Source: Tridacna crocea
Taxonomy: Eukaryota > Mollusca > Bivalvia > Cardiida > Cardiidae
DNA length: 64,000 bases
Assembly: GCA_943736015.1 (NCBI GenBank)
Contig: OX031064.1
Coordinates: 32,797,361-32,861,360, forward strand
Reading direction: 5' to 3'
Within the stretch, counting starts at the first letter, position 1. Each line of letters starts with the position of its first letter. Made by a program: the position numbers and the translations under genes. Below are positions 1 through 64,000 of this stretch, piece by piece. The notes beneath the pieces were generated by a model. That model ran no database searches and had not been told where the DNA came from. It saw only the letters and a program-made list of their open reading frames with translations.

Positions 1-90
1 TTATCAATGGTAAAAGACCTTTTAAATTAGTTTTTCTTCTCCCCCGCCGACGTATTTAGCCCATGGTCATTGCAACCCTTCACAAGACTA

Positions 91-280
91 GGGATCCAGA
101 TCGAGGGAGTGATTTTGATTTCAAAGTTAAAGATTTTTTTTTTCTTCACTAAACCCTATGTTGTGGATATCCATTAAAATCGTCTCATCTAGATGATTCT
201 AATGAGTACCCACAAGATACGGTTTCAAAGAGAAATAATGAATTTAGATTACCATTACTCCATTCTTATCTGGAGCTCTG
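91..280 (+). repeat. Palindromic MITE family F, copy 1
   Basis: A degenerate copy of an about 190-bp element. Its ends read GGATCCAGATCGAGGGAGTG and ATCTGGAGCTCT, which are inverted relatives of each other. The centre is an imperfect palindrome around AAAATCGTCTCATCTAGATG. The other copies (3570, 5505, 57128) show the same order of end, ATTTTGATTTC, ACTCATTAGAATCGTCTC, mirror image and end. No coding capacity is visible. Confidence 0.7.
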
Positions 281-874
281 ATTAATAATATCAATATATA
301 TATATATTAATTTGATCAAATTAGAACCATTGCCAGTTGAAAAATAAATTTTCTCTGAAATAGTGACATGTGTCACTGATTTGGTAGAAAACATTACGGG
401 AAAGAAGGAAACTCTGGTAACCAGCATTTTCTCCTCTTCTCACAATGTTTGCCAAGGTTTGTATCGTCGGGGAATAGTAAGATATTAAATAAGGATAATT
501 TATGTTCATTATACACCTATACCGAATGTTGCCCTTGTAATTTTTTTCACGTAAATTTCTTGTTTATTGTGTGTAATGTAAGATTTAGTCGGCAAACGAA
601 ATAAACGACATATATTTACATTTGAAAAGGTTTTTTATACCAGATTTTGGCTTGAAACTAGAGGCCCACTGAGGGCCTGAAATCGCTCTACTGGCTCTGA
701 TTTTGCTTTTTTTGCTAGCATACATGATGATTTCAAAATTACCAACTGGCAAAGCTTTATTTGAAGGGCGGTTACCCTAGCAACGATTAATTTTATATAA
801 GAAAACTTCTCAGAATAAACAACAACATATGTATAAGGATATGGGGTTCCCGAGAGGTAAAGTGGATTTTCTCT
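281..874. other. Gene-free stretch with one decayed A-type core
   Basis: Nothing gene-like is visible. A decayed A-type palindrome lies at about 389-437 (GAAAACATTACGGGAAAGAA with CCAGCATTTTCTCC) without recognisable ends. The remainder is AT-rich sequence I cannot assign. Confidence 0.5.
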
Positions 875-1102
875 TTAACCCTTTACCAAACGACAAAATT
901 TTAGACGGGTCTAAATTGAAAGCACTTGCAAACGACAAAATAAAAGTATCTCAAAATTGAAATTTGTTTCTAGCAGGGTAGAAAACATAGTAGGAAAAGG
1001 ATAAAATGCTGGTTACCAGCATTTTCTCCTTTTCCCACAATGTTTTCAAACGGATTCTATCTCAGGGTAGTAAAAACCAGGGGTTGTTTGGTAAACGGTT
1101 AA
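875..1102 (-). mobile_element. A-type TTAA palindromic MITE
   Basis: The element runs TTAA to TTAA and is 228 bp long. It begins TTAACCCTTTACCAAACGAC and ends TTTGGTAAACGGTTAA, giving short terminal inverted repeats. The central palindrome carries GCTGGTTACCAGC. The GTTAA at its right end also opens the next element. It is non-coding. Confidence 0.85.
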
Positions 1103-1342
1103 AACTCATTGCCAAACGACAAAAATTAAGACTGGTCCAACTTGAATTATTTGCAGACAACAAATTAAAGATGGCTTAAAAGGCAAAATTTGTCCATCAT
1201 AGGTGTAGAAAACCTTGTGGGGACAAGGAGAAAATGCTGGTTACCAGCATTTTCTCCTCTTCCCGCAAGGTTTTCAGAAAGCGTCTCTTTAAGGGTCGTG
1301 GGGTCTTAAAAACCTGACAGGGATTGTTTGGTAAAGAGTTGA
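1099..1342 (-). mobile_element. A-type TTAA MITE sharing its left TTAA
   Basis: This starts on the TTAA that ends the previous element and runs to GGTAAAGAGTTGA, in which TTAA has decayed to TTGA. The core is GAAAACCTTGTGGGGACAAG ... GCTGGTTACCAGC ... CTTCCCGCAAGGTTTTC. The CCTTG/CAAGG change appears in both arms. Confidence 0.82.
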
Positions 1343-1565
1343 ACAGAAAAGGAAAATATTTCCTTTTACCACAAAACTTTTCTTAACTTTTCCAGTGTAT
1401 AAATCCATAAAATCTATAACGAAGAATATCGACATTCGGTGGTGGTGTTTTAAAGAGTGGATACCTCGTTGAAGATGCTTTTCATAAAAGAAAACCTAAA
1501 AGAACAAAACAAACATCGATAAGGAAAATGGGGTCACTGAAAGGTGGAACTTACATCCACTTTGA

Positions 1566-2211
1566 AAATCAAAGCGTTGAGAACGCTGAAGTGGTATTTG
1601 TCAAGGAACCCATTATTTGGAATTAATAATTTGAAAGATTACTCTCGGTTGAAGGGAGAGTAATCATGACAAAGTTTGGATTATTTGTGTATTGGTGGTC
1701 TCCCTTTGATCATTAATGTCCCTTGACAGTACAATGCATGATAAAGAGAAAAAACATGTGAATATTGGAATAAATCAAGTTTGTGCCTGAAAACTATGAT
1801 TTTGAAATATCTTCGTCCGTTACCATTTAATTCCCAACTTTACAATCACTTATTTCGACCTATAAATATTCATGCGCAATCAAATGGAGTAGCGCGCAAT
1901 CATAAGATAAACAAGCCATGGAACGACCTTGTTTTGGAACGAAAAAGCCTAGGACCAAGTGATCGGTAGCCAAATTTTGTATCATTGCACCAATATAAGG
2001 CAATGAGCGGATGAAGCGATTTTCATTCAAAAGTTAGTATTTCCACGATCGATGTTCTCAACCAATGTATTTTAACATGCCGTTTCCAATTACATATCTC
2101 AGTGCTACCGGAAAACTCATTTGCCTGAGACAAAATGAGTTTAGTGGTCTTCAAAATTCAATATTGAACTCTCATATTGGTATTGTCTTCGTAAAATACC
2201 ACAAAAAGTAA
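1566..2211. mobile_element. Family H non-autonomous DNA transposon, copy 1
   Basis: An about 640-bp interspersed element closely matched at 26879-27513 and partly at 45121-45572. Near its ends are GTGGTATTTGTCAAGGA and its inverted counterpart (TTGTCTTCG...AAATACCAC), consistent with short terminal inverted repeats. Shared sequence extends a little beyond them on the left (AATCAAAGCGTTGAGAACGC). No long reading frame is present, so it is probably non-autonomous. Superfamily unknown. Confidence 0.7.
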
Positions 2212-2388
2212 AAAGCTGTCTTTTACAACAGTATTTCTTAATAAACGTTCCACGGTAAAACAGAAAAGCCCGTAATGTTTTACAACAGGGCGGTTACTTC
2301 AGGCTTTAATTAGCACAGATAAATTTTGATTCAAGAAAACCTACAAAAACGAAACAACAGAGATAGGAAAGATGGAATTCTGGAAAGC

Positions 2389-2617
2389 TTAACCCTTTAC
2401 CCCATAAGGCATTTCTATGGTATCTCTAATTGACCCTTAATAACAGCAAGGATGAAGCCGTTTCTTATGTGTATATGACACCTTTTGGTAGCATAGAAAA
2501 CATTGTGGCAAAAGATGAAATTGCTCGTCACGAGCAATTTCACCTTTTGCCACAATGTTTTCCAAAGGCTCCTACAAACAATGCGTAGAAATCAGTATCT
2601 ATGGAGTAAATGGTTAA
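2389..2617 (+). mobile_element. B-type TTAA palindromic MITE
   Basis: Bounded by TTAACCCTTTACCCCATAAG and GGAGTAAATGGTTAA. The core stem is GAAAACATTGTGGCAAAAG with centre GCTCGTCACGAGC. Flanking arms (TTGACCCTTAATAACAGCAA and GGCTCCTACAAACAATGCG) are shared with copies at 52973, 56228, 58312, 59426 and 62533. Confidence 0.85.
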
Positions 2618-3042
2618 ATACACATCTTCTTTGAAAAAAAAATAAGGCTTAAGTTTTCCAGAACGTTTTAAAAATTTATTCTACTGCACAAATTAGAAAA
2701 TTGTAATATGGTGGTACTGTTTAGCACTGATAAACAAAATTTATGGAATCGAACAAACGGTAGTAAAACACAAAATTTTGCTCTTTCAAAATGCTGTCTG
2801 ATCTTGGTCTACACTGTTCGCAAACGGTCAGCGAGTGACGCTTTGCAGTCCACGTAAGAAGGGGCGGTTACCTTAACGAAAGATAAACTTTTCAAACCAG
2901 AACGCCAAGGAAAAAAATCCAAGATACGCAAAATTGGGGGTGACTGAGAGGTGAAATAGACATCTGTCATTAATTAACACCTTTAGACTGACCGCACGAT
3001 TTACCGTGACGTCCTAATTTAACAAAACAGAGCCGGCCTCTA
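2618..3042. other. Gene-free stretch with an E-family fragment
   Basis: No gene is visible. About 2785-2835 carries half of an E palindrome (CTGTCTGATCTTGGTCTACA followed by CTGTTCGCAAACGGTCAGCG). The rest is unassigned AT-rich sequence. Confidence 0.45.
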
Positions 3043-3275
3043 TGAAAAGAGGGCTTAATGAAGCAGCAAAAAGTATAGACTCAGATCAGCATGCGCAATT
3101 GGCGCAGGCTGACCTGAATCGAAACTTTTCGGTAAATTTTCTGCATGACGATTCGGTCGGTTGTCTAGTAAAGAATGGATTTTATATATTCAAAGTTATG
3201 TGATAGCGGGACGCTTTCGTATATAAAGCATTCACAGAGATGCATTAAGCCCTTATTTTGTCAGAGCACGATTTA
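3043..3275. mobile_element. Family C palindromic MITE, copy 1
   Basis: Left end GAAAAGAGGGCTTAATG and right end TGCATTAAGCCCTTATTTTG are inverted relatives. Inside is a degraded GATCAGCATGCGCAA ... GCGCAGGCTGACC palindrome. Better copies are at 7773, 15299 and 52809. Confidence 0.7.
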
Positions 3276-3424
3276 ATTACACATAACTGACCAAATGCCC
3301 AGTCTCACTATTATCATCCATTAATAAATCGCACTTTTGCCCATAACATGAATTGAAGACTAAAAAGAAAAAGTATTTAAAAAAAATCAGAAGAATGCGA
3401 TGAACGGCATTATTGGATACCTTA

Positions 3425-3491
3425 GAAAACAGTGTGGCTAATGGAGAAATTGCTCGTTACGAGCAATTTCTCCATTAGCCACACTGTTTTC
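3425..3491. repeat. Perfect 67-bp palindrome, variant core
   Basis: A perfect inverted repeat with stem GAAAACAGTGTGGCTAATGG and centre GCTCGTTACGAGC. It has the length and layout of A2/B cores, but with GGCTAATGGAG in the left arm and CTCCATTAGCC in the right. I could not find matching TTAA ends around it. Confidence 0.85.
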
Positions 3492-3569
3492 CAAATGTCA
3501 TATAGGCGTGATGCAAGTTTTCTACGACTATACTGTGCAAGGGCTTCGGTAAATTGTACGTTAATAATC

Positions 3570-3757
3570 AGAGTTCCTGATAGAGGGAGTGATTTTGATT
3601 TAAAAATTGAAAATATTAATAATTCTCCACTAAACGCTATGTTATGGGTACTCATTAGAATCGTCTCAATGAGACGATTCTAATGAGTACCCACAACATA
3701 GGGTTTGGACGAAAAATAACGGATTTAGAATACCATCACTTCCTCCTATCTGGAACT
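3570..3757 (+). repeat. Palindromic MITE family F, copy 2
   Basis: Ends are AGAGTTCCTGATAGAGGGAG and CCTATCTGGAACTAT. The central palindrome is TTAGAATCGTCTCA / TGAGACGATTCTAA, flanked by ACTAAACGCTATGTTATGGG and its inverted partner. Non-coding. Confidence 0.8.
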
Positions 3758-4107
3758 ATCTTAATAGTGTAACAACAATGGGTCGTGTCGTTATTATCAG
3801 ATACCAAATTACTAACATACTGATAACGTGGTAAGAATGTTATCGCTGGCTTATGTACTAAGTGGAAGCATTTGTTTTATCAGAACAGAATTGAACAAAA
3901 GCTCATTGATGACTTATACATAAGGTAACATCGTTAATGAAACATAGTCGTGTTCCATGAATAGGTGTGTCTGAAACGAAGTTGTTTGTTTTTGTTTTCT
4001 CCAAATTGTTTTAAGGAAAAATGGTTTGTCATTTGTTTCAACAGGGAAAATTTGAAGAACAGCTTCTGAGCATTTTATACTTCATTCATGTCCGATTGAT
4101 CCCCTCT

Positions 4108-4212
4108 CTGTCTCTCTCTCTGCGTCTGTGCCTCTGTCTCTGTCTCTCTCTCTCCGTCTGTCTCTCTGTCTCTGTCTCTGTCTGTCTCTCTCTCTCGCTC
4201 TCTCTCTCATCG
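4108..4212. repeat. CT-rich microsatellite (TCTC/TCTG)
   Basis: An interrupted run of TCTC and TCTG units on the plus strand. Reading frames across it encode only Leu/Ser/Cys or Arg/Glu runs and are not genes. Confidence 0.9.
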
Positions 4213-4282
4213 TACACACATATATCAGACCGACCAAACATTGTGAAAAACCACCAAAAGAACAATCAAAATAAACCAAACA

Positions 4283-4366
4283 TTTCAAATAACGAAGAAA
4301 ACCTTGTGTGAAAAGGGAGCAATTTTTTTGGTACAAGCAAATTGCTCCTTTTCCTACAATGTTTTC
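4283..4366. repeat. Decayed A-like palindrome with enlarged loop
   Basis: Arms GAAAACCTTGTGTGAAAAG and CTCCTTTTCCTACAATGTTTTC pair around an AT-rich loop. No TTAA ends are identifiable. Sequence from 4367 to about 4640 shows nothing recognisable. Confidence 0.55.
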
Positions 4367-4639
4367 CAACACTAACTATTCTAAGGACATTAAATAAAAC
4401 CGTATGCTTTGGATTGAGACAAACTAACGACTCTAAATATATAAAAGACCTACTTAGAAGTGAGGACCATTAAACGAGGTTTTATTTTCGTTTTACGACG
4501 TTCTTAACTAGACTCTTGATGTATGGTGTGCCGTGGGCGCCATTGGACCGTAACATTCCCCCTCGGGGTGACAAGTTCGTTATCTATAAATACAATCTTG
4601 ATGGCTGCCATGTAGGTCGTTAGGCGCAATTAATAGAAT

Positions 4640-4756
4640 TTCACTTCTGAGGAAAGCTACGATTTTGATCGATAAAATTCATTTGTGAAATGCATACTAA
4701 ATGTACATTTAAACGTATACGTATAACATATACCTGTATTTGTACGGTGAAGTTAT
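4640..4756 (+). repeat. Local triplicated segment, copy 1 (empty TTAA site)
   Basis: The segment with GATCGATAAAATTCATTTG, an AATGCATAC-like stretch and ATGTACATTTAA recurs at about 5215-5290 and 5960-6013. Here TTAA at 4709-4712 is uninterrupted and is followed by ACGTATACGTATAAC...TATTTGTACG. In the third copy an A element occupies the equivalent TTAA. Confidence 0.7.
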
Positions 4757-4985
4757 TTAACTCTTTACCACACAAGAAAATTTTAGACTGGTCCAAATTG
4801 AAAGCATTTGCAGACGACAAAATAAAGGTGACTGAAAAATTGAAATTTGTTTTGTGAAGGGTAGAAAATATTGTGGAAAAAGGAGAAAATGCTGGTTACC
4901 AGCATTTTCTCCTTTTCCCACAATGTTTTCTAAAGGCGTCTTTCTCAGGGGAGTCAAAAGAAGGGATTGTGTGGTAATGGGTTAA
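4757..4985 (-). mobile_element. A-type TTAA palindromic MITE
   Basis: TTAA-bounded (TTAACTCTTTACCACACAAG ... GTGGTAATGGGTTAA), 229 bp. The core carries GCTGGTTACCAGC. Left half: TTTGCAGACGACAAAATAAA. Right half: GGCGTCTTTCTCAGGGGAG. Confidence 0.88.
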
Positions 4986-5004
4986 TACTTTACAAAACGT
5001 TCCG

Positions 5005-5100
5005 TAGGTTAAATGACATTGAGGAAAAAGCCAGTTGAAAACATTGTTGGAAAAGGAGAAAATGCTAGCATTTTCTCCTTTTCCCACTGTGTTTTCTATC
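5005..5100 (+). repeat. Partial A element with shortened core
   Basis: Left side TTAAATGACATTGAGGAAAA, then GAAAACATTGTTGGAAAAGG and GCTAGC in place of GCTGGTAACCAGC. The centre of the palindrome has collapsed, leaving perfectly paired AAATGCTAGCATTT. The right half of the element is missing. Confidence 0.7.
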
Positions 5101-5214
5101 CTATTGAAAAAAAAAAGAAATCATCCTGTCAGATACATGTAAATATATTTTCTCGCAAACGCTTTCATGAAATATCAATAAGTTTCATTTTCGTATTTAT
5201 TTCAGAGAGACTCT

Positions 5215-5290
5215 ACGGTCTGGTCGATAAAATTCATTTGTAAAATGCATACGAAATGCATGTTCAAATGTATTCGTAATTATTTCTATA
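5215..5290 (+). repeat. Local triplicated segment, copy 2
   Basis: GGTCGATAAAATTCATTTG and an AATGCATACGAAATGCATG stretch match 4672-4712 and 5970-6013. There is no TTAA at the equivalent site (TTCAAATGTATTCG). Confidence 0.6.
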
Positions 5291-5504
5291 GATGTTTTTC
5301 AGGAAGTACTTTTCGAATCTATAAATAGAATATTTCGCGCATGTGCAATTTACGTAGGGCAAACAAAACATTTCAAGGACAGAGAAAACTACATTGTTTT
5401 TTCTTTTTTTCCGACTTTCATATCGGACAAGTAAGAATGAGTGAATATTTTAAGAAGCTATCAAAGAATGCAAAAAGACAATACGAGAAGATCATAACAG
5501 AGCC

Positions 5505-5692
5505 CCAGATAAGAGGGAGTATGGAATTCTGAAACCATTATTTTTCTTCCAAACCCAATGTTGTAGGTACTCATTAGAATCGTCTCAGTGAGACGATTCT
5601 AATGAGTACCCATAACATAGGGTTTAGTGGAGAGTTATTGATATTTTTCAATTTTGAAATCAAAACCACTCCCTCTATCTGGAGCTCTCAAG
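5505..5692 (-). repeat. Palindromic MITE family F, copy 3
   Basis: Inverted relative to copies 1, 2 and 4. Starts near GAGCCCCAGATAAGAGGGAG, has central ATTAGAATCGTCTCA / TGAGACGATTCTAAT, and ends CTCCCTCTATCTGGAGCTCT. Confidence 0.8.
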
Positions 5693-5960
5693 TAGCTTCT
5701 GTACGATTAAATAGCCGAATAACTTTTTTTCGAATGTTCCGGAGTTTTAACAGCACTGAGCAAGAACGCTTTTAAAAACCTTGTTTCAAAATAATTTGTT
5801 ACCGGTCGAAGATAGAAATCATTGTTCGGGTTATCTACTAACAGTATATTTTGTCACCTACAGATGTTTTCAACTTGAAAATATCAGAAGGTTTTGGGTT
5901 TGTTTGTTTTTTTTCTGTTCGTTTGGTAAAGAGTTAATAGAATTTACCTCTGAGAAACGA
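5693..5960. other. Unassigned stretch
   Basis: AT-rich sequence. A short GTTTGGTAAAGAGTTAATAG near 5929-5940 looks like a lone A-element end. No gene is recognised. Confidence 0.4.
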
Positions 5961-6009
5961 AACTGTCCGGTCGATAAAATTCATTTGTAAAATGCACACA
6001 CATGTACAT

Positions 6010-6238
6010 TTAACTCTTTACCCAACAGTCCCTGGTTTTTGCAACCCTGAGATAGATGCCTTCTGAAAACATTGTGAGAAAAGGAGAAAATGCTGGTAAC
6101 CAGCATTTTCTCCTTTTCCCACAATGTTTTCTACCCTTCTCAATTCAAATTTCATTTTTTAATTCACATTTATTTTGTCGTCTGCAGATGCTTTCAATTT
6201 GGACCAGTCAAGAATTTTGTCGTTTGGTAAAGAGTTAA
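6010..6238 (+). mobile_element. A-type TTAA MITE filling a paralogous site
   Basis: TTAACTCTTTACCCAACAGTC ... GTTTGGTAAAGAGTTAA is 229 bp with core centre GCTGGTAACCAGC. It sits in the third copy of the local triplicated segment, exactly at the TTAA that is empty at 4709-4712. Confidence 0.9.
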
Positions 6239-7050
6239 GCAAATACGTATCTATATTTGTACGTAAAAATGATAACACGTTTTCACTAACGTTTCTGAGT
6301 TTTACCGTCAATAGTAATAAGGTAACAGCTTTTGAAAGCTTTTCGGAACAGAATCTTTTCCTTTTCCCAAAATGTTTTCTACATTTTTATAGACAAGTTC
6401 CATAATCTGAGATTAATACAGTATCACCTTATATTTATTTCATCTGCAAGTGCTACCGATTTGGGAGAAGAATTCCTAAATCTTTATCTTTTTTTTTCTT
6501 GTAAATTGCTAAAACTTTGAAAATGTTTATTTCAGTTATTTTTAGAAACTCCGCATGTCATGTTAAATCGTGAAGCCTTTATTCGCCCCCCTCTCTCCAT
6601 CGCTATTCCTAAAGAATCCCCTCAACAAAAAAAAAAACTCTGAGAGGCGATTTTTCGAGTTTTGTTGAAAGCTTTCTTTGTTGATCAGAAGATTGATAAT
6701 TCAACGGTGCGGAAAATGGCCTTATTGGACAGAATGAAAGGGTGGCATTGTCGGAAACCCATGGGCGGTGAAAGTGACCCGATATTTCTTTCACATCTTG
6801 GGGGATTAAAGTGGGCTGTTCGAGCGATTTGATGACAATCAGCTCAAATTCTGATACAAGTTCGAACAACAAACAAACAACACAGGCGTTACTGTGAAAA
6901 TATTTTAACGAAACAGTTTTCTTTCCTTCAAGCAATGTAATAAACCCTCATCCCGCTGAATAACTAGAATGAAATTTTCATTTTTATTGTAAAAAACCCA
7001 AAAATTGCTTGTATTTCAAAGGTATGTTTTGGGTAATAATATCTCCTTAT
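6239..7050. other. Gene-free stretch
   Basis: No supported gene. Near 6340-6380 there is CAGAATCTTTTCCTTTTCCC and an ACAATG-like tail, perhaps half of a decayed A core. The rest is unassigned. Confidence 0.4.
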
Positions 7051-7156
7051 CGGACAGTGCAGATCAAAGATCAGACTGCACGTTCTGTGCAGTCTGATCT
7101 TGATCTACACTGTCCGCAAAAGGTCAGGGGGTCGCAATTACCAGCCTAAGGGTTAA
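7051..7156 (+). mobile_element. Family E palindrome, TTAA at right end
   Basis: Palindrome 7051-7116: CGGACAGTGCAGATCAAAG ... TGCAC, loop GTTCT, GTGCAGTCTGATCTTGATC ... TGTCCG. It is followed by GCAAAAGGTCAGGGGGTCGC and ends GGGTTAA at 7153-7156. Other copies share this right-hand tail or its inverse (12734). Confidence 0.8.
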
Positions 7157-7390
7157 TATTTGACCACACAAGCTCGACTTTTAACGAGCATGAGATTAAA
7201 AAAAAACAACTTTTGAAGTCAGTGTGGGCAAGTGAGAAAATGCTGGAAACCAGCATTTTCGCCTTTATCCACACTGTTACTACACTACCCGAATCAATTA
7301 ACAATATTTGAGTCAAGTTTATATTTGTTATCTGCAAATGTTTTAAATTTTTACTAGTCGATAAACTTTATCATTTGTTCGAGAGGTGAA
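7153..7390 (+). mobile_element. Degenerate A element abutting an E element
   Basis: Starts on the TTAA that closes the E element. It has a CACACAAGCTCGACTTTTAA left side, a core AAATGCTGGAAACCAGCATTTT and a TTATCTGCAAATG right side. It fades near 7388. Confidence 0.6.
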
Positions 7391-7772
7391 ACGTACAAGA
7401 AACATTATAGAAAAAGAGGGTCATTGCCCGGTTGGTTTTTTTTTTGTCATTTTTTAGAAAAAAATCTTCTCTTTACTGTTGTTTTTTTTTTTAGATTTAC
7501 CAAAGATCACCGACCTTATATAATTCTGGGGAAGAGATTTACATACAAATTTCCCTTCATTTCTATTCATTTGCAATTAGATTTAAGAAAAAAATAGCAG
7601 ACCTGTATGAAAATATTCTCATAAACAAACACAGTATGTTTCAAAATATCTAGCTAAAAGGAGACGATAAATTTCTAAAGGCATTATTTCTTACCATAAA
7701 CCTCTGTTGTGGGTACGTATTAGAAATTTGACTCGTTTGATTGAATAAGGAAAAAAAATAAGATAACCATGC
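7391..7772. other. Unassigned AT-rich stretch
   Basis: T-runs and AT-rich sequence. I see no gene or known repeat. Confidence 0.4.
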
Positions 7773-8030
7773 GCTGGCAAAAAGGGGCTTAATGCTTCTT
7801 TATGATAGATTGTATAAAGCGAAGTCGTTATTCTAATACGAATCAATAAAATGCTTTTTGTCTAGAATAATCAACACAGAAATCTTAATGTAAAACGGAA
7901 CTTTGACACGCAGAAAGCTTATATACCACAAAAAGTATCCACCCATGTCAGCCTGCGCGGACTGCGCAGGCTGACATGGGTCGATACTGTTTGCAGATGC
8001 ATTAAGCCCCCTTTTCACAAGGTTCAGTTA
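7773..8030. mobile_element. Family C palindromic MITE, copy 2
   Basis: AAAAAGGGGCTTAATGC at the left and GCATTAAGCCCCCTTTT at the right. An internal palindrome CATGTCAGCCTGCGCGGAC / GCGCAGGCTGACATG sits close to the right end. It is non-coding. Confidence 0.8.
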
Positions 8031-8094
8031 CTTTTCTTTTTTTTTTTCCACTACAACCAAAACAAAACATTTTTCGATCTTATTTGTCTGTATG

Positions 8095-8322
8095 TTAATC
8101 CTTTACCATACAGCGAAATTTTAGACCAGTCCGAATTGAAAGCATTTGCAGATGACAGTTTCAGTGTGGCTCAGATAAAATGATTTTCTTTGATAGGGGA
8201 GAAAACATTTTGGGAAATGGAGAAAATGCTGGTAACCAGCATTTCTCCTTTTCCCACGATGTTTTTCATAAGCTTTCTCTTAGAGGGGCGTTAAAACTCG
8301 TCATTGTGTGGTAAAGGATTAA
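8095..8322 (-). mobile_element. A-type TTAA palindromic MITE
   Basis: TTAATCCTTTACCATACAGC ... TGTGGTAAAGGATTAA, 228 bp. Core centre GCTGGTAACCAGC. The stem is slightly decayed (AACATTTTGGGAAATGG). Confidence 0.82.
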
Positions 8323-8518
8323 GCTGGGGGTTTTTTTACAAAATCCAACAGAATTCTAGAAATAGGAAAATAGAATTCCTTTTAAACAAAAAATAATTTC
8401 TTTTGGGAAAAAAACAACTTTGTTGTTAGTACATATACCCCGTAGAAATATCTAAATAAGGCAATTCTAATGAGTAGCCACTCGAGAGATTTTAGTCGAA
8501 AAAGTAAAGAAACGTCAT

Positions 8519-8741
8519 TTAAATCCACACAATCCCTTCTTTTGACGCCCCTGAGAAAGAAGCCTTTCGAAAACACTGTGGGAAAAGGAGAAATACTGGT
8601 AACCAGCATTTTCTCCTTTTCCCATAATGTTTTCTACCCTTCACAAAATAAATTTCATATTTTCATTCACTTTTCTTTTGTCGTCTGCAAATGCTTTCAA
8701 TTTGGACCAGTCTAAAATTGTCTTGTGTGGTAATGAGTTAA
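8519..8741 (+). mobile_element. A-type TTAA palindromic MITE
   Basis: Begins TTAAATCCACACAATCCC and ends TGTGGTAATGAGTTAA. The core has lost two bases in its left arm (AGAAATACTGG against CCAGCATTTTCT). The right half has GTCGTCTGCAAATGCTTTC. Confidence 0.83.
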
Positions 8742-8914
8742 GGGGGAAAACAATATTTAAACAAATAAAGCCGTTTATCATTTAAATACACAGTAAACTT
8801 CAACAATGTAAACAAAACAGACATCGAAAAGAAAATACTATCATGTAATATTATCGATTTTTTGACACGTCCAGATTCGTCTTTGTCAACACAGAAATAC
8901 TCGAGTACCAACCC

Positions 8915-9138
8915 TTAACCCAAACAATCCCTGGTTTTTATGACCCTGAGATAGAAGCCTTTTGATAAAAGTGTGGGAAAAGGAGAAAATGTCTATTAAC
9001 CAGCATTTTCTCCTTTCCCACAATATTTTCTACCCTGCTGGAAACAAATTTCAATTTTTTGAGTTACGTTTATTTTGTCGTCTGCAAGTGCCTTCAGTTT
9101 GGACCAATCTAAACTTTTGTCGTTTGGTAAAAAGTTAA
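8915..9138 (+). mobile_element. A-type TTAA palindromic MITE
   Basis: TTAACCCAAACAATCCCTGG ... GTTTGGTAAAAAGTTAA. The core is partly decayed (AAAATGTCTATTAACCAGC). A tract typical of this family, GTCGTCTGCAAGTGCCTTC, follows. Confidence 0.82.
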
Positions 9139-9611
9139 ACAGACCTTTTACCTTGTTCCGAGTAAGGCGATCTCCAAACGAAAAATCTGCCCATATAAAG
9201 GCAAGAGTTGACAAAAATTGAAAAACAGGGAAAAAAAACACTTCACACGAAATGAAGTAGTGAAAAAATTATTCTAGTGATTCACTATAATTCTGTTCAC
9301 AGAAGCACTGCTTCAAGTTCAGACTGCGTAGAATTACTGTTGAATTATTTATGTCACGTTCCTTTTGCTCCAGATATTTTCTGATATCATAATATAGTTA
9401 GCCATTGAACATTTCCAAACAGGGGTTTACTTTTTTTTCCAGTAACTATTAAGTACTTAACACACAATACCGAGTTTTCTTTTACCGAGTTGGATTTACA
9501 GGTCTTTTGAAAAAAACATTGTGGAAAAAAAGAAGAAAACCTTTCTAATATCATACATGGTCCGCCATTGAACTTTCCCAAACATCAGTTTCAATATTTT
9601 CTTTATAACTA
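9139..9611. other. Unassigned stretch with half an A element
   Basis: About 9455-9545 carries an A-like left half (TTAACACACAATACCGAG, then AACATTGTGGAAAAAAAG) with no right half. The remainder is not recognised. Confidence 0.45.
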
Positions 9612-9850
9612 GTAAGCTTATACTACACAACCCAAACTTTTAACGACTTTGATTCAGAAGCCCTTTGAAAAACATTGTGGGAAAAGGAGAAAATGCTGGT
9701 GACCAGCATTTTCTCCCTTTTCCCCACAATGTTTTTCTATCCATCAACGGGTTAACTTCTCTTACTGAGAAAACAATTATTTTGTCGTCTGCAAAAATCT
9801 TTGAATTTGGGTTAGTCTAAAAGTTTGTCGTTTTGGGAAAATGGAAGTTT
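9612..9850 (+). mobile_element. Decayed A element
   Basis: Left side ACTACACAACCCAAACTTTT, core GCTGGTGACCAGC with extra C in the right stem (TTTTCCCCACAATG), right side GTCGTCTGCAAAAATCTTTG. Both TTAA ends are lost. Confidence 0.65.
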
Positions 9851-10104
9851 AAAGAATATTTATCATGGTCTCCCTTAAGAGCACTCTCCACCAGTTAAAA
9901 CAGAATTTTTTCAGTGTTTATGTAAATCTTGTACAATGGATTTCTGCGACAATGTTTTTTATAAATTCTATAAACAACGATTAAGGTAACGAATTTCATA
10001 CAAATCCACCAAAACAGCTTAATGATCGGATTACACGTATGTTTGTAAACAGTAGGATGACAGATGGACATCCTTGTGAAACGTTTGTGTATTTTCATTT
10101 ATTC

Positions 10105-10420
10105 CTTTGTAACACAATATCCCAAGTATAAGCGACCCTGAACAGGCAGGCTTTTGAAAAAACAGTGTAAAAAAAAAAAAAGCGAGAAAAATTTTGATTA
10201 CCAGCGTTTTCTTCGTTTCCCACAATGTCTTCTATACCATTTCAGATACAATTTCCGCTATCTATAAGTAGCATTTCGTCGCTTTACTTCAAAAAACCTC
10301 GTAACAACAGCTTGAAACAAGCTGTAGTTACGACGTTTTTGAAATAAACCGACGATTTATTTTATCGTCACCAATTGCTTTCAATTTAAAAAAAAAATGG
10401 TCGTTTAGTAAATGGTTGAA
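10105..10420 (+). mobile_element. Decayed A element interrupted by a D palindrome
   Basis: The left half and degraded core (AAAACAGTGTAAAA ... GATTACCAGCGTTTTCTTCG) lie at 10105-10240. The right-end motif (ATTGCTTTCAATTT ... GGTCGTTTAGTAAATGGTTGA) lies at 10372-10418. Between them is the D palindrome, so D probably inserted later. Confidence 0.6.
10279..10355. repeat. Palindrome family D, copy 1
   Basis: TCGCTTTACTTCAAAAAACC ... CAGCTTGAAACAAGCTG ... TTTTTGAAATAAACCGACGA folds into one long hairpin. Copies are at 32389, 46977 and 52271. A TTTATT (AATAAA on the minus strand) overlaps its end at 10356-10361 and could serve as a polyadenylation signal for the gene at 10698, unproven. Confidence 0.75.
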
Positions 10421-10429
10421 GCCCGTGAA

Positions 10430-10618
10430 AAGGAGAACTTTTTAAAACATTGTGGAAAAACAAGAAAATGCTGGTAACCAGCATTTTCTTCTTTTCCCAC
10501 AACGTTTTCTATTCCATTAAAACTAAATTCCAACAATTCATCAAGATTTCAAATGTCGTCTGCAAATGCTTTCAATATGGACGGGTCTAATGATATTGTC
10601 GCTTGGTACAAGAGTATA
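10430..10618 (+). repeat. A element lacking its left end
   Basis: Core AACATTGTGGAAAAACAAG ... GCTGGTAACCAGC ... CTTCTTTTCCCACAACG. Right side GTCGTCTGCAAATGCTTTC and GTCGCTTGGTACAAGAG. It lies just downstream of the LRR-Ig gene's stop codon. Confidence 0.7.
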
Positions 10619-10697
10619 GTCAGATTACCCAATAAATATAAATAAATTATCATTTTCACAACCCCGAAATTATTTGTCGCCAGCGTGTGTAATTTTC

Positions 10698-12263
10698 TCA
10701 CACACAGATATCAATGTTTGGTTTTTCAAGCATTTTTAAATTGTGTTCCACCTCGTCCAATTCAAGTCTGCTTGGCGGTCCCTTTTTCACTTCGTGATTG
10801 CCGTAAATGCCATTTATAGATGGGTATGGGGTTTTTCTTTGGTTTCGGTAGAACACATGAAACACGAGAATACAAGCTAATAGCGTTAATAAAAAGGTCC
10901 CTATTACGGCCCCGACTATGTCCCCAACGCTAAACTTCACTGTTGTTTTTTGGGGACTTACAGTCAAGATTTCAGAGCCAGTGTGACCACTGTTGTTTGT
11001 CTTATTAACGATGTCTTTGAAATCGGGATCTTTCTGATAGTAATTGTGTTTTTTGGTTTCTTCGTCTTTTTCGTCAATTTTGACATCCTTTTGATGATCG
11101 TCTGACGCGTCTTTCATGACGTTTTCAACGTCGTCCTCACTTTCAACGTTAGTTTCGTATTCTGGAGGGGTTGGCCACGCGACGTTAATCGAGAAAGTCA
11201 CGTCACCCGCTGGATTGCTCGCCACGCATTGGTATCTATTTTTAGACACAACTTTTGGATTTTGCACGTACATCACGCCTTCCATATCGTCTGCAATGTC
11301 CTCTGATTTTGGAATAAAAGCTTCGGAATCCCCGTCTGGTTTGATCCAGTAAATTGAGGGCACTGGATCCCCGCCAGCCAAACACGACATTTTTGCAGTG
11401 TTTTGGTCTAAGATAACGTCGACATTCTTGAACACAGGCAGACGGCACTTGAAGTCATCCACCTGCATCTCTAAAAAGGATTTGCCTCTCAGAGGCCCTG
11501 GGGACAGGCAAGAAGGAGCAGCGCCCCCTTCAAATATCCTCGAAGTCGACGTATAAAACTCGAACAGCCATCTGGATTCGCAATTACAGTGAAGTGGGTT
11601 ATCTCCTATTCTCAAGTGGCTTAGTGTTTTGAAAAGATACATCCATTCAGAGTTGAACTTATCAAATTTGTTCCCGTCAAGCCACAGAGTTTTTAGGGTA
11701 CCATTCAGCGGCCGTAATACTTCGAGAGATAGTTTATCAATAAAATTATTCTGAATGTATAAACCAGTCGATTTTAGACCGCTGAAAGCCATCGTCTGGA
11801 TTTTCATCCCTGGGTTATCGTTCAGAAATAAGTGGTCCAGAGTCAGATCTCTAAAAGTGTAGTCCATGATAGTTTTGATCCGGTTTTTACCGATATCTAA
11901 CCACTTCAACTTTTTATTATCAATAAAAGTATCCACTTGAATGCGCTGTATACCACATCCTGTAAGGTATAACTGCTCGAGATTCACGTACCGGGTGAAG
12001 TTCGCCCGGCTTATAACTGGGTGTTCGAATGTGTTATCATTCAGATTGAGCTGCACAGTCTCGGGTGAGATTCCAGTTGGTATTTTGAGCAATCGTTTTC
12101 TCGGACAGTAAACAATCCTGGAAATGGAGGGACAGAAACAAACAGCTGGACAGGTGGATGCGTTGCTGTGATACACAGCAAACTCTAGCACTAATAAACA
12201 AACACTATAAATCCATATCCACGGCAATGCACTGTAGGCGGTCGGTGAACCGAGCGATACCAT
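10698..12263 (-). CDS. LRR-Ig type I transmembrane protein (kekkon/AMIGO/LINGO-like)
   Basis: A 521-residue protein in one uninterrupted frame, so the coding region is intronless here. Residues about 12-31 form a hydrophobic signal peptide. An LRRNT cap follows (Cys38, 42, 44, 53), then about six leucine-rich repeats (residues 68-212, e.g. LEQLYLTGCGIQRI, LKTLWLDGNKFDKF). An LRRCT cap has Cys226, 228, 252 and 273. One Ig domain follows (Cys294 to Cys346 in a YQCVASNPAG motif). An acidic, lysine-rich linker (about 366-440) leads to a membrane helix (about 447-472) and a 49-residue tail ending DICV. Sequons at Asn34, 88, 187, 420 and 423 would be extracellular. This architecture is that of neuronal and adhesion LRR-Ig receptors in animals. 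The partner is unknown, and a role in cell-cell recognition or signalling is inference. The start gives a signal peptide at the N-terminus, and the ATG context (ACAAAATGG) is acceptable. TGA stop at 10698-10700. Which subfamily it belongs to cannot be settled by eye. Confidence 0.93.
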   Translation of the reverse strand: MVSLGSPTAYSALPWIWIYSVCLLVLEFAVYHSNASTCPAVCFCPSISRIVYCPRKRLLKIPTGISPETVQLNLNDNTFEHPVISRANFTRYVNLEQLYLTGCGIQRIQVDTFIDNKKLKWLDIGKNRIKTIMDYTFRDLTLDHLFLNDNPGMKIQTMAFSGLKSTGLYIQNNFIDKLSLEVLRPLNGTLKTLWLDGNKFDKFNSEWMYLFKTLSHLRIGDNPLHCNCESRWLFEFYTSTSRIFEGGAAPSCLSPGPLRGKSFLEMQVDDFKCRLPVFKNVDVILDQNTAKMSCLAGGDPVPSIYWIKPDGDSEAFIPKSEDIADDMEGVMYVQNPKVVSKNRYQCVASNPAGDVTFSINVAWPTPPEYETNVESEDDVENVMKDASDDHQKDVKIDEKDEETKKHNYYQKDPDFKDIVNKTNNSGHTGSEILTVSPQKTTVKFSVGDIVGAVIGTFLLTLLACILVFHVFYRNQRKTPYPSINGIYGNHEVKKGPPSRLELDEVEHNLKMLEKPNIDICV

Positions 12264-12733
12264 TTTGTTACCCGGTTCGAACGAGTAAAAATTCCTTCTT
12301 TCAAGACTAATTTATCATTCTATTTTCGGAACATGGAAGCTGAGCGCTCTCTCTCTCTCTCTAATAACGTATACCGTAGTATCCGAAACACATCATTACC
12401 CAGCATCCAGATTCAAGTCAAAATACACTATGGTTAAATCCATTCTTGTTTGAAATGTACAAAAACAAACAACACTGTTACTTTAGATATATTTATCCAT
12501 GTATAATAAGCAGATTTTTTTTTACTTTGCTTTAGAATAAATCTCGCTCAAATATCGCAAAAAACAAACTAGCGAGGAAAAAAATCTGCAACAGAACGTC
12601 ACGTATGTATACCTCACACTACATGTATCGAATACGGTATGATAAACATATAGCGAGAACCGATAGAGAAAGAAAATCTGCTGATGCGCGCGCACTCTAG
12701 CGGGCGTTTCGTCAATACTTCGCAGGGGTACCC
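12264..12733. other. Upstream region of the LRR-Ig gene
   Basis: The sequence 5' of the minus-strand gene. It holds a short CT run (about 12344-12362). I see no convincing TATA box, and the 5' UTR and possible upstream exons cannot be delimited. Confidence 0.4.
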
Positions 12734-12839
12734 TTAACCCACAGGCTGCCAACCGCGACTCGCTGACCTCTTGCGGACAGTGTAGATCAAGATCAGACTG
12801 CACAGAACGTGCAGTCTGATCTTGAACCTGCACTGCCCG
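12734..12839 (-). mobile_element. Family E palindrome with TTAA end
   Basis: TTAACCCACAGGCTGCCAAC opens the element. GACTCGCTGACCTCTTG follows, then the palindrome CGGACAGTGTAGATCAAG ... GCACAGAACGTGC ... CTGCCCG at 12774-12839. It is inverted relative to the copies at 7051 and 37342. Confidence 0.78.
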
Positions 12840-12945
12840 ATTCTCTAGTATTTTTCCTCAAAAAATAAACTTTGAAAAAGCAGTATTTTTAGATTTTTAT
12901 CATCGACTTGAAAAGTTTAATTTTTAGTTTTTAGCAGGGTAGGGA

Positions 12946-13042
12946 TTAACGAGCCTTTCACAATACAACAGTTCGGCCATTGTAGATCAAAGATCAGACT
13001 GCACAGAACGTGCAGTCTGATCTTTGATCTACATTGTCCGAA
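12946..13042 (-). mobile_element. Family E palindrome with TTAA end, second copy
   Basis: TTAACGAGCCTTTCACAATA, then a nearly perfect palindrome TTCGGCCATTGTAGATCAAA ... GCACAGAACGTGC ... ATTGTCCGAA. It lies 107 bp from the preceding E copy. Confidence 0.78.
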
Positions 13043-13344
13043 TTGCTTGAACATTAAAGACAGATACTGCAGTGAGACAACATTTTTTTTTTCCAGACCG
13101 AAGAATTTGTTAAAACGTCTATTCGCCGTTTGTATGATTATTGCGTCGCTATGCTGTTTCCTTTTTGTCGATTTTTCACTTTTTTTTTTTTCGTTCTTCA
13201 AATACAAATTTTCAGCAAAAAAAAAAAGAAGGAAAACGAAAAGATTATGTTGTGGTCTAATATCAGTTTTTTTTTTCTTTTCTAAATGTCAACCAGTTCG
13301 ATTGTTTTTGGCAGTTTTTGAACTGAGAGGGTTAACTACAGACA
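13043..13344. other. Unassigned T-rich stretch
   Basis: T-runs and AT-rich sequence. A frame of about 130 codons crosses it, but it encodes Phe/Lys-rich low-complexity sequence and runs into an A element. I do not call it a gene. Confidence 0.4.
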
Positions 13345-13551
13345 TAACCTTTTACCGTATAATTCCGAGTTTTGATCACCCTGAAAAAGATGGCTTTGTA
13401 AAACATTGTGGGGAAAGGAGAAAATGTTACAAACCATGTGTCATCTAGGCCACTTTTAAGTTTTCGTCTTCAAACTGTTTCATTTTTTTTTGTCTTCAAA
13501 CTGTTTTCAATTTCTGTTAGTCAAAATTTTTGTCGTTTGGTATAGATTTAA
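13345..13551 (+). mobile_element. A element with the right half of its core lost
   Basis: Left side CCTTTTACCGTATAATTCCG, stem AACATTGTGGGGAAAGGAG, then unrelated sequence in place of the mirror arm. Right end GTCGTTTGGTATAGATTTAA closes at 13548-13551. Confidence 0.65.
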
Positions 13552-13778
13552 CCCTTTACCAAACAATCCCCGATTTTTACGACCCAGATGGAGAAGCCTT
13601 CTAAAACATTGTGGGAAAAGGAGAAATTGCTGGTAACGAGCATTTTCTCCTTTTCCTACGATGTTTTCTACCTTGCTGAAAACAAATTTCAATTTTTGAG
13701 TTGCGTTTAATTTGTCGTCTGCAAGTGCTTTCCATTTGGACTAGTCTAAAATTTTGCCATTTGGTTGGAAGAGTTTAA
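13548..13778 (+). mobile_element. A-type TTAA MITE sharing its left TTAA
   Basis: TTAACCCTTTACCAAACAAT ... TTTGGTTGGAAGAGTTTAA. The core is AGAAATTGCTGGTAACGAGC, which looks like an A/A2 hybrid with a centre that does not pair perfectly. Confidence 0.83.
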
Positions 13779-13964
13779 ATATACTTTTCAAACTTAGAAA
13801 TCTATCCAAATGGTTATTGAAAAATGAGCAATTGCCGTGAAAACTTACGTGGTGTGATAAATGTCAGCGAGTAGACCATCCGGAATTCGCCAAATAAACA
13901 TGACCACATATTTTTTTATCCAGTCATAAAATACTATTCATTCATTCGGTATAGCAATATCAAT

Positions 13965-14292
13965 AAAATTGATTGATTGATTGTATGGTGTTTAAAGTCG
14001 TTTTCAACATTATCTCAGTTATATCACGGCTGCGCGTGCACCTACAATGCTTTCCTGGAGTTTCTTTTACTAGTACTCAGCCCAAAATCATTCTTTCCAA
14101 GCCACTGGCTGCTTTCCCACATAACCGTCGTCCAAACAACGATCAGCGCTGAGAGAGGAATGGATCCTGTCGCAATGACTATCATTAATCCTTGGAAAGA
14201 ATTTGGCCTAGCCAGGGGCCGAAGCCAAGAATCGAACCCTGGACCCAGTGTTCTCAAGTCCTGCACGCTACCGACTAAGCGACCGGGGCTCT
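13965..14292 (-). mobile_element. tRNA-derived SINE, near full length
   Basis: On the minus strand the head reads AGCCCCGGTCGCTTAGTCGG (A-box-like), then GGGTTCGATTC (B box). The body contains GTGGGAAAGCAGCCAGTGGC. The tail is an (AATC)n run (ATTG repeats at 13969-13982 on the plus strand). It resembles molluscan tRNA SINEs; the named family is not determined. Related copies: 21009, 21975, 48283, 57415. Confidence 0.85.
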
Positions 14293-14365
14293 GCAATATG
14301 AAGGAGAAAGTCAAAAACAAACACATTCAGGTACAACGAAAAATAATAATGATAAATGTCTTAAA

Positions 14366-14551
14366 TTAACCATTTACTACACAAATCCTACTTTTGACGA
14401 CCCTGAGAAAGAATCCCAGCATTTTCTCCTTTTCCCACAATGTTTTCTATAAACAAAATTCAAATTTTCGGTCACTTTTATTTTGACGTCTGCAAATGCT
14501 TTCGATTTAGACAAGCCTAAAAAATAATATCGTCGTTTAGTAATGAGTTGA
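14366..14551 (+). mobile_element. A element with left palindrome arm deleted
   Basis: TTAACCATTTACTACACAAA, then GACCCTGAGAAAGAATCC joins directly to CAGCATTTTCTCCTTTTCCC. Ends GTCGTTTAGTAATGAGTTGA. The left arm of the core is missing. Confidence 0.75.
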
Positions 14552-15097
14552 TACAAAAATAAAGCATGTTATTTGCGATTCATTATTTTAATATCGAGAG
14601 GTAAATTGTGTGGAAGGTACGGACTGTTGGGTCCAATATGAGCTGTCTAATCTATAATATGAGGCGCATCATAAATCAAGCGGCTGACAGGCAGGCCAAT
14701 TGCTGCACTGACAATTAATTATAGGTATTGAATTGAAGTCAATAATGTCTCCGTGATAAATGGTTCAGGGGGAAAAAATCTCCTTCATTATTTTTTCTAT
14801 TCTTTTTTATTTAATAAATTACAGCCATATTTATAAAAAAAGGGATTTTAATGCATAAGCAAAAAGTATCGACCAAGGTTTACAGATCTAAATGGTGGAC
14901 CGAAAAGTTCTGTGTCGGCCGACAAGATTGCAAGATTTCGTATTTAGAAGGAGAAAATAAAGTGTGAATTTTGAATGTGAATTAGAATGGTAGATAGCAG
15001 TGGATTAATCGATTGAATTTGCATTTATTTATCGTCGCCACCGGTTGCGCATATGGGCGACGTCCCCTGAAGGCTGTTAGTATTGTTACGGGTGACA
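14552..15097. other. Gene-free stretch
   Basis: No gene or recognised repeat, apart from a lone AAAAAGGGATTTTAATGCAT near 14840 that may be a worn C-family end. Confidence 0.4.
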
Positions 15098-15200
15098 GTG
15101 CAGATACAGGACAAAACCCATCCTAAGTTTCGCCTGGTTCTTTAACGTGCTCGGTGTATAGCACCATCAAACGGGACCTCAGTTTAACATCTCATCCGAA
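15098..15200. repeat. Interspersed repeat J, copy 1
   Basis: CAGATACAGGACAAAACC, GTTCTTTAACGTGC and GGTGTATAGCACC...CGGGACCTC recur at 39470-39570. Family unknown; it could be the end of a retroelement. Confidence 0.55.
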
Positions 15201-15204
15201 AGAC

Positions 15205-15275
15205 ATTTATTTTGTCGTCTGCATGTGCTTTCAATGTGGACCAGTCTAAAACTTTGTTGTTTGGTAAAAGGTTAA
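15205..15275 (+). repeat. Right half of an A element
   Basis: TTATTTTGTCGTCTGCATG ... TTTGGTAAAAGGTTAA. Only the right arm is present, joined directly to repeat J. Confidence 0.7.
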
Positions 15276-15298
15276 CCAAATTTACGCCATACTCTGTT

Positions 15299-15800
15299 AA
15301 AAGGGGGCTTAATGCATTCGCGAAAAGCATCGACTAAGTTCAGCCTGCGCAGTCCGCGCTGGTTGACCTGGGCTGAAACAAGTTGCTGTGGGTCAATTTC
15401 TGTATGTCAAAGGACCAGTGTACCTCCTGATTGACCTTGTAATAGAAAACGGATTTTAAGGATATAATAGGCCTGCAACACACGAAAAGGGACATTCGGA
15501 CATCCGCGTAAAGTGTCGTCTCGGATCAGCCTGCGCAGTCCGCGCAGGCTAATCCGAGACGGCACTTTCCGTTTTAATGCAATTTTCTGTTTTGCGCATG
15601 TCTACAGTAGCACAAAATCTATAATGTAGTCGTAAAGTGCCGTCTCGGATTAGCCTGCGCGGACTGCGCAGGCTGATCCGAGACGACACTTTACGCGGAT
15701 GTCCGAATGTCCCTTTTCGCGTGTTGCACACCAATTATAATACTGTAATGGTATTCTTGGAATCATACATCCCGGAGATGCATTAAGCCCCCTTATGCCA
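15299..15800. mobile_element. Family C MITE with nested K element, copy 3
   Basis: Left AAAAGGGGGCTTAATGCATT and right AGATGCATTAAGCCCCCTTA are inverted repeats. A C-type palindrome (TTCAGCCTGCGCAGTCCGCG ...) lies near the left end. The interior is interrupted by the K element at 15474-15728. Confidence 0.75.
15474..15728. mobile_element. Family K MITE with long inverted arms, copy 1
   Basis: Terminal inverted repeats TGCAACACACGAAAAGGGAC and GTCCCTTTTCGCGTGTTGCA extend for about 90 bp. Each arm contains its own small palindrome (AGCCTGCGCAGTCCGCGCAG and AGCCTGCGCGGACTGCGCAG). Total length 255 bp. A target duplication is not clear. Confidence 0.83.
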
Positions 15801-15812
15801 GAGCATGGTTCT

Positions 15813-16025
15813 TTTACTTAAACATCGATTGAGAAACAAGTTCTTACAACTCATACTAATCTCTCTCGATTCTTCTTCCAGGGAACTACACCAGCACTCG
15901 CGCCGAATGTGTGGGCCAACGAAAAATCCCGAAGGTGACACCTGCACCCGAGTATCGAACTCGGGATCGTATGTTTATGAGAGGCCGACGCTCTACCTCA
16001 CGACCACGGACACCGCACAGTTATT
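15813..16025 (-). mobile_element. tRNA-derived SINE, second family, copy 1
   Basis: On the minus strand: GGTGTCCGTGGTCGTGAGGT (A-box region), CGAGTTCGATACTCGGG (B box), then CCCTGGAAGAAGAATCGAG and CAATCGATGTTTAAG near the 3' end. Copies at 34908-35122 and 45785-45885. Confidence 0.8.
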
Positions 16026-16470
16026 TCTAATTTTTTTTTGCGTAAAGGGTAAAGATTTTTGTCAAATGTGCGGAAAGAAGATTACGATCAAACGAAAGAT
16101 TAAATTATTATACGTGTAAAAGTTTCTTACATAACAATAAATAGTGATACTCGTATTCGAGATCGTTATAGAATTAAGAACGATTTTTAATTATCTTATA
16201 ACAAATCTGAAGGAATTCTATTTACATTTAATAGCCGACTATTTTCCAGATAAAATAGAACAAACTCGAGAAAGCAAATAAATTCGAGATTAAATCATTA
16301 AAATCAAGGTATGAAAGACTTCTTTGATATTTGTTTTTTATACTTTTATCATGTTAAAACCCATTAAAGCTCGTGTAATATTTAACACCCGTTTTCAGTT
16401 TGATTTATCTTGAAGTATATACCTGTGTCGCCCTGGCGGATAAAATGTCGCCAAAAGCCATGCACAGTCT
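16026..16470. other. Gene-free stretch
   Basis: AT-rich sequence without a recognisable repeat or gene. Confidence 0.4.
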
Positions 16471-16474
16471 AATT

Positions 16475-16618
16475 CCTTTTCTATACCATCCCTGGGAAAG
16501 AAGCCTTTTGAAAATATTGTGGGAAAAGGAGAAAATGCTGGTAACCAGCATTTTCTCCTTTTTCCACAATTTTTTGTGCCTTATCAAAGACATAGCCAAG
16601 CATTTTTTTGTTTGTTAA
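16475..16618 (+). mobile_element. A element without clear ends
   Basis: TCTATACCATCCCTGGGAAA, then a complete core (AATATTGTGGGAAAAGGAG ... GCTGGTAACCAGC ... CTCCTTTTTCCACAAT). The right half is mostly lost before the TTAA at 16615. Confidence 0.7.
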
Positions 16619-16844
16619 CCCTTTACCGACCAATGACGACTTTTAATGACCATGGGAAAGAAGCGTTTTGAAAACAGTGTGGCAAAAAGGAGAAAATGCT
16701 GTTAACCAGTATTTTCTTCTTTTCCCACACTGTTTTCTACCCTATCGAAGAAAAATTACACCATTTGAGGCACATTGAATTTGTCGTCTCAAAATGCTCT
16801 CAATTTGGACAACGCTAAAACTTTGTCGTCTTGTGAAAGGTTAA
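16615..16844 (+). mobile_element. A-type TTAA palindromic MITE
   Basis: TTAACCCTTTACCGACCAAT ... GTCTTGTGAAAGGTTAA, 230 bp. The stem ends ACAGTGTGGCAAAAAGGAG and CTTCTTTTCCCACACTGT, with the inner change CAGTG/CACTG matched in both arms. Confidence 0.83.
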
Positions 16845-16889
16845 AGAGATAACATTTTTTCTGGACTACAGGCGACAATCGGGGATTTT

Positions 16890-17364
16890 GCATGCGGTGT
16901 AGGTCAAGATCAGACTGTGCAAAACTTGCAATCTGATATCGAATCTACATGTACGTTGGTAGCATGTTAATTTAAAATTTCAGCCTAAAGCTCTGGAATC
17001 TTTCTTGTTAAACAGGTCAAGTTTATGAGTGGAAACATTATAACCCCCTGGCTACGGCCCCTGTTAAACAGGTCAAGTTTATGAGTAGAAACATTATGTT
17101 ATATGTCAGTTTTCTGTTTGTCATAGGACGAGTCTACTTCACGTTTCAGAGATTCGTGCTAGACGATTTATTAAACACCCTTCTGCCAGAGCATTACTCG
17201 GATATTTTAGACCAAACGGGTTTATCCATTTGCTACATTGAACCAAACGATTTCGACTTTGGGGGGGGGCGGGATTGAGGATACGATGGTTCTTCAAACA
17301 GATTCCCACTTCAGCTAAAATGACTTTACAGACCGTTATCCTACGAAATAAACGAACTTTTCAA
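16890..17364. other. Gene-free stretch with an E fragment and a 54-bp duplication
   Basis: A worn E palindrome lies at about 16895-16960 (GTGTAGGTCAAGATCAGACT ...). AAACAGGTCAAGTTTATGAG plus GAAACATTAT is repeated at about 17012 and 17065, a short tandem duplication. A G-run (GGGGGGGGG) is at about 17262. Confidence 0.55.
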
Positions 17365-17508
17365 GCCGACCAGCATTTTCTCCTTTTCCCACAAGGTTTT
17401 CTACCCTTCCCAAATCAAGATTCATGTTTTGAGTCACATTTATTTTGTCGTCTGCAAATGCTTTCAATTTGGACCATTCCAAAATTTTGTCGTTTGGTAA
17501 AGAGTTAA
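17365..17508 (+). repeat. Right half of an A element
   Basis: Begins at CCAGCATTTTCTCCTTTTCC inside the core and continues to GTTTGGTAAAGAGTTAA. The left half is absent. Confidence 0.75.
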
Positions 17509-17561
17509 CGGTTTTCTTTTCTTATTTTTTTCTGTTTGGGTAAGTGAGTGAGTTTCCTTAT

Positions 17562-17765
17562 CGGACAGTGTAGATCTAAGATCAGACTGCACGTTCTGTA
17601 CAGTCTGATCTTGATCTGCACAGTCCACGAAAGGTCAGTGAGTCGCGTTAAGCATCTAAGCGTTGATACCAGCATAGCATAAAGTACCTCTCGGTGAAGA
17701 ATCGAAGACCAGACTGTATGTTCTGTACTGTTTGAACTTGGTCCACGCCGCTCGCAAAAGTTATC
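17562..17765. repeat. Two family E palindromes
   Basis: Palindrome 17562-17626 (CGGACAGTGTAGATCTAAG, loop near GTTCT, CTTGATCTGCACAGTCC) with the usual GAAAGGTCAGTGAGTCGCG tail. A second, weaker E copy follows at about 17690-17765. Confidence 0.75.
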
Positions 17766-17889
17766 TAAGATCAAAATGAATTCAGAGAGAGTTAATGTTT
17801 GTTGTGTCAGGTTAATTTTTAATCAATGGAATATGTGAGCTGTCGTTGTGATATGAGTGAAATAATGTTGAAAGCGAGGTAAACCACTC

Positions 17890-17892
<3 letters not shown>

Positions 17893-17926
<34 letters not shown>

Positions 17927-17962
17927 CCAATCAGCCAACCAAACAACCAATCAATCAATAGA
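17893..17962. repeat. (AATC)n microsatellite
   Basis: AATC repeats with AACC and AGCC variants, preceded by ATAATGTTGAAAGCGAGG. That is the 3' end motif of the SINE family seen at 21975, so this is probably a SINE tail. The body reads back to about 17835. Confidence 0.8.
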
Positions 17963-18165
17963 TAGATAAACCGAAACTTGTAATGAATCACAGCAGCCAC
18001 AAAAATTTTGAGAAAGCAAAATGGTGAAATGGAAAACGATGAGAATGGGGAAAAACAATAGCTTGTCACAAGCAAAGTTTATTTCCAAAACTGTCTCAGT
18101 GGGCGTAAAAAGTTTTTCTTACATTTTTTTCCAGCTGGCTTAAAACAGTATGCTCTGACAGACAA

Positions 18166-18366
18166 AGAGGGGCTTACCGCATATCCGTGATGCGTGATTC
18201 CAACCAAGTCGTCACATAATTGTCGATCCATAAAATTCTATCTTTTTTTCAAACAACTGCTTGAGTCATCAGGTAGAATGGCCCTTTGACATGCAGAAAA
18301 TTTACTGTTGGCGAAAAGTTTCGGCCCATGTCAGCCTGCGCAAATGCCTCAAGCCCTCTTTTCACA
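18166..18366. mobile_element. Family C element, worn copy
   Basis: AGAGGGGCTTACCGCAT at the left, CATGTCAGCCTGCGCAAATG and CCTCAAGCCCTCTTTTCACA at the right. The palindrome has lost its second arm. It resembles the copy at 7773 in its right part (GACACGCAGAAA/GACATGCAGAAA). Confidence 0.6.
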
Positions 18367-18643
18367 TTTTCCACATATATATTCATATCTATTTATATCT
18401 ATTTATATTCGTCCCCAAGAAATAACGTAATAACCTTTTGTTTTGTTTTATTTCATCTTGATTTATGTTAAAATTATTCACGTTATGACGACGTTTGCTA
18501 ACCGACTGACGTTTGTTCCGTTTGAGAACTTTATTTGAAAAGATTGTTGCACAGAATGAAAATTGGTCATCTTGAGCAAACTTTCCTCTTTAAACAATGT
18601 TTTTAACTATCTTTGTTTAATTGTTCATCAGTTTTACTTTAAA

Positions 18644-18862
18644 TGTGACCCATCACGCAAAAAGGAACCTTCTGGAAACTGCAAAGAGTGTCAACAGAGC
18701 GCGATCCGTCCAGTCTGACCAGGCTTGACACTTTTCACTTTAATGACGTTTTCTGTATGAAAAGTGGTCATTGTTATACAATCATTTTTTAATTATCAAC
18801 TAAAACTGACCTGCACTATCGTTGATCTGGTTTCATCTAATTGATGTACAGAATTTCCACCC
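18644..18862 (+). mobile_element. Family G MITE, right end replaced
   Basis: TGTGACCCATCACGCAAAAA at the left matches the start of 42977-43236. Internal motifs GACACTTTTCACTTT, GAAAAGTGGTCATTG and CATCTAATTGATGTACAGAA are shared. The expected terminal repeat is missing and GGAT satellite follows. Confidence 0.75.
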
Positions 18863-18867
18863 GCCCA

Positions 18868-21008
18868 GGTGGATTGAAGAAAAGATGGACGGATTGGTGG
18901 ATGGATTGATCGAAGGATGGATGGATGGATGGATTGGTGGATAGATGGATGGATTGGTGGACGGATTGATTGATGGATTGGTGGATGGATTGATTGAAGG
19001 AAAGATGGATGAATGGTGGATGGATAGATGGATTGGTGGATGGATTGGTGGATTGAAGGAGGGATGGATTGGGGCTGGATGGATGGATGGATTGATGATT
19101 GGATGAATCGGTGAATTGATGAAATGAAGGAAGGATGGATTGGTGGATGAATGGATTGGTGGATGAATTGATTGAAGGATTAATGGGTAGATAGATGGAT
19201 TGGTGGATGGATGGTTTGGTGGATGGATGGATTGGTGGACGGATTGATTGAAGGATTGGTGGATGGATGGATGGATTGGTGGATGGATTGATTGAAAGAA
19301 GGATGGATGGATGGATGGACTGAAGGAAGGATGGATGTATTGGTGGATGGATGGTTTGGTGAATGAATGAATGAAAGGATGGATGGATGGATGGATGGAT
19401 TGAATGATGGATGGATTGAAGGAAGGATGGATGGATTGGGGGTTGATGGATTGATGGATGCATTGACTGGTGGATAGATGGATGGATTGATGGATAGATT
19501 GAAGGATTAATGGATGGATTGGTGGATGGATGGATTGAACGATGGATGGTTTGGTGGATGGATGGATTAGTGGACGAATTGATCGAAGGATTGATGGATG
19601 GATTGGTGGATGGATGGTTTAGTGGATGGATGGATTGGTGGACGGATTGATTGAAGGATTGGTGGATGGATGGATGGATTGGTGGACGGATTGATCTAAG
19701 GATTGATGGATGGATTGGTGGATGGATTGATTGAGGGATGGATGGATGGATGGATAGCTTGAAGGAAGGATCGATGGATTGGTTGATAGATGGATTGGTG
19801 AATGAATGACTCGAAGAATGGATGGATTGGTGGATTTAATGATGGATGGATTGAAAGAAGGATGGATGGATTGGTAAATGGATGGATTGATCGATAGATC
19901 GATTGGTGAATTGATGGATTGAAGAAAAAATGGATGGATTGGTAAATGGATTGATCGAAGGATGGATTATAGATTGATGGATGGATGGATGGATTGGTGG
20001 ACAGATTGATCAAAGGATGGATGGATGGACTGGTGGATGGATAGATTAGTGGATGGACTGATTGAAAGAAAGATTGATGTATGGATGGATGGATGGATGG
20101 ATCGATGGAAGGATTGGTGAATGGATTGATTGAAAGATGGATGGATGGACTGAAGGAAGGATGGATGGATTGGTTGATGGATGGATCGGTGAATAAATGA
20201 ATTGAAGTATGGATGGATGGATAGATTGAACAATGGATGGATTGAAGGAAGGATGGATGGATTGGTGGATGGATGGATTGATTGATAAATGGATTGTTGA
20301 ATTGATGAATTGAAGGAAAGATGGATGGATTGGTGGATAGATTGATCGAAGGATTCGTGGATTGGTGGATGGATGGATGGATTGATGAAATGATGGATTA
20401 AAGGAAAGATTAATTGCTGGGTGGATGGATTGAAGGAAGGATAGATGGATTGGTGGATGTATTTAAGGATGGATGGATGGATTGAGGGATGGATTGATCG
20501 AAAAATGGATGGATTGGTAGATGGATGTATGGATTGGTGGACGGATTGATTGATGGGTGGATGAATGGATTGGTGGATGGATGGATTGAAGGAAGGATGG
20601 ATGGATTGGTGGATGGATTGAAGGATGGATGGATGGATTGGTGGATCGATCGATCGAAGGATTGATGGATTGGTGGATGAATGGATAGATTGGTGGACGG
20701 ATTGATTGATGGATGGATGAATGGATTGGTGGATGGATTGATTGAAGGAAAGATGAATGTATTGGTGGATTGATTGGTGGATGGTTGGATGGATTGGTGG
20801 ATGGATGGATTGGTGGATGGATGGATTGATTGGGGTTGGATGGATGGATGGATTGGCGGATGAATGGATTGAAGAATGGATGGTTTTGTGGATGGATGGA
20901 TGGATTGGTGGACGGATTAATTAGAGGATGGATGGATGGATGGATGGATCGATGCATAGATGGATGGATGGATTGGTTGATGGATGGATTGGTGGATGGA
21001 TGGATTGA
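18868..21008. repeat. GGAT-rich satellite, about 2.1 kb
   Basis: Degenerate GGATGGATTGGTGGATGGAT-type repeats with TGATTGAAGGA spacers. Four-base phasing keeps reading frames open on the minus strand, giving Ile-His-Pro-Ser runs. I regard these as translations of the repeat, not proteins. Variation between blocks suggests higher-order units with GATTGAAGGAAGGATGG. Confidence 0.93.
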
Positions 21009-21290
21009 GTATATGGTGTTTAACGCCGTTTTCAACATTACTTTTATTATATCGCAGCTGCCTGTGCACCAATTCATGCTTTCTTTTGGGTTTCTTTTAC
21101 CAAAGCCAAAGCCAGTGACTGCTTTCCCACATAACCTTCTTCAAAACAATTATCAGCAGTGAGGGAGAAATGAATCCTGTCCCAATGACTATCATCAATT
21201 CTCGGAAGAAGCTAGGTCGTATTGGGGATTCGAACCTGAAAAGCCCCTGTTTTCAAGTCCTGTATGCTACCGACTTAGGTACAAAGGTTC
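21009..21290 (-). mobile_element. tRNA-derived SINE abutting the satellite
   Basis: Minus-strand SINE of the 13965 family: B-box-like GGTTCGAATCCCC, body GTGGGAAAGCAGTCACTGGC, and the 3' motif AATGTTGAAAACGGCGTTAA next to the satellite. The (AATC)n tail expected there is replaced by, or may have seeded, the GGAT array. Confidence 0.8.
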
Positions 21291-21305
21291 GCCTCGCTCT
21301 TTCCG

Positions 21306-21345
21306 CCCCCCTCCCCCCCCCCCCCCACACACACACACAAACACA
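21306..21345. repeat. Poly-C and CA microsatellite
   Basis: A C-run followed directly by CACACACACACA. Confidence 0.9.
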
Positions 21346-21765
21346 CATAAAGAGACTCGATTTGTTTTAGATATTTCCTTTTAATACATTGCGTAAAATG
21401 ATACTTTGTCCAAAATGTTGTCCCTTCGGTTGCTAAGCACAACTTACTAACCTTTCACAGAAAGTGCATTCTGATCTCTGATCATACACTGTCCGGTAAG
21501 GACATATTTTTTCTTAAATAAAATATCTTTTAAATGGCAAAATTGGATTTTTTACTATCAGTTTTAAAGTTTATTTTCAGCTTTTTTAGAAGGGAAAAGG
21601 GTTAAATGACTCGTTGTCCTTGTTGGCAAACAGAATTGTTAAGACTGTAAATAGAGAAACCAAATACTGACATTTAAAGAGAAAGTCACTGATTTGAAAA
21701 TAGTCCTTAAAATACACGCAAGTTAGCCATTTTGGGAAACAGAAAAATGGATCCTATAATTGGCT
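21346..21765. other. Gene-free stretch with half of an E palindrome
   Basis: About 21458-21496 has AGAAAGTGCATTCTGATC ... ACACTGTCCGG, the right arm of an E element. Nothing else is recognised. Confidence 0.5.
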
Positions 21766-21961
21766 TGCAACACGCGAAAAGGGGCATTCGGACATTTGCG
21801 TAAAGTGTCGTCTCGGATCAGCCTGCGCTGTCCGCGATCCGAGACGGCACTTTACGACTATATTAGATTTTGTGCTACAGTGGACTTGCGCGAAACAGAA
21901 AAATTACATAAAAAGACGACACTTTACGCAAATGTCCGAATGCCCCCTTTCGCCTGTTGCA
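21766..21961. mobile_element. Family K MITE, copy 2
   Basis: TGCAACACGCGAAAAGGGGC at the left and CCCTTTCGCCTGTTGCA at the right. The left sub-palindrome has collapsed (GCCTGCGCTGTCCGCGATCC) and the right one is missing, so it is shorter (196 bp) than the copy at 15474. Confidence 0.8.
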
Positions 21962-21974
21962 GGCGATATTATTC

Positions 21975-22345
21975 CCAGAAGCTCAATCTGTAGTATACTT
22001 GCCTTAAGAACAGGGAATCCCTGGTTCAAATCTCAGGCTGGACTAATTTCTTTCCGTGTCCGATTGACTTTGGTCATTGCGAAAGGATTTATTCCTCTCT
22101 CTGCGCTGATTATTGCTTCGACGAGGATTATGTGAGAAAGCAGCCAGTGGTTTGGGAAGAATATTGTGCGAAGTACTGGTAGCAGACACTTCGACTGTTT
22201 CGACGATTGCCATGTGGGAAAGCAGCCACTGGCTTGGGAATAATATTTTTCCGAGACACTGGAAAAAAAACACAAAAGGTTTGATAGGTGCGCTCGTCGC
22301 CGCGACATAATTTAAATAATATTGAAAGCGGGGTCAAACAACCAA
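21975..22345 (+). mobile_element. tRNA-derived SINE with duplicated central domain
   Basis: A-box-like AGCTCAATCTGTAGTATAC, B box GGTTCAAATCTCAG. The central motif appears twice: GTGAGAAAGCAGCCAGTGGT at about 22131 and GTGGGAAAGCAGCCACTGGC at about 22214. The 3' end reads CGCGACATAATTTAAATAAT and ATTGAAAGCGGGGTCAAAC. Confidence 0.83.
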
Positions 22346-22847
22346 ATTCGATACAAGTTGGCTTCTTTACGAAAGTAGCCAGGAGAGGTCAACATCATCG
22401 TTTTCCAATGGTTTTTTGGCTTTTAATTTCAATTTTAATATTTCGGTACATGTAAGCAAACAAGTAAAAAAGCCGCCGCATATAGAAACCTCATTATGCA
22501 TTACATGACGGTCATTTGACCATCTTATCACATTTTCAAGTCGCATAATCTTGTCCAGCGGTCTTCTTTCTCTTTTTTTTTAACGAAATTCTTATTCTAT
22601 TCTTCTGCTTAGATCCATTTGCTTAATGAAAAATTACAATTATTTGAGAGGTCATTTGCAACCACGGCAATTTCATATAATAAAATATTATCTGAAATTC
22701 GTCACATTAGAATAAACCACGTCTATTTCCTTTTTCGTTTTTTTTAAATTCGATTTATTTACAAAACCATGACGAAACAGATTGTGTATCAGAACAATTT
22801 CGCAAGAAAAATGGATATAGACAGCAAATTCTGCGGCAGTCTGCCTT

Positions 22848-23054
22848 TTAACCCATTACCACACAATCCCTACTTTTGACGCCCATGAGAAAGAAGTCTT
22901 TAGAAAACACTGTGGGAAAAGGAGAAAATGCTGGTAACCAGCATTTTCTCCTTTTTCCACAATGTTTTCTACTCTTCTTCACAAAACAAATTTCAAATTT
23001 TCATTCACTTTTATTTTCTCGTCTGCAAATTCTTTCGATTCGGACAAGCCTAAA
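22848..23054 (+). mobile_element. A element with right end lost
   Basis: TTAACCCATTACCACACAAT, complete core, then GGACAAGCCTAAAACTCAT where the terminal repeat should be. The paralogue near 38660 has TTTAAACTCATTGCAACTGG without any A element. Confidence 0.78.
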
Positions 23055-23383
23055 ACTCATCTCTATTGCAGAGGTCTAATTACCTCGCCAATGAAAGAGT
23101 CTAAAATTTCGTTTCCCGGTAGGGAGTGAAGGGTTATATTTCATTGAACTAGACTAGGGGTAAAAAAAGAGAAAATGTAAACGTGTCAGATCAAATAGAT
23201 TTATGAGGATTCTGTTTGACATTTTATTTCAATTCTAGTCTATTTTTGGATTTGCACCAACGGTAATTTTCGTGAATAATGTTGAATCATACCGGCGTAT
23301 TTATACATTATTATACGTTGTCTGCGCATGTCATATTCTCTTCGAAGATTCGACCTGTCTGCTATGACGCATCACCCATCCCC

Positions 23384-23633
23384 CGTATACTTGGGAAAAG
23401 TAGGACTTCGTATACTTGGGAAAAGTAGGACTTCGTATACTTGGGAAAAGTAGGACTTCGTATACTTGGGAAAAGTAGGACTTCGTATACTTGGGAAAAG
23501 TAGGATTTCGTATACTTGGGAAAAGTAGGACTCCGTATACTTGGGAAAAGTAGGGCTTCGTATACTTGGGAAAAGTAGGGCTTCGTATACTTGGGAAAAG
23601 TAGGACTTCGTATACTTGGGAAAAGTAGGGCTT
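23384..23633. repeat. 25-bp minisatellite, about 10 copies
   Basis: Tandem CGTATACTTGGGAAAAGTAG+GACTT units, nearly identical. The paralogous locus at about 38120 has a single GAATACCTGGGAAAAGTAGG unit. No spacers separate the units. Confidence 0.93.
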
Positions 23634-23665
23634 ACACCGAACCTATCAGCCATGTAGGGACTGTT

Positions 23666-23894
23666 TTAACCCAGTACGAAACAATCCCTACTTTTAATGC
23701 CCCCGAGAAAGAAGTCATTAGAAAACATTGTGGGAAAAGGAGAAAATGCTGGTAACCAGCATTTTCTCCTTTTCCCACAATGTTTTCTATTCTTTACAAA
23801 ACAAATTTCAAATTTTCAATCACTTTTATTTTGTCGTCTGCAAATCCTTTCGATTTGGACAAGCCTAAAATTTTGTCGTTTGGTAATGGGTTGA
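23666..23894 (+). mobile_element. A-type TTAA MITE with paralogous empty site
   Basis: TTAACCCAGTACGAAACAAT ... GTTTGGTAATGGGTTGA, 229 bp. Flanks CTGTT before and TAAATGGTCGATGC after correspond to the unoccupied AGTT-TTAA-TAAATGGTCGATGC at 38191-38212. Confidence 0.9.
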
Positions 23895-23965
23895 TAAATG
23901 GTCGATGCATAGGTTACATGCTAGCCGATCATAGCTGAATGAATGGCACAAGATAGCGTTTTATT

Positions 23966-24223
23966 TTATCAAAAGCCTTCAGCTCGGGGCGACATGATTC
24001 ACTACAGCCGTGAACAAGTTTCCAAGTCCCCTGGCACCTGTACAACTACAATATACGCAGTTGGGACAAAGGGCACACTCGTGTTTATTATTTCATTTAC
24101 CCTTGTTTTATATTTGATATACCTTGGTGAAAATAAAAGATGTATTCTGTTCTGTTCTATTATTACTGCACAACTAATATTATTTTTTCATTATTGAATT
24201 ACTGAGATTTCACACTTAACAAC

Positions 24224-24226
<3 letters not shown>
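23966..24226. other. Unassigned stretch
   Basis: No recognised gene or repeat. Confidence 0.35.

Positions 24227-24298
<72 letters not shown>
24227..24298. repeat. (CT)n microsatellite
   Basis: About 36 uninterrupted CT units. Confidence 0.97.
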
Positions 24299-24300
<2 letters not shown>

Positions 24301-24861
24301 CCACCTTTCCAATCTTTCTCAAGCATAATCAAGCAAAATCTCTGCAAAGAAACTCCCATCAAAACAGAAAGGCCACAAAGCCAGTCTGCATGTCTCGTAC
24401 AGACGGGAGGCTTAGTGTGCATTAACGTGATAGCACGGGCGACAGTCTGGGGGATTTGACAATCAAATTAGAGCCCACTCAGCCCAGATGCATTAGGGAA
24501 ATGGCCGATAGTGATTTGACATGCTTTTGTGCACTCTTACCCTTCGGAATGACCAAATCAAACTGAGTCGCTTTTCCAGATAGGGTAGATCAAGATCAGG
24601 GTGCACAGGAAGTGCATTCTGATCTTTGGCCTAGGCTTTGCATTGTTCTTTTGAAAGTAAAGTCTTCAACTTTTTGTCAGATTTCGCAGTTATATTTTTC
24701 AACTATAGGGGCTTTGACGTTTTTTATAACGATTACAGTTTAAACTGGTTTATATTTGGAAGGATTTTTTAAAATAGATTACGTTATAATAATTCTATAT
24801 TAGTAGCACTTAAAAAAGGACAAATAAATTTAGTAAAGTTGATTAATTTTTCCGGTTACAA
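24299..24861. other. Gene-free stretch with a worn E palindrome
   Basis: About 24580-24645 carries GGGTAGATCAAGATCAGGGT and AAGTGCATTCTGATCTTTGG, an E relic. No gene is seen. Confidence 0.45.
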
Positions 24862-24990
24862 AATTAGAAAACAACGTGGGAAAAGGAGAAAATGCTGGTT
24901 ACCAGCATTTTCTCCTTTTCCCGCAATGTTTTCAAAAGGTTTCTTACTGCGGGTCATTTATGTTCAGATTTGTTTGCTAAAGGATCAAGG
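24862..24990 (-). repeat. Right part of a minus-oriented A element
   Basis: Core AACGTGGGAAAAGGAG ... GCTGGTTACCAGC ... CCCGCAATGTTTTC, then TTTCTTACTGCGGGTCATTT and GTTTGCTAAAGGATCAAGG. The left third is missing. Confidence 0.7.
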
Positions 24991-25106
24991 GAGAATTGAA
25001 AGATAATGACTATAATCCGATATGCTCTCACTCCGCTCTCGAGGATCCCCGAAAACAAAATGTATATTTAATGTTGTTTTCTTTTTTATCTTAAGATGTT
25101 TTAGAC

Positions 25107-25107
<1 letters not shown>

Positions 25108-25173
<66 letters not shown>

Positions 25174-25480
25174 TCCTTTCTCCCTTTTCTTTCCTTCTTT
25201 CTTTCTTTCATTTTCTTTCATTTCTAGTCTTTTTGTCTTTCATTTCCTCTCTTTTTCCTTTTTTCTCCCTTTTCTTTCTTTCTCTTTCCTTTTCTTTTCT
25301 TTTTTTTTTGTTTCTTTTCTTTTCTCTTCTTTCTTTCCCCCTTTTCTCTCTTTCCTTTCTGTCCTTTTCTTTCCTTTCCGTTTTTTTTTTCGTTTCCTTT
25401 CTTTTCTCTTCTTTCTGTCTGTCTTTCTTTTTTACTCTTTCTTCCCCTCTCGCTCTCTCTTTCTTTACCTTTCCAAGAGA
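25108..25480. repeat. (TTTC)n and degenerate polypyrimidine tract
   Basis: A clean (TTTC)n array to about 25174, then an irregular C/T tract. Frames through it encode Phe/Ser/Leu or Lys/Glu/Arg runs and are not called. Confidence 0.95.
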
Positions 25481-25565
25481 GAAAATAAAACGCTGACAAA
25501 ATCTAATAGATTATAGGGATGGGGATGGAACCAGCGACTCGGCAGAAATCTAATAAGACAACAAA

Positions 25566-25632
25566 CATCAAACTATCGTGGCAAACGGATAAATTGCTCG
25601 TTTCGAGCAATTTTTCCTTTTGTCACGATATC
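25566..25632. repeat. A2-like palindrome variant
   Basis: ATCGTGGCAAACGGATAAAT with centre GCTCGTTTCGAGC and TTTTTCCTTTTGTCACGAT. The stem differs from A2 and B, and TTAA ends were not found. Confidence 0.65.
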
Positions 25633-25679
25633 AAAAGCACCACAAGACGCAGAAAAGTGGCATGGAAGGAGAAATCAGG

Positions 25680-25910
25680 TTAACCGTATCCCAAACAATC
25701 ACTGGTTTTAACAACCCTAAGAAACAAGCCTTCTGTCTAACCTTGTGGGAAAAGGAGAAAATGTTGGTAACCAGCATTTTCTCCTTTTCCCACAAATGTT
25801 TTCTACCATTTCCAAAACAAATTGCAATTCTTGAGTCACATTAAATTTGTCGTCTGTAAATGCTTTCAATTTAGACCAGCCTAAAATTTTGTCGTTTGGT
25901 AAAGAGTTAA
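25680..25910 (+). mobile_element. A-type TTAA palindromic MITE
   Basis: TTAACCGTATCCCAAACAAT ... GTTTGGTAAAGAGTTAA, 231 bp. Core centre TGTTGGTAACCAGCA. One extra A in the right arm (CCCACAAATG). Confidence 0.87.
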
Positions 25911-26164
25911 AACGTCGAGAAAGGAAGAATCCCCCAGCCAATGGATCAAGTTTCCCTGCGCGCCTAATTTATCTTTCTTATCTAATTTCACACCAAAATT
26001 GGTCTTAATGCGCCGATTCGGCATGCTTCACGCTTCATCATTTTGACATCTCGCCGCGCCCTTTCAATTTTTGAAGCAGCGACCCCATTCGTTATGTTTT
26101 TTGCCCGTCAATGTTCAGAGAGTAAGTTTTAGACCAATCAGCAGAGACAAGTTTCTTTTATTGA

Positions 26165-26330
26165 CCAATCATTGTTAAGATAATATTCTTTGTCTTATTC
26201 AAGATTTAGTAAATAACACAACTTCTGATTGGCTGAACCATTTGGTTAAGCCAATCAGAAACTGCTTTACTTTTATAATTCAGAAATCTTGAGATTAAGT
26301 CTAACAACGTTCTGAAGAATGGAATACGGA
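26165..26330. repeat. Palindromic family I, copy 1
   Basis: Core CTTCTGATTGGCTGAACC / GGTTAAGCCAATCAGAAAC with outer GTCTTATTCAAGATTTAG and TCTTGAGATTAAGTC, ending GAATACGGACCC. Related to 36230, 38348 and 40558. Confidence 0.65.
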
Positions 26331-26344
26331 CCCGGAAGATAAAT

Positions 26345-26800
26345 TGGTGTATTACAGGCCGAGCAAAGTAGAGGTCGTAAGTTCGAGTCTTGACTTGGCC
26401 AAATTCTTTCCGGTAATCGATAGAAGTCATTGAGACAGAATTCAGCCCTCCTATACTGATGAAAGTTGTTTCTGTGATGCTTATGTGGGAAAGTAAGCAG
26501 TGGTTTTGTAAGTGTACTATGAGAAAAGAAAAACGTGTTTGATAAAGAAAGGCAAAGTATGAAAATCTCGGATAATAAAGGCCGAGCACCGGTAGCTCAG
26601 TCGGTAGCATGCAGGATTGATGATACTAGTAGTAGTCACTGCGACAGGACTCATTCCTCTCCAACTGCTGACCATTGTTTCAGAGATGATCATGTGGAAA
26701 AAGCTGCCAGTGGCTTGAAAAGAAAATTGTGCAAAGTACTTGTAAAAGATACTCCAGGAACGCATGGATATATGCACTGGCCGCCAAATAAAACAATCAG
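26345..26800 (+). mobile_element. Two adjacent SINE relics
   Basis: First: B-box-like TAAGTTCGAGTCTTG at about 26380 with body ATGTGGGAAAGTAAGCAGTG. Second: A box CCGGTAGCTCAGTCGGTAGC at about 26590, then CGACAGGACTCATTCCTC and GTGGAAAAAGCTGCCAGTGG. The second lacks a clear B box. Confidence 0.75.
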
Positions 26801-26878
26801 TTGGAGAATAAGGCTAAGAATGTTCTGAACTCTTATCCTGCTTAAATATTTACTACAAAGAAATTTTCAATTCAATAG

Positions 26879-27513
26879 AAAATCAAAGCGTTGAGAACGC
26901 AGAAGTGGTATTTGTCAAGGAACCGATTGTGTGGAATTTTGAAATAGTTTGAAAGAAAAAGAGACATATTGTACAAATATTTGCTTAAAAATCAACCAAA
27001 TATTGGTTTAAAAGTCAACCCACTAAGCCAATGAATACCTTTTCGGTTGATGCGAGAGTACTTATGACAAAGTTTGAATTATTGTGTTTTAGTGATATCC
27101 CTTTGGTTATTAGGAGGAATTATGAGTAACTCCCCTTGACAGTAGAATGCATAACGGATAGAGAGCAAAAACCATGTGAATATATCGAATAAAATCAAAT
27201 AGAGTAGCGAGCATTCATAGGATGAACAAGCCATGGGACGAACTGGTTTTGGAACGAAAAAGCCCAGGGTCAGTAGGCAAATTTTGTATCATTGCGCCAA
27301 TAAAAGGCTATCAATCATAAATAAGTATTTCAACGATCGATAGACTCACCCGATGTATTTCAACATGCTACCGAAAAACTCATTTGCCTGAGAAAAATTG
27401 AGTTTAAGTGGGTTTATTTACTGCCGCTTTGCACAAAATATGATGCATGGTCCTCAAAATTCAATCTTGAATTCATAGAGATATTGTCTTCGACAAATAC
27501 CACAAAAACACTT
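26879..27513. mobile_element. Family H non-autonomous DNA transposon, copy 2
   Basis: GTGGTATTTGTCAAGGAACC at the left and TTGTCTTCGACAAATACCAC at the right give a recognisable inverted pair. The interior matches 1566-2211 throughout (e.g. AACAAGCCATGG, TTTTGGAACGAAAAAGCC, CTCATTTGCCTGAGA). Confidence 0.75.
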
Positions 27514-27777
27514 AGAAATATTGCTATTTCAAAGTTTTGTTTAGGAGAATAAAAGAGCAGAATGCACATTTTGGTGCTGTCTGATCTTGATCCACATTGT
27601 GAATCGCGCCTAGCAGGATAAGATTAGAAAAATAGTTGGTGATTACTCAATCAGCTGATCTTGACTCACGCTGTCTGAAAAAGCGACTGAAATTTTGTTC
27701 AACATAACATCGAACGAAATAATGAAGATAGACGCCTAAGTAACCCGTGTTGGGTAACATAATTGTTTCCTTTCTTC
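27514..27777. other. Unassigned stretch with E traces
   Basis: CTGTCTGATCTTGATCCACA near 27576 is an E arm. No gene is visible. Confidence 0.4.
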
Positions 27778-28005
27778 TTTGATCAGACGACAAAATTCTA
27801 GACTTATTCCGAAACTGAAAGCATTTGCAGACGACGATTTAAATGTAGCTGAAATAATATAAATTTGTTTTTTACAGGGTAGAAAAACATTGCGGGAAAA
27901 GAAGAAAATGCTGGTTACCATCATTTTCTCCTTTTTCCACATTGTTTTTATAAGGAAACTTCCTCGGGTTTTTTTAAATACTGGATCAAGTAGTACAGTG
28001 TTAAC
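27778..28005 (-). mobile_element. Worn A element, minus orientation
   Basis: GATCAGACGACAAAATTCTA, TTTGCAGACGACGATTTAAA, core with GCTGGTTACCATC, then CTTCCTCGGGTTTTTTTAAA. Ends near GTGTTAACCC. Confidence 0.68.
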
Positions 28006-28094
28006 CCATCAATCAAGATAGATTTACGTCGAAATTACCATATTGAAAAGCAGACATGTTCAGTTTTTACTCTTGTTCTAAAGAATTCAACATT

Positions 28095-28298
28095 TTAACC
28101 CATTACCATCCCTACTTTTGACGACCCTGAGAAAGAACCCTTTAGAAAACATTGTGGGAAAAGGAGAAAATGCTGGTAACCAGCATTTTCTCCTTTTCCC
28201 ACAATGTTTTCTACCCTTCACAAATCAAATTTCAAATTTTCAGTCACTTTTATTTTGTCGTCTGCAAATGTTTTCAATTTGGACAAACCAAAGATTTT
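28095..28298 (+). mobile_element. A element, right end truncated by duplication
   Basis: TTAACCCATTACCATCCCTA, full core (GCTGGTAACCAGC), then breaks at ACCAAAGATTTTT, where the duplicated flank begins instead of GTCGTTTGG. Confidence 0.85.
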
Positions 28299-28325
28299 TA
28301 CTCTTGTTCTAAAGAATTCAACATT

Positions 28326-28549
28326 TTAACCCATTACCATCCCTACTTTTGACGACCCTGAGAAAGAACCCTTTAGAAAACATTGTGGGAAAAGGAGAAA
28401 ATGCTGGTAACCAGCATTTTCTCCTTTTCCCACAATGTTTTCTACCCTTCACAAATCAAATTTCAAATTTTCAGTCACTTTTATTTTGTCGTCTGCAAAT
28501 GTTTTCAATTTGGACAAACCAAAGATTTTGTCGTTTGGTAATGAGTTAA
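28326..28549 (+). mobile_element. A-type TTAA palindromic MITE, complete duplicate
   Basis: Same as the copy at 28095 but with the right end intact: AAAGATTTTGTCGTTTGG ... TAATGAGTTAA. Confidence 0.9.
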
Positions 28550-28638
28550 TCCATCAATCAAGACAGATTTACGTCGAAATTACCATATTGAAAAGTAGAC
28601 ATATCCAGTTTTTACTCTTGTTCCAAAGAATTCAACAT

Positions 28639-29000
28639 TTAAACTCTTTACCAGACAACAAAATTTTAAGACTTATCTAAATTGAAAGCATTTGGAGACG
28701 ACAAATCAAGTGTACCTTAATTGGTAGAAATTTTCTATGATAGGTCAGAAAACATTGCTGGAAAAGGAGAAAATGGTCGTTGCCTGCATTTACTCCATTT
28801 CCAATAATGTTTTTCTGACGTAACATAAAGAACATTTTTGGAAGAGGGTAAAATGCTGGTAACCAGCATTTTCTCCTTTTCCAAAAATGTGTTCTATCCT
28901 ATCAAAGAAAGTTTTCATCTTTTGAGCTACACTAATAATCGTCTGCAAGTGCTTTCATCTTGGACGAGGCTACAATTTTGTCGTCTGGGAAAGGATCAAA
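28639..29000. mobile_element. Head-to-head pair of A half-elements
   Basis: Left part, minus orientation: TTAAACTCTTTACCAGACAA, core GAAAACATTGCTGGAAAAGG ... CGTTGCC. Right part, plus orientation: core GCTGGTAACCAGC, CGTCTGCAAGTGCTTTC, GTCGTCTGGGAAAGGATCAA. Both outer ends are the same terminus, so the whole is a large inverted composite with two cores. Confidence 0.72.
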
Positions 29001-29435
29001 CCTGTTTTCCCCACAGTTACTATAGATGACCTTCCTTTAAGGTGGCCCTTGAGATTTTGGCTCGAAAGTTTTACAAAATACAAAAAAAATCACCCATATA
29101 CTCCCAAAGCCTTTTAATTTTCATTCACAAAACCCCAGCAGTCGAAAACCATCTAACAACAAGAGAAATTAGAGATTTACTACAGCTCAGGTCGACACGG
29201 ACGGGAAACACGGTCTATTTTTACATAAGCAACTCACTCATTTACATACAGGAAATACACAGACGAAGCTTCAAACATAGCATCCGAAGAAGACATTATG
29301 GAAAATAATTACATCCTTGTTATGTTATGGGAATTTAAGCGTCATTCGTCACCTGCCAGTCACTTGACATTCCCACAATGCTTCTTTGATTTCTGGCTCG
29401 AAATCTAAAAATACCTTAGGAGGCTACGTAGCTTT
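29001..29435. other. Gene-free stretch
   Basis: An 88-codon frame crosses 29042-29308, but I recognise no domain and see no support for it. No repeat is identified. Confidence 0.4.
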
Positions 29436-29666
29436 TTAACTCTTTACCACACAATGAAGACTTTTGACGACCCTGAGGTAGAAGCTTTTTGAAAAGATTG
29501 TGGGAAAAGGAAAAAAAAATGTTGGTAACTAGTATTTTCTCCTTTTCCCACAATGTTTTCTACCCTTCCAATAGCAATTTTTAACTTTTCAGTCCCATTT
29601 ATTTGGCGTCTGCAAATGCTTTGAATTTGGACCAGTCTATTAATCTGTCATTTGGTAAAGAGTTAA
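29436..29666 (+). mobile_element. A-type TTAA palindromic MITE
   Basis: TTAACTCTTTACCACACAAT ... TTTGGTAAAGAGTTAA, 231 bp. Core TGTTGGTAACTAGTA, slightly decayed. Confidence 0.87.
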
Positions 29667-30299
29667 GGAAACACCATAAAAAATCTAATTCTATGGTTTT
29701 TAATTATTGATGATTTGTAATGTTTTTTTTTTTTTCAAATAAATTTCAGTGATAAATATATCTTTTAATTTGGTGAGATGTGAAAAATCTAAGTACCCAC
29801 CCTTACAGTATTATAATCTGATCTTGATCTATGCCGACCACAAACGCACTTTTCGCCAATACTACAAAAAGGGTTTATTATTTAGTAATGCTAGGATAAA
29901 GTTTTCCTAACAATACAAACGATTTCGGATATTAAAAGAGCACTTGATTATTTCTAAAACTTATTAGATTTCAACTTTAGATAGAAAGCACAATTCAAGT
30001 CGGGATTTTCTCCGGTATTTGTGATTGATAGCTTAAAAGTTGTGTTTTTTTCTTCTCAATGCGTATTTTGTTTCTCTTTATTTAATCTTTTGATAAGGCA
30101 ATTTAGATAATCCCGTATCATGTTGTATTAATCCCACGCGTATTTTGTCCCTATTCTTCATTATAAACAGAAAAAAAAACTAAATAATATCTTCTGATCT
30201 AAATCCTTGCTGTTTCTGTCAGACAAAATTTTACCATCGTCGTAATTAGAAGCATTTTCAAAGGACAATAACGTCAAATTAAGTATAGTATCATTAATT
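29667..30299. other. Gene-free AT-rich stretch
   Basis: About 29817-29860 has ATCTGATCTTGATCTATGCC, an E arm. No gene is seen. Confidence 0.4.
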
Positions 30300-30515
30300 T
30301 GTCTCATTACCAAACGACAATATTTTAGGCTTGCCCAAATTGAAAGCATTTGCAGACGACAAAATAAAAATTTGAAATTTGTTTTGTGGAGGGTAGAAAA
30401 CATTGTGGGAAAAGGAGAAAATGCTGGTTACCAGCATTTTCTCCTTTTCCCGCACTGTTTTCTAAAGGCTTCTTTCTCAGGGGCGTCAAAAGTAGGGATT
30501 GTGTGGGAATGGGTT
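30300..30515 (-). mobile_element. A element without clear TTAA
   Basis: CATTACCAAACGACAATATT, TTGCAGACGACAAAATAAAA, core GCTGGTTACCAGC, GGGCGTCAAAAGTAGGGATT, ending GGGAATGGGTTATA. Confidence 0.8.
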
Positions 30516-30602
30516 ATATTGTTATCTCTAAAAACTTTCAATTTGGACAAGTACAAACTTGTGACAAGTTAGGCGAAGAATGGTCTCGTCCAAATTCTTT
30601 GA

Positions 30603-30829
30603 TTAACCATTTCCCATACGACAAAATTTGGACTCTTCCAAACTGAAAGAGTTTGCAGACGACAATTTTAGAATTTGAGAAAATGGCAGAAAGTTGTCAA
30701 AAAGGGTAGAAAACACTGTGGGAAAAGGAGAAATTGCTCGTTACGAGCAATTTCTCCTTTTCCCACAGTGTTTTCAAAAGACTCTTACTGCAGACACGTA
30801 AAAACCAGGGCTTGTTTGGGAAAGGTTAA
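30603..30829 (-). mobile_element. A2-type TTAA palindromic MITE
   Basis: TTAACCATTTCCCATACGAC ... TTTGGGAAAGGTTAA. Core stem GAAAACACTGTGGGAAAAGG with centre GCTCGTTACGAGC, perfect over 67 bp. The right side (ACTCTTACTGCAGACACG) differs from A. Confidence 0.88.
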
Positions 30830-30919
30830 CCCAGAGAGCGCCGAATGAACCGTGTGGACATCTTCATCATAGAAACATGCCTCATATAGGAGCAATCGTA
30901 TGGTCGTTCTCTCCATGAG

Positions 30920-31166
30920 CGGACAGTTTAGATCAAAGATCAGACTGCACATTTTGTGTAGTCTGATCTTGATCTACACTGGCCGAAAAGGCAATCATAG
31001 TTGCGAATGAACCATGCGGATATTTTCAACCTAGAAATAAGACCAATATACATGTAATTGCAATTGTAATGTAGTTCTTTTCCAGTATACCCTTGCCAAA
31101 CGGATAATGTAGGTCCAAGATCAGACTGCACATTATGTGCAGTCTGATCTTGATATACACTTGCCG
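30920..31166. repeat. Two family E palindromes
   Basis: 30920-30985: CGGACAGTTTAGATCAAAG ... CTTGATCTACACTGGCCG. 31101-31166: CGGATAATGTAGGTCCAAG ... CTTGATATACACTTGCCG. Both keep GATCAGACTGCAC / GTGCAGTCTGATC or close. Confidence 0.78.
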
Positions 31167-31220
31167 CACAGGCAATTATACTTGCGAAAGACACTCTAAG
31201 CTTTAAGGGTTTCACAATAT

Positions 31221-31452
31221 TTAACTCTGTACCAAATGACAAAATTTTACACTGGTCCAAATTGAAAGCATTTGCAGACAGCAAAAATAAAAGTGACTGA
31301 AAATTTGAAATGTGTTTTGTGAAGGGTAGAAAACATTGTGGGAAAAAGGAGAAAATGCTGGTTACCAGCATTTTCTCCTTTTTCCCACAATGTTTTCTAC
31401 AAGCTTCTTTCTCAGGGTCGTCAAAAGTAGGGATTGTGTGGTAATGGATTAA
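31221..31452 (-). mobile_element. A-type TTAA MITE with 69-bp core
   Basis: TTAACTCTGTACCAAATGAC ... GTGGTAATGGATTAA. The palindrome (31329-31397) has five A in GGGAAAAAGG and five T in CCTTTTTCCC, so both arms gained one base. Confidence 0.88.
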
Positions 31453-31885
31453 GAAAGAGGACCAAGGCACGGTAGATGACACCAGATCTGATGACAGATT
31501 TTTTTATTCGTTAAATTGAATTACCACAATTACAATTAGATAAATAGCCCATCAAATAGTTTTGATAGAAAAATCGTCACAGCTTTTGTCATGGAATTGG
31601 CAGACGATAATTTACTGCGGGACGGTGTCACGTTCTGAACTCTCGTGCACCTGCCCTCTTGCTCTCGTTGGAAACGATACGACAGCGCGCCATGTTTTGA
31701 TTTTTCTTTATAAACAGTAAGCAGAGAAAAAAGAACGATTTATCAGGATTTTGTATCGCTGAAAAAAACATTAATTCCACAAGGAACCAATGAGGATTTC
31801 ACCGATCTGGAGGAACAAGACATTTTCGCTGTTTTCAACAATATTTTCAAGAGCCTTCACCTTTCAATCCGTCCTTTGAGACCAT
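31453..31885. other. Gene-free stretch
   Basis: No recognised gene or repeat. Confidence 0.4.
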
Positions 31886-32360
31886 TTCAAAGCACTGCGT
31901 ACAACATTATTTCTAAATACCATTCTATTTTCAACAAATGATGAAAGTCATGACGACAACACTTATTTTTCTCTAAATTTCAAATCAGTGCGTACAATAT
32001 TATGCCTAAATACCATTCTCTTTTCGACAAATGATGAAAGTCATTACCACAACACTTATTTTTATTTCTCTCTAAATTTCAAATCAGTGAGTACAATATT
32101 ATGCCTAAATATCATTCTCTATTCGACAAATGATGAAAGTCATTACCACAACACTTATTTCTCCCTCAATTTCAAATCAGTGAGTACAATATTATGTCTA
32201 AATACCATTCTCTATTCGACAAATAATGAAAGTCACACGACAACACTTATTTCTCTCTCAATTTCCTACCAATGCGTACAGTAAGTAATTTTTTTTAAAC
32301 AATATTATGTCTAAATGCCATTCTCTTTTCGACAAATAATGAAAGTCATTACAACACTTA
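31886..32360. repeat. About 90-99-bp tandem repeat, five copies
   Basis: Units contain TAAATACCATTCT, TCGACAAATGATGAAAGTCA and ACAACACTTATTT, starting near 31887, 31978, 32077, 32170 and 32262. Length differs by small insertions. A frame of 98 codons over the array is not conserved and not called. Confidence 0.85.
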
Positions 32361-32388
32361 TTTCTCTCTCACCGCTAGACATATGGTA

Positions 32389-32463
32389 GGTTTACTTCGA
32401 AAACCTCGTAACTACAACTTGTTACAAGGTGTACATGTTACTAGGTTTTTGAAGTAAACTGAC
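32389..32463. repeat. Palindrome family D, copy 2
   Basis: GGTTTACTTCGAAAACCTCG ... TACTAGGTTTTTGAAGTAAA, with a loop-proximal imperfection. Confidence 0.72.
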
Positions 32464-32469
32464 GATATG

Positions 32470-32570
32470 TGGTTGATTGTATGGTGTTGAATGTTGTTTT
32501 CTGTATTGTTTCACTTATCCATGCTTGCTTTCCTGGAGATTCTTTCCCGTTTTTAAGAATAGTTGGTGAA
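32470..32570 (-). mobile_element. SINE 3' fragment
   Basis: TTGATTGTATGGTGTTGAAT and GCTTTCCTGGAGATTCTTT match the 3' part of the 13965-family SINE on the minus strand. It breaks at GGTGAATACGGTCCC, an I-family end. 32690-32930 holds nothing recognised. Confidence 0.65.
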
Positions 32571-32934
32571 TACGGTCCCTGCTGAACTTTTTTCCCATGG
32601 TCAAACCAGTAACAACAACAATACTGGGATGAAAGCAAAACCCATCGTTTGACCAACGCCCGTTCTCTGGCATGGGAAAATCAATATTTATCTATTCTTT
32701 TGCCAGGAATTAATCCAAACAACACGTTCAGGCATTAACAGTTTTGGGGTTTCGTTGATTGGTTTCGTATTGTTGTTCAATAATGTGGCACGAGTTAGTT
32801 TGACTTTTCATCACAATGGTACAATCGGATTGCAAGTTAGAAACGAATTAAGCTGTAGCTGATTATTAGCGTTAACCTTTCCCTTTGCAGATAATGGCCT
32901 TTTATATCCTTGAATTATTGAAATTTTTTTTTTT

Positions 32935-33195
32935 TAAGAAAACCGCTGGGAAAAAAAGGTCATTGCTTGTTTCGAGCAATGGCTGCTTTTCGCACGATGT
33001 TTTCAACTCTATCTAAAGACGTTAGTGTTTCTTTTCTGTGGGAATAATGTAGCTGATTATAAATTCCACTAATTTCTGTAACACACATGACCTTTTACTT
33101 TCCCTGCAATCAGCGGCTTTGAAGAAATATGTAGAAAATGGGCATTTTTGCTTTAACTAGCAACTGCGCCTTTTCCCACGTTGTTCTCAAACTTA
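32935..33195. repeat. Two decayed A2-like palindromes
   Basis: 32935-33005: GAAAACCGCTGGGAAAAAA with GCTTGTTTCGAGC and CGCACGATGTTTTC. 33120-33195: ATGTAGAAAATGGGC ... GCGCCTTTTCCCACGTTG. No ends are found. Confidence 0.5.
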
Positions 33196-33265
33196 TTCGA
33201 AGACAACGTGCTTTTTTTTTGTAAACTAAACCTTTTGGAGGTTTAAAAAAAAAATTTTTTTTCTG

Positions 33266-33493
33266 TTAACCCTTTCCCAAACGACAATTTTTGGACTCTT
33301 CTAAACCGAGAGAGTTTGCAGAGGACAATTTTTGATTTTGAGAAAATGGCAGAAAGTTCTCAAAAAGGGTAGAAAACACAGTGGGAAAAGGGGAAATTGC
33401 GCGTTACGAGCAATTTCTCCTTTTCCCACAGTGTTTTCAAAAGAGTTTCACTGCAGACACGTAAAAACCAGGGCTTGTTTGGGAAAGAGTTAA
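33266..33493 (-). mobile_element. A2-type TTAA palindromic MITE
   Basis: TTAACCCTTTCCCAAACGAC ... GTTTGGGAAAGAGTTAA. The core has centre GCGCGTTACGAGC and stem AACACAGTGGGAAAAGG / CCTTTTCCCACAGTGTT. Confidence 0.87.
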
Positions 33494-33749
33494 ACTTGGT
33501 CTTCATTATGTTTAGTAGAGCATTGCCTTGTTTCTAATCACCTGCAAACGTATTTATAAGCATGTTGTCTCGATGTCACAAAAGAAACTGACAGATTCTC
33601 TGTTCTTGAACACTGAGGCATTTCTCTTGTCACAATATTGTGTTTTCTCAGTCTTTCTTCTAAGTGTTTCTCTGCGTATTTATTGACCACATACTGATAT
33701 GTAGTTTTGATTGTTTGGTAAGAGCGAGCGAAGTTAGCAAGAATGCATG

Positions 33750-34175
33750 TACGAGGGATGTCCCAAAATAGATTGGACCATTCTAATAGAATTATTTTTA
33801 TAACGTTAGAGACAAACGCCCTTCAGAGCATATGAACACAGGATTTATGACAGAATATGAAATTTCAACGTTCTAGCTTAATTTAACCTGCTCAGAGAAG
33901 TTTAATTTGCACCAATCATATAACCCCGGCCCACACGTTCATAATAATTTAAAAGACGTCAACGTCATTAGCGTTACTCCTTTTCGAAATACTCGTCGTG
34001 GTAATCGATGCATTTTTGGTGCCACACAACCCACTTGTCGTACACGTTGGTAGACCAGCTGGTCTGTAGTCCGCGAAACACTGTAAGTTTTCAAACCTAT
34101 GTCATCGTAATTGTGACTGTGGAAAGACGGCAAAACCTAGTGGGGCTAAGTGAGGGCTATTTTGGGACAGCCATC
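33750..34175 (-). mobile_element. Shrunken mariner-like element
   Basis: Ends GATGTCCCAAAATAGATTGG and TATTTTGGGACAGCCATCC share inverted TGTCCCAAAATAG. Between them is only the C-terminal tail of a transposase. At about 425 bp it is far too short to be autonomous (mariners are usually about 1.3 kb). Confidence 0.65.
33974..34090 (-). pseudogene. Mariner-like transposase C-terminal relic
   Basis: The minus strand from 34090 to 33974 reads about 38 residues ending VYDKWVVWHQKCIDYHDEYF then EKE and a stop. A tryptophan and cysteine-containing segment followed by YFEK near the C-terminus is typical of mariner-family transposases. The frame is closed upstream by TGA, and the catalytic DDD/D region is absent. 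The remnant cannot be functional. The subfamily is not assignable by eye. Confidence 0.6.
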
Positions 34176-34224
34176 CAACGTTACATGTGTTCAACTTTTA
34201 AAAACGAATGACTGTAAATAATGT

Positions 34225-34432
34225 ACACATGTTGAAAGCGTTTGCTGATGAAATATCAAATTTATTTCAAACAATGCGTTTTCACTTGAAAAAGGGTAGA
34301 AAATAGAAAACACCGTGGGAAAAGAAGAAAATGCTGGCTACCAGCATTTTCTTCTTTTCCCACAGAGTTTCCAAAAGCCTTCTTCTTAAACAGGGTCTGA
34401 AGTTCACGGGATTGTTTGATGAAAATTGAATT
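34225..34432 (-). mobile_element. A element with matched AAGAAG/CTTCTT core
   Basis: GCGTTTGCTGATG, AAAGGGTAGAAAATAG, core CACCGTGGGAAAAGAAG ... GCTGGCTACCAGC ... CTTCTTTTCCCACAGAG. The TTAA ends have decayed. Confidence 0.68.
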
Positions 34433-34840
34433 ATCCCACGGCCAAGAAATGCACCCCATCTGCGCGTAATTCGCGCTTTACATTCCTGCATCAAGAAGAA
34501 CGTTCTTTCAGTATTTTGTGTTAGGGGATTAAAAAATATAACCCCGTCAGACCAAACTCGTTATCACTCTGTTCCGAAAATTTTCGCCGAACGGACTTTC
34601 AACTGTGTTCGGACGGATTGGACGTATTAGCAACCGTTTACAATCTGTCTACGAAGTTAATGGACGATTAAGAACGGGAAGGGTGCTCCAAAACTTTGAG
34701 CCTGCTCAATTTTTTGCTGTCCATCCCATTCTGTAATTAGACGGAATGGCAAGGTACCTAAAACAAGATGGACGTATGAATGGAACTTCCGAACGTCAAT
34801 CCTTATAGACGCGGTACAGCCCGGCATCAATTGGCGATGC
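34433..34840. other. Gene-free stretch
   Basis: No supported gene. The sequence is less AT-rich than its surroundings and may begin the tandem repeat described next. Confidence 0.35.
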
Positions 34841-35500
34841 GTTTGCATTTTACCGGACGATATTACGCGTCCTGTCCCGACTGCAGCCCGTTTTACGATT
34901 TTGTTAATTTAAGCATATTTATTTTACATCGATTGAGAGACAAGTTATTACAACTTATACTAATCTCTCTCGATTCTGCTTCCTGGGAACTACACCAGTG
35001 CTCCGGCCGAATGTATAGGCCGGTGAAAAATCCCTAAGTTGACTTCCGCTCCCAGGTATCGAACTCAGGACCTTGTGGTTACGAGGCCGACACACTACCT
35101 CACAGCCACGGACACCTCACGTACGAATTTGTTGACTGCGATATGACTTTTTAAGAACAGGCTTGGTGAGACAAGGGTTTCAGGCATTATCAGGCCAAAG
35201 TAACACGTTCTAGCCGAACCGCAACCCGTTTTCCTATTATGTCAGGTCGGGGTAGAACGATCTGAGAACTAGTTTGGCGTGACGGGGGCTTTACCGACCG
35301 AGTTGCCCGTCCTTTTCCGACCGCAGGCCGTTTTTCGGTTTTGTTGACCAAGATAAAACTTTCTAAGAACAGATTTGTTGAGATGAGAACTTCAGCCTTT
35401 ATCAGTTCAAAATAACTTGTTCTAGCCCGACCACAACCCGTTTTCATATTATGTCAAAAGGGAGTAAGATGTTCTATGAACTAATCTGATGTCCCAGGGG
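34841..35500. repeat. About 210-bp tandem repeat interrupted by a SINE
   Basis: Units share GACCGCAGGCCG/GACTGCAGCCCG, TTTTGTT(A/G)A, TAAGAACAG, GTTCTAGCC and ACAACCCGTTTTC. Starts of TAAGAACAG are near 35152 and 35364, period about 212 bp. The first unit is split by the SINE at 34908-35122. Confidence 0.75.
34908..35122 (-). mobile_element. tRNA-derived SINE, second family, copy 2
   Basis: On the minus strand: GGTGTCCGTGGCTGTGAGGT, B box TGAGTTCGATACCTGGG, AGAGATTAGTATAAGTTGTA, and ATCGATGTAAAATAAATA at the 3' end. Flanked by ACGATTTTGTTAA (34895-34907) and ACGAATTTGTTGA (35123-35135), a likely 13-bp target duplication with 11 matches. Confidence 0.87.
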
Positions 35501-35805
35501 CTTTACATAATATTGCAAAAAAATGTGATATGTGTAAATTACGTAATCCCAAACGTTTTGATGACATGTTTACAGAATTACGACAGATGTGTTACTTTCA
35601 AGCAAAACAAACTGACACTGGCTTTACATTTGGGATTTTCACAGCTATACCCTTTTGACATTATGACCTGCATTAGGTTTTTACAAGGCCATTAATCGAA
35701 TGCAAGTCTAGATAGCTTTAATCATAGCTTGGAATCGGACGGCTAAAATCAAGGATACTGTACATTTTTATTTTTTCTTGTCCTTGAATTGTAAGAGTTG
35801 TTTGT
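35501..35805. other. Gene-free stretch
   Basis: No recognised gene or repeat. Confidence 0.35.
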
Positions 35806-36033
35806 TTAACTCTTTCCCAAACGACAAATTTTGGACTCTTCCAAACCGAAAGAGTTTGCAGACGACAATTTTAGATTTTGAGAAAATGGCAGAAACTTCT
35901 CAAAAAGGGTAGAAAACACTATGTGAAAAGGAGAAATTGCTCGTTACGAGCAATTTCTCCTTTTCACACAGTGTTTTCAGAAGACTTTTACTGCAGACAC
36001 GTAAAAACCAGGGCTTGTTTGGGAAAGGGTTAA
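35806..36033 (-). mobile_element. A2-type TTAA MITE with matched core change
   Basis: TTAACTCTTTCCCAAACGAC ... GTTTGGGAAAGGGTTAA. The core (35912-35978) has TGTGAAAAGG left and CCTTTTCACA right, against TGGGAAAAGG / CCTTTTCCCA elsewhere. Confidence 0.88.
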
Positions 36034-36229
36034 ATGGTGTTTTTACGCCGCTTGCAACATTATTTCAGTCATATCACTGCCGCAGGTCACATATTCATGT
36101 ATATTCTTGGTTTCACTAATGCTAGGCTAGGGCTCTGAAGTAGCTTGTCCAAGGACACTCCTGTGAAAGGCCAAGATGAGCCAGTGAGGGTCGAGTCAGG
36201 GGCCTCCCTGTCACGAGCCATATACTTTA
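36034..36229 (-). mobile_element. SINE relic
   Basis: ATGGTGTTTTTACGCCG and CATTATTTCAGTCATATCAC match SINE 3' ends. The head-side part on the minus strand reads GGAGTGTCCTTGGACAAGC and GGCCCCTGACTCGACCC. It directly abuts the A2 element. Confidence 0.65.
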
Positions 36230-36445
36230 CCACCAACACCATAAAATTGTTGCCGTATTCACCAACCAGCCTTGATAACATTCTTAGTACGATTCTCAGG
36301 AATTTTCTAATCTATATTGGGAAGTAACGCAAGTTTTGACAGGCTAAATCAATTGGTTGTGAAAATCAAAACTTGGCGTTACTTTCTAAAACTAAAAAAA
36401 GAATGAAGAAAACAATACAAAACAATTGTTGAATACGGCCTATGT
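36230..36445. repeat. Palindromic family I, copy 4
   Basis: CCGTATTCACCAACCAGCC at the left and TTGTTGAATACGGCC at the right. Inner pair AAGTAACGCAAGTTTTGAC / AAAACTTGGCGTTACTTTC. Confidence 0.65.
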
Positions 36446-36469
36446 ACATGTATATACGACGTTTTTCAT

Positions 36470-37185
36470 TCCTTGCTTGCTTCCTTGCTTGCCCTGCTCG
36501 CTCGCTCGCTCGCTTCCTCCCTCCCTCTTTCCATGTTTCCCTTCCTCCCTCCCTTCCTCCCTCCCTCCCTTCCTCCCTCCTTCCTTCCTTCCTTCCTTCC
36601 TTCCTTCCTTCCTTCCTTCCTTCCTTCCTTCTTTCCTTCCTTCCTTCCTTCCTTCCTTCCCTTCCTTCCTTCCCTCCCTCCCTCTTTCCCTCCGTCTTTC
36701 CCTCCTTACTTCCCTCCTTCATTCATTCCTTCCTTCCTTCCTTCCCTGCCTCCCTTCCTCCTCCCTCTTTCCCTCCCTCTTCCCTCCCTCACTTCCTTCC
36801 TTCCTTCTCTCTCTGCCTCTCTTCCTCCCTCCCCCATCTTTTCCTCCCTCTTTCCTTCCCTCCCTACCTCATTCTTCCCTTTCCTCCCTCCCTTCCTCCC
36901 TCACTTCCTTCCTTCCTTCCTTCCTTTCTTTTCTCCCTGCCTTTCTTCCTCCCCCTCTTTCCCTCCCTCTTTTCCTCCCTCCTTACCTCCTTCCTTCCTC
37001 CCTTTCCTCCCTCCCTTCCTCTCTTCATTCCTTCCTTCCTTCCTTCCTTCCTTCCTTCCTTCTCTCCCTGCCTCTCTTCCTCCCTCTCTTTCCCTCCCTC
37101 TTTCCCTCCCTCCTTCCCTCCTTCCTTTCTCCCTTTCTTCCCTCCCTCCCTTCCTTCCTTCCATCCTTCCTTCCTTCCCCCTTCT
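36470..37185. repeat. (TTCC)n-rich polypyrimidine tract, about 715 bp
   Basis: TTCC and TCCC units with minor interruptions. All three plus frames stay open for 240-285 codons because the tract contains no TA/TG stops; this is compositional and not coding evidence. Confidence 0.96.
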
Positions 37186-37341
37186 TAGACCTGGGTTCAT
37201 TTACAAAGCGTAATAGATTCTTATGCTTACATGTACTTTACCCTTTATACTTACTTAAAAGAATAAAAGTTGCAAGCTGGTAAGATAAACCAATTTCTTT
37301 TCAGTTCCAAAGGTATTGTTGGAGGAAAGATATCCCTATAT

Positions 37342-37448
37342 CGGACAGCGTCGTTCCAAGATCAGACTGCACGTTCTGTGCAGTCTGATCTTGAAACGAC
37401 GCTGTCCGCAAGAGGTCGGCGAATCGAGCTTGGCACCGTAAGAGTTAA
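37342..37448 (+). mobile_element. Family E element with rewritten stem
   Basis: Palindrome 37342-37408: CGGACAGCGTCGTTCCAAG left and CTTGAAACGACGCTGTCCG right. Other E copies have GTGTAGATCA at this place, so several bases differ in both arms together. Tail GCAAGAGGTCGGCGAATCG to GAGTTAA at 37445-37448. Confidence 0.85.
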
Positions 37449-37604
37449 GGCAGATTTTGAATTGGCCTAGTTTTGAAGACTATTTCAGGATTGTTTAATA
37501 TTTAGTTTAGACCCTGATATTAACCATACGGCATACAAATCCATGCTTTCGTCTGCTATATGACTTACTATTTCATTTTTTTTTTTTATTTCACTGTGTT
37601 TAAT

Positions 37605-37845
37605 AACAACCATTTTCTCCTCTTCGCGCAATGTTTTTCTATCCCATAAAAGACAAATATCATATTTTAACAATATTTAATTTGTTGTCTGCAAATGCTT
37701 TCAATTTGGTCCATTCCAACATTTTGTCATTTGTTTTCAACTATGCTGGAAACAAATTTCAATTTTTGAGTTACGTTTGAATCGTCGTCTGCAAGTGCTT
37801 TCAATTTGGACCAGTCTAAAATTTTGTCGTTTGGGTAAGAGTTAA
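37605..37845 (+). repeat. Two tandem right halves of A elements
   Basis: First: CATTTTCTCCTCTTCGCGC ... GTCTGCAAATGCTTTC ... TTTTGTCATTTG. Second: GCTGGAAACAAATTTCAAT ... GTCGTTTGGGTAAGAGTTAA. Confidence 0.75.
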
Positions 37846-38690
37846 ACGAAATTCTTACTTCTTCTTCTGCTTAGATTTATTGGCCGGATAAAAATTGCAA
37901 TTATTTGAGAGGTCATTTGCAACCATGGCAAATTTATATAACACATCTTTTCTGAAATTCGTCCTATAAAAATTAAACCACGTCTTTTTTCTGTTGTCGT
38001 TTTATTTCTTATTTCGCATTGTGTACAAAACATGACGAAAAATGCTGTCTATCAGCGTTGTCAGCGCATGTCATATTTTTCGAAGATTCGACCTGTCTGC
38101 TCTGACGCATCACACATCCCCCGAATACCTGGGAAAAGTAGGGCTTATATCGAAGCTATTAGCCTATTACCCAAGCATATATATACAGGCAGTTTTAATA
38201 AATGGTCGATGCATAGGTTAAATGCTAGCTGATCACAGCCGAATGAATGGCACTATAGGTAGCGTTTTATTGAGTAAACGTGTATTTTATTTGAAATTCA
38301 CTTAAAACGTTTCTTGTATTAAAAAATTACTCTGCTTCTGTAACCGATGGGGCCTGTATTCATCAACCATTCTTAAGAACGTTCTTGGTCTTATTCTTCA
38401 AAATTTCCTGACTGTGAAAGTAAGAGAACTTCTGATTGGCTAAACCATTTGCTTTAGCCAATCAAAAGTTCTATTACTTTCACTCTGACAAAATTCTGAA
38501 GAATAAGACTAAGAATGTTTTTTTAAGAATGGTTGGTGAATATGAGCCCTGAATGCCCAAATTAGATAGATGTGTATTTGTAGAATGCCATCTAGCGGGA
38601 GATAGAACAATTTCGCAAGAAAAATGGATTCAGACAGCAAATTCTATGGCAGTCTGCCATTTAAACTCATTGCAACTGGAGAGGTCTGAT
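37846..38690 (+). repeat. Paralogous segment 2 (matches 22566-23965)
   Basis: Contains TGAGAGGTCATTTGCAACCA (37908), TTCGAAGATTCGACCTGTCT, one GAATACCTGGGAAAAGTAGG unit, AAATGGTCGATGCATAGGTT (38200) and AACAATTTCGCAAGAAAAAT (38607). It has no A element at the sites occupied in segment 1. An I-family element (38348-38552) is present only here. Confidence 0.78.
38348..38552. mobile_element. Palindromic family I, copy 2
   Basis: GGGGCCTGTATTCATCAACC / GGTTGGTGAATATGAGCCC ends. Inner stem CTTATTCTTCAAAATTT / AAATTCTGAAGAATAAG and centre CTGATTGGCTAAACC / TTTAGCCAATCAAAAG. Confidence 0.82.
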
Positions 38691-38839
38691 GACCTATCCA
38701 ACAAGACTTGTCGTGCAGGTTCATTAACCTGTATTGATCGTAACTAACATAAACAAAAGACATTGGATAACTATTATCTTATCTATGAAAAGTGAATGAA
38801 CTGAAGTCTTCGACATCTGAATTTGGTCATCCACCTTAT

Positions 38840-39056
38840 AGACACACAATCCTAACTTTTTGACTCTGAGAGGGAAAGCATTTGAAAACATCGTGGAAAA
38901 AGGAGAAAATGCTGATAACCAGCATTTTCTCCTTTTTCCACAATGTTTTCTACCCGATCAAGGGCAGAAATCATCATTCGAGGTACGCGTATTTTCTTGT
39001 TTATTTTGACGTCTGCAATTTCGTCGAGTTCAAAGTTTTGTCGTCTGGTAAAGAGT
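38840..39056 (+). mobile_element. A element with five-A/five-T core
   Basis: ACACACAATCCTAACTTTTT, core GAAAACATCGTGGAAAAAGG ... CTGATAACCAGC ... CCTTTTTCCACAATGTTTTC, GTCGTCTGGTAAAGAGTC. Confidence 0.8.
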
Positions 39057-39104
39057 CGGAAAGGCAACAGGACGCTGACTTCACGAAAGTGTGGGCTGAT
39101 CTTA

Positions 39105-39331
39105 GCCCATTACCGCACAATCCCTATTTTGACGACCCTGAGACAGAAGCCTTTGGAAAACATTGTGGGAATAGGAGAAAATGCTGGTAACCAGCATTTT
39201 CTCCTTTTCCCACAATGTTTTCTACCCTTCACAAAACAAATTTCAAATTTCCAGTCACTTTTATTTTGTCGTCTGCAAATGCTTTCGATTTGAACAAACC
39301 TAAAATTTTGTCGTTTGGTAATCAGTCAGTC
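39105..39331 (+). mobile_element. A-type MITE, ends degraded
   Basis: CCATTACCGCACAATCCC ... GTCGTTTGGTAATCAGTCAG. Full core with GCTGGTAACCAGC. The start of TTAA reads TTAG. Confidence 0.84.
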
Positions 39332-39469
39332 TCCTCCCTTCAAGAAGGGAATCTGCGTTTGTATTGGCCACTGTGTCCAACAGTTTGTGCGAACATTCTA
39401 AGTTTTATTCTAAAATCTCTTTTTAAATTTGAAAGTGACACATTTTCTGGATGGCTAAACGAAAAGGCT

Positions 39470-39570
39470 TACAGATACAGGACGAAGCCTAGTCTAAGCT
39501 AAGCCTACAAGTAGTTCTTTCACGTGCTTGGTGTATAGCACCGTCACACGGGATCTCGATTTAACGTAGG
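39470..39570. repeat. Interspersed repeat J, copy 2
   Basis: CAGATACAGGACGAAGCCTA, TTCTTTCACGTGCTTGGTG, ATAGCACCGTCACACGGGAT and CTCGATTTAACG match 15098-15200. Confidence 0.55.
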
Positions 39571-40340
39571 GACCATTAGTAATTTTAGATGTGGATAGAA
39601 CCCAAAACCCTGATTTGAAAACATGTTCAGACGGCATAAGGATGTGTAACATGTAACATTTGATCGAAAGGGAAGAGCCATTCTTGGAAAAGCAGAAAAA
39701 ACACTAATTTTCTTCATCGGGGCCTTACAGACGTGCAAATGTTTACTTTTGGACCGAAATAAGCGGATTTCTAACAAAAAACTGTTTTTTTTTTTTAAGT
39801 TGACAATGCGAATAATATCTAAATGTCATAACGACTGTAGATCTCAGTTTTTCTAAATTTTCGAATAACGTCGACACTTCACAAATAGTGCATATCATAG
39901 TTATATATTTGTCAAATGAAGTGACATTTCTATATAAATCAAACATTACATTTGGATAATAAATTTTCGACGTTTTACGTCTGCCAATGTCATATTACAC
40001 GAGTCACATGACAGTCACTCGTTAATTTACGGAAAAATCCGTGGATTGACATCAAAGAGCAAAGAAATGTCCCGAGGCATTCCGAATGACAACATCGGCG
40101 ATTAACGTTGAATTCGTCATTTGATCATTTTTGAAATATGTTTAACTGTTTCCTAACTATTGTATAAGTCAACCATTTTATTTCATAAGGATATATAATC
40201 AGAGCCATAAGAAAGTGGTCTGTTTATACCTTGTTTTACATCTACTTCTACATTGTATCACATCTGCAATGACGTTTTTAGGCACCCTCTCATGATTTCA
40301 ATATGTACAGATTTTCGAGAGTTTGTCCAAAGCTATCAAA
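39571..40340. other. Gene-free stretch
   Basis: No recognised repeat or gene. Short frames here are not supported. Confidence 0.4.
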
Positions 40341-40560
40341 TTAACCCTTTGCCAGACGACAAAATTTTAGCTCCATCCAAATTGAAAGCATTTGCAGACA
40401 ACGATTTCAATGTGGCTCAAACGGTGATAGGGTAGAAAACATTATGGAAAAAAAAAAGAGAAAATGCTGGTAAAGAACATTTTCTTCTTTTCCCACAATG
40501 TTTTCAAAAGGCTTCTTTCCAAAAGTCGTCAAAAGTCGACATTGTGTGATAAAGGTTTAA
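40341..40560 (-). mobile_element. A-type TTAA palindromic MITE
   Basis: TTAACCCTTTGCCAGACGAC ... GTGTGATAAAGGTTTAA. The core has decayed on the right of centre (GCTGGTAAAGAACATTTTC). Confidence 0.8.
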
Positions 40561-40726
40561 TGTTCCTGGTTCTCGGTGCTCTGAGAATTTGAAAGTATAT
40601 CAACTTCTGATTTACTAAACCATTTATGGTTTAGCCAATCAGGAGTTGTGTTACTTTCAAATTTAGAAAATTGTGAAGAATAAGACAAGGAACGTTCTTA
40701 TGAATGGTTGGTAAATACGGGCCCTA
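40558..40726. mobile_element. Palindromic family I, copy 3
   Basis: AACTTCTGATTTACTAAACC / GGTTTAGCCAATCAGGAGTT at the centre, TTTGAAAGTA / TACTTTCAAA outside it. Ends GGTTGGTAAATACGGGCCC. It abuts the A element. Confidence 0.72.
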
Positions 40727-41160
40727 AGAGCTGTGTTAATTGAGAAAAAATATATTAATGAAGGGAAAAACAGTTAAATTCTTCACTTTGTAATTGGTTG
40801 GTATTGCTGAAAAATGTTACTTTCTTTCAAGTATTATTTTACTTTTATACTCAACAAAGGACGAATCTGTATTTGATGATTGCTTTAATTGCTAATTATC
40901 AATAATGATTGAACAACCACTTAAAATTTCTATTTACAACAATATTTCGCAACAAAGTATAAAAAAATTAATTAGTTTGTCATAGAAGAATCAAAGTCAA
41001 TCTATGTTTTGGCCAAAAGTATTTTTAGGCCAACAAAAGCATGGAAAGAATGGACTGGATATGCTTTCCTGGATCAAAAGAAATGTATACTTAAATAAGT
41101 AGAAAGTTCATTAATTGCACCTTTCTGTGTTAAAAAGGATTTTGCCAAAGCATCCAACTT
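40727..41160. other. Gene-free AT-rich stretch
   Basis: No recognised repeat or gene before the minisatellite. Confidence 0.4.
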
Positions 41161-41164
41161 TGCA

Positions 41165-42830
41165 CATATAGCTGGCCAAAACGTACGAGGCCAAATCGTC
41201 CTTGGCCAAAACGTCCGTAGACAAAACGTCCATAGCCAAAACGTCCATTGCCAAAACGTCCATGGCCAAAACGTCTATGGCCAAAACGTCCATAGCCAAA
41301 AGGTCCATGGCAAAAGCGTCCTTGCCAAAACCTTCATGGCCAAAACGTCTATGACCAAAAAGTCCTTGCCAAAACGTTCGTGGCCAAAACGTCCTTGCCA
41401 AAACGTTCGTGGACAAAACATCTGTGGCCAAAACGTCCATTGCCAAAATGTCTGGTCGAAACGTCTGTGGCCAAAACGTCCTTGCCAAAACGTTCGTGGC
41501 CAAAACATTCGTAGCCAAAACGTATGTGGCCAAAACGTCCTTGCCAAAACGTTTGGGGCCAAAACGTCCTTACCAAAACGTTCGTGGCCAAAACGTCTAT
41601 GGCCAAACCATCCTTGCCAGAACGTCCTTACCAAAACGTTCATGGCCTAAACGTCCTTTCCAAAGCGTCCTTGTCAAAATGTTCGTGGCCAAAACGTCCT
41701 TGCAAAAACATTCGTGGCCTAAATGTCTGTGGCCAAAACGTTCATGGCCAAAACGTCTTTGGCCAAAACGTCTATTACCAAAACATCCTTGCCAAAACGT
41801 TTGTGGCCAAAACGTCCTTGCCAAAACGTTCGTGGCCAAAAAGTCTGTGGCCAAAACATCCTTGCCAAAAGCTCGTGGCCAAAACGTCCTTGCCAAACAT
41901 TCGTGACCAAAACACCTGTGGCCAAAATATCCATGACCAAAACGTCAATGGCCAAAACATCTATGGCCAAAACGTCCTTGCCAAAGCGTCCTTGCCAAAA
42001 CGTTCGTGGCCAAAACGTCCATGGCCAAAACGTCCTAGCCAAAACCTTTATCGCTAAAACGTGCCCCAAAATGTCTATGGCCAAAACGTTCGTGGCCAAA
42101 ACATCCTTGCCAAAACGTTCGTGGCCAAATCGTCCCGGCCAAAATGTCTATGGTCAAAACGCCCACGGCTAAAACGTCTTTTGCCAGAACGTCTCTGGCC
42201 AAAGGTCCATGGCCAAAAACGTCCGTGGCCAAAAAGTCAATTATCAAAACGTCCATGGCCAAAACGTCCAGGCCAAAACGTCCGTGGTCAAAACGTCCGT
42301 GCCAAAAACGTCCTGACCAAAATGTCTATGGCTAAAACATGGCCAAAACATCGACTGACATCACGTCAACGGCCAAAATGTCCTTGCCAAAACGTCCGAT
42401 GCCAAAACATCCGTGGCCAAAATGTTCATTGCCAAAACGTTCTGGACAAAACGTCCTTGGCCAAAACGTCCTGGCCAAAACGCCCGTGACCAAAATCTCC
42501 CTGGCCAACACGTCCTGGCCTAAACGTCTATGACCAAAACGTCCATGGCCAAAACGTCTATGACCAAAACGTCCATGGCCAAATCGTCCATGGCCTAAAC
42601 GTCCATGGCCAAAACGTCCTGACCAAAACGTCCTGGCCAAAACGTTTGTGGCCAAAACGTCCTGGCCCAAACGTCTATAACCAAAAGGTCCCTTGCCAAA
42701 ACGTCCATGGCCAAAACGTCCTGGCCAAAACGTCCATGGCCAAAATGTCCTGGCCAAACGTGTATGGCCAAAACGTCCATGGCAAAAACGTCCTGGCCAA
42801 AACGTCTATGGCCAGAACGTCCGTCCTTTG
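41165..42830. repeat. 15-bp minisatellite, about 1.66 kb
   Basis: Degenerate tandem GGCCAAAACGTCCAT units, alternating in places with TTGCCAAAACGTTCG to give a 29-30-bp higher-order unit. Because 15 is a multiple of three, several frames on both strands stay open for 60-180 codons, giving pentapeptide repeats (e.g. AKTSM, GQNVH, KDVLA). Indels break every frame, so I do not call a protein. Confidence 0.95.
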
Positions 42831-42976
42831 AAGTCCTCTCACATTGCTGATTAATCCGAAGGCATCCTCTATTCGTAGGAAAAGCAGTCTTTGTCTTGAA
42901 ATGAATGATGAAAAAAAAAAAGCACCAGGCTCTAGTGGGTCGATACAAGACATCAAAAAGAGCGCAAGGACATATC

Positions 42977-43236
42977 TGTGACCCTTTATGCAAAAAGGGA
43001 CCTTCTGGGAACTGCGAAAAGTGTCAACCCTGGTCAGACTGCGCGGATGGGCAGGCTGACCAGTGTCGACACTTTCCACTTTTAGGATACATGTATTTTC
43101 TGTATGAAAAGTGGTCATTCCACCTCACAGAACAATCATTTTCGTATTATTAACTTAAATGGACCCGCTCTATCTTGTTTACATCTAATTGATATACGAA
43201 ATTCCCAGATAGTCCCTTTTCGTGTGATGGATCACA
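42977..43236 (+). mobile_element. Family G MITE, complete copy
   Basis: Left TGTGACCCTTTATGCAAAAA with GGGACC, right GTCCCTTTTCGTGTGATGGA ending TCACA, inverted. Near the left end is GGTCAGACTGCGCGGATG / GGCAGGCTGACC. Inside: GAAAAGTGGTCATTCC and CATCTAATTGATATACG. Confidence 0.82.
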
Positions 43237-43474
43237 TTTATGGAATTGTTAAGGACCCAATGACAACGAAACGTAAATAATTTTGTGTGCTATATACAAG
43301 TAAATTTCATTCTTACCAATTCAAAGTAGGGTGATAATCCTAAGTCTGTCGATTTGTAAAAGTACGCGGTCGGTCAAATTTCCAATCAAAATAATAAATG
43401 TTAAAACTAGTGTAAATATTTCCATCTAGTTTTAATATTATTTGTTTTACCATTCAGCTATCTGTTGTTTGTTT

Positions 43475-43549
43475 GTCCTCTCCGTTTCTCTGTCTCTCTC
43501 ACCATCCTCTCTCTCTCTCTCACTCCCTCAGTCCCTCCCTCTCTGTCTG

Positions 43550-43583
<34 letters not shown>

Positions 43584-43705
43584 TCACTCCCCCGTCCCTC
43601 CCTCTCTGTCTGTCTGTCTCTCTCTGTGTCTGTCTGCCTCTGTCTGTCTGAGTGTGTGGGGGGTGTGGGTGTGTGTGTGTCTCTCTCTCTCTCTCTCTCA
43701 CTCTC

Positions 43706-43739
<34 letters not shown>

Positions 43740-43760
43740 TCTCCCTTACTCCATCCCTTC
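43475..43760. repeat. CT/TCTG/GTGT microsatellite complex
   Basis: CT runs with TCTG and a GTGT-rich interruption near 43650-43680. 43237-43474 holds nothing recognised. Confidence 0.93.
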
Positions 43761-44048
43761 CTCGACTCAATCTGTAAACAAAATCCCACTCAGGGATGAG
43801 TCAAAGTAATCCATTTATTTGTAAACATTTACCTGCTCCCCTGGAATAAAATCAATGTATACAAAAAATGTATAAAATTGAAAGATACATGAACAGTTGG
43901 TTATTGATGCTGTCAGGTACATGTTTATTACCTGACATCCGTCAATCACAACCCATATGTGGTTGTTTATTTCACTATACCTTTGATCTTAAGGATAATA
44001 AGAATCTCCTACATCTTTGGCTGCAAAGCAAGACTCAATTGCCTTTTG
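43761..44048. other. Unassigned stretch
   Basis: No recognised gene or repeat. Confidence 0.35.
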
Positions 44049-44349
44049 CGGACAAGGTAGATCAAGACCAGACTGCACAGAACGTGCAGTATGATCTTTG
44101 ATCTACATTGTCGGAATTGCTAGGAATTATTTTTATATGGACAACCTATGGCGACAATAAATAAACGGAAATCAACCAATCAAACAAAGAGGAAACTTTC
44201 TTTAGCTTTGCAGTGTTAGGGTAAATTTTTTAATAATAATCATAAATTCGTCATTGTCAGTCAGTATAGATCTTGACAATGAAACGGACATTGTAGATCC
44301 AAGATTAGACTGTACGTTCTGTGCAGTCTGATCTTGATTTACACTTTCC
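44049..44349. repeat. Two family E palindromes
   Basis: 44049-44114: CGGACAAGGTAGATCAAGAC ... GCACAGAACGTGC ... TTTGATCTACATTGTCGG. 44285-44349: CGGACATTGTAGATCCAAG ... GTTCTGTGCAGTCTGATC ... TTACACTTTCC. Confidence 0.75.
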
Positions 44350-44916
44350 ATCGGAGCAATTAAATCCTGGCTCAACGATAAAAAGGTAAATGAGGGAAAT
44401 GTTTTAAAATCTGATGGTGGGAAAACCAGCTGAAGTTAGTAGCCAACAAGTGACCTACTGCCACGAAATATTCCAAACTTATCCAGAAATAGACTTTTTT
44501 CTTCTTTTCTTTTTTTCCGTATCTGAGACAGCTTTGCGATTCGGTTCACTTCAAACTGATTAAATGAACAGATAAACAAAAAATACTCGTACAAAAAGGA
44601 AAAAAAATATATATTTTAAATAATTTTATACTTGGCAATGTTCTAGTGTACTTACACTTACAACTTTTGAAGAACCAAAGGTTGGTGTTTCTAAAATACA
44701 GAAATATATATACGTTTCTTTTAAAGGAGCTCTTTTGGCGAAATGGAGTTCTGGACGGACGAAAATTGGTTTTTCAAAACTATGAAAAAGATTACATTTT
44801 CGCCAAAAAACAGCGAGTTCTTCAAGCGATGTGGCGTATTTTTCGCGAAAAGACCTCCTTTTGGCGAAAGAGAGAAAGAGAGACTTTTCTGCAAAAAAAA
44901 AAACCGATGGTGTTGC
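44350..44916. other. Gene-free stretch
   Basis: Frames of 75-100 codons exist at 44646-44970 but run into repeat sequence and have no recognisable domain. I do not call them. Confidence 0.35.
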
Positions 44917-45052
44917 TTAACCCTTTACTCCATATATACTCATTTTGACGTATCAACAACAGACAAGTGAGCTTTTGAAAACATTGTGGGAAAAGGAGAA
45001 ATTGCTCGTAACGAGCAATTTGTCCTTTTTCCACAGTGTTTTCCACTCAATC
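44917..45052 (+). mobile_element. Truncated TTAA element with mixed A/A2/B features
   Basis: TTAACCCTTTACTCCATATA (a B-like end), core GAAAACATTGTGGGAAAAGG with centre GCTCGTAACGAGC and a right arm TGTCCTTTTTCCACAGTG. The right half is missing. Confidence 0.7.
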
Positions 45053-45120
45053 AGATATTTGTATCCTCATTTGTCCACATTTTTGACATCATATCTTTAT
45101 TTGCTGCTGAAATGGAAGAG

Positions 45121-45572
45121 CCTCAGTCTAATTCCCAGCATTACAATTAAGTTTTCTACCGGAAAATATTCACGCACGATCAAATGAGCGGCGTTCAATC
45201 ATGGAACGAATAAGCCCAGGGACGAACTGATTTTGGAACGAAAAACCCCGGAAACAAAGTGCATAGAAGACAAGTTTTGTGCATATCATTGCGCCAGTAG
45301 AAGGCTAATAAAGATGAAGCTATTTTCAATTAAAAAGAAGTATTTCAACGATCGATGGCCTTTTACAGTTTACTTCAATACGCCATTTCCAATTTCCAAT
45401 CAGAGTGCTTTTGAAAAAGAAAAACATTTGTCTAGAAAACTTAAGTTTAATTGGGTTTATTTCCTTCCGTTTTGCACAAAATACATTACCATACATGCTC
45501 TTCAGAATTCAATATTGAACATTTATTATTGATCTCATAGTGGCATTGTCTTCGACAAATGCCACAAAAAGC
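45121..45572. mobile_element. Family H element, 5'-truncated copy 3
   Basis: Matches the right two-thirds of the other H copies (AATATTCACGCACGATCAAA, TTTTGGAACGAAAAACCCC, CAACGATCGATGG) and ends TTGTCTTCGACAAATGCCAC. Confidence 0.7.
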
Positions 45573-45604
45573 ATATGTCGAAACGCATCTAGAAAAAGTA
45601 CTGA

Positions 45605-45770
45605 GTAGGTTGGCATAGATTCAGACTGGTCCAGATTGAAAGCATTTGCAGATGACAAAATACACGTGACACATAAAATTAAAACTTCGCTTTAGAAGAG
45701 TAGAAAACATTGTGGGAACCAGCATTTTCTCCTTTTCCCACAATGTTTTGATAAGGCTTTTTTCCTCTGG
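45605..45770 (-). repeat. A element with left palindrome arm deleted
   Basis: GACTGGTCCAGATTGAAAGC, then AACATTGTGGGAACCAGCAT joins the two arms, removing most of the left arm. CTTTTCCCACAATGTTTTG completes it. Confidence 0.75.
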
Positions 45771-45784
45771 TCCACACATTCGAA

Positions 45785-45885
45785 GCGAGCAATGGTATAG
45801 TTCTCAGGAAGAAGAAGCGAGAGAAATTAGTATAAGTTGTAAGAACTTGTTTGTCATTCGATGTAAAATAAATATGATTTTAAAC
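45785..45885 (+). mobile_element. SINE second family, 3' fragment
   Basis: CAGGAAGAAGAAGCGAGAGA, ATTAGTATAAGTTGTAAGAA and TTCGATGTAAAATAAATATG match the 3' part of 34908-35122 in the opposite orientation. Confidence 0.75.
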
Positions 45886-45889
45886 TAAA

Positions 45890-46100
45890 CCAGACGACAA
45901 AGTTTTAGACTTGTCCAAATTGATAGACTTTGCAGACGACAAAAACATAACATGACTCAAAATCGAAGCTATTTTTGGAAGTATACAAACCTTTGTCAGA
46001 AAAGGAGACAGGAAGAAAATGCTGGTTACCAGAAAGTTTACCAGAGTCCATTTTATCTTAGGGTCATAAAAATTCGGGACTGTTTGGTAATACAGGTATA
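45890..46100 (-). mobile_element. Worn A element
   Basis: ACCAGACGACAAAGTTTTAG, TTTGCAGACGACAAAAACAT, GCTGGTTACCAG, GGGTCATAAAAATTCGGGAC, GTTTGGTAATAC. The palindrome is disrupted. Confidence 0.6.
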
Positions 46101-46278
46101 AATGCTTTCGAGATCAAAAGGTTAAAACACCGTGGGAAAAAATCAGCGCAATTACGAACATGTCTTGACGATTAATTTCCGATCAGAAAACGAGATAAAA
46201 AGACCCCATGTCATAATCTTACCGTATAATTTTCGCGCAAGATGACGTAAGACGGCCTTGGGTGAAAATTACTGGCTA

Positions 46279-46511
46279 TTAATCCTTTACCAAACAATCC
46301 CTGGTTTTCACGACCCTGAGATAGAAGCCTTTTGAAAACATTGTGGGAAAAGGAGAAAATGCTGGTAACCAGCATTTTCTCCTTTTCCCACAATGTTTTC
46401 TACCGTGCTGGACACAAATTGCAATTTTTGAGTTACGGTTATTTTGTCGTCTGCAAATGTTTTCAATATGCAATATGTTTTCAGTAATGTTGTTCTTTGG
46501 TAGAGAGTTAA
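46279..46511 (+). mobile_element. A-type TTAA palindromic MITE
   Basis: TTAATCCTTTACCAAACAAT ... TTTGGTAGAGAGTTAA, 233 bp. Clean 67-bp core with GCTGGTAACCAGC. Confidence 0.9.
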
Positions 46512-46560
46512 ACGTTTGTATTGGCAAATGTACCTACCCTTTACCAAATATCCCCGTTAT

Positions 46561-46880
46561 TTAATTCGTTACCAAAAGACACAGTTGTTAAAATTGTCCA
46601 AATTGAAAGCAGACGACAAATTAAAGGTAGCAAAGATTATACAGTTTTTCTTTGACAGAGCATAAAATGTTATCAGAAAAGGAGAAAATGCTGATTATCA
46701 GCAATTTCTCCTTTTCTTACAATGTTTTAAATGCATTTGAAAGTTGGAACTGTCTAGTAAAGAGTTAAATCCTGACCAAGGAAAAGAAGACTTTTGAAAA
46801 CATTGTGGGAAAAAGGAGAAAATGCTGGTAACCAGCATTATCTCCTTTTTCTCCTTTTTCCCACAATGTTTTCTACCGCT
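46561..46880. mobile_element. A element followed by a partial A sharing TTAA
   Basis: 46561-46768 (minus): TTAATTCGTTACCAAAAGAC ... AGTAAAGAGTTAA, with an altered core AATGCTGATTATCAGCAAT. A second, partial element starts on TTAA 46765 with AACATTGTGGGAAAAAGGAG; its right arm has a duplicated CTCCTTTTT segment. Confidence 0.75.
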
Positions 46881-46976
46881 TCGATGAGAGGAATCACATT
46901 TTTGGTTACATGAAAAAAGTAGACTTTGAAAATGATCTGAGAGAATGATAAAATTCTTGAAAGCAGCATTTCGTAC

Positions 46977-47045
46977 GTTTACTGCAAAAATCTCGTAACT
47001 GCAACTTGTAAGAAGCTGTAGTTACGAGGTTTTCGAAGTAAACCC
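46977..47045. repeat. Palindrome family D, copy 3
   Basis: CGTTTACTGCAAAAATCTCG ... GTTACGAGGTTTTCGAAGTA plus AACC. Confidence 0.75.
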
Positions 47046-47595
47046 ACGATTTTTTTCTTTTTCCTACATAAATGTACATCATTTTAAAGAGACATATCGT
47101 CTTATTTATTATCGATACATTTTTATTTCATATATGTAAACATTTCTATTTTATATATGTAAAATCAAAAAAAAAAAAATCTTCCGATTTGATTGAGTCT
47201 CAAATCTTGTATTTTCGGAGGGAATTAACAAATAATTCAAAATAATGTTCCAAATCTCATTCCAACGGCAAAAAGAACACAAATAAAACAGACGGAATAA
47301 TATTATCCTTTCTATCGGAGAAACGTCACTTTTCATTCTACAAACCTTCTATAACTAAAAGAATAACTGTCTCAAAAATAGGCTATAGCCCCATTTCCCA
47401 CAATGTTTTTTATTATACCCATCTGTAATAGATGCGCCGAAATCTGTGTAGATGAAGGAAAGGGGCAATTCGATCTACGTGGTCTTTATCTAGCCATATG
47501 ATCGGTGATAACATGGCGTAACAAAGTGATTACCACCTTAGGAACCCCGAGGGAGTTCCCAGAAAATGGAAAAATAATATTGAACGACGATTTGC
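47046..47595. other. Gene-free stretch
   Basis: No recognised gene. A lone CCCATTTCCCACAATGTTTTT near 47390-47410 is a fragment of an A core. Confidence 0.4.
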
Positions 47596-48245
47596 ACCCT
47601 TTACTGTACAAATAAAGTTTTAGTTTCTGTTTATTTAGCATAAAATTACACAAAATTTAAGCTGACAGTTTGTAAATATAAACAACATTTAAAAATGAAT
47701 AGAGAAAAGATACGGAAAGAAAAAAGACAATGCAAACTGTTAAGATTGACAATCAAATGACGGCTACATAGTATATTTGTAGTTGTAAAAAGTAACTTGA
47801 AATATTTGTTTCAATCCTTTTGTCTGAGAAGTTATAAGAAATATCAAAGTATAATTTCTGGTATTAACTGATTAAAAACAAAAACATACAATGAAAAACA
47901 TAGAAATGAATGAACAAGATTTTATGAAACATTGATTAAAAAAAAATAATAAAAATCAGACTTCCACGGGTCCTATTTTAACTCAAATGCAAAATAAATA
48001 TATTTCGATAAAATAAGTATTTTGTGATACTGAAGACATTGAGTTTTTGAATTTTCGACAGTAGGCAACCGGCAATGATAATTTGTGAGATATTCTTTTA
48101 TAAGATTAGTATATTTAGGACAAACTAGAACAAAGTGGTATTCGTTCTCGACCAAGTTCGTATTAAAGTATTTACATGATGTGCAGGTGTCTTCCCTGTA
48201 AATCGTTTTGAACCTTAATGCTAGAAACTTCTTGGACCTATCATT
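47596..48245 (-). mobile_element. Non-LTR retrotransposon 3' fragment
   Basis: A minus-strand fragment containing the C-terminal coding tail (47973-48245) and about 375 bp of AT-rich sequence after its stop that is probably 3' UTR. It is cut at the 5' side, just before the SINE at 48283. Confidence 0.6.
47973..48245 (-). pseudogene. Reverse-transcriptase ORF C-terminal relic (LINE)
   Basis: About 90 residues are read on the minus strand, from NDRSKKFLALRFKTIYRED through CTSC and NEYHFVLVCPKY to FELK and a stop. The CxxC ... H(x4)C arrangement with EYHFVLVCPKY resembles the zinc-binding C-terminal domain seen after the polymerase domain in many animal non-LTR retrotransposons. The catalytic polymerase region is absent, so this is a 5'-truncated, non-functional copy. 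The clade (CR1, L1 or another) cannot be decided from this fragment. The upstream start is arbitrary: it marks where the readable frame begins. Confidence 0.62.
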
Positions 48246-48282
48246 TGCCTATACATTGGATTCTACTACTTTTCCAACGCAT

Positions 48283-48530
48283 ACTCTTGCCAAGCCACAA
48301 TAGCTCAGTTGGTAGCGTGCAGTACTTGATTCCTCTATCACCGCTGACCATTGTTTCTACGATGCTTATCTTCGAAGGCAGCCGATAGGTTAGGGGAAAG
48401 AAGATCGGCTGATTACTGGTGAAAAAAACTCGGGCAAAGCATTGATAGGCGCACTGGCCGCCGCGATATAATTTGAATAATGTTGAAAATGGTGTCAAAC
48501 ACAATACAGTCAATAAATCTAATGCATACT
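48283..48530 (+). mobile_element. tRNA-derived SINE
   Basis: A box AATAGCTCAGTTGGTAGCGT, then GATTCCTCTATCACCGCTGA, GGCAGCCGATAGGTTAGGGG, CGCGATATAATTTGAATAAT and GTTGAAAATGGTGTCAAAC. The region between A box and body is short, so the B box is probably deleted. Confidence 0.8.
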
Positions 48531-49314
48531 TTATTCATTAAAACGCGATGGGCTGTAATTTCTCCTTGGCCTTTTTGACTGAAAATTCTTATTTTTTTTC
48601 TTGTTCATGCCTGTTCCTACTAGTCATTCCGTGCCATAGACTGGTATCAGTCCGTTAAACATCTCGCATTTTCATTAAAACAAAATCATCAAGTAAAACT
48701 GCAAAATAAATACTCTGTGTTCTCAATGTTCTGATTTCAGAGGAAGGGCAAATAACAACACAATATTTCTGTGCGTTTGATGTAGTTGTGTACCTTGTTT
48801 ATTACAAAGACTTAAATGCAGGGCCTGAATGCCAGGCTATCCGTGCCCAAGTATCTTACGTGATGAAAAGCTTATCTCGCATAACTCTATTTATCATCAA
48901 TGAACACTGTCCCACAATTTTCGCTTTTCAGAACTTTCAGCCCTTTGATTTCGTTTTTACATCCTACTATTTTTTAATAATGATTACAAACTATTTTCAT
49001 GGTTCAATTGAATGCGAAAACGAAAAAGGTGATGAAAGATAGACTTTTTATCATACATACGATCGTAAATGGGGAAAAAGGGGGACGTAAGTGTAGTTGT
49101 AAATTTAAATGAAATGAGAAGTAGGGTTGTAATTATAATGAATAGAACAGATTGCAATCTTGGATATACATCGCGATAATTGCATATATATCTAGGTTTC
49201 CTTATCTTGTATCGCCAAAATTATTGACTATGATAACATAAGTAAGAATGTCTGTAATTAGTAACATGAAATTCCACAATTAGATCGTCTAGTGTCTTGA
49301 TAACTGTTACCCGT
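48531..49314. other. Gene-free stretch
   Basis: Short frames only, with no recognisable domain. No repeat is identified. Confidence 0.4.
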
Positions 49315-49540
49315 TTAACCCTTTCCCAAACGACAAATTTTAGACTTCGAAACTGAAAGAGTTTGCACACGACAATTTCAAATGTGATGAAAATGGTAGA
49401 AAGTTCTCCAAATGGGTCGAAAACACTGTGCGAAAAGGAGAAATTGCTCGTTACGAGCAATTTCTCCTTTTCCCACAGTGTTTTCAAAAGACTTGTACTG
49501 CAGACACGAAAAAACAAGGGCTTGTTTGGGAAAGGGTTAA
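49315..49540 (-). mobile_element. A2-type TTAA palindromic MITE
   Basis: TTAACCCTTTCCCAAACGAC ... GTTTGGGAAAGGGTTAA. Core GAAAACACTGTGCGAAAAGG with GCTCGTTACGAGC; the left arm has TGCG against CCCA, an unmatched change. Confidence 0.88.
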
Positions 49541-49764
49541 CCTTTTACCACACAATCCCTACTTTTATCACCCCTGCGAAAGAAGCCTTTTGAAAACATT
49601 GTGGGAAAAGGAGAAAATGCTGGTAAACAACATTTTCCCCATTTCCCACAATGTTTTCTTCCTGTCCTAAAGCAAATTTCAATTTTTTAGTCACATTCAT
49701 TTTGTTGTCTGCAAATGCTTTGAATTTGGACCAGTGTAAAATTCTGTCGTTTGTAAAGAATTAA
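49537..49764 (+). mobile_element. A-type TTAA MITE sharing its left TTAA
   Basis: TTAACCTTTTACCACACAAT ... GTCGTTTGTAAAGAATTAA. Core centre decayed (GCTGGTAAACAACA). Confidence 0.85.
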
Positions 49765-49767
49765 CTG

Positions 49768-50158
49768 TTCCACAATCTGTAAAATCTACGACTGCTCCCA
49801 GTTGAAAGCGCTTGCAGACGACATAATAAACGTAACTCAAAAATTGAAATTTGTTTCCAGCAGGGTACAAAACACTGCGGGAAAAGGAGAAAATGCTGGT
49901 TACCAGCATTTTCTCCTTTTCCCAGAATATTTTCAACAGTTGTTTTTTTCCCTCAGGGTCGTTAAAACTCGAATTCATGTAATGACAAAGAATTTGCGGG
50001 CAAAGAGATCAGTTTTCTACAAATAAAGGGGTATGCCTGTGTTAGGGTAGAAAACATTGTGGAAAAATGCTGGCAACCAGCATTTTCTTCTTTTCCCACA
50101 AGGTTTTTTAAAGCTTTTTTTCAGGGGTTGTCAAAACTCGGGGTCATATGGTAACTGC
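49768..50158 (-). mobile_element. Two worn A elements
   Basis: First, 49768-49995: GAAAGCGCTTGCAGACGACA, core GCTGGTTACCAGC, CAGGGTCGTTAAAACTCG. Second, 50040-50158: GTAGAAAACATTGTGGAAAA joined to TGCTGGCAACCAGCATTTTC, then CAGGGGTTGTCAAAACTCGG. Confidence 0.72.
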
Positions 50159-50199
50159 AATTTTGTTTATCATAAGGATAACTAGAGATATCAATAGAC

Positions 50200-50480
50200 G
50201 TGATTATACCCCCACCAGCTCCTTGTCACAAAAACAGGTATTTGTCAAAGAATGCAGAATGGTTTAGCACAAAAGTACTAAATAGATATATAGTTAACTG
50301 TTTTCCAAATTACACTTGCACGACTTCATATATATAGGAAACCTGTGTGTAAATTTGAATTCAGTACGTGAAAAACTGTTGTTAGAGTATTGCTGCGGAC
50401 AAATTTGTGTCTACGGACAGACGGACGGACAGGCATGGCGATTCCAGTATACCCCCTCCACTTCGTTGTGGGGAGTATAA
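50200..50480 (+). mobile_element. Pearl/Helentron-like element, short
   Basis: GATTATACCCCCACCAGCTC at the 5' side, an ACGGAC microsatellite near 50413-50430, then GGCGATTCCAGTATACCCCC, ACTTCGTTGTGGGGAGTATA at the 3' end. A 5' boundary, a tetranucleotide run and a 3' hairpin (CCCCTCCACTTCGTTGTGGGG) in this order resemble bivalve pearl elements. Confidence 0.6.
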
Positions 50481-50569
50481 AAAAAGAAGATGAACTAATT
50501 TTGAAAAAGGCGTTTCTCACCATAAATACGAGCGTTTCCACAGTAGATAATGCATGCTAGAAATTATTT

Positions 50570-50640
50570 TTATTGCAAGGGAAGTAACTCTAACCTGAAC
50601 GGTAACTATAAAGTATTAGTTACTTCCCTTGATTCTTAAC
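50570..50640. repeat. Short inverted repeat AAGGGAAGTAACT
   Basis: CAAGGGAAGTAACT and AGTTACTTCCCTTG surround about 30 bp of AT-rich loop. A related pair is at 59268-59322 (CAAGGGAGGTAAATAG / GTTATTTCCCCTGATT). Confidence 0.6.
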
Positions 50641-50809
50641 ATCGAGTCATTAATGAACAACTTTATCCTTTTTTTTGGTTGAAAACAAGCATAAATATAC
50701 CAAACTTGTATCCTGGTTACTGTAATCCCTGACGTCTCTATGTAAAAAGAGACGATCGAGATAAAACTGCATGCCAGTACAGTCTGATCTGAGTATGCTC
50801 TTTTCGAAA

Positions 50810-51065
50810 GATGAACATTTAACTCAAGATGAGCTTTTGTGATCGTGCTGCGTCCGTCGTGTGATCGTCAACATTCACCTTGTGTGCACTCTAGAGGCCA
50901 CATTTTGGGTCAGAGGTTCATGCAACTTGGTCAGAATGTTTATCTTGAAAAAATCTCGGATAAGTTCGAAATTGGGCCATGTTGGATCAAAAGTTCCGTC
51001 ACTGTGCCAAAATTTAGAAAAAGAAAATGTGCACACCATAGGGCAACACTGTCAGTCGTAATTCT
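50810..51065. repeat. Interspersed repeat, pearl-core-like
   Basis: TCAAGATGAGCTTTTGTGAT, ACTCTAGAGGCCACATTT, TGGTCAGAATGTTTATCTTG and CATGTTGGATCAAAAG. I recall this type of sequence as a common molluscan repeat; the family is from memory and uncertain. Frames across it are not called. Confidence 0.5.
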
Positions 51066-51104
51066 GTAAACTTAAACAAACTGTTTACCTTTATCATCAG
51101 GATA

Positions 51105-51376
51105 GAAGACATCGTGGGAAAAGGTTACCAGCATTTTCTCCTTTTCCCACATTGTTTTCTAAAGGCTTCTTTCTCAGGGTCGTGAAAAGTAGGGATTGTG
51201 TAGTAATGGGTTAACCCTTTACCAAACAATCCCTGGTAACCAGCATTTTCTCCTTTTCTCACGATGTTTTCTACTCTGCTGGAAACGAATTTCATTTTTG
51301 AGTTACATTTAATTTTTCGTCTGCAAGTGCTTCCAATTTCGACCAGTCTAAAACTTAATCGTTTGGTAAAGAGTTA
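51105..51376. mobile_element. Two A elements sharing TTAA, both with deleted arms
   Basis: 51105-51214 (minus): GAAGACATCGTGGGAAAAGG joins GTTACCAGCATTTTCTCC, then to GTAATGGGTTAA. 51211-51376 (plus): TTAACCCTTTACCAAACAAT then CCCTGGTAACCAGCATTTTC, the left arm having been lost at CTGGT; ends GTTTGGTAAAGAGTTAA. Confidence 0.85.
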
Positions 51377-51732
51377 AGAAACCAACAGAAAATTATATCA
51401 AAGATCAAGATCAGATTGATCTTAATGAACACTGTCTCTCGAACATAAGACAGGGAAACCACTGCAGACATACCCAGTCAAATAATTCCACTTCCCCCAT
51501 TCCCCCCCCTTTTTTTTCCAAACAACCACCATTTTTTGCAGACTTTCCACGTGCTTCATTTGGACATGTTTAGTAATCACTGTTATTGTGTTAGTCACTC
51601 GTGTAAAATGGTTGTTTGTGAAAGTTTTATGGATAGTTTAATTAAAAGTTAAGTTCTGGAATACAATAAACATCGAGGTGGGTGAATTTATAGCCTTTGA
51701 GTTTTATTTTCCTCTACTTCGTTCTGAATGTC

Positions 51733-51978
51733 TTTTTTTGGGCATAATACCGTAAAACGCCCCGCTATAAATCGCGAAAACCCATGAAAATCAAAATTAT
51801 GTGTCAAAAAATTGCAAATGGTATATGGATTCATTTCGTATACATCAAATACAATATTTTTCAACGGAATGAAGCTGAAAATTTCATTAAATTTCTTCTT
51901 TTATCTCAAAAAACAATGCTAAATGTAAGCATTGACTGTATAGCAGAGGGGCGTTTTACGGTATTATGCCTTTTTTTG
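51733..51978. mobile_element. hAT-like MITE with 8-bp target duplication
   Basis: Terminal inverted repeats GGCATAATACCGTAAAACGC+CCC and GGGGCGTTTTACGGTATTAT+GCC span 51741-51970 (230 bp). Both sides carry TTTTTTTG (51733-51740 and 51971-51978). An 8-bp duplication is typical of hAT elements. The T-run lowers the weight of the match. Confidence 0.75.
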
Positions 51979-52117
51979 TGTGTGAAATCATCATCATGCA
52001 TCGTTGTCTTCGTCATTTGTGTTCCACTACCCCACCACCCTATCTCCAATGATGGTCGTCGTTATGGGCATACTGGGCTATGTATGGGGCGAGAATATTT
52101 AGGAGTTATGGGTTCGA

Positions 52118-52700
52118 TGTCCGAGCCCAGTGGCACAGTTGGTACCAATAGGACTTGAAAATTACGGGTTGTGGGTTCTTTTTTCCGAGCCTTCAAGCTC
52201 AGTGTCGTTAAACAATGTCCGATTCCTGGTTCGGCCATGTAGGGTTTCAGCATGGCTAAATAGTTTGGAGTCGGTTTACTTCAAAAATCTCGTAACTACA
52301 GCTTGTTTCAAGCTGTAGTTACGAGGTTTTTGAAGTAAACCGATAATAGGTTTTTAGATTGTTCGATCTTCATGAGAGGGATTGAGGTTTCGTGCAAGTG
52401 TCCTTTGGCAAAAGATTTCACAACCCTGCCCAAGTACTTGTGAGACAAAGGAAAACATGAAACGTAGGAATAAGTTAGCTGTCGCCGTGATATAACTAAA
52501 ATAATGTTGAAACCGTTACGAAACACTGATCCAACAGAGAACCACAGTGCAAAGCTCTTTATTTGGAGGGCCTGGATTCGAGCCTCATTGAAAGTACTGG
52601 TTTATTCGTGAGGGTGTCCCTGGGCAAGACACATTCGATCCCCAGCCAAGTACTCGTGAAACTCAAGAAATACATGAATACGTTGGTTGTTGCATATTGC
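52118..52700 (+). mobile_element. Mosaic SINE region with nested D palindrome
   Basis: GAGCCCAGTGGCACAGTTGG (A-box-like) and CCGATTCCTGGTTCGGCC (B-box-like) begin it. D is at 52271-52343. SINE 3' sequence CGCCGTGATATAACTAAAAT follows at about 52485. A second head-like stretch starts near 52560 with GGCCTGGATTCGAGCC and GGTGTCCCTGGGCAAGAC. Confidence 0.6.
52271..52343. repeat. Palindrome family D, best copy
   Basis: A near-perfect 73-bp palindrome: TCGGTTTACTTCAAAAATCT and AGGTTTTTGAAGTAAACCGA, with AGCTTGTTTCAAGCT at the centre. Confidence 0.87.
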
Positions 52701-52735
52701 ATTTTAAAAAGTATTTTTAATAGGAAAGATGTCTC

Positions 52736-52805
52736 CTTATCGGACAGTGTAGATTCAAGACATCATACTTCACGCCCTGATCTTTATCTACTGTGACCGC
52801 AAAAG
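52736..52805. repeat. Worn family E palindrome
   Basis: CCTTATCGGACAGTGTAGAT, ... CTGATCTTTATCTACTGTGA, CCGCAAAAGTTAAG. Confidence 0.6.
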
Positions 52806-52808
52806 TTA

Positions 52809-53310
52809 AGTGCTCTGTGAAAAGGGGACTTGATGGAGTCTGCGAAAAGTATCGACGCAGGTCAGCCTGCGCAGTCCGCGCAGGCTGACCTGAGTCTGTA
52901 TTTTTCGCTGTTGGTCAAGTTTCTGTTTGTCAAATGACCGGTCAACCTCATTATTAAGATTATGTATTATATTTAACCCTTTACCCCATAAGGCATTTCT
53001 ATTGTATCTCTAATTGACCCTAAATAACAGCAAGGATGAAGGGGTTTCTTACGTGTATATGACACCTTTTGATAGTGTAGAAAACATTGTGGCAAAAGGT
53101 GAAATTGCTCGTGACGAGCAATTTCACCTTTTGCCACAATGTTTTCCAAAGGCTCCTACAAGCAATGCGTAGAAATGAGTATCTACGGAGGAAAGGGTTA
53201 AGAAAGTATCTCTTATAGATTAGATCTATATTAATTATGTGATGAATTGGGCTGGTAACACGTATAACGGAGATGCATTAAGCCCCCTTTTGCCAGAGCA
53301 TGGTTCATGT
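52809..53310. mobile_element. Family C MITE with nested B element, copy 4
   Basis: AAAAGGGGACTTGATGGAGT at the left and GATGCATTAAGCCCCCTTTT at the right. A perfect palindrome AGGTCAGCCTGCGCAGTCCG / GCGCAGGCTGACCT lies near the left end. The B element at 52973-53201 sits in the middle. Confidence 0.8.
52973..53201 (+). mobile_element. B-type TTAA MITE nested in a C element
   Basis: TTAACCCTTTACCCCATAAG ... GAGGAAAGGGTTAA, 229 bp. Core 53080-53146 with GGCAAAAGGTG / CACCTTTTGCC and centre GCTCGTGACGAGC; I found no mismatch. Confidence 0.92.
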
Positions 53311-53404
53311 ATGTTGATGTTTATTTTGTCAAAACGGCAACAAAACCCCTTACAGGTTTATAAATTATTTTTGAAGGTATGTTAGAGACCGTGATAAGAA
53401 ATTA

Positions 53405-53864
53405 ATTGTTTACCAAACGACATTTTAGATTTGTCCAAATTGAAAGCTTTTGCAGACGACAAAATTGATGTAACTCAGAAATTGAATCTTACTTTGGGAA
53501 GGATAGAAAACATTGTGGGGAAAAAGGAGAAAATGCTGGTTACCAGCATTTTCTCCTTTTCCCAGTATGTTTTCAACAGGTTTCTTCTTCAAGGTCGCGA
53601 AAACAAGGAATTATTTGGTAAAGAGTGGATAAGAAATTAACCCTTTACCACACATTTCCTGGTTGTTACGACCCTGGGATAGAAGCCTTTTGAAAACATT
53701 GTGGGAAAAGGAGAAATGCTGGTAACCAGTATTTTCTCTTTTTCTCACAATGCTTTCAACCCTGCTGGAAACAAATTTCATTTTTTGAGTCACATTTACT
53801 ACGTCGTCTGCAAGTGCTTTCAATTTGGACCAGTCTTAACCTTTGTCGTTTGGTAAAGAGTTAA
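53405..53864. mobile_element. Two neighbouring A elements
   Basis: 53405-53628 (minus): TTTACCAAACGACATTTTAG, core GCTGGTTACCAGC, TTATTTGGTAAAGAGT. 53637-53864 (plus): TTAACCCTTTACCACACATT ... GTTTGGTAAAGAGTTAA with core GAAATGCTGGTAACCAGTA. Confidence 0.83.
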
Positions 53865-53997
53865 TGGCCCCCGGACCCAGGTTGAACTGCTCCTTTTTCC
53901 ACATTTTTTTTTTTTTCACGTGTAGTCATGTTTGGTATCATTAACATCAACATTTTCCAGGGATATTTCTGAAAGTTATCTGCTGCATTACGTGTTT

Positions 53998-54225
53998 TTA
54001 ACTCTTAACCACGATAAAGTTTTGGACTGGACCGTATTCGAAGCACCTGCAGACAACAAATTAAATCTTGGTAATATGATGATTTCTGACCGATAGGGTA
54101 GAAAATGTTGTGGGAAAAGGAGAAAATGCTGGTAACCAGCATTTTCTTCTTTTCCCACAACGTTTTCTATATATTTGGCTTCCTTTTCAGGGTTGTTAAA
54201 TGTCGGGATTGTGTGGTAAAGAGTT
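53998..54225 (-). mobile_element. A-type TTAA palindromic MITE
   Basis: TTAACTCTTAACCACGATAA ... GTGTGGTAAAGAGTTTA. Core AGGAGAAAATGCTGGTAACC with right arm TTCTTCTTTTCCCACAACG. Confidence 0.82.
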
Positions 54226-54840
54226 TACCCGTTGACAGACAAACTAGGTTTTAACGACCCCGAGGAAGAAGACTTGAAAAGGAGAAAATGTTGGTAACCA
54301 GCATTTTCTCCTTATGCCACCATGTATTCTACCCTATGAAACAAAATATTTTCCACGATTTGAACCACATTAAAATTGACGTCTGCAGATGCTTTCAATT
54401 TGGACAAGACTAAAATTTCAGTTAAAGCGAACGTTGCACCAGATGACATAATAAAGAACACTAATGGTAAAAAGAAATGGGCATGTCCAGATTAAAAGCA
54501 TTTGCAGACGACAAATTCATTCTGGCTCAAATGATGAAAGGAATCCTTGATAGACTAGAAAACATTGTGCGAAAAGGAGAAAATGCATTTTCTCCTTTTC
54601 CAACAATTTTTTTAGAAGTCTTCTTCGGGGTCTTTAAAAGTCGTGATAGGTTCATAGGGGGTAAAGAATCGTCCATAATAACTGCTGTTAAAATTAAATG
54701 TGGCTCGAATTTTTTTTTTGAAAGTGAAGAGAATATTGTGGGAAAAGAAAAAAGTTGGTTGCCAGCATTTTCTCCTTTCTCTACAATGTTTTCAAACTCT
54801 GTATTTGTTGTTCTTAAAACACGGACCAGTTTCGAGTGAA
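54222..54840. mobile_element. Series of three worn A elements
   Basis: 54222-54425 (plus): CCCGTTGACAGACAAACTAG, shortened left arm, GACGTCTGCAGATGCTTTC. 54437-54665 (minus): GCATTTGCAGACGACAAATT, core AATGCATTTTCTCC with centre deleted. 54680-54840: ATTGTGGGAAAAGAAAAAAG, GCCAGCATTTTCTCC. Confidence 0.65.
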
Positions 54841-54950
54841 GAATTTTACTCGCCTGACGTTTATACCGGGACTTCCGGTCAAACTTTTTTTTTTTTCAAT
54901 GTTTTTACAAGACAATGTATTCAAATAAAAACTACAACCTTATTCTTATA

Positions 54951-55190
54951 GGCTCCAATTTGGCCTAATGGTCAGGGGAGTCGACTTGGGAACTCGGAGA
55001 CCCGAGATCGATACCTCGCATCTCCAGAAAAAAAACGCATAGACTGACCGGGGGGAAAAGAAAAAGCGTAAGCTGGATAGAAAGAAACAGCTGGATAGTG
55101 AACGGGTTCAAAAGACACTTGGATAGGCGATGGGGGGACCCAGGGAAATTACCTTTTACTACTCCGTGTATTTGGATTTATCAATTGTAA
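54951..55190 (+). mobile_element. tRNA-derived SINE, third type
   Basis: GGCTCCAATTTGGCCTAATG with GTCAGGGGAG (A-box region) and CCCGAGATCGATACCTCGC (B box). The body AAAAGCGTAAGCTGGATAG does not match the other SINEs. Confidence 0.65.
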
Positions 55191-55411
55191 TATAGAGGTG
55201 TTTTAATAAAGATGAATATTTATTTCTTTATGTTTTGTAAGTTTATAACTTTTCTCTTAGAAGCAGACATCAACTTCAAGCAAGAATAAGAACATTAATT
55301 TATAAAGAAAAAAAATCTTTTAATAAGTCAAAATGGAATACTGATGAATACAACACAAACATATTACATTAATATCAAATTAATTCAACAACATTACTTA
55401 ACAACAATGCT
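55191..55411. other. Unassigned AT-rich stretch
   Basis: No recognised gene or repeat. Confidence 0.35.
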
Positions 55412-55800
55412 TTAGAAAACATTGTGGGAAAAGAGGAAAATGCTGGTTACTAAATACCAACATTTTCCCGCTTTCCTACAATATTTTCGACCCTTTAATA
55501 CCAACTATGCATTATTTGTACTATACATGTATTTGTTGACAGCAAGTGCTTTCAATACAGACTGATCTAAAATCTTTGTCATCAGAAAAAAGGGTCGATA
55601 CAAAAGTACAAGTCTTAACCCCTAACCAAACATTCCAGTTTTCGCGACCCTTAAAAAGAAGCCTTCTGAAAACAATGTGGGAAATGGAGAAAATGCTGGT
55701 AACCAGCATTTTATCCATTTCCCACAATGTTTTGTACCCTTCCCAACACCAAGTTGAACTACTTAGTCAAATTTGCCCCTTTCCTACAATGTTTTCCACC
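55412..55800 (+). mobile_element. Two partial A elements
   Basis: 55412-55500: GAAAACATTGTGGGAAAAGA, core broken by an ACTAAAT insertion. 55614-55800: TTAACCCCTAACCAAACATT, core with GGGAAATGGAG and ATCCATTTCCC (both arms altered), then a shortened right half followed by another CCTTTCCTACAATGTTTTCC. Confidence 0.75.
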
Positions 55801-55920
55801 CTTTAACACACAATAACCATTATTTGAACTATAACATGTATTTGTTGACAACAAATGTCTTTAAAACCAATCGATCTACAAGTTTTACCAAGAGAAAAAG
55901 TCAATACAAAACTACAAGTC

Positions 55921-56150
55921 TTAACCCTTTACCAAACAATATCAGGTTTTTGCGACCCTTAGAAAGAAGCCTTCTAAAAACAATGTGGGAAAAGGAGAAA
56001 ATGCTGGTAACCAGCATTTTCTCCTTTTCCCACAATGTTTTCTACCCTTCCCAACACCAATTTCACTTTCTGAGTCATAGTAATTTTTGTCGTCTGCAAA
56101 TGCTTCCAATTTGGACTAGTCTAAAAAAATGTCGTTTGGTAAAGAGTTGA
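55921..56150 (+). mobile_element. A-type TTAA palindromic MITE
   Basis: TTAACCCTTTACCAAACAAT ... GTTTGGTAAAGAGTTGA, 230 bp, with a well-paired core (GCTGGTAACCAGC). Confidence 0.88.
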
Positions 56151-56227
56151 ATCATTAAAAAAAAACCACACAATGACACAGGTTCATTGTCTCCCCACCA
56201 AAGAACAAAATTTAAGACTTGTACCAT

Positions 56228-56455
56228 TTAACCCTTTACCCCATAAGGCATTTCTATGATATCTGTAATTGACCCTAAATAACAGCAAGGATGTAGCCGT
56301 TTCTTATGTGTATATGACACTTTTTGATACATAGAAAACATTGTGACAAAAGGTGAAATTGCTCGTCACGAGCAATTTCACCTTTTGTCACAATGTTTTC
56401 CAAAGGCTCCTACAAGCAGTGCGTAGAAATGAGTATCTATGGAGTAAAGGGTTAA
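56228..56455 (+). mobile_element. B-type TTAA MITE with matched core change
   Basis: TTAACCCTTTACCCCATAAG ... GGAGTAAAGGGTTAA. The core (56334-56400) reads TGTGACAAAAGG left and CCTTTTGTCACA right, where other B copies have TGTGGCAAAAGG / CCTTTTGCCACA. Confidence 0.92.
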
Positions 56456-56514
56456 ATAAATAAAAGAAATATTGAATTATATTTTAAATGACTATAATAT
56501 AGAGAAGGGTTTAT

Positions 56515-56844
56515 GAAAACATAGTGGAAAAAGGTGAAAATGCTCGTAACCAGCATTTTCTCCTTTTCCAACAATGTTTTCACCAGCTTCTCCTTTTCCA
56601 ACAATGAATGAAAAGCGTTTTCAGGCCTGTTGACAACTTAGGTCATATTGGGCGCACTTACTTAGTAAACAATTATGCGAGGTGGAAATAACATACATGT
56701 GCAACAACATAAGACAAACATGATAAATGAGGAATGGACGAAACACAAAATGATGCCCCTTTTGTCGCCTTTTACAACATGCATGCTGTCACTTTTGATT
56801 CGATTTGGTCAAGTACACAATTTTGTTGTTTGGTAATGTGTTGA
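56515..56844. repeat. A/B fragments and unassigned sequence
   Basis: 56515-56600: GAAAACATAGTGGAAAAAGG, AATGCTCGTAACCAGC (mixed centre), followed by a repeated CTTCTCCTTTTCCAACAATG. 56791-56844: TTTGGTAATGTGTTGA, a lone A right end. The rest is unassigned. Confidence 0.6.
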
Positions 56845-57068
56845 CTCTTTACCACACAATCTCGACTTTTAACGAGCCCAAGAAAGAAAGCCTTTGAAAA
56901 CATTGAGGGAATAGGAGAAAATGCTGGTAACCAGCATTTTCTCCTTTTCCCACAATGTTTTCTACCCTTTCCAATTCAAAATTCAATTTTTGATTCACAT
57001 TTATTTTGTCGTCTGTGAATGCTTTTAATTTGGAGAGGTCCAAAATTTTGTCATTTGGTAATGTGTTA
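56841..57068 (+). mobile_element. A-type TTAA palindromic MITE
   Basis: TTGACTCTTTACCACACAAT ... TTTGGTAATGTGTTAA. Core AACATTGAGGGAATAGGAG with GCTGGTAACCAGC. Confidence 0.86.
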
Positions 57069-57127
57069 AACAGTGGATGGTTTGATAAAGGGTTAAAATT
57101 ATGACAGTCATAACAATTTTCATATAG

Positions 57128-57373
57128 ACCAGAGCTCCAGATAGAGGGAGCGATTTTGATTTCAAAATTGAAAATGTCAACTATTCTCCACTAAACTCTA
57201 TGTAGTGGATACTCATTAGAATTGTCTCGACGAGACGATTCAGATACTCATTAGAATCGGATACTCATTAGAATCGTCTCGTTGAGACGATTCTAATGAG
57301 TACCCACAACATAGGGTTTGGATGAAAAATAAAGGATTTAGAATACCATCACTTACTCTTATCTGGAGCTCTG
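57128..57373 (+). repeat. Palindromic MITE family F, copy 4, with inner duplication
   Basis: AGAGCTCCAGATAGAGGGAG ... CTTATCTGGAGCTCT. The part ATACTCATTAGAATCG is present three times in 57208-57276 and GAGACGATTC twice, so the centre has been re-copied. Confidence 0.83.
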
Positions 57374-57414
57374 TAGGCTGTCATTTTAACAAACAACAAA
57401 ATTTCATTATTTGA

Positions 57415-57650
57415 TTAAATGGTGTTTTAACACCATTTACAGCATTATTTCAGTTACATCGCAACAGCCAGTGCTGCTATCCATGCTTTCCTAGAGTTTC
57501 TTTTACCAGTTCTCTGCACAATTCTCTTTCCAAGCCACTGACTACTTTCCTACAGAACCAGCGTCGAAATAATGGTCAGCGGTGAGAGGGCAATGAATCT
57601 TGTCCCAATAATTATCATCAATCCTCGTAAAGAAATAAGCCAAAGTTCTG
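57415..57650 (-). mobile_element. tRNA-derived SINE, head missing
   Basis: AAATGGTGTTTTAACACC, GCTTTCCTAGAGTTTCTTT, CCAAGCCACTGACTACTTTC, GTCAGCGGTGAGAGGGCAAT and ATTATCATCAATCC match the 13965 SINE on the minus strand. The tRNA-like head is gone. Confidence 0.75.
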
Positions 57651-57743
57651 TACTTTGATTTGAAAGAATCTGCAGCAGGCCTGTGAAATGTGGATCAAAT
57701 GACATAATACTACATGTACATTCCACCAATACAAAACACTGTA

Positions 57744-57850
57744 AAAGGGGAAAATGCTGATTACAAGTATTTATACCATTTTCCAAAGTGTTTCCAAAAG
57801 CCTGCTGTATAGTTGTTTGAAACAAAACAGTTTGATAAAGGGCTAAAATC
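57744..57850. repeat. Decayed A core
   Basis: AACACTGTAAAAGGGGAAAA, TGCTGATTACAAGTA, CCATTTTCCAAAGTGTT, then AGTTTGATAAAGGGCTAA. Confidence 0.5.
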
Positions 57851-57881
57851 AATACAGTACACTCATTACAATACAGACTGT

Positions 57882-58128
57882 TTAAACTCCTTAACAAATA
57901 ACAACATTTTAGAGTCATCAAAATTAACTCTTTACCACACAGCAAAATTTAAGAGTCATCCAAATTAACTCTTTAGTACACAGCAAAATTTTAGAGTCAT
58001 CCAAATTACCTCTTTACCACACGGCAAAATTTAAGAGTCATCCAAATTAACTCTTTACCACACGGCAAAATTTAAGAGTCATCCAAATTAATGCTTACCA
58101 CACGGCACAATTTTAGACCTATCAAAAA
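57882..58128. repeat. 41-bp tandem array of an A-element end
   Basis: Six starts (57882, 57924, 57965, 58006, 58047, 58088) of TTAACTCTTTACCACACGGC followed by AAAATTTAAGAGTCATCC. The last unit continues into a complete A element. The unit is the terminal 41 bp of that element type. Confidence 0.92.
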
Positions 58129-58315
58129 TAAAAGCATTTGCAGACGACGTTTTCAAAGTGGCTCAAGTGATACAATTTTTCTCCGATAGGGTAGAATATT
58201 TTGTAGGAAAAGGAGAAAATGCTGGTTACCAGCATTATCTTCTTTTCAAACAATGTTTTCAAAAGGCTTCTTCCTCAGAGTCATTAAGAATTGTGATTTT
58301 GTGGTAAAGAGTTAA
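58088..58315 (-). mobile_element. A-type TTAA palindromic MITE
   Basis: TTAATGCTTACCACACGGCA ... TGTGGTAAAGAGTTAA. Core GCTGGTTACCAGC. The TTAA at 58312 also opens the next B element. Confidence 0.87.
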
Positions 58316-58538
58316 CCCTTTACTCCATAGATACTAATTTCTACACATTGCTTGTAGGAGCCTATGGAAAACATTGTGGCAAAAGGTGAAATTGCTTATG
58401 ACAAGCAATTTCACCTTTTGTCACAATGCTTTCTATGCTATCAAAAGGTGTCATATACATATAAGAAACAGCTTAATCCTTGCTGTTATTTAGGGTCAAT
58501 TAGAGATACCATAGAAATGCCTTATGGGGTAAGGGTTA
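58312..58538 (-). mobile_element. B-type TTAA MITE, reverse orientation
   Basis: TTAACCCTTTACTCCATAGA ... ATGGGGTAAGGGTTAA. The inner stem reads GCTTATGACAAGC: a C-to-T change on the left is matched by G-to-A on the right. The outer stem is mixed (GGCAAAAGG with CCTTTTGTC). Confidence 0.9.
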
Positions 58539-58859
58539 AAAGTATCTGTAGATGATAGCCAACTTATGGCTCAAATTTAGGGACTGGTTCCCCTTGGCAT
58601 ACAACAAAGAATTGCTGGACCAACAGAAAATGCATGTTACCAGCTCTTTTTTTGTTTTCTCCTAGACAAATAAATGTGGCTAAAATAATGAAACTTATAT
58701 TTGAAAGCCTAAAATGAATGATGGAAAAAGTTTTCAAAGAGAAAAAATGCTAATACCAGTGATACCATTATTTGTTTTTATTTCCTTTTTTCCCCAAAAT
58801 TGTTTTCACTTTTTATCATGCGGTGCCAACCTAAAACGCTTCTGGAAAAGAACCCTTAC
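58539..58859. other. Gene-free stretch
   Basis: No gene. Isolated AAAATGCTAATACCAGTGAT near 58745 hints at a decayed A core. Confidence 0.4.
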
Positions 58860-59070
58860 AAAAAAATAGGGGGAAAAGGAGAAAATGCTGGTGACAGCAT
58901 TTTCTCCTTTTCCCACTATATTTTATACCCTATTAAAAAAACAAGTGGGCCATGATGGCCCTGTATTGCTCCATTGGCTTTTTGAACCCTTTACCACAGA
59001 AATTGAAGTGTTTATGACCCTGAAAAAGAGGGCCTTCGAAAACAATGAACACTGTCAGGCAATACAAGAA
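58860..59070 (+). repeat. A fragments and a pearl-element 5' fragment
   Basis: 58870-58930: GGGGGAAAAGGAGAAAATGC, TGGTGACAGCATTTTC. 58944-58980: AACAAGTGGGCCATGATGGC+CCTGTATTGCTCC, a 5' end of the pearl-like element at 59625. From about 58985: CCCTTTACCACAGAAATTGA and GACCCTGAAAAAGAGGGCC, an A left half. Confidence 0.7.
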
Positions 59071-59425
59071 GGTTAAATCATTGGCATGAAAAGGTAAAGT
59101 TCTTGGAAAAAAAAAACCTTGAATAATAGAAACCTTACTCTGAATTTATTACTCATCTCATGCGGGCATAACTATTAGCATCAAAATGAATCACTCTCCC
59201 TTAAAACAACATTTTCTATCAAAAAACTTAAAATCTAGCACCAATCATATATGACTGCAGTTTGGTAATCAAGGGAGGTAAATAGTAACAAACTTTATCC
59301 TTAAAAAGTTATTTCCCCTGATTAATCTTTAAATTGAAGTGACTATATTTTGAAGCCCATGTTAAACTTGTGATCCCTGGAAAGGAGCCAATTTTGACCC
59401 CAGGCCAGTAACACGAAAAAACTTG
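59071..59425. other. Unassigned stretch with an inverted repeat
   Basis: 59268-59322 contains the AAGGGAGGTAAAT / TTATTTCCCCTGA inverted pair. No gene is seen. Confidence 0.4.
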
Positions 59426-60945
59426 TTAACCCTTTACCCCATAAGGCATTTCTATGGCATCTCTAATTGACCCTAAATGACAGCAAGGAAGAAGCCGTTC
59501 CTTATGTGTAAATAATATCTTTTGATAGCATAGAAAACATTGTGACAAAAGGTGATATTGCTCGTCACGAGCAATTTCATCTTTTGCCACAATGTTTTCC
59601 AAAGGCTCTTACAAGCAATGTGTAACAAGAGGGCCATGATGGCCCTGTATCGCTCCACTGGCTAATTTGTAAAAACACTAGAAGCCAAACATTACATTAT
59701 TTGGCCAACTGGTTTCAAACTTGAGGGCATCCAATTTTTTTCCATAAAAACCAAAAAAAGTTGTGACCCTTGGGCAAATCCAGTTTTGACCACAAAGCTT
59801 TAATTACTTGAATCCTGGTGGAGGTCTACAAGATAAAGCCCCATACCAAATAATACAGGTCTAGAATGTGTGGTTATAAAGAAGAAGATTTTCAAAGTTT
59901 TCTCAATAAAAGGCCCTGTAAAACATAAAAATCCATGAGACAGGGCTAAATTTAGTGGTCCTAGTCTTTATTATGGTTAGTAACATGATGACTTAGATAG
60001 TCTTCATCACAAAAGCCCATGTAAAACTTGTGACCCCTGGTGTGGGGACAAACTTGACCCTAAGGCTATAATTTGGGCCCTCCTGGTAGAGGCCCACTAG
60101 ATAAAGCTACATGCAAAATTTGGTAGCCCTAGGCCTTATAGCTAGGTACAAGTAGATTTTTAAAAAATTCCCAATATGAGCCCATGTAAAACTTGTGACC
60201 CCCAGGACAGGGCCAAATTTGACCCCAGGGCTACAATTTGGGCACCACTTGATAAAGTTAGATGCAAAATTGAGTAGCCCTAGGCCTTATGGCTTGGTAC
60301 GAAAAGATTTTTAAAGTTTTCACTATATAAGCCCATATAAAACTTGTGACCCCCGGGGCCGGGCCAAATTTGACCTCTGGGCTATCATTTGGGCACTCTG
60401 GGTAGAGGTCTACTAGATAAAGCTACATGCCAAATTTGGTAGCCCTAGGTCCTATGGCTAGGTACCAGAAGGATTTTAAAGTTTTCCCTATATAAGCCCA
60501 TATAAAACTTGTGACCCCTGGGGTGGGGCCAATTCTGACCCCAGGGCTAATATTTGAAGGAACTTAGTAGAGGTCCACTAGATAAAGCTACATGCCAAAT
60601 TTGGTAGCCCTAGGCCTTATGGTTTCAGAGAAGAAGATTTTTAAAAATTTTCAATATTTTTCAGTTTTGTTGCCATGGCAACCAGAGTTTTTGAAGGAAT
60701 AAAATTCTTTCAAGGAATTCTGAATAGGACCATGGCAGGATCATTTCTGTGAAGTTTCATCAAAATTGGATGGGTAGTTTCAGAGAAGAAGATGTTTGAA
60801 ATAAAAGTTAACGCACGCACGCACGCACGCACGGACACACGCACGCACAGACGGACGGACGCACGACGGACACCGGGCCATGACATAAGCCCGCTGGCCT
60901 TCGGCCAGTGGAGCTAAAAATGAGTATCTATGGAGTAAAGGGTTA
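59426..60945 (+). mobile_element. B-type TTAA MITE split by a pearl-like element
   Basis: The left part 59426-59624 (TTAACCCTTTACCCCATAAG ... CTTACAAGCAATGTGTA) and right part 60915-60945 (AAAATGAGTATCTATGGAGT+AAAGGGTTAA) together make a standard B element. Confidence 0.92.
59625..60914 (+). mobile_element. Pearl/Helentron-like element, nested
   Basis: About 1290 bp. The 5' end has GGGCCATGATGGCCC, a hairpin. Four tandem units starting GCCCATRTAAAACTTGTGAC at 60015, 60180, 60331 and 60496 follow, then GTTGCCATGGCAACCAG, an (ACGC)n run at about 60813-60870, and a 3' hairpin GCTGGCCTTCGGCCAG before TGGAGCTAA. Tandem core, microsatellite and terminal hairpin in this order are the known layout of bivalve pearl elements and Helentron-derived HINEs. 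It is non-coding. TA flanks both sides (59623-59624, 60915-60916). Confidence 0.82.
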
Positions 60946-60949
60946 AAGG

Positions 60950-61235
60950 TCCATTTGATAAAACTACATGCCAAATTCAGTAGCCCTGGGTCTTGTGGTT
61001 TCAGAGAAGATTTTTAAAAATGTTAATTTTTTTCAGTTTTGTTGCCATGGCAACCAGAATTTTTGAAGGAATCAAATTCTTTTAAAAAAAAAATTATGAA
61101 GAGGACCAGGGTAGGATCATTTCTGTGAAGTTTCATCAAATTTGGATGGGTAGTTTCAGAGAAGAAGATGTTTGAAATAAAAGTTAACGCACCCATGGAC
61201 CCACGGATGCACGATGGACACCAGGCCAGTGGAGC
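60950..61235 (+). mobile_element. Pearl-like element, 3' fragment
   Basis: AGGTCCATTTGATAAAACTA, GTAGCCCTGGGTCTTGTGGT, GTTGCCATGGCAACCAG, AAGTTAACGCACCCATGG and GGCCAGTGGAGCTAAACATC match the 3' portion of the nested element. The microsatellite is nearly lost. Confidence 0.82.
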
Positions 61236-61236
61236 T

Positions 61237-61545
61237 AAACATCAGGGAAAAGGAGAAAATGCTGGTGACAACCATTTTCTCCTTTTCCCACAATATTTTC
61301 TACCATATCAAAGAAAAATTAACGGTACACCATCTGAGCCACACTGAAGTTATCATCTGCTTTGAATTTTTTTAAGTTATTGTGGGGAAAGGAGAAAGTA
61401 TTGGTAACCACCATCTTCTGCTATTTCACAATTATTTGATCCCTCTTTGACAAAACTTAAAACTCTTTGCCAAGCAATTCTGAAAATATATTTATAAGGT
61501 TTTCAATTTGGAAGTCTGAAAGCTTGTTGTTAGGTAAGGGGTTAA
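61237..61545 (+). repeat. Two worn A elements
   Basis: 61237-61375: GGGAAAAGGAGAAAATGCTG, GTGACAACCATTTTCTCC, CACAATATTTTCTACC. 61378-61545: TTGTGGGGAAAGGAGAAAGT, TTGGTAACCACCATC, GTTAGGTAAGGGGTTAA. Confidence 0.65.
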
Positions 61546-61582
61546 ACATTGGCAAGTCTAATACATGTACTTTACAAATTTG

Positions 61583-61812
61583 TTTATCCCATTACCACAC
61601 AATCCCTACTTTTGACGCCCCTGAGAAAGAAGCCTTTAGAAAACATTGTGGGAAAAGGAGAAAATGCTGGTAACCAGCATTTTCTCCTTTTCCCACAATG
61701 TTTTCTACCCTTCCCAAAACAAATTTCAAATTTTAAGTCACTTTTATTTTGTCGTCTGCAAATGCTTTTAATTTGGACCAGTCTAAAATATTGTCGTTTG
61801 GTAATGGGTTAA
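61583..61812 (+). mobile_element. A-type MITE
   Basis: TTTATCCCATTACCACACAA ... GTTTGGTAATGGGTTAA, 230 bp with a clean 67-bp core. The left TTAA reads TTTA. Confidence 0.88.
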
Positions 61813-62041
61813 TTAACTCTTTACCACACGACAAAATTTCACACTGTTGCAAATTAAAAGTATTTGCAGAAAACAAATTCAGGATGGCTCAAACACTGAC
61901 ATTTACCCTTGATAGAGCAGAAAATATTGTGCGAAAAAGGAGAGAATGCTGGTTACCAGCATTTTCTCCTTTTTCAATAATGTTTTCAAATGGCTTCTTT
62001 TCAGGGGTCGTTAAATCCCACATTGTTTGGTAAAGGGATAA
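61813..62041 (-). mobile_element. A-type TTAA MITE, directly adjacent
   Basis: TTAACTCTTTACCACACGAC begins immediately after the previous TTAA (TTAATTAA junction). Core GCTGGTTACCAGC. Ends TTTGGTAAAGGGATAA. Confidence 0.85.
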
Positions 62042-62097
62042 GTGTAACAAAAAGCCAAGTTTTCAAAACATTATTGGCATTTTGAACCCAGTCACTT

Positions 62098-62536
62098 TAC
62101 TCTTTACCAAACAATCTCTGGTTTTACAACACAGAGATAGAAGCCTTTTGAAAACATTGTGGGAAAAGGAGAAAATGCTGGAAACCAGTATATTCTCCTT
62201 TTCCCACAATGTTTTCTAAGAAACCCTGCTGGAAACAAATTTCAATTTTTGAATTGCATCTGATTCATAGTCTGCAAGTGGTTTCTATTTGGACCAGTCC
62301 AAAATTTTATTTGGTAAAGCAAACAACAAATATTGGACTGGTCCAAATTGAAAGCATTTGCTGACAAAAAAATTAAGGAGTCTCTAAAATTGAACTTTGT
62401 TCTGGAAAGGTATAAAATATTAAGGGAAAAAAGGAGAAAATGCTGGTTACCAGGAATTTCTCCTTTTCCCATGATAATTTCAAAATTCTTCTTTTCTAGG
62501 GTCGTGAAAATCAGGGATTGTTTGGGAAAGGGTTAA
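62098..62536. mobile_element. Two A elements, opposite orientation
   Basis: 62098-62318 (plus): TTTACTCTTTACCAAACAAT ... TTATTTGGTAAAG. 62320-62536 (minus): GCAAACAACAAATATTGGAC, core GCTGGTTACCAGG, GTTTGGGAAAGGGTTAA. They face each other with their GTC(G)TTTGG-type ends together. Confidence 0.82.
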
Positions 62537-62761
62537 CCCTTTACTCTACAGATACTCATTTTTACGCATTGCATGTAGGAGCCTTTGGAAAACATTGTGG
62601 CAAAAGGTGAAATTGCTCGTGAAGAGCAATTTCACCTTTTGTCACAATGTTTTCTGTGCTATCAAAAGGTGTCTTATACACATAAGAAAAGGTTCCATCC
62701 TTGCTATTATTTAGAGTTAATAAGAGATATTTTAGAAATACTTCATGGGGTAAAAGGTTAA
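62533..62761 (-). mobile_element. B-type TTAA MITE sharing both TTAAs
   Basis: TTAACCCTTTACTCTACAGA ... ATGGGGTAAAAGGTTAA. Core GGCAAAAGGTG with CACCTTTTGTC, centre GCTCGTGAAGAGC. The TTAAs at 62533 and 62758 are also the ends of the flanking A elements. Confidence 0.9.
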
Positions 62762-62975
62762 CTCTTTAACACACAATCCTGAGTTTAAATAACCCTGTTA
62801 AAGGGGCCTTTTCAAAACATTGAAGGAAAAGAAGACAATGCTGGTAACTGGTATTTTCTTTCTTTTCCCAGTGTTTTTACCCTCTGAAAGTCAAATCATA
62901 TGTTTTGATTAACAATTAATGTTTTCTGCATAAATTAAATTTGGACCAGGCTAATATTTTTTGGTTTGGCCTTTT
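62758..62975 (+). mobile_element. Worn A element
   Basis: TTAACTCTTTAACACACAAT, AACATTGAAGGAAAAGAAG, GCTGGTAACTGGT, TTAAATTTGGACCAGGCTAA. The right TTAA is lost. Confidence 0.75.
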
Positions 62976-63289
62976 GTAACACTAAGACAATGGCAGTAAA
63001 TAAAAAGAGAGGCTACCCTACAATCTTCCATGCTAAGAATGAATTCTGACAAACTGTTCTTTGACAGAAGATTTCCAAAAATCAAGAAGCTGAAATATCC
63101 TTTTTCCATTGGCAGAAAACTGAAAGACTCATGACAACACTAACAGGATACTAACATTGCACAATGCCCAATATGAGGCATCTAAGAAAATCTAAAAAAA
63201 ATCTTGTACAATCTAAAATCTAAAATTTAAAAAAATCTTGTACAATCTAAAATCTAAAAAAATCTTGTACAATCTAAAATTTAACAAGC
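62976..63289. repeat. Unassigned stretch and AATCTAAAAT tandem repeat
   Basis: 63190-63285 holds three copies of AAATCTTGTACAATCTAAAA. Before that nothing is recognised. Confidence 0.6.
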
Positions 63290-64000
63290 AATTTCGTTGA
63301 AATGATATCCCCCGCCAAAAAAGACCTTTTTTGATACAAACGTATAAGAGTATTGTGTTTTGCATGTACATGTGGCCTTTTTGTTATTGGTCCATGATGA
63401 AATAAATTCATCAAAGGGTAATCAGTCGAAAAAAACCTGTAAATCTAAATAAAAATGTGCGAACAAAAATCCAAAGTAAAAATTAACGAAGGGCAATAAC
63501 TCCAAAAATACTGAAGATAGAGTTATGGTTCTTGTGCACTGCACTTCTCCTCAATTAGTTCTATATGTGTGTGAAGTTTTTAAGTTCCTAGCTTTTATAC
63601 TTTCGGAGATATATGCCAGACAGAAATCCAAAATAAAAATTAACAAAGGGCAATAATGAATAATAATGAATTCTGTAAGTGTATAAAGTTTGAAGTTCCT
63701 AGCCTTTGTACTTTTGGAGATATGCTCTGGACAAAATTCCAAAGTGAAAATTTACAAAGAGCAATAACTCAACAATTACTGAAGATAGAGTTATGATTCT
63801 TTAGCACTGCACTTCTCCTTAATTAGTTCTATATGCGTGTGATGTTTCAAAAATACTGAAAACAGATTTATGGTTATTGTGTACTGACTTCTTCTCAATG
63901 AGTTCTGTATATGTGTGAAGTTTCAAGTTCATAGCTTTTATACTTTTGGAGATATAATCCTGACAAAAATTCAAAGTAAAAATTTCCAAAGGGCAATAAC
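63290..64000 (+). mobile_element. Pearl-like element with tandem cores, open at window end
   Basis: 5' part ATGATATCCCCCGCCAAAAA, then repeated units with AAAAATTAACGAAGGGCAAT, ACTGAAGATAGAGTTATG, CTGCACTTCTCCTCAATTAG, AAGTTTTTAAGTTCCTAGC and GGAGATATATGCC. AAGGGCAATAA recurs at about 63489, 63648, 63757 (AGAGCAATAA) and 63989. The 3' end lies beyond the window. Confidence 0.75.

Follow-up and report, generated by a model that had tools for sequence, protein, structure and literature searches.

The window (the whole 64-kb stretch of DNA analysed here) carries numerous short TTAA-bounded elements which, judged from their sequence, are non-autonomous miniature inverted-repeat elements (MITEs) of the piggyBac superfamily. 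Each is built around a 67-bp palindrome that appears to be under constraint in the spreading lineages while the arms diverge, and its retention hints at a role in element spread. We consider it probable, though well short of certain, that the elements are moved in trans and that the inner palindrome is a cis module retained by the lineages that spread, likely acting as DNA.

Abundance, frame and families of the elements

A core scan of the window (score at least 14, a perfect match scoring 66) located 85 non-overlapping loci of the palindrome, while the reversed, uncomplemented window gave none at this threshold, its top score being 13. A stricter count (score at least 24, 60 bp of flank on each side, near-duplicates removed) retained 77 loci. 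The first-pass annotation had put the number at about 60; the abundance was right and the figure slightly low. Fifty-six elements, each matching at least 60% of a family query and with ends extrapolated from that query, cover 13,012 bases (20% of the window). Genome-wide there are 208,145 occurrences of an exact 29-bp core, and the window has 19 of them where 64 kb of this genome holds 12.7 on average; the core density is a genomic feature, not one local to the window. ARAGORN found no tRNA in the window, and a tRNA-derived element was dropped as a candidate; so was a known structured RNA, since no Rfam family exceeded its threshold there. Of 18 stop-to-stop ORFs of at least 150 aa, judged by eye, not one was assigned to a MITE, and five core and arm stretches had no match in the text of 5.39 million papers. 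Located copies are as follows.

872..62983, unstranded: common span of all 56 elements that cover 60% or more of a family query
3425..3491, unstranded: perfect palindrome variant GGCTAATGGAG, its arms unlike every other full copy among 40 scored genome places
23663..23897, forward strand: family A element, first example of the first-pass annotation, palindrome arms at 23721-23787
23721..23787, unstranded: palindrome of that A element, 67 bp (33+1+33), 33/33 pairs complementary
28092..28552, forward strand: two A elements within a perfect 231-bp tandem duplication (28064-28529)
30604..30832, forward strand: family C element, family query match
33267..33496, forward strand: family C element, family query match
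35807..36036, forward strand: family C element with a symmetric change at pair 13 and A/T runs shortened on both arms
49316..49996, unstranded: C, A and A reversed side by side, their extrapolated ends touching or overlapping
52974..53204, forward strand: family B element, second example of the first-pass annotation, family query match
53080..53146, unstranded: palindrome of that B element; pairs 14, 21, 26 and 31 differ from A, each on both arms
58085..58538, unstranded: reversed A and reversed B, abutting at a common TTAA
61581..62042, unstranded: A and reversed A joined at TTAATTAA, family query matches
62307..62983, unstranded: A, B and A side by side, their extrapolated ends touching or overlapping

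The consensus layout is TTAA-103-67-51-TTAA in families A and B and 102-67-51 in family C. Element length has a median of 229 bp (IQR 228–229, both TTAAs included), so that the near-uniform frame of about 228 bp described earlier stands, with its length corrected to 229 bp. The family sampled as A2 (query window 4757-4986) yielded a consensus that is the reverse complement of A and was dropped as a separate family. An earlier claim of one palindrome length across differing families A, A2 and B thus holds for A versus B and falls for the sampled A2, which may not be the same family as the A2 meant there. The cores of A and B are alike at 58/67 positions, and their long arms resemble each other no better than shuffles; the long arm of the A consensus is A/T-rich and contains GTCGTCTGCAAATGC. 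Family C is a distinct relative (30604-30832, 33267-33496, 35807-36036 and 49316-49543).

Among 206 copies, which were not deduplicated (a few loci are counted more than once) and from which three at a locus edge were left out, TTAA was found at both ends in 140 of the 203 judged, at one end in 57 and at neither in 6; the chance of a TTAA in the same search span is 0.166 per end. One of the three displayed empty sites was clean and carried one TTAA: the MITE at L032:844-1070, itself nested in a piggyBac copy, is missing from the sister site in L016, which has a single TTAA and 83/84 bases identical. The other two agreed at 82/84 bases, reading TTTA (L034), and at 62/84 (L047). TTAA duplication, on which the first-pass annotation had staked its view of the family, is therefore seen both in the two-sided copies and at the L016 site.

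Terminal motifs and related autonomous elements

The terminal motif of the piggyBac superfamily is described as CC[C/T]T (PMC2872659). CCCTTT starts the consensus ends of B, of C and of the A short arm, while a CT start, a one-base departure, is found at the A long-arm end and at one end of each autonomous element. Short, non-coding, uniform in length, with inverted ends and a high copy number, the elements have the features of MITEs; their TTAA target and its duplication, together with ends common to an element with a DDE_Tnp_1_7 transposase, are those of the piggyBac superfamily. Kolobok elements, which also duplicate TTAA and are reported to be abundant in bivalves, have termini given as 5′-RR..YY-3′ (PMC9587614), whereas the ends here start with CC or CT. 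Membership in that superfamily was dropped on this ground, and with a piggyBac DDE domain encoded by the elements that share the MITE ends, mobilisation by Kolobok is extremely improbable.

Two piggyBac elements, L040:2024-9225 (7.2 kb) and L042:1066-7441 (6.4 kb), share the MITE terminal repeat. In ungapped comparison with the short-arm end of the A consensus, the 5′ end of the L042 element matched at 30/36 positions and that of the L040 element at 26/36. The other MITE end agreed with the two elements at only 15/36 and 13/36 positions including the TIR, its non-TIR part matching neither; beyond the TIR, the likeness is limited to the short-arm end. A subterminal motif, ACAAT..CTTTTNACG.CCC, is present in about four units in the autonomous elements and in one at the MITE short-arm end. 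PF13843 ORFs lie in these elements, and the transposase is similar to those of piggyBat and piggyBac, whose structures are solved (E 1.9e-39 and 2.5e-36). The shared terminal repeat and 5′ ends identify the short elements as piggyBac MITEs, in line with the likeness to piggyBac noted in the first-pass annotation, and a candidate autonomous partner of the kind it had envisaged was found in a lineage with matching ends and a transposase. The L040 and L041 copies are 99.9% alike over 7,204 bp, indicating that this lineage moved recently. A separate 2.77-kb piggyBac family (ends CCCTTTATATAC; L014-L020, L024) has only its first bases in common with the MITEs, and the same holds for three further piggyBac families.

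Core-like stretches occur in both autonomous elements, about eight in L040 and three in L042, all degenerate save one whole unit. Those at 6193-6255, 6397-6464 and 6651-6712 of L040 and at 5392-5457, 5519-5582 and 5786-5853 of L042 lie in the interval that separates the transposase from the conserved 3′ end. Since such MITE-like units, their cores degenerate, are present in both elements, the palindrome may not be specific to the MITEs, which lowered our confidence in the main explanation. It could instead derive from the autonomous elements, as a transposase-binding site or some other component, with their 3′ MITE-like units as the source and not later insertions, and piggyBac-type transposases are described as binding shorter palindromes near their ends (PMC11707139, PMC3459987). 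Yet the stretches come with MITE arms, several aligning over 115–230 bp, as nested insertions would, and L040 6348-6576 is a whole MITE-like unit at 91%. Outside these units, we found no palindrome with 17/20 matching arm bases in the L040 element and one, unrelated to the core, in the L042 element. Nor does the palindrome resemble the autonomous ends, save for one weak match to each (p 0.012 and 0.018) in 24 comparisons, on which account the idea of two facing transposon ends was also dropped. Inheritance from the autonomous elements is, on this evidence, unlikely.

Conservation and symmetry of the palindrome

Identity to consensus was higher in the palindrome than in the flanks in all three families: 0.93–0.94 vs. 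0.83 in A (n = 107), 0.983 vs. 0.950–0.964 in B (n = 33) and 0.977–0.981 vs. 0.956–0.968 in C (n = 49), many of the B and C copies having been picked by similarity to a query. The first-pass annotation had made its view depend on this comparison as well. Shared differences per non-CpG site in arm and palindrome were 0.162 and 0.058 (A), 0.0243 and 0.0059 (B) and 0.0240 and 0.0066 (C), and are thus 2.8–4.1 times rarer in the palindrome. Because private differences in the palindrome are rarer in B (p 0.005) and commoner in A (p 0.011), a reading of constraint at the level of source copies is not uniform across families.

Between families, the half-cores differ at 4, 3 and 3 pairs, and every one of these differences is matched on the opposite arm. 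Within families, symmetric changes were above shuffles in A and C, and above unpaired columns too; in B they amount to a single distinct non-CpG event (P 0.61). At pair 28, the sole pair counted genome-wide, the symmetric excess over the unpaired control was 1.39-fold. Two-arm changes that preserve the symmetry thus modestly exceed chance. Pairwise counts by arm divergence used 145 ungapped of 269 unique cores and are non-independent, and our conclusions rest on the other tallies. Symmetric changes in A/T-run length were found in 5/107 cases vs. 1.5 in shuffles (P 0.0076). The centre base had changed to its complement in 9/11 cases in A (P 0.0012), 9/13 in B (P 9e-7) and 2/3 in C (P 0.11), so that complementing of the centre base is above expectation in A and B.

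All these excesses would also follow if the palindrome had no function and its symmetry were upheld by template switching or hairpin-mediated correction between arms, which would invert the centre base too; the mechanism is described from yeast and rRNA (PMC3820800, PMC8794818). Unbiased copying between arms, however, leaves per-site differences unlowered, whereas the shared ones are markedly rarer in the palindrome, and pair 28 is changed on one side in 7,204 copies against only 198 symmetric ones. We regard a functionless palindrome as improbable, and correction of resident copies was dropped as the main keeper of symmetry in view of the small excess at pair 28.

The A element at 23663..23897 folded as DNA and the B element at 52974..53204 folded as RNA are far more stable than shuffles (z −11.3 and −8.8, respectively). 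Such folding, like the symmetric changes, would be expected if the palindrome were selected as RNA, with a 31–33-bp hairpin from transcripts of either direction feeding small-RNA production or affecting silencing. However, one-sided transitions on the + strand that leave G-U pairs were not favoured over the others (119 vs. 132 in palindromes, 709 vs. 649 in arms; p 0.17), in a test that is weak and blind if both strands are read, and selection for G-U-tolerant pairing was dropped. With the Rfam scan also negative in the window, we hold a role as RNA to be doubtful.

Proposed role of the palindrome

According to the explanation we favour, a cis module in MITEs moved in trans, the transposase of the related 6–7-kb piggyBac elements would recognise the TTAA and CYCWTTMCC ends, would read the short-arm end also through its one subterminal unit, and would move the MITE into TTAA sites. 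The palindrome would be a cis module whose sequence, symmetry and near-fixed distances from the inner TTAA edges (103 or 102 bp on one side, 51 bp on the other) are kept. Action as DNA is the most likely, either as an extrudable hairpin or cruciform or as a two-fold-symmetric protein site, and would raise transposition or re-replication. Support comes from the TTAA duplication, the common ends, the transposase homology, the fewer shared differences in the palindrome and the excess of symmetric changes; that precisely these transposases mobilise the MITEs in trans, that the palindrome works at the DNA level and that the element benefits are inferences. A further possibility, unlikely, is that the palindrome is a DNA-level amplification module independent of the end-binding sites, which turns cut-and-paste into copy gain. 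Its hairpin or cruciform would be kept at a set spacing from both ends (in A and B the centre is 136.5 and 84.5 bp away from the inner TTAA edges, or close to 13 and 8 turns of a 10.5-bp helix) and might, for instance, stall replication or steer gap repair, and the symmetry of source copies would be renewed by arm-to-arm template switching.

Close likeness is seen to the CMITEs of Acropora corals, as described in PMC2872659: TTAA duplications, CC[C/T]T-type ends, tandem copies, and about six families with differing terminal repeats and a conserved 75-bp inner region little like the piggyBac element with the same TIR. The present elements likewise have an inner region common to families with different arms. 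CMITEs are, however, about 100 bp long with an estimated 1,600 or so copies in A. millepora, against the 229 bp and 208,145 exact cores here, and, compared by description, their inner region is not presented in that account as a palindrome such as the 33+1+33 one. Human MER85 likewise derives from piggyBac, is non-autonomous and has TTAA together with a palindrome that the PGBD3 transposase binds, but it is 140 bp long with 889 copies, and its 16-bp imperfect palindrome lies near the 5′ end and is present in the parent too (PMC3459987); the palindrome here is 67 bp, central, and in autonomous elements only within MITE-like units. The ends of piggyBat and piggyBac, from the same transposase superfamily, have repeated subterminal motifs at one end, as do the autonomous elements here, yet their CRD-bound palindromes are given as 14–19 bp and subterminal (PMC11707139), unlike the long inner one. 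Template-switch hairpins are alike in that their stem-loop DNA shows compensatory changes placed symmetrically and loops that are inverted, but those reported are short rRNA-gene stems (PMC8794818), not a 33-bp transposon stem with one centre base and a modest excess.

The origin of the conserved CMITE inner region was termed a mystery (PMC2872659), and the present family bears on what inner sequences of MITEs do and on what makes some MITEs so much more numerous than their parent elements. If true, the amplification module would account for a piggyBac MITE whose copies came to number in the hundreds of thousands. The huge copy number lets single, double and symmetric changes be counted genome-wide, and a candidate partner element is present in near-identical copies; together these make the role of the inner module testable and the family a natural setting in which to study how a eukaryotic genome maintains a long palindrome.

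Palindrome-cored MITE families and their abundance

The TTAA-bounded MITEs of about 229 bp fall into families A, B and C, each with a near-perfect 67-bp palindrome (the core, 33+1+33) between a long and a short arm. Families were aligned from 107 A (73 plus 34 of A2, i.e., A reversed), 33 B and 49 C copies, all non-identical, covering 90% of a query and taken from the window and sampled genome loci. Without the TTAA, A (turned round) and B share the consensus layout 103-67-51, and that of C is 102-67-51. Consensus cores agree at 58/67 (A-B), 61/67 (A-C) and 60/67 (B-C) positions. Counted as base pairs between the palindrome arms, half-cores differ at pairs 14, 21, 26 and 31 (A-B), 8, 26 and 31 (A-C) and 8, 14 and 21 (B-C), and each difference has its match on the opposite arm in the consensus. 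Short arms of A and B aligned with a score of 35, above all 200 shuffles (maximum 28); the long-arm score (44) was not above that of 200 shuffles (46). The families are related, core and spacing having been kept while the arms drifted.

The nearest known elements are the coral CMITEs: in the passages of PMC2872659 describing them, they are likewise piggyBac MITEs, their families differ in the ends but share a conserved inner region, as the A/B/C core is shared, and they occur in tandem copies, as in the present MITEs. According to sections of a bivalve transposon study, MITEs occupy much of bivalve genomes and were left unclassified there (PMC10294476). Among the papers listed by topic or by sequence stretch, in a library without subscription papers or Repbase, none was recognised as describing this MITE family.

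A semi-global scan detected 85 core loci in the window at a score of at least 14, and 0 in the reversed sequence; 56 elements, each covering at least 60% of its family query, occupy 13,012 bases. Flanks of MITE-anchored loci elsewhere in the genome contained 113 cores over 102 kb, made up of 22 over 21 kb, 62 over 57 kb and 29 over 24 kb. In the searched genome (1.05 Gb in 31 contigs), the exact 29-bp core (28 fixed letters) matched 208,145 times, vs. 0 for the backwards pattern, and the window holds 19 exact cores vs. a genome mean of 12.7 per 64 kb. If the window's exact share (19/77) applies elsewhere, the total would extrapolate to the order of 0.8 million cores.

The window also contains the following features:

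3425-3491: perfect palindrome of core type with several symmetric changes (GGCTAATGGAG)
10698-12311, minus strand: 537-aa open frame in which Pfam finds leucine-rich repeat and immunoglobulin domains, a pairing that fits an animal; of long, non-repetitive gene-like frames, this one alone was inspected
18884-21005: degenerate GATG array, about 2.1 kb
23384-23633: 25-bp unit in ten copies that are almost identical, immediately before an A element
41172-42822: tandem array of about 1.65 kb with periods of 15, 29 and 44 bp, CTGGCCAAAACGTC unit

Among 40 scored genome places, no other full copy matched the arms of the 3425-3491 palindrome; locus L072 has a related core but different arms. Five more groups of imperfect palindromes, unlike the core in sequence and with arms of 23-74 bp, look like additional palindromic repeat families, so that long palindromes are common among the repeats of this genome:

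Group 1: centres near 187, 3668, 5587, 57281
Group 2: centres near 3098, 7960, 15538, 15662, 43046, 52874
Group 3: centres near 13006, 37374
Group 4: centres near 26241, 38448, 40624
Group 5: centres near 10315, 47009, 52306

Target sites and candidate autonomous piggyBac elements

Target sites were judged in 203 copies, without deduplication: TTAA flanked 140 of them on both sides, 57 on one side and 6 on neither. The window contains 471 TTAA sites, and ten adjacent element pairs, with extrapolated ends, abut or overlap in it. An empty sister site was found for the MITE at L032:844-1070, which lies within a piggyBac copy: at L016 the joined flanks are identical at 83/84 positions with a single TTAA. 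Two other candidate empty sites were set aside, L034 (82/84, but reading TTTA) and L047 (62/84). Separately, a piggyBac element of 2.77 kb that belongs to a different family (L016:775-3762, ends CCCTTTATATAC) is nested in a MITE-like copy, and in L032 and L034 MITEs are nested within this same piggyBac family; insertion thus occurred in both directions.

The PF13843 profile gave 118 genome matches, 30 of which were fetched. The L026-L030 group together with L035 and L038 (97-98% and 96%) represents one large young element. It is represented by L040:2024-9225, 99.9% identical to L041 across 7,204 bp between TTAAs; a relative, L042:1066-7441, has TTAACTCTTTCCCACACA at both termini. These two candidate autonomous elements, L040 and L042, align with each other at one end with 72% identity over 329 bp, at the other with 71% over 332 bp, and across the transposase with 71% over 1,863 bp. 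DDE_Tnp_1_7 was detected in ORFs of 486 aa (L040) and 444 aa (L042); the latter covers the profile from position 32, and its locus has an open frame across the whole profile. The 486-aa ORF aligns with the solved piggyBat and piggyBac transposases, and the residues which we take to be the catalytic aspartates line up. By eye, the 5′ end of both elements carries about four motif units spaced near 35 bp; the A consensus retains one such unit, at its short-arm end. Ungapped, this end matches the autonomous 5′ ends at 26/36 (L040) and 30/36 (L042) positions (naive binomial 2e-7 and 5e-11), while the other MITE end (13/36 and 15/36) has little in common with them beyond the terminal repeat. We infer that L040/L042-type transposases themselves mobilise the MITEs.

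A palindrome scan (arms of 20, 17 matches) picked up two palindromes of core type in the L040 element; in L042 it picked up a single, unrelated one. By similarity search, L040 contains about eight core-like stretches (a complete unit at 91%, a second stretch at 92% that has an internal gap, and others that are degenerate or short) and L042 three, all degenerate. Several are accompanied by MITE arms, which fits nested MITE insertions; three stretches per element share one interval, from the transposase to the 3′ end, and there an ancestral part is possible.

Conservation and symmetry of the palindrome

In all three families the palindrome is closer to the consensus than the arms. Differences at non-CpG sites were divided by frequency into shared and private.

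Differences per site (arms vs. palindrome)
A: shared 0.162 vs. 0.058; private 0.0044 vs. 0.0072 (p 0.011)
B: shared 0.0243 vs. 0.0059; private 0.0166 vs. 0.0078 (p 0.005)
C: shared 0.0240 vs. 0.0066; private 0.0137 vs. 0.0115 (p 0.43)
Many B and C copies were picked by likeness to the query, and A contains deep subfamilies.

Private differences are commoner in the palindrome in A and rarer in B. In A and C, resident copies thus mutate in the palindrome about as often as in the arms or more, and spreading lineages differ less there; for B this is less clear.

Variable pairs co-vary, largely between families (189 ungapped cores among 269 unique). Within families (CpG pairs excluded, identical cores counted once; 75 A, 22 B and 36 C cores), symmetric double changes were compared with shuffled right arms: A had 24 cells, 17 distinct (0/5000 shuffles as high), C 4 cells (P 0.0004), 3 distinct (P 0.0084), and B 3 cells (P 0.017), 1 distinct (P 0.61). 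As shuffling ignores copy age, paired columns were also compared with other left-right columns. Co-change in paired columns was 34 vs. 14.1 expected in A (2.41; unpaired 1.55-fold, P 0.006), 5 vs. 1.3 in C (P 0.034) and 7 vs. 1.2 in B (P 0.059). Symmetric A/T-run lengths other than four occurred in 5/107 cores vs. 1.5 in shuffles (P 0.0076). The centre base, where changed, became its own complement in 9/11 A (P 0.0012), 9/13 B (P 9e-7) and 2/3 C (P 0.11) cases; these symmetry and centre-base P values assume independent copies, which are in fact related. By eye, each of two arm markers in B is found with C-centred and with G-centred copies, a mix that fits repeated core inversion and also recombination.

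The genome-wide count rests on one pair, 28: 208,145 copies were unchanged, 3,624 and 3,580 had one-sided G>A and 198 were double. In the unpaired control (sites 28 and 22), doubles numbered 130 and 109 and singles at 22 were 3,052 and 2,996. Doubles relative to independence were 3.18 paired and 2.28 unpaired (ratio 1.39, 95% 1.15-1.68). The symmetric excess at pair 28 is real yet small, and arm-to-arm correction of resident copies is therefore rare at this pair.

Possible role of the palindrome

In the relevant passages of PMC11707139 and PMC3459987, piggyBac-type transposases bind shorter palindromes close to the termini, whereas the 67-bp core is central; comparison with the autonomous ends found no resemblance to it. 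G-U tolerance gave no sign of RNA-level selection, though the test is a weak one where both strands are read. As outlined in parts of PMC8794818 and PMC3820800, template switching can produce symmetric changes together with inverted centres in a single step, but it leaves the deficit of shared differences unexplained. We therefore favour a DNA-level cis module that would be maintained by source copies with the assistance of template switching. The palindrome would, on this favoured reading, benefit the element.
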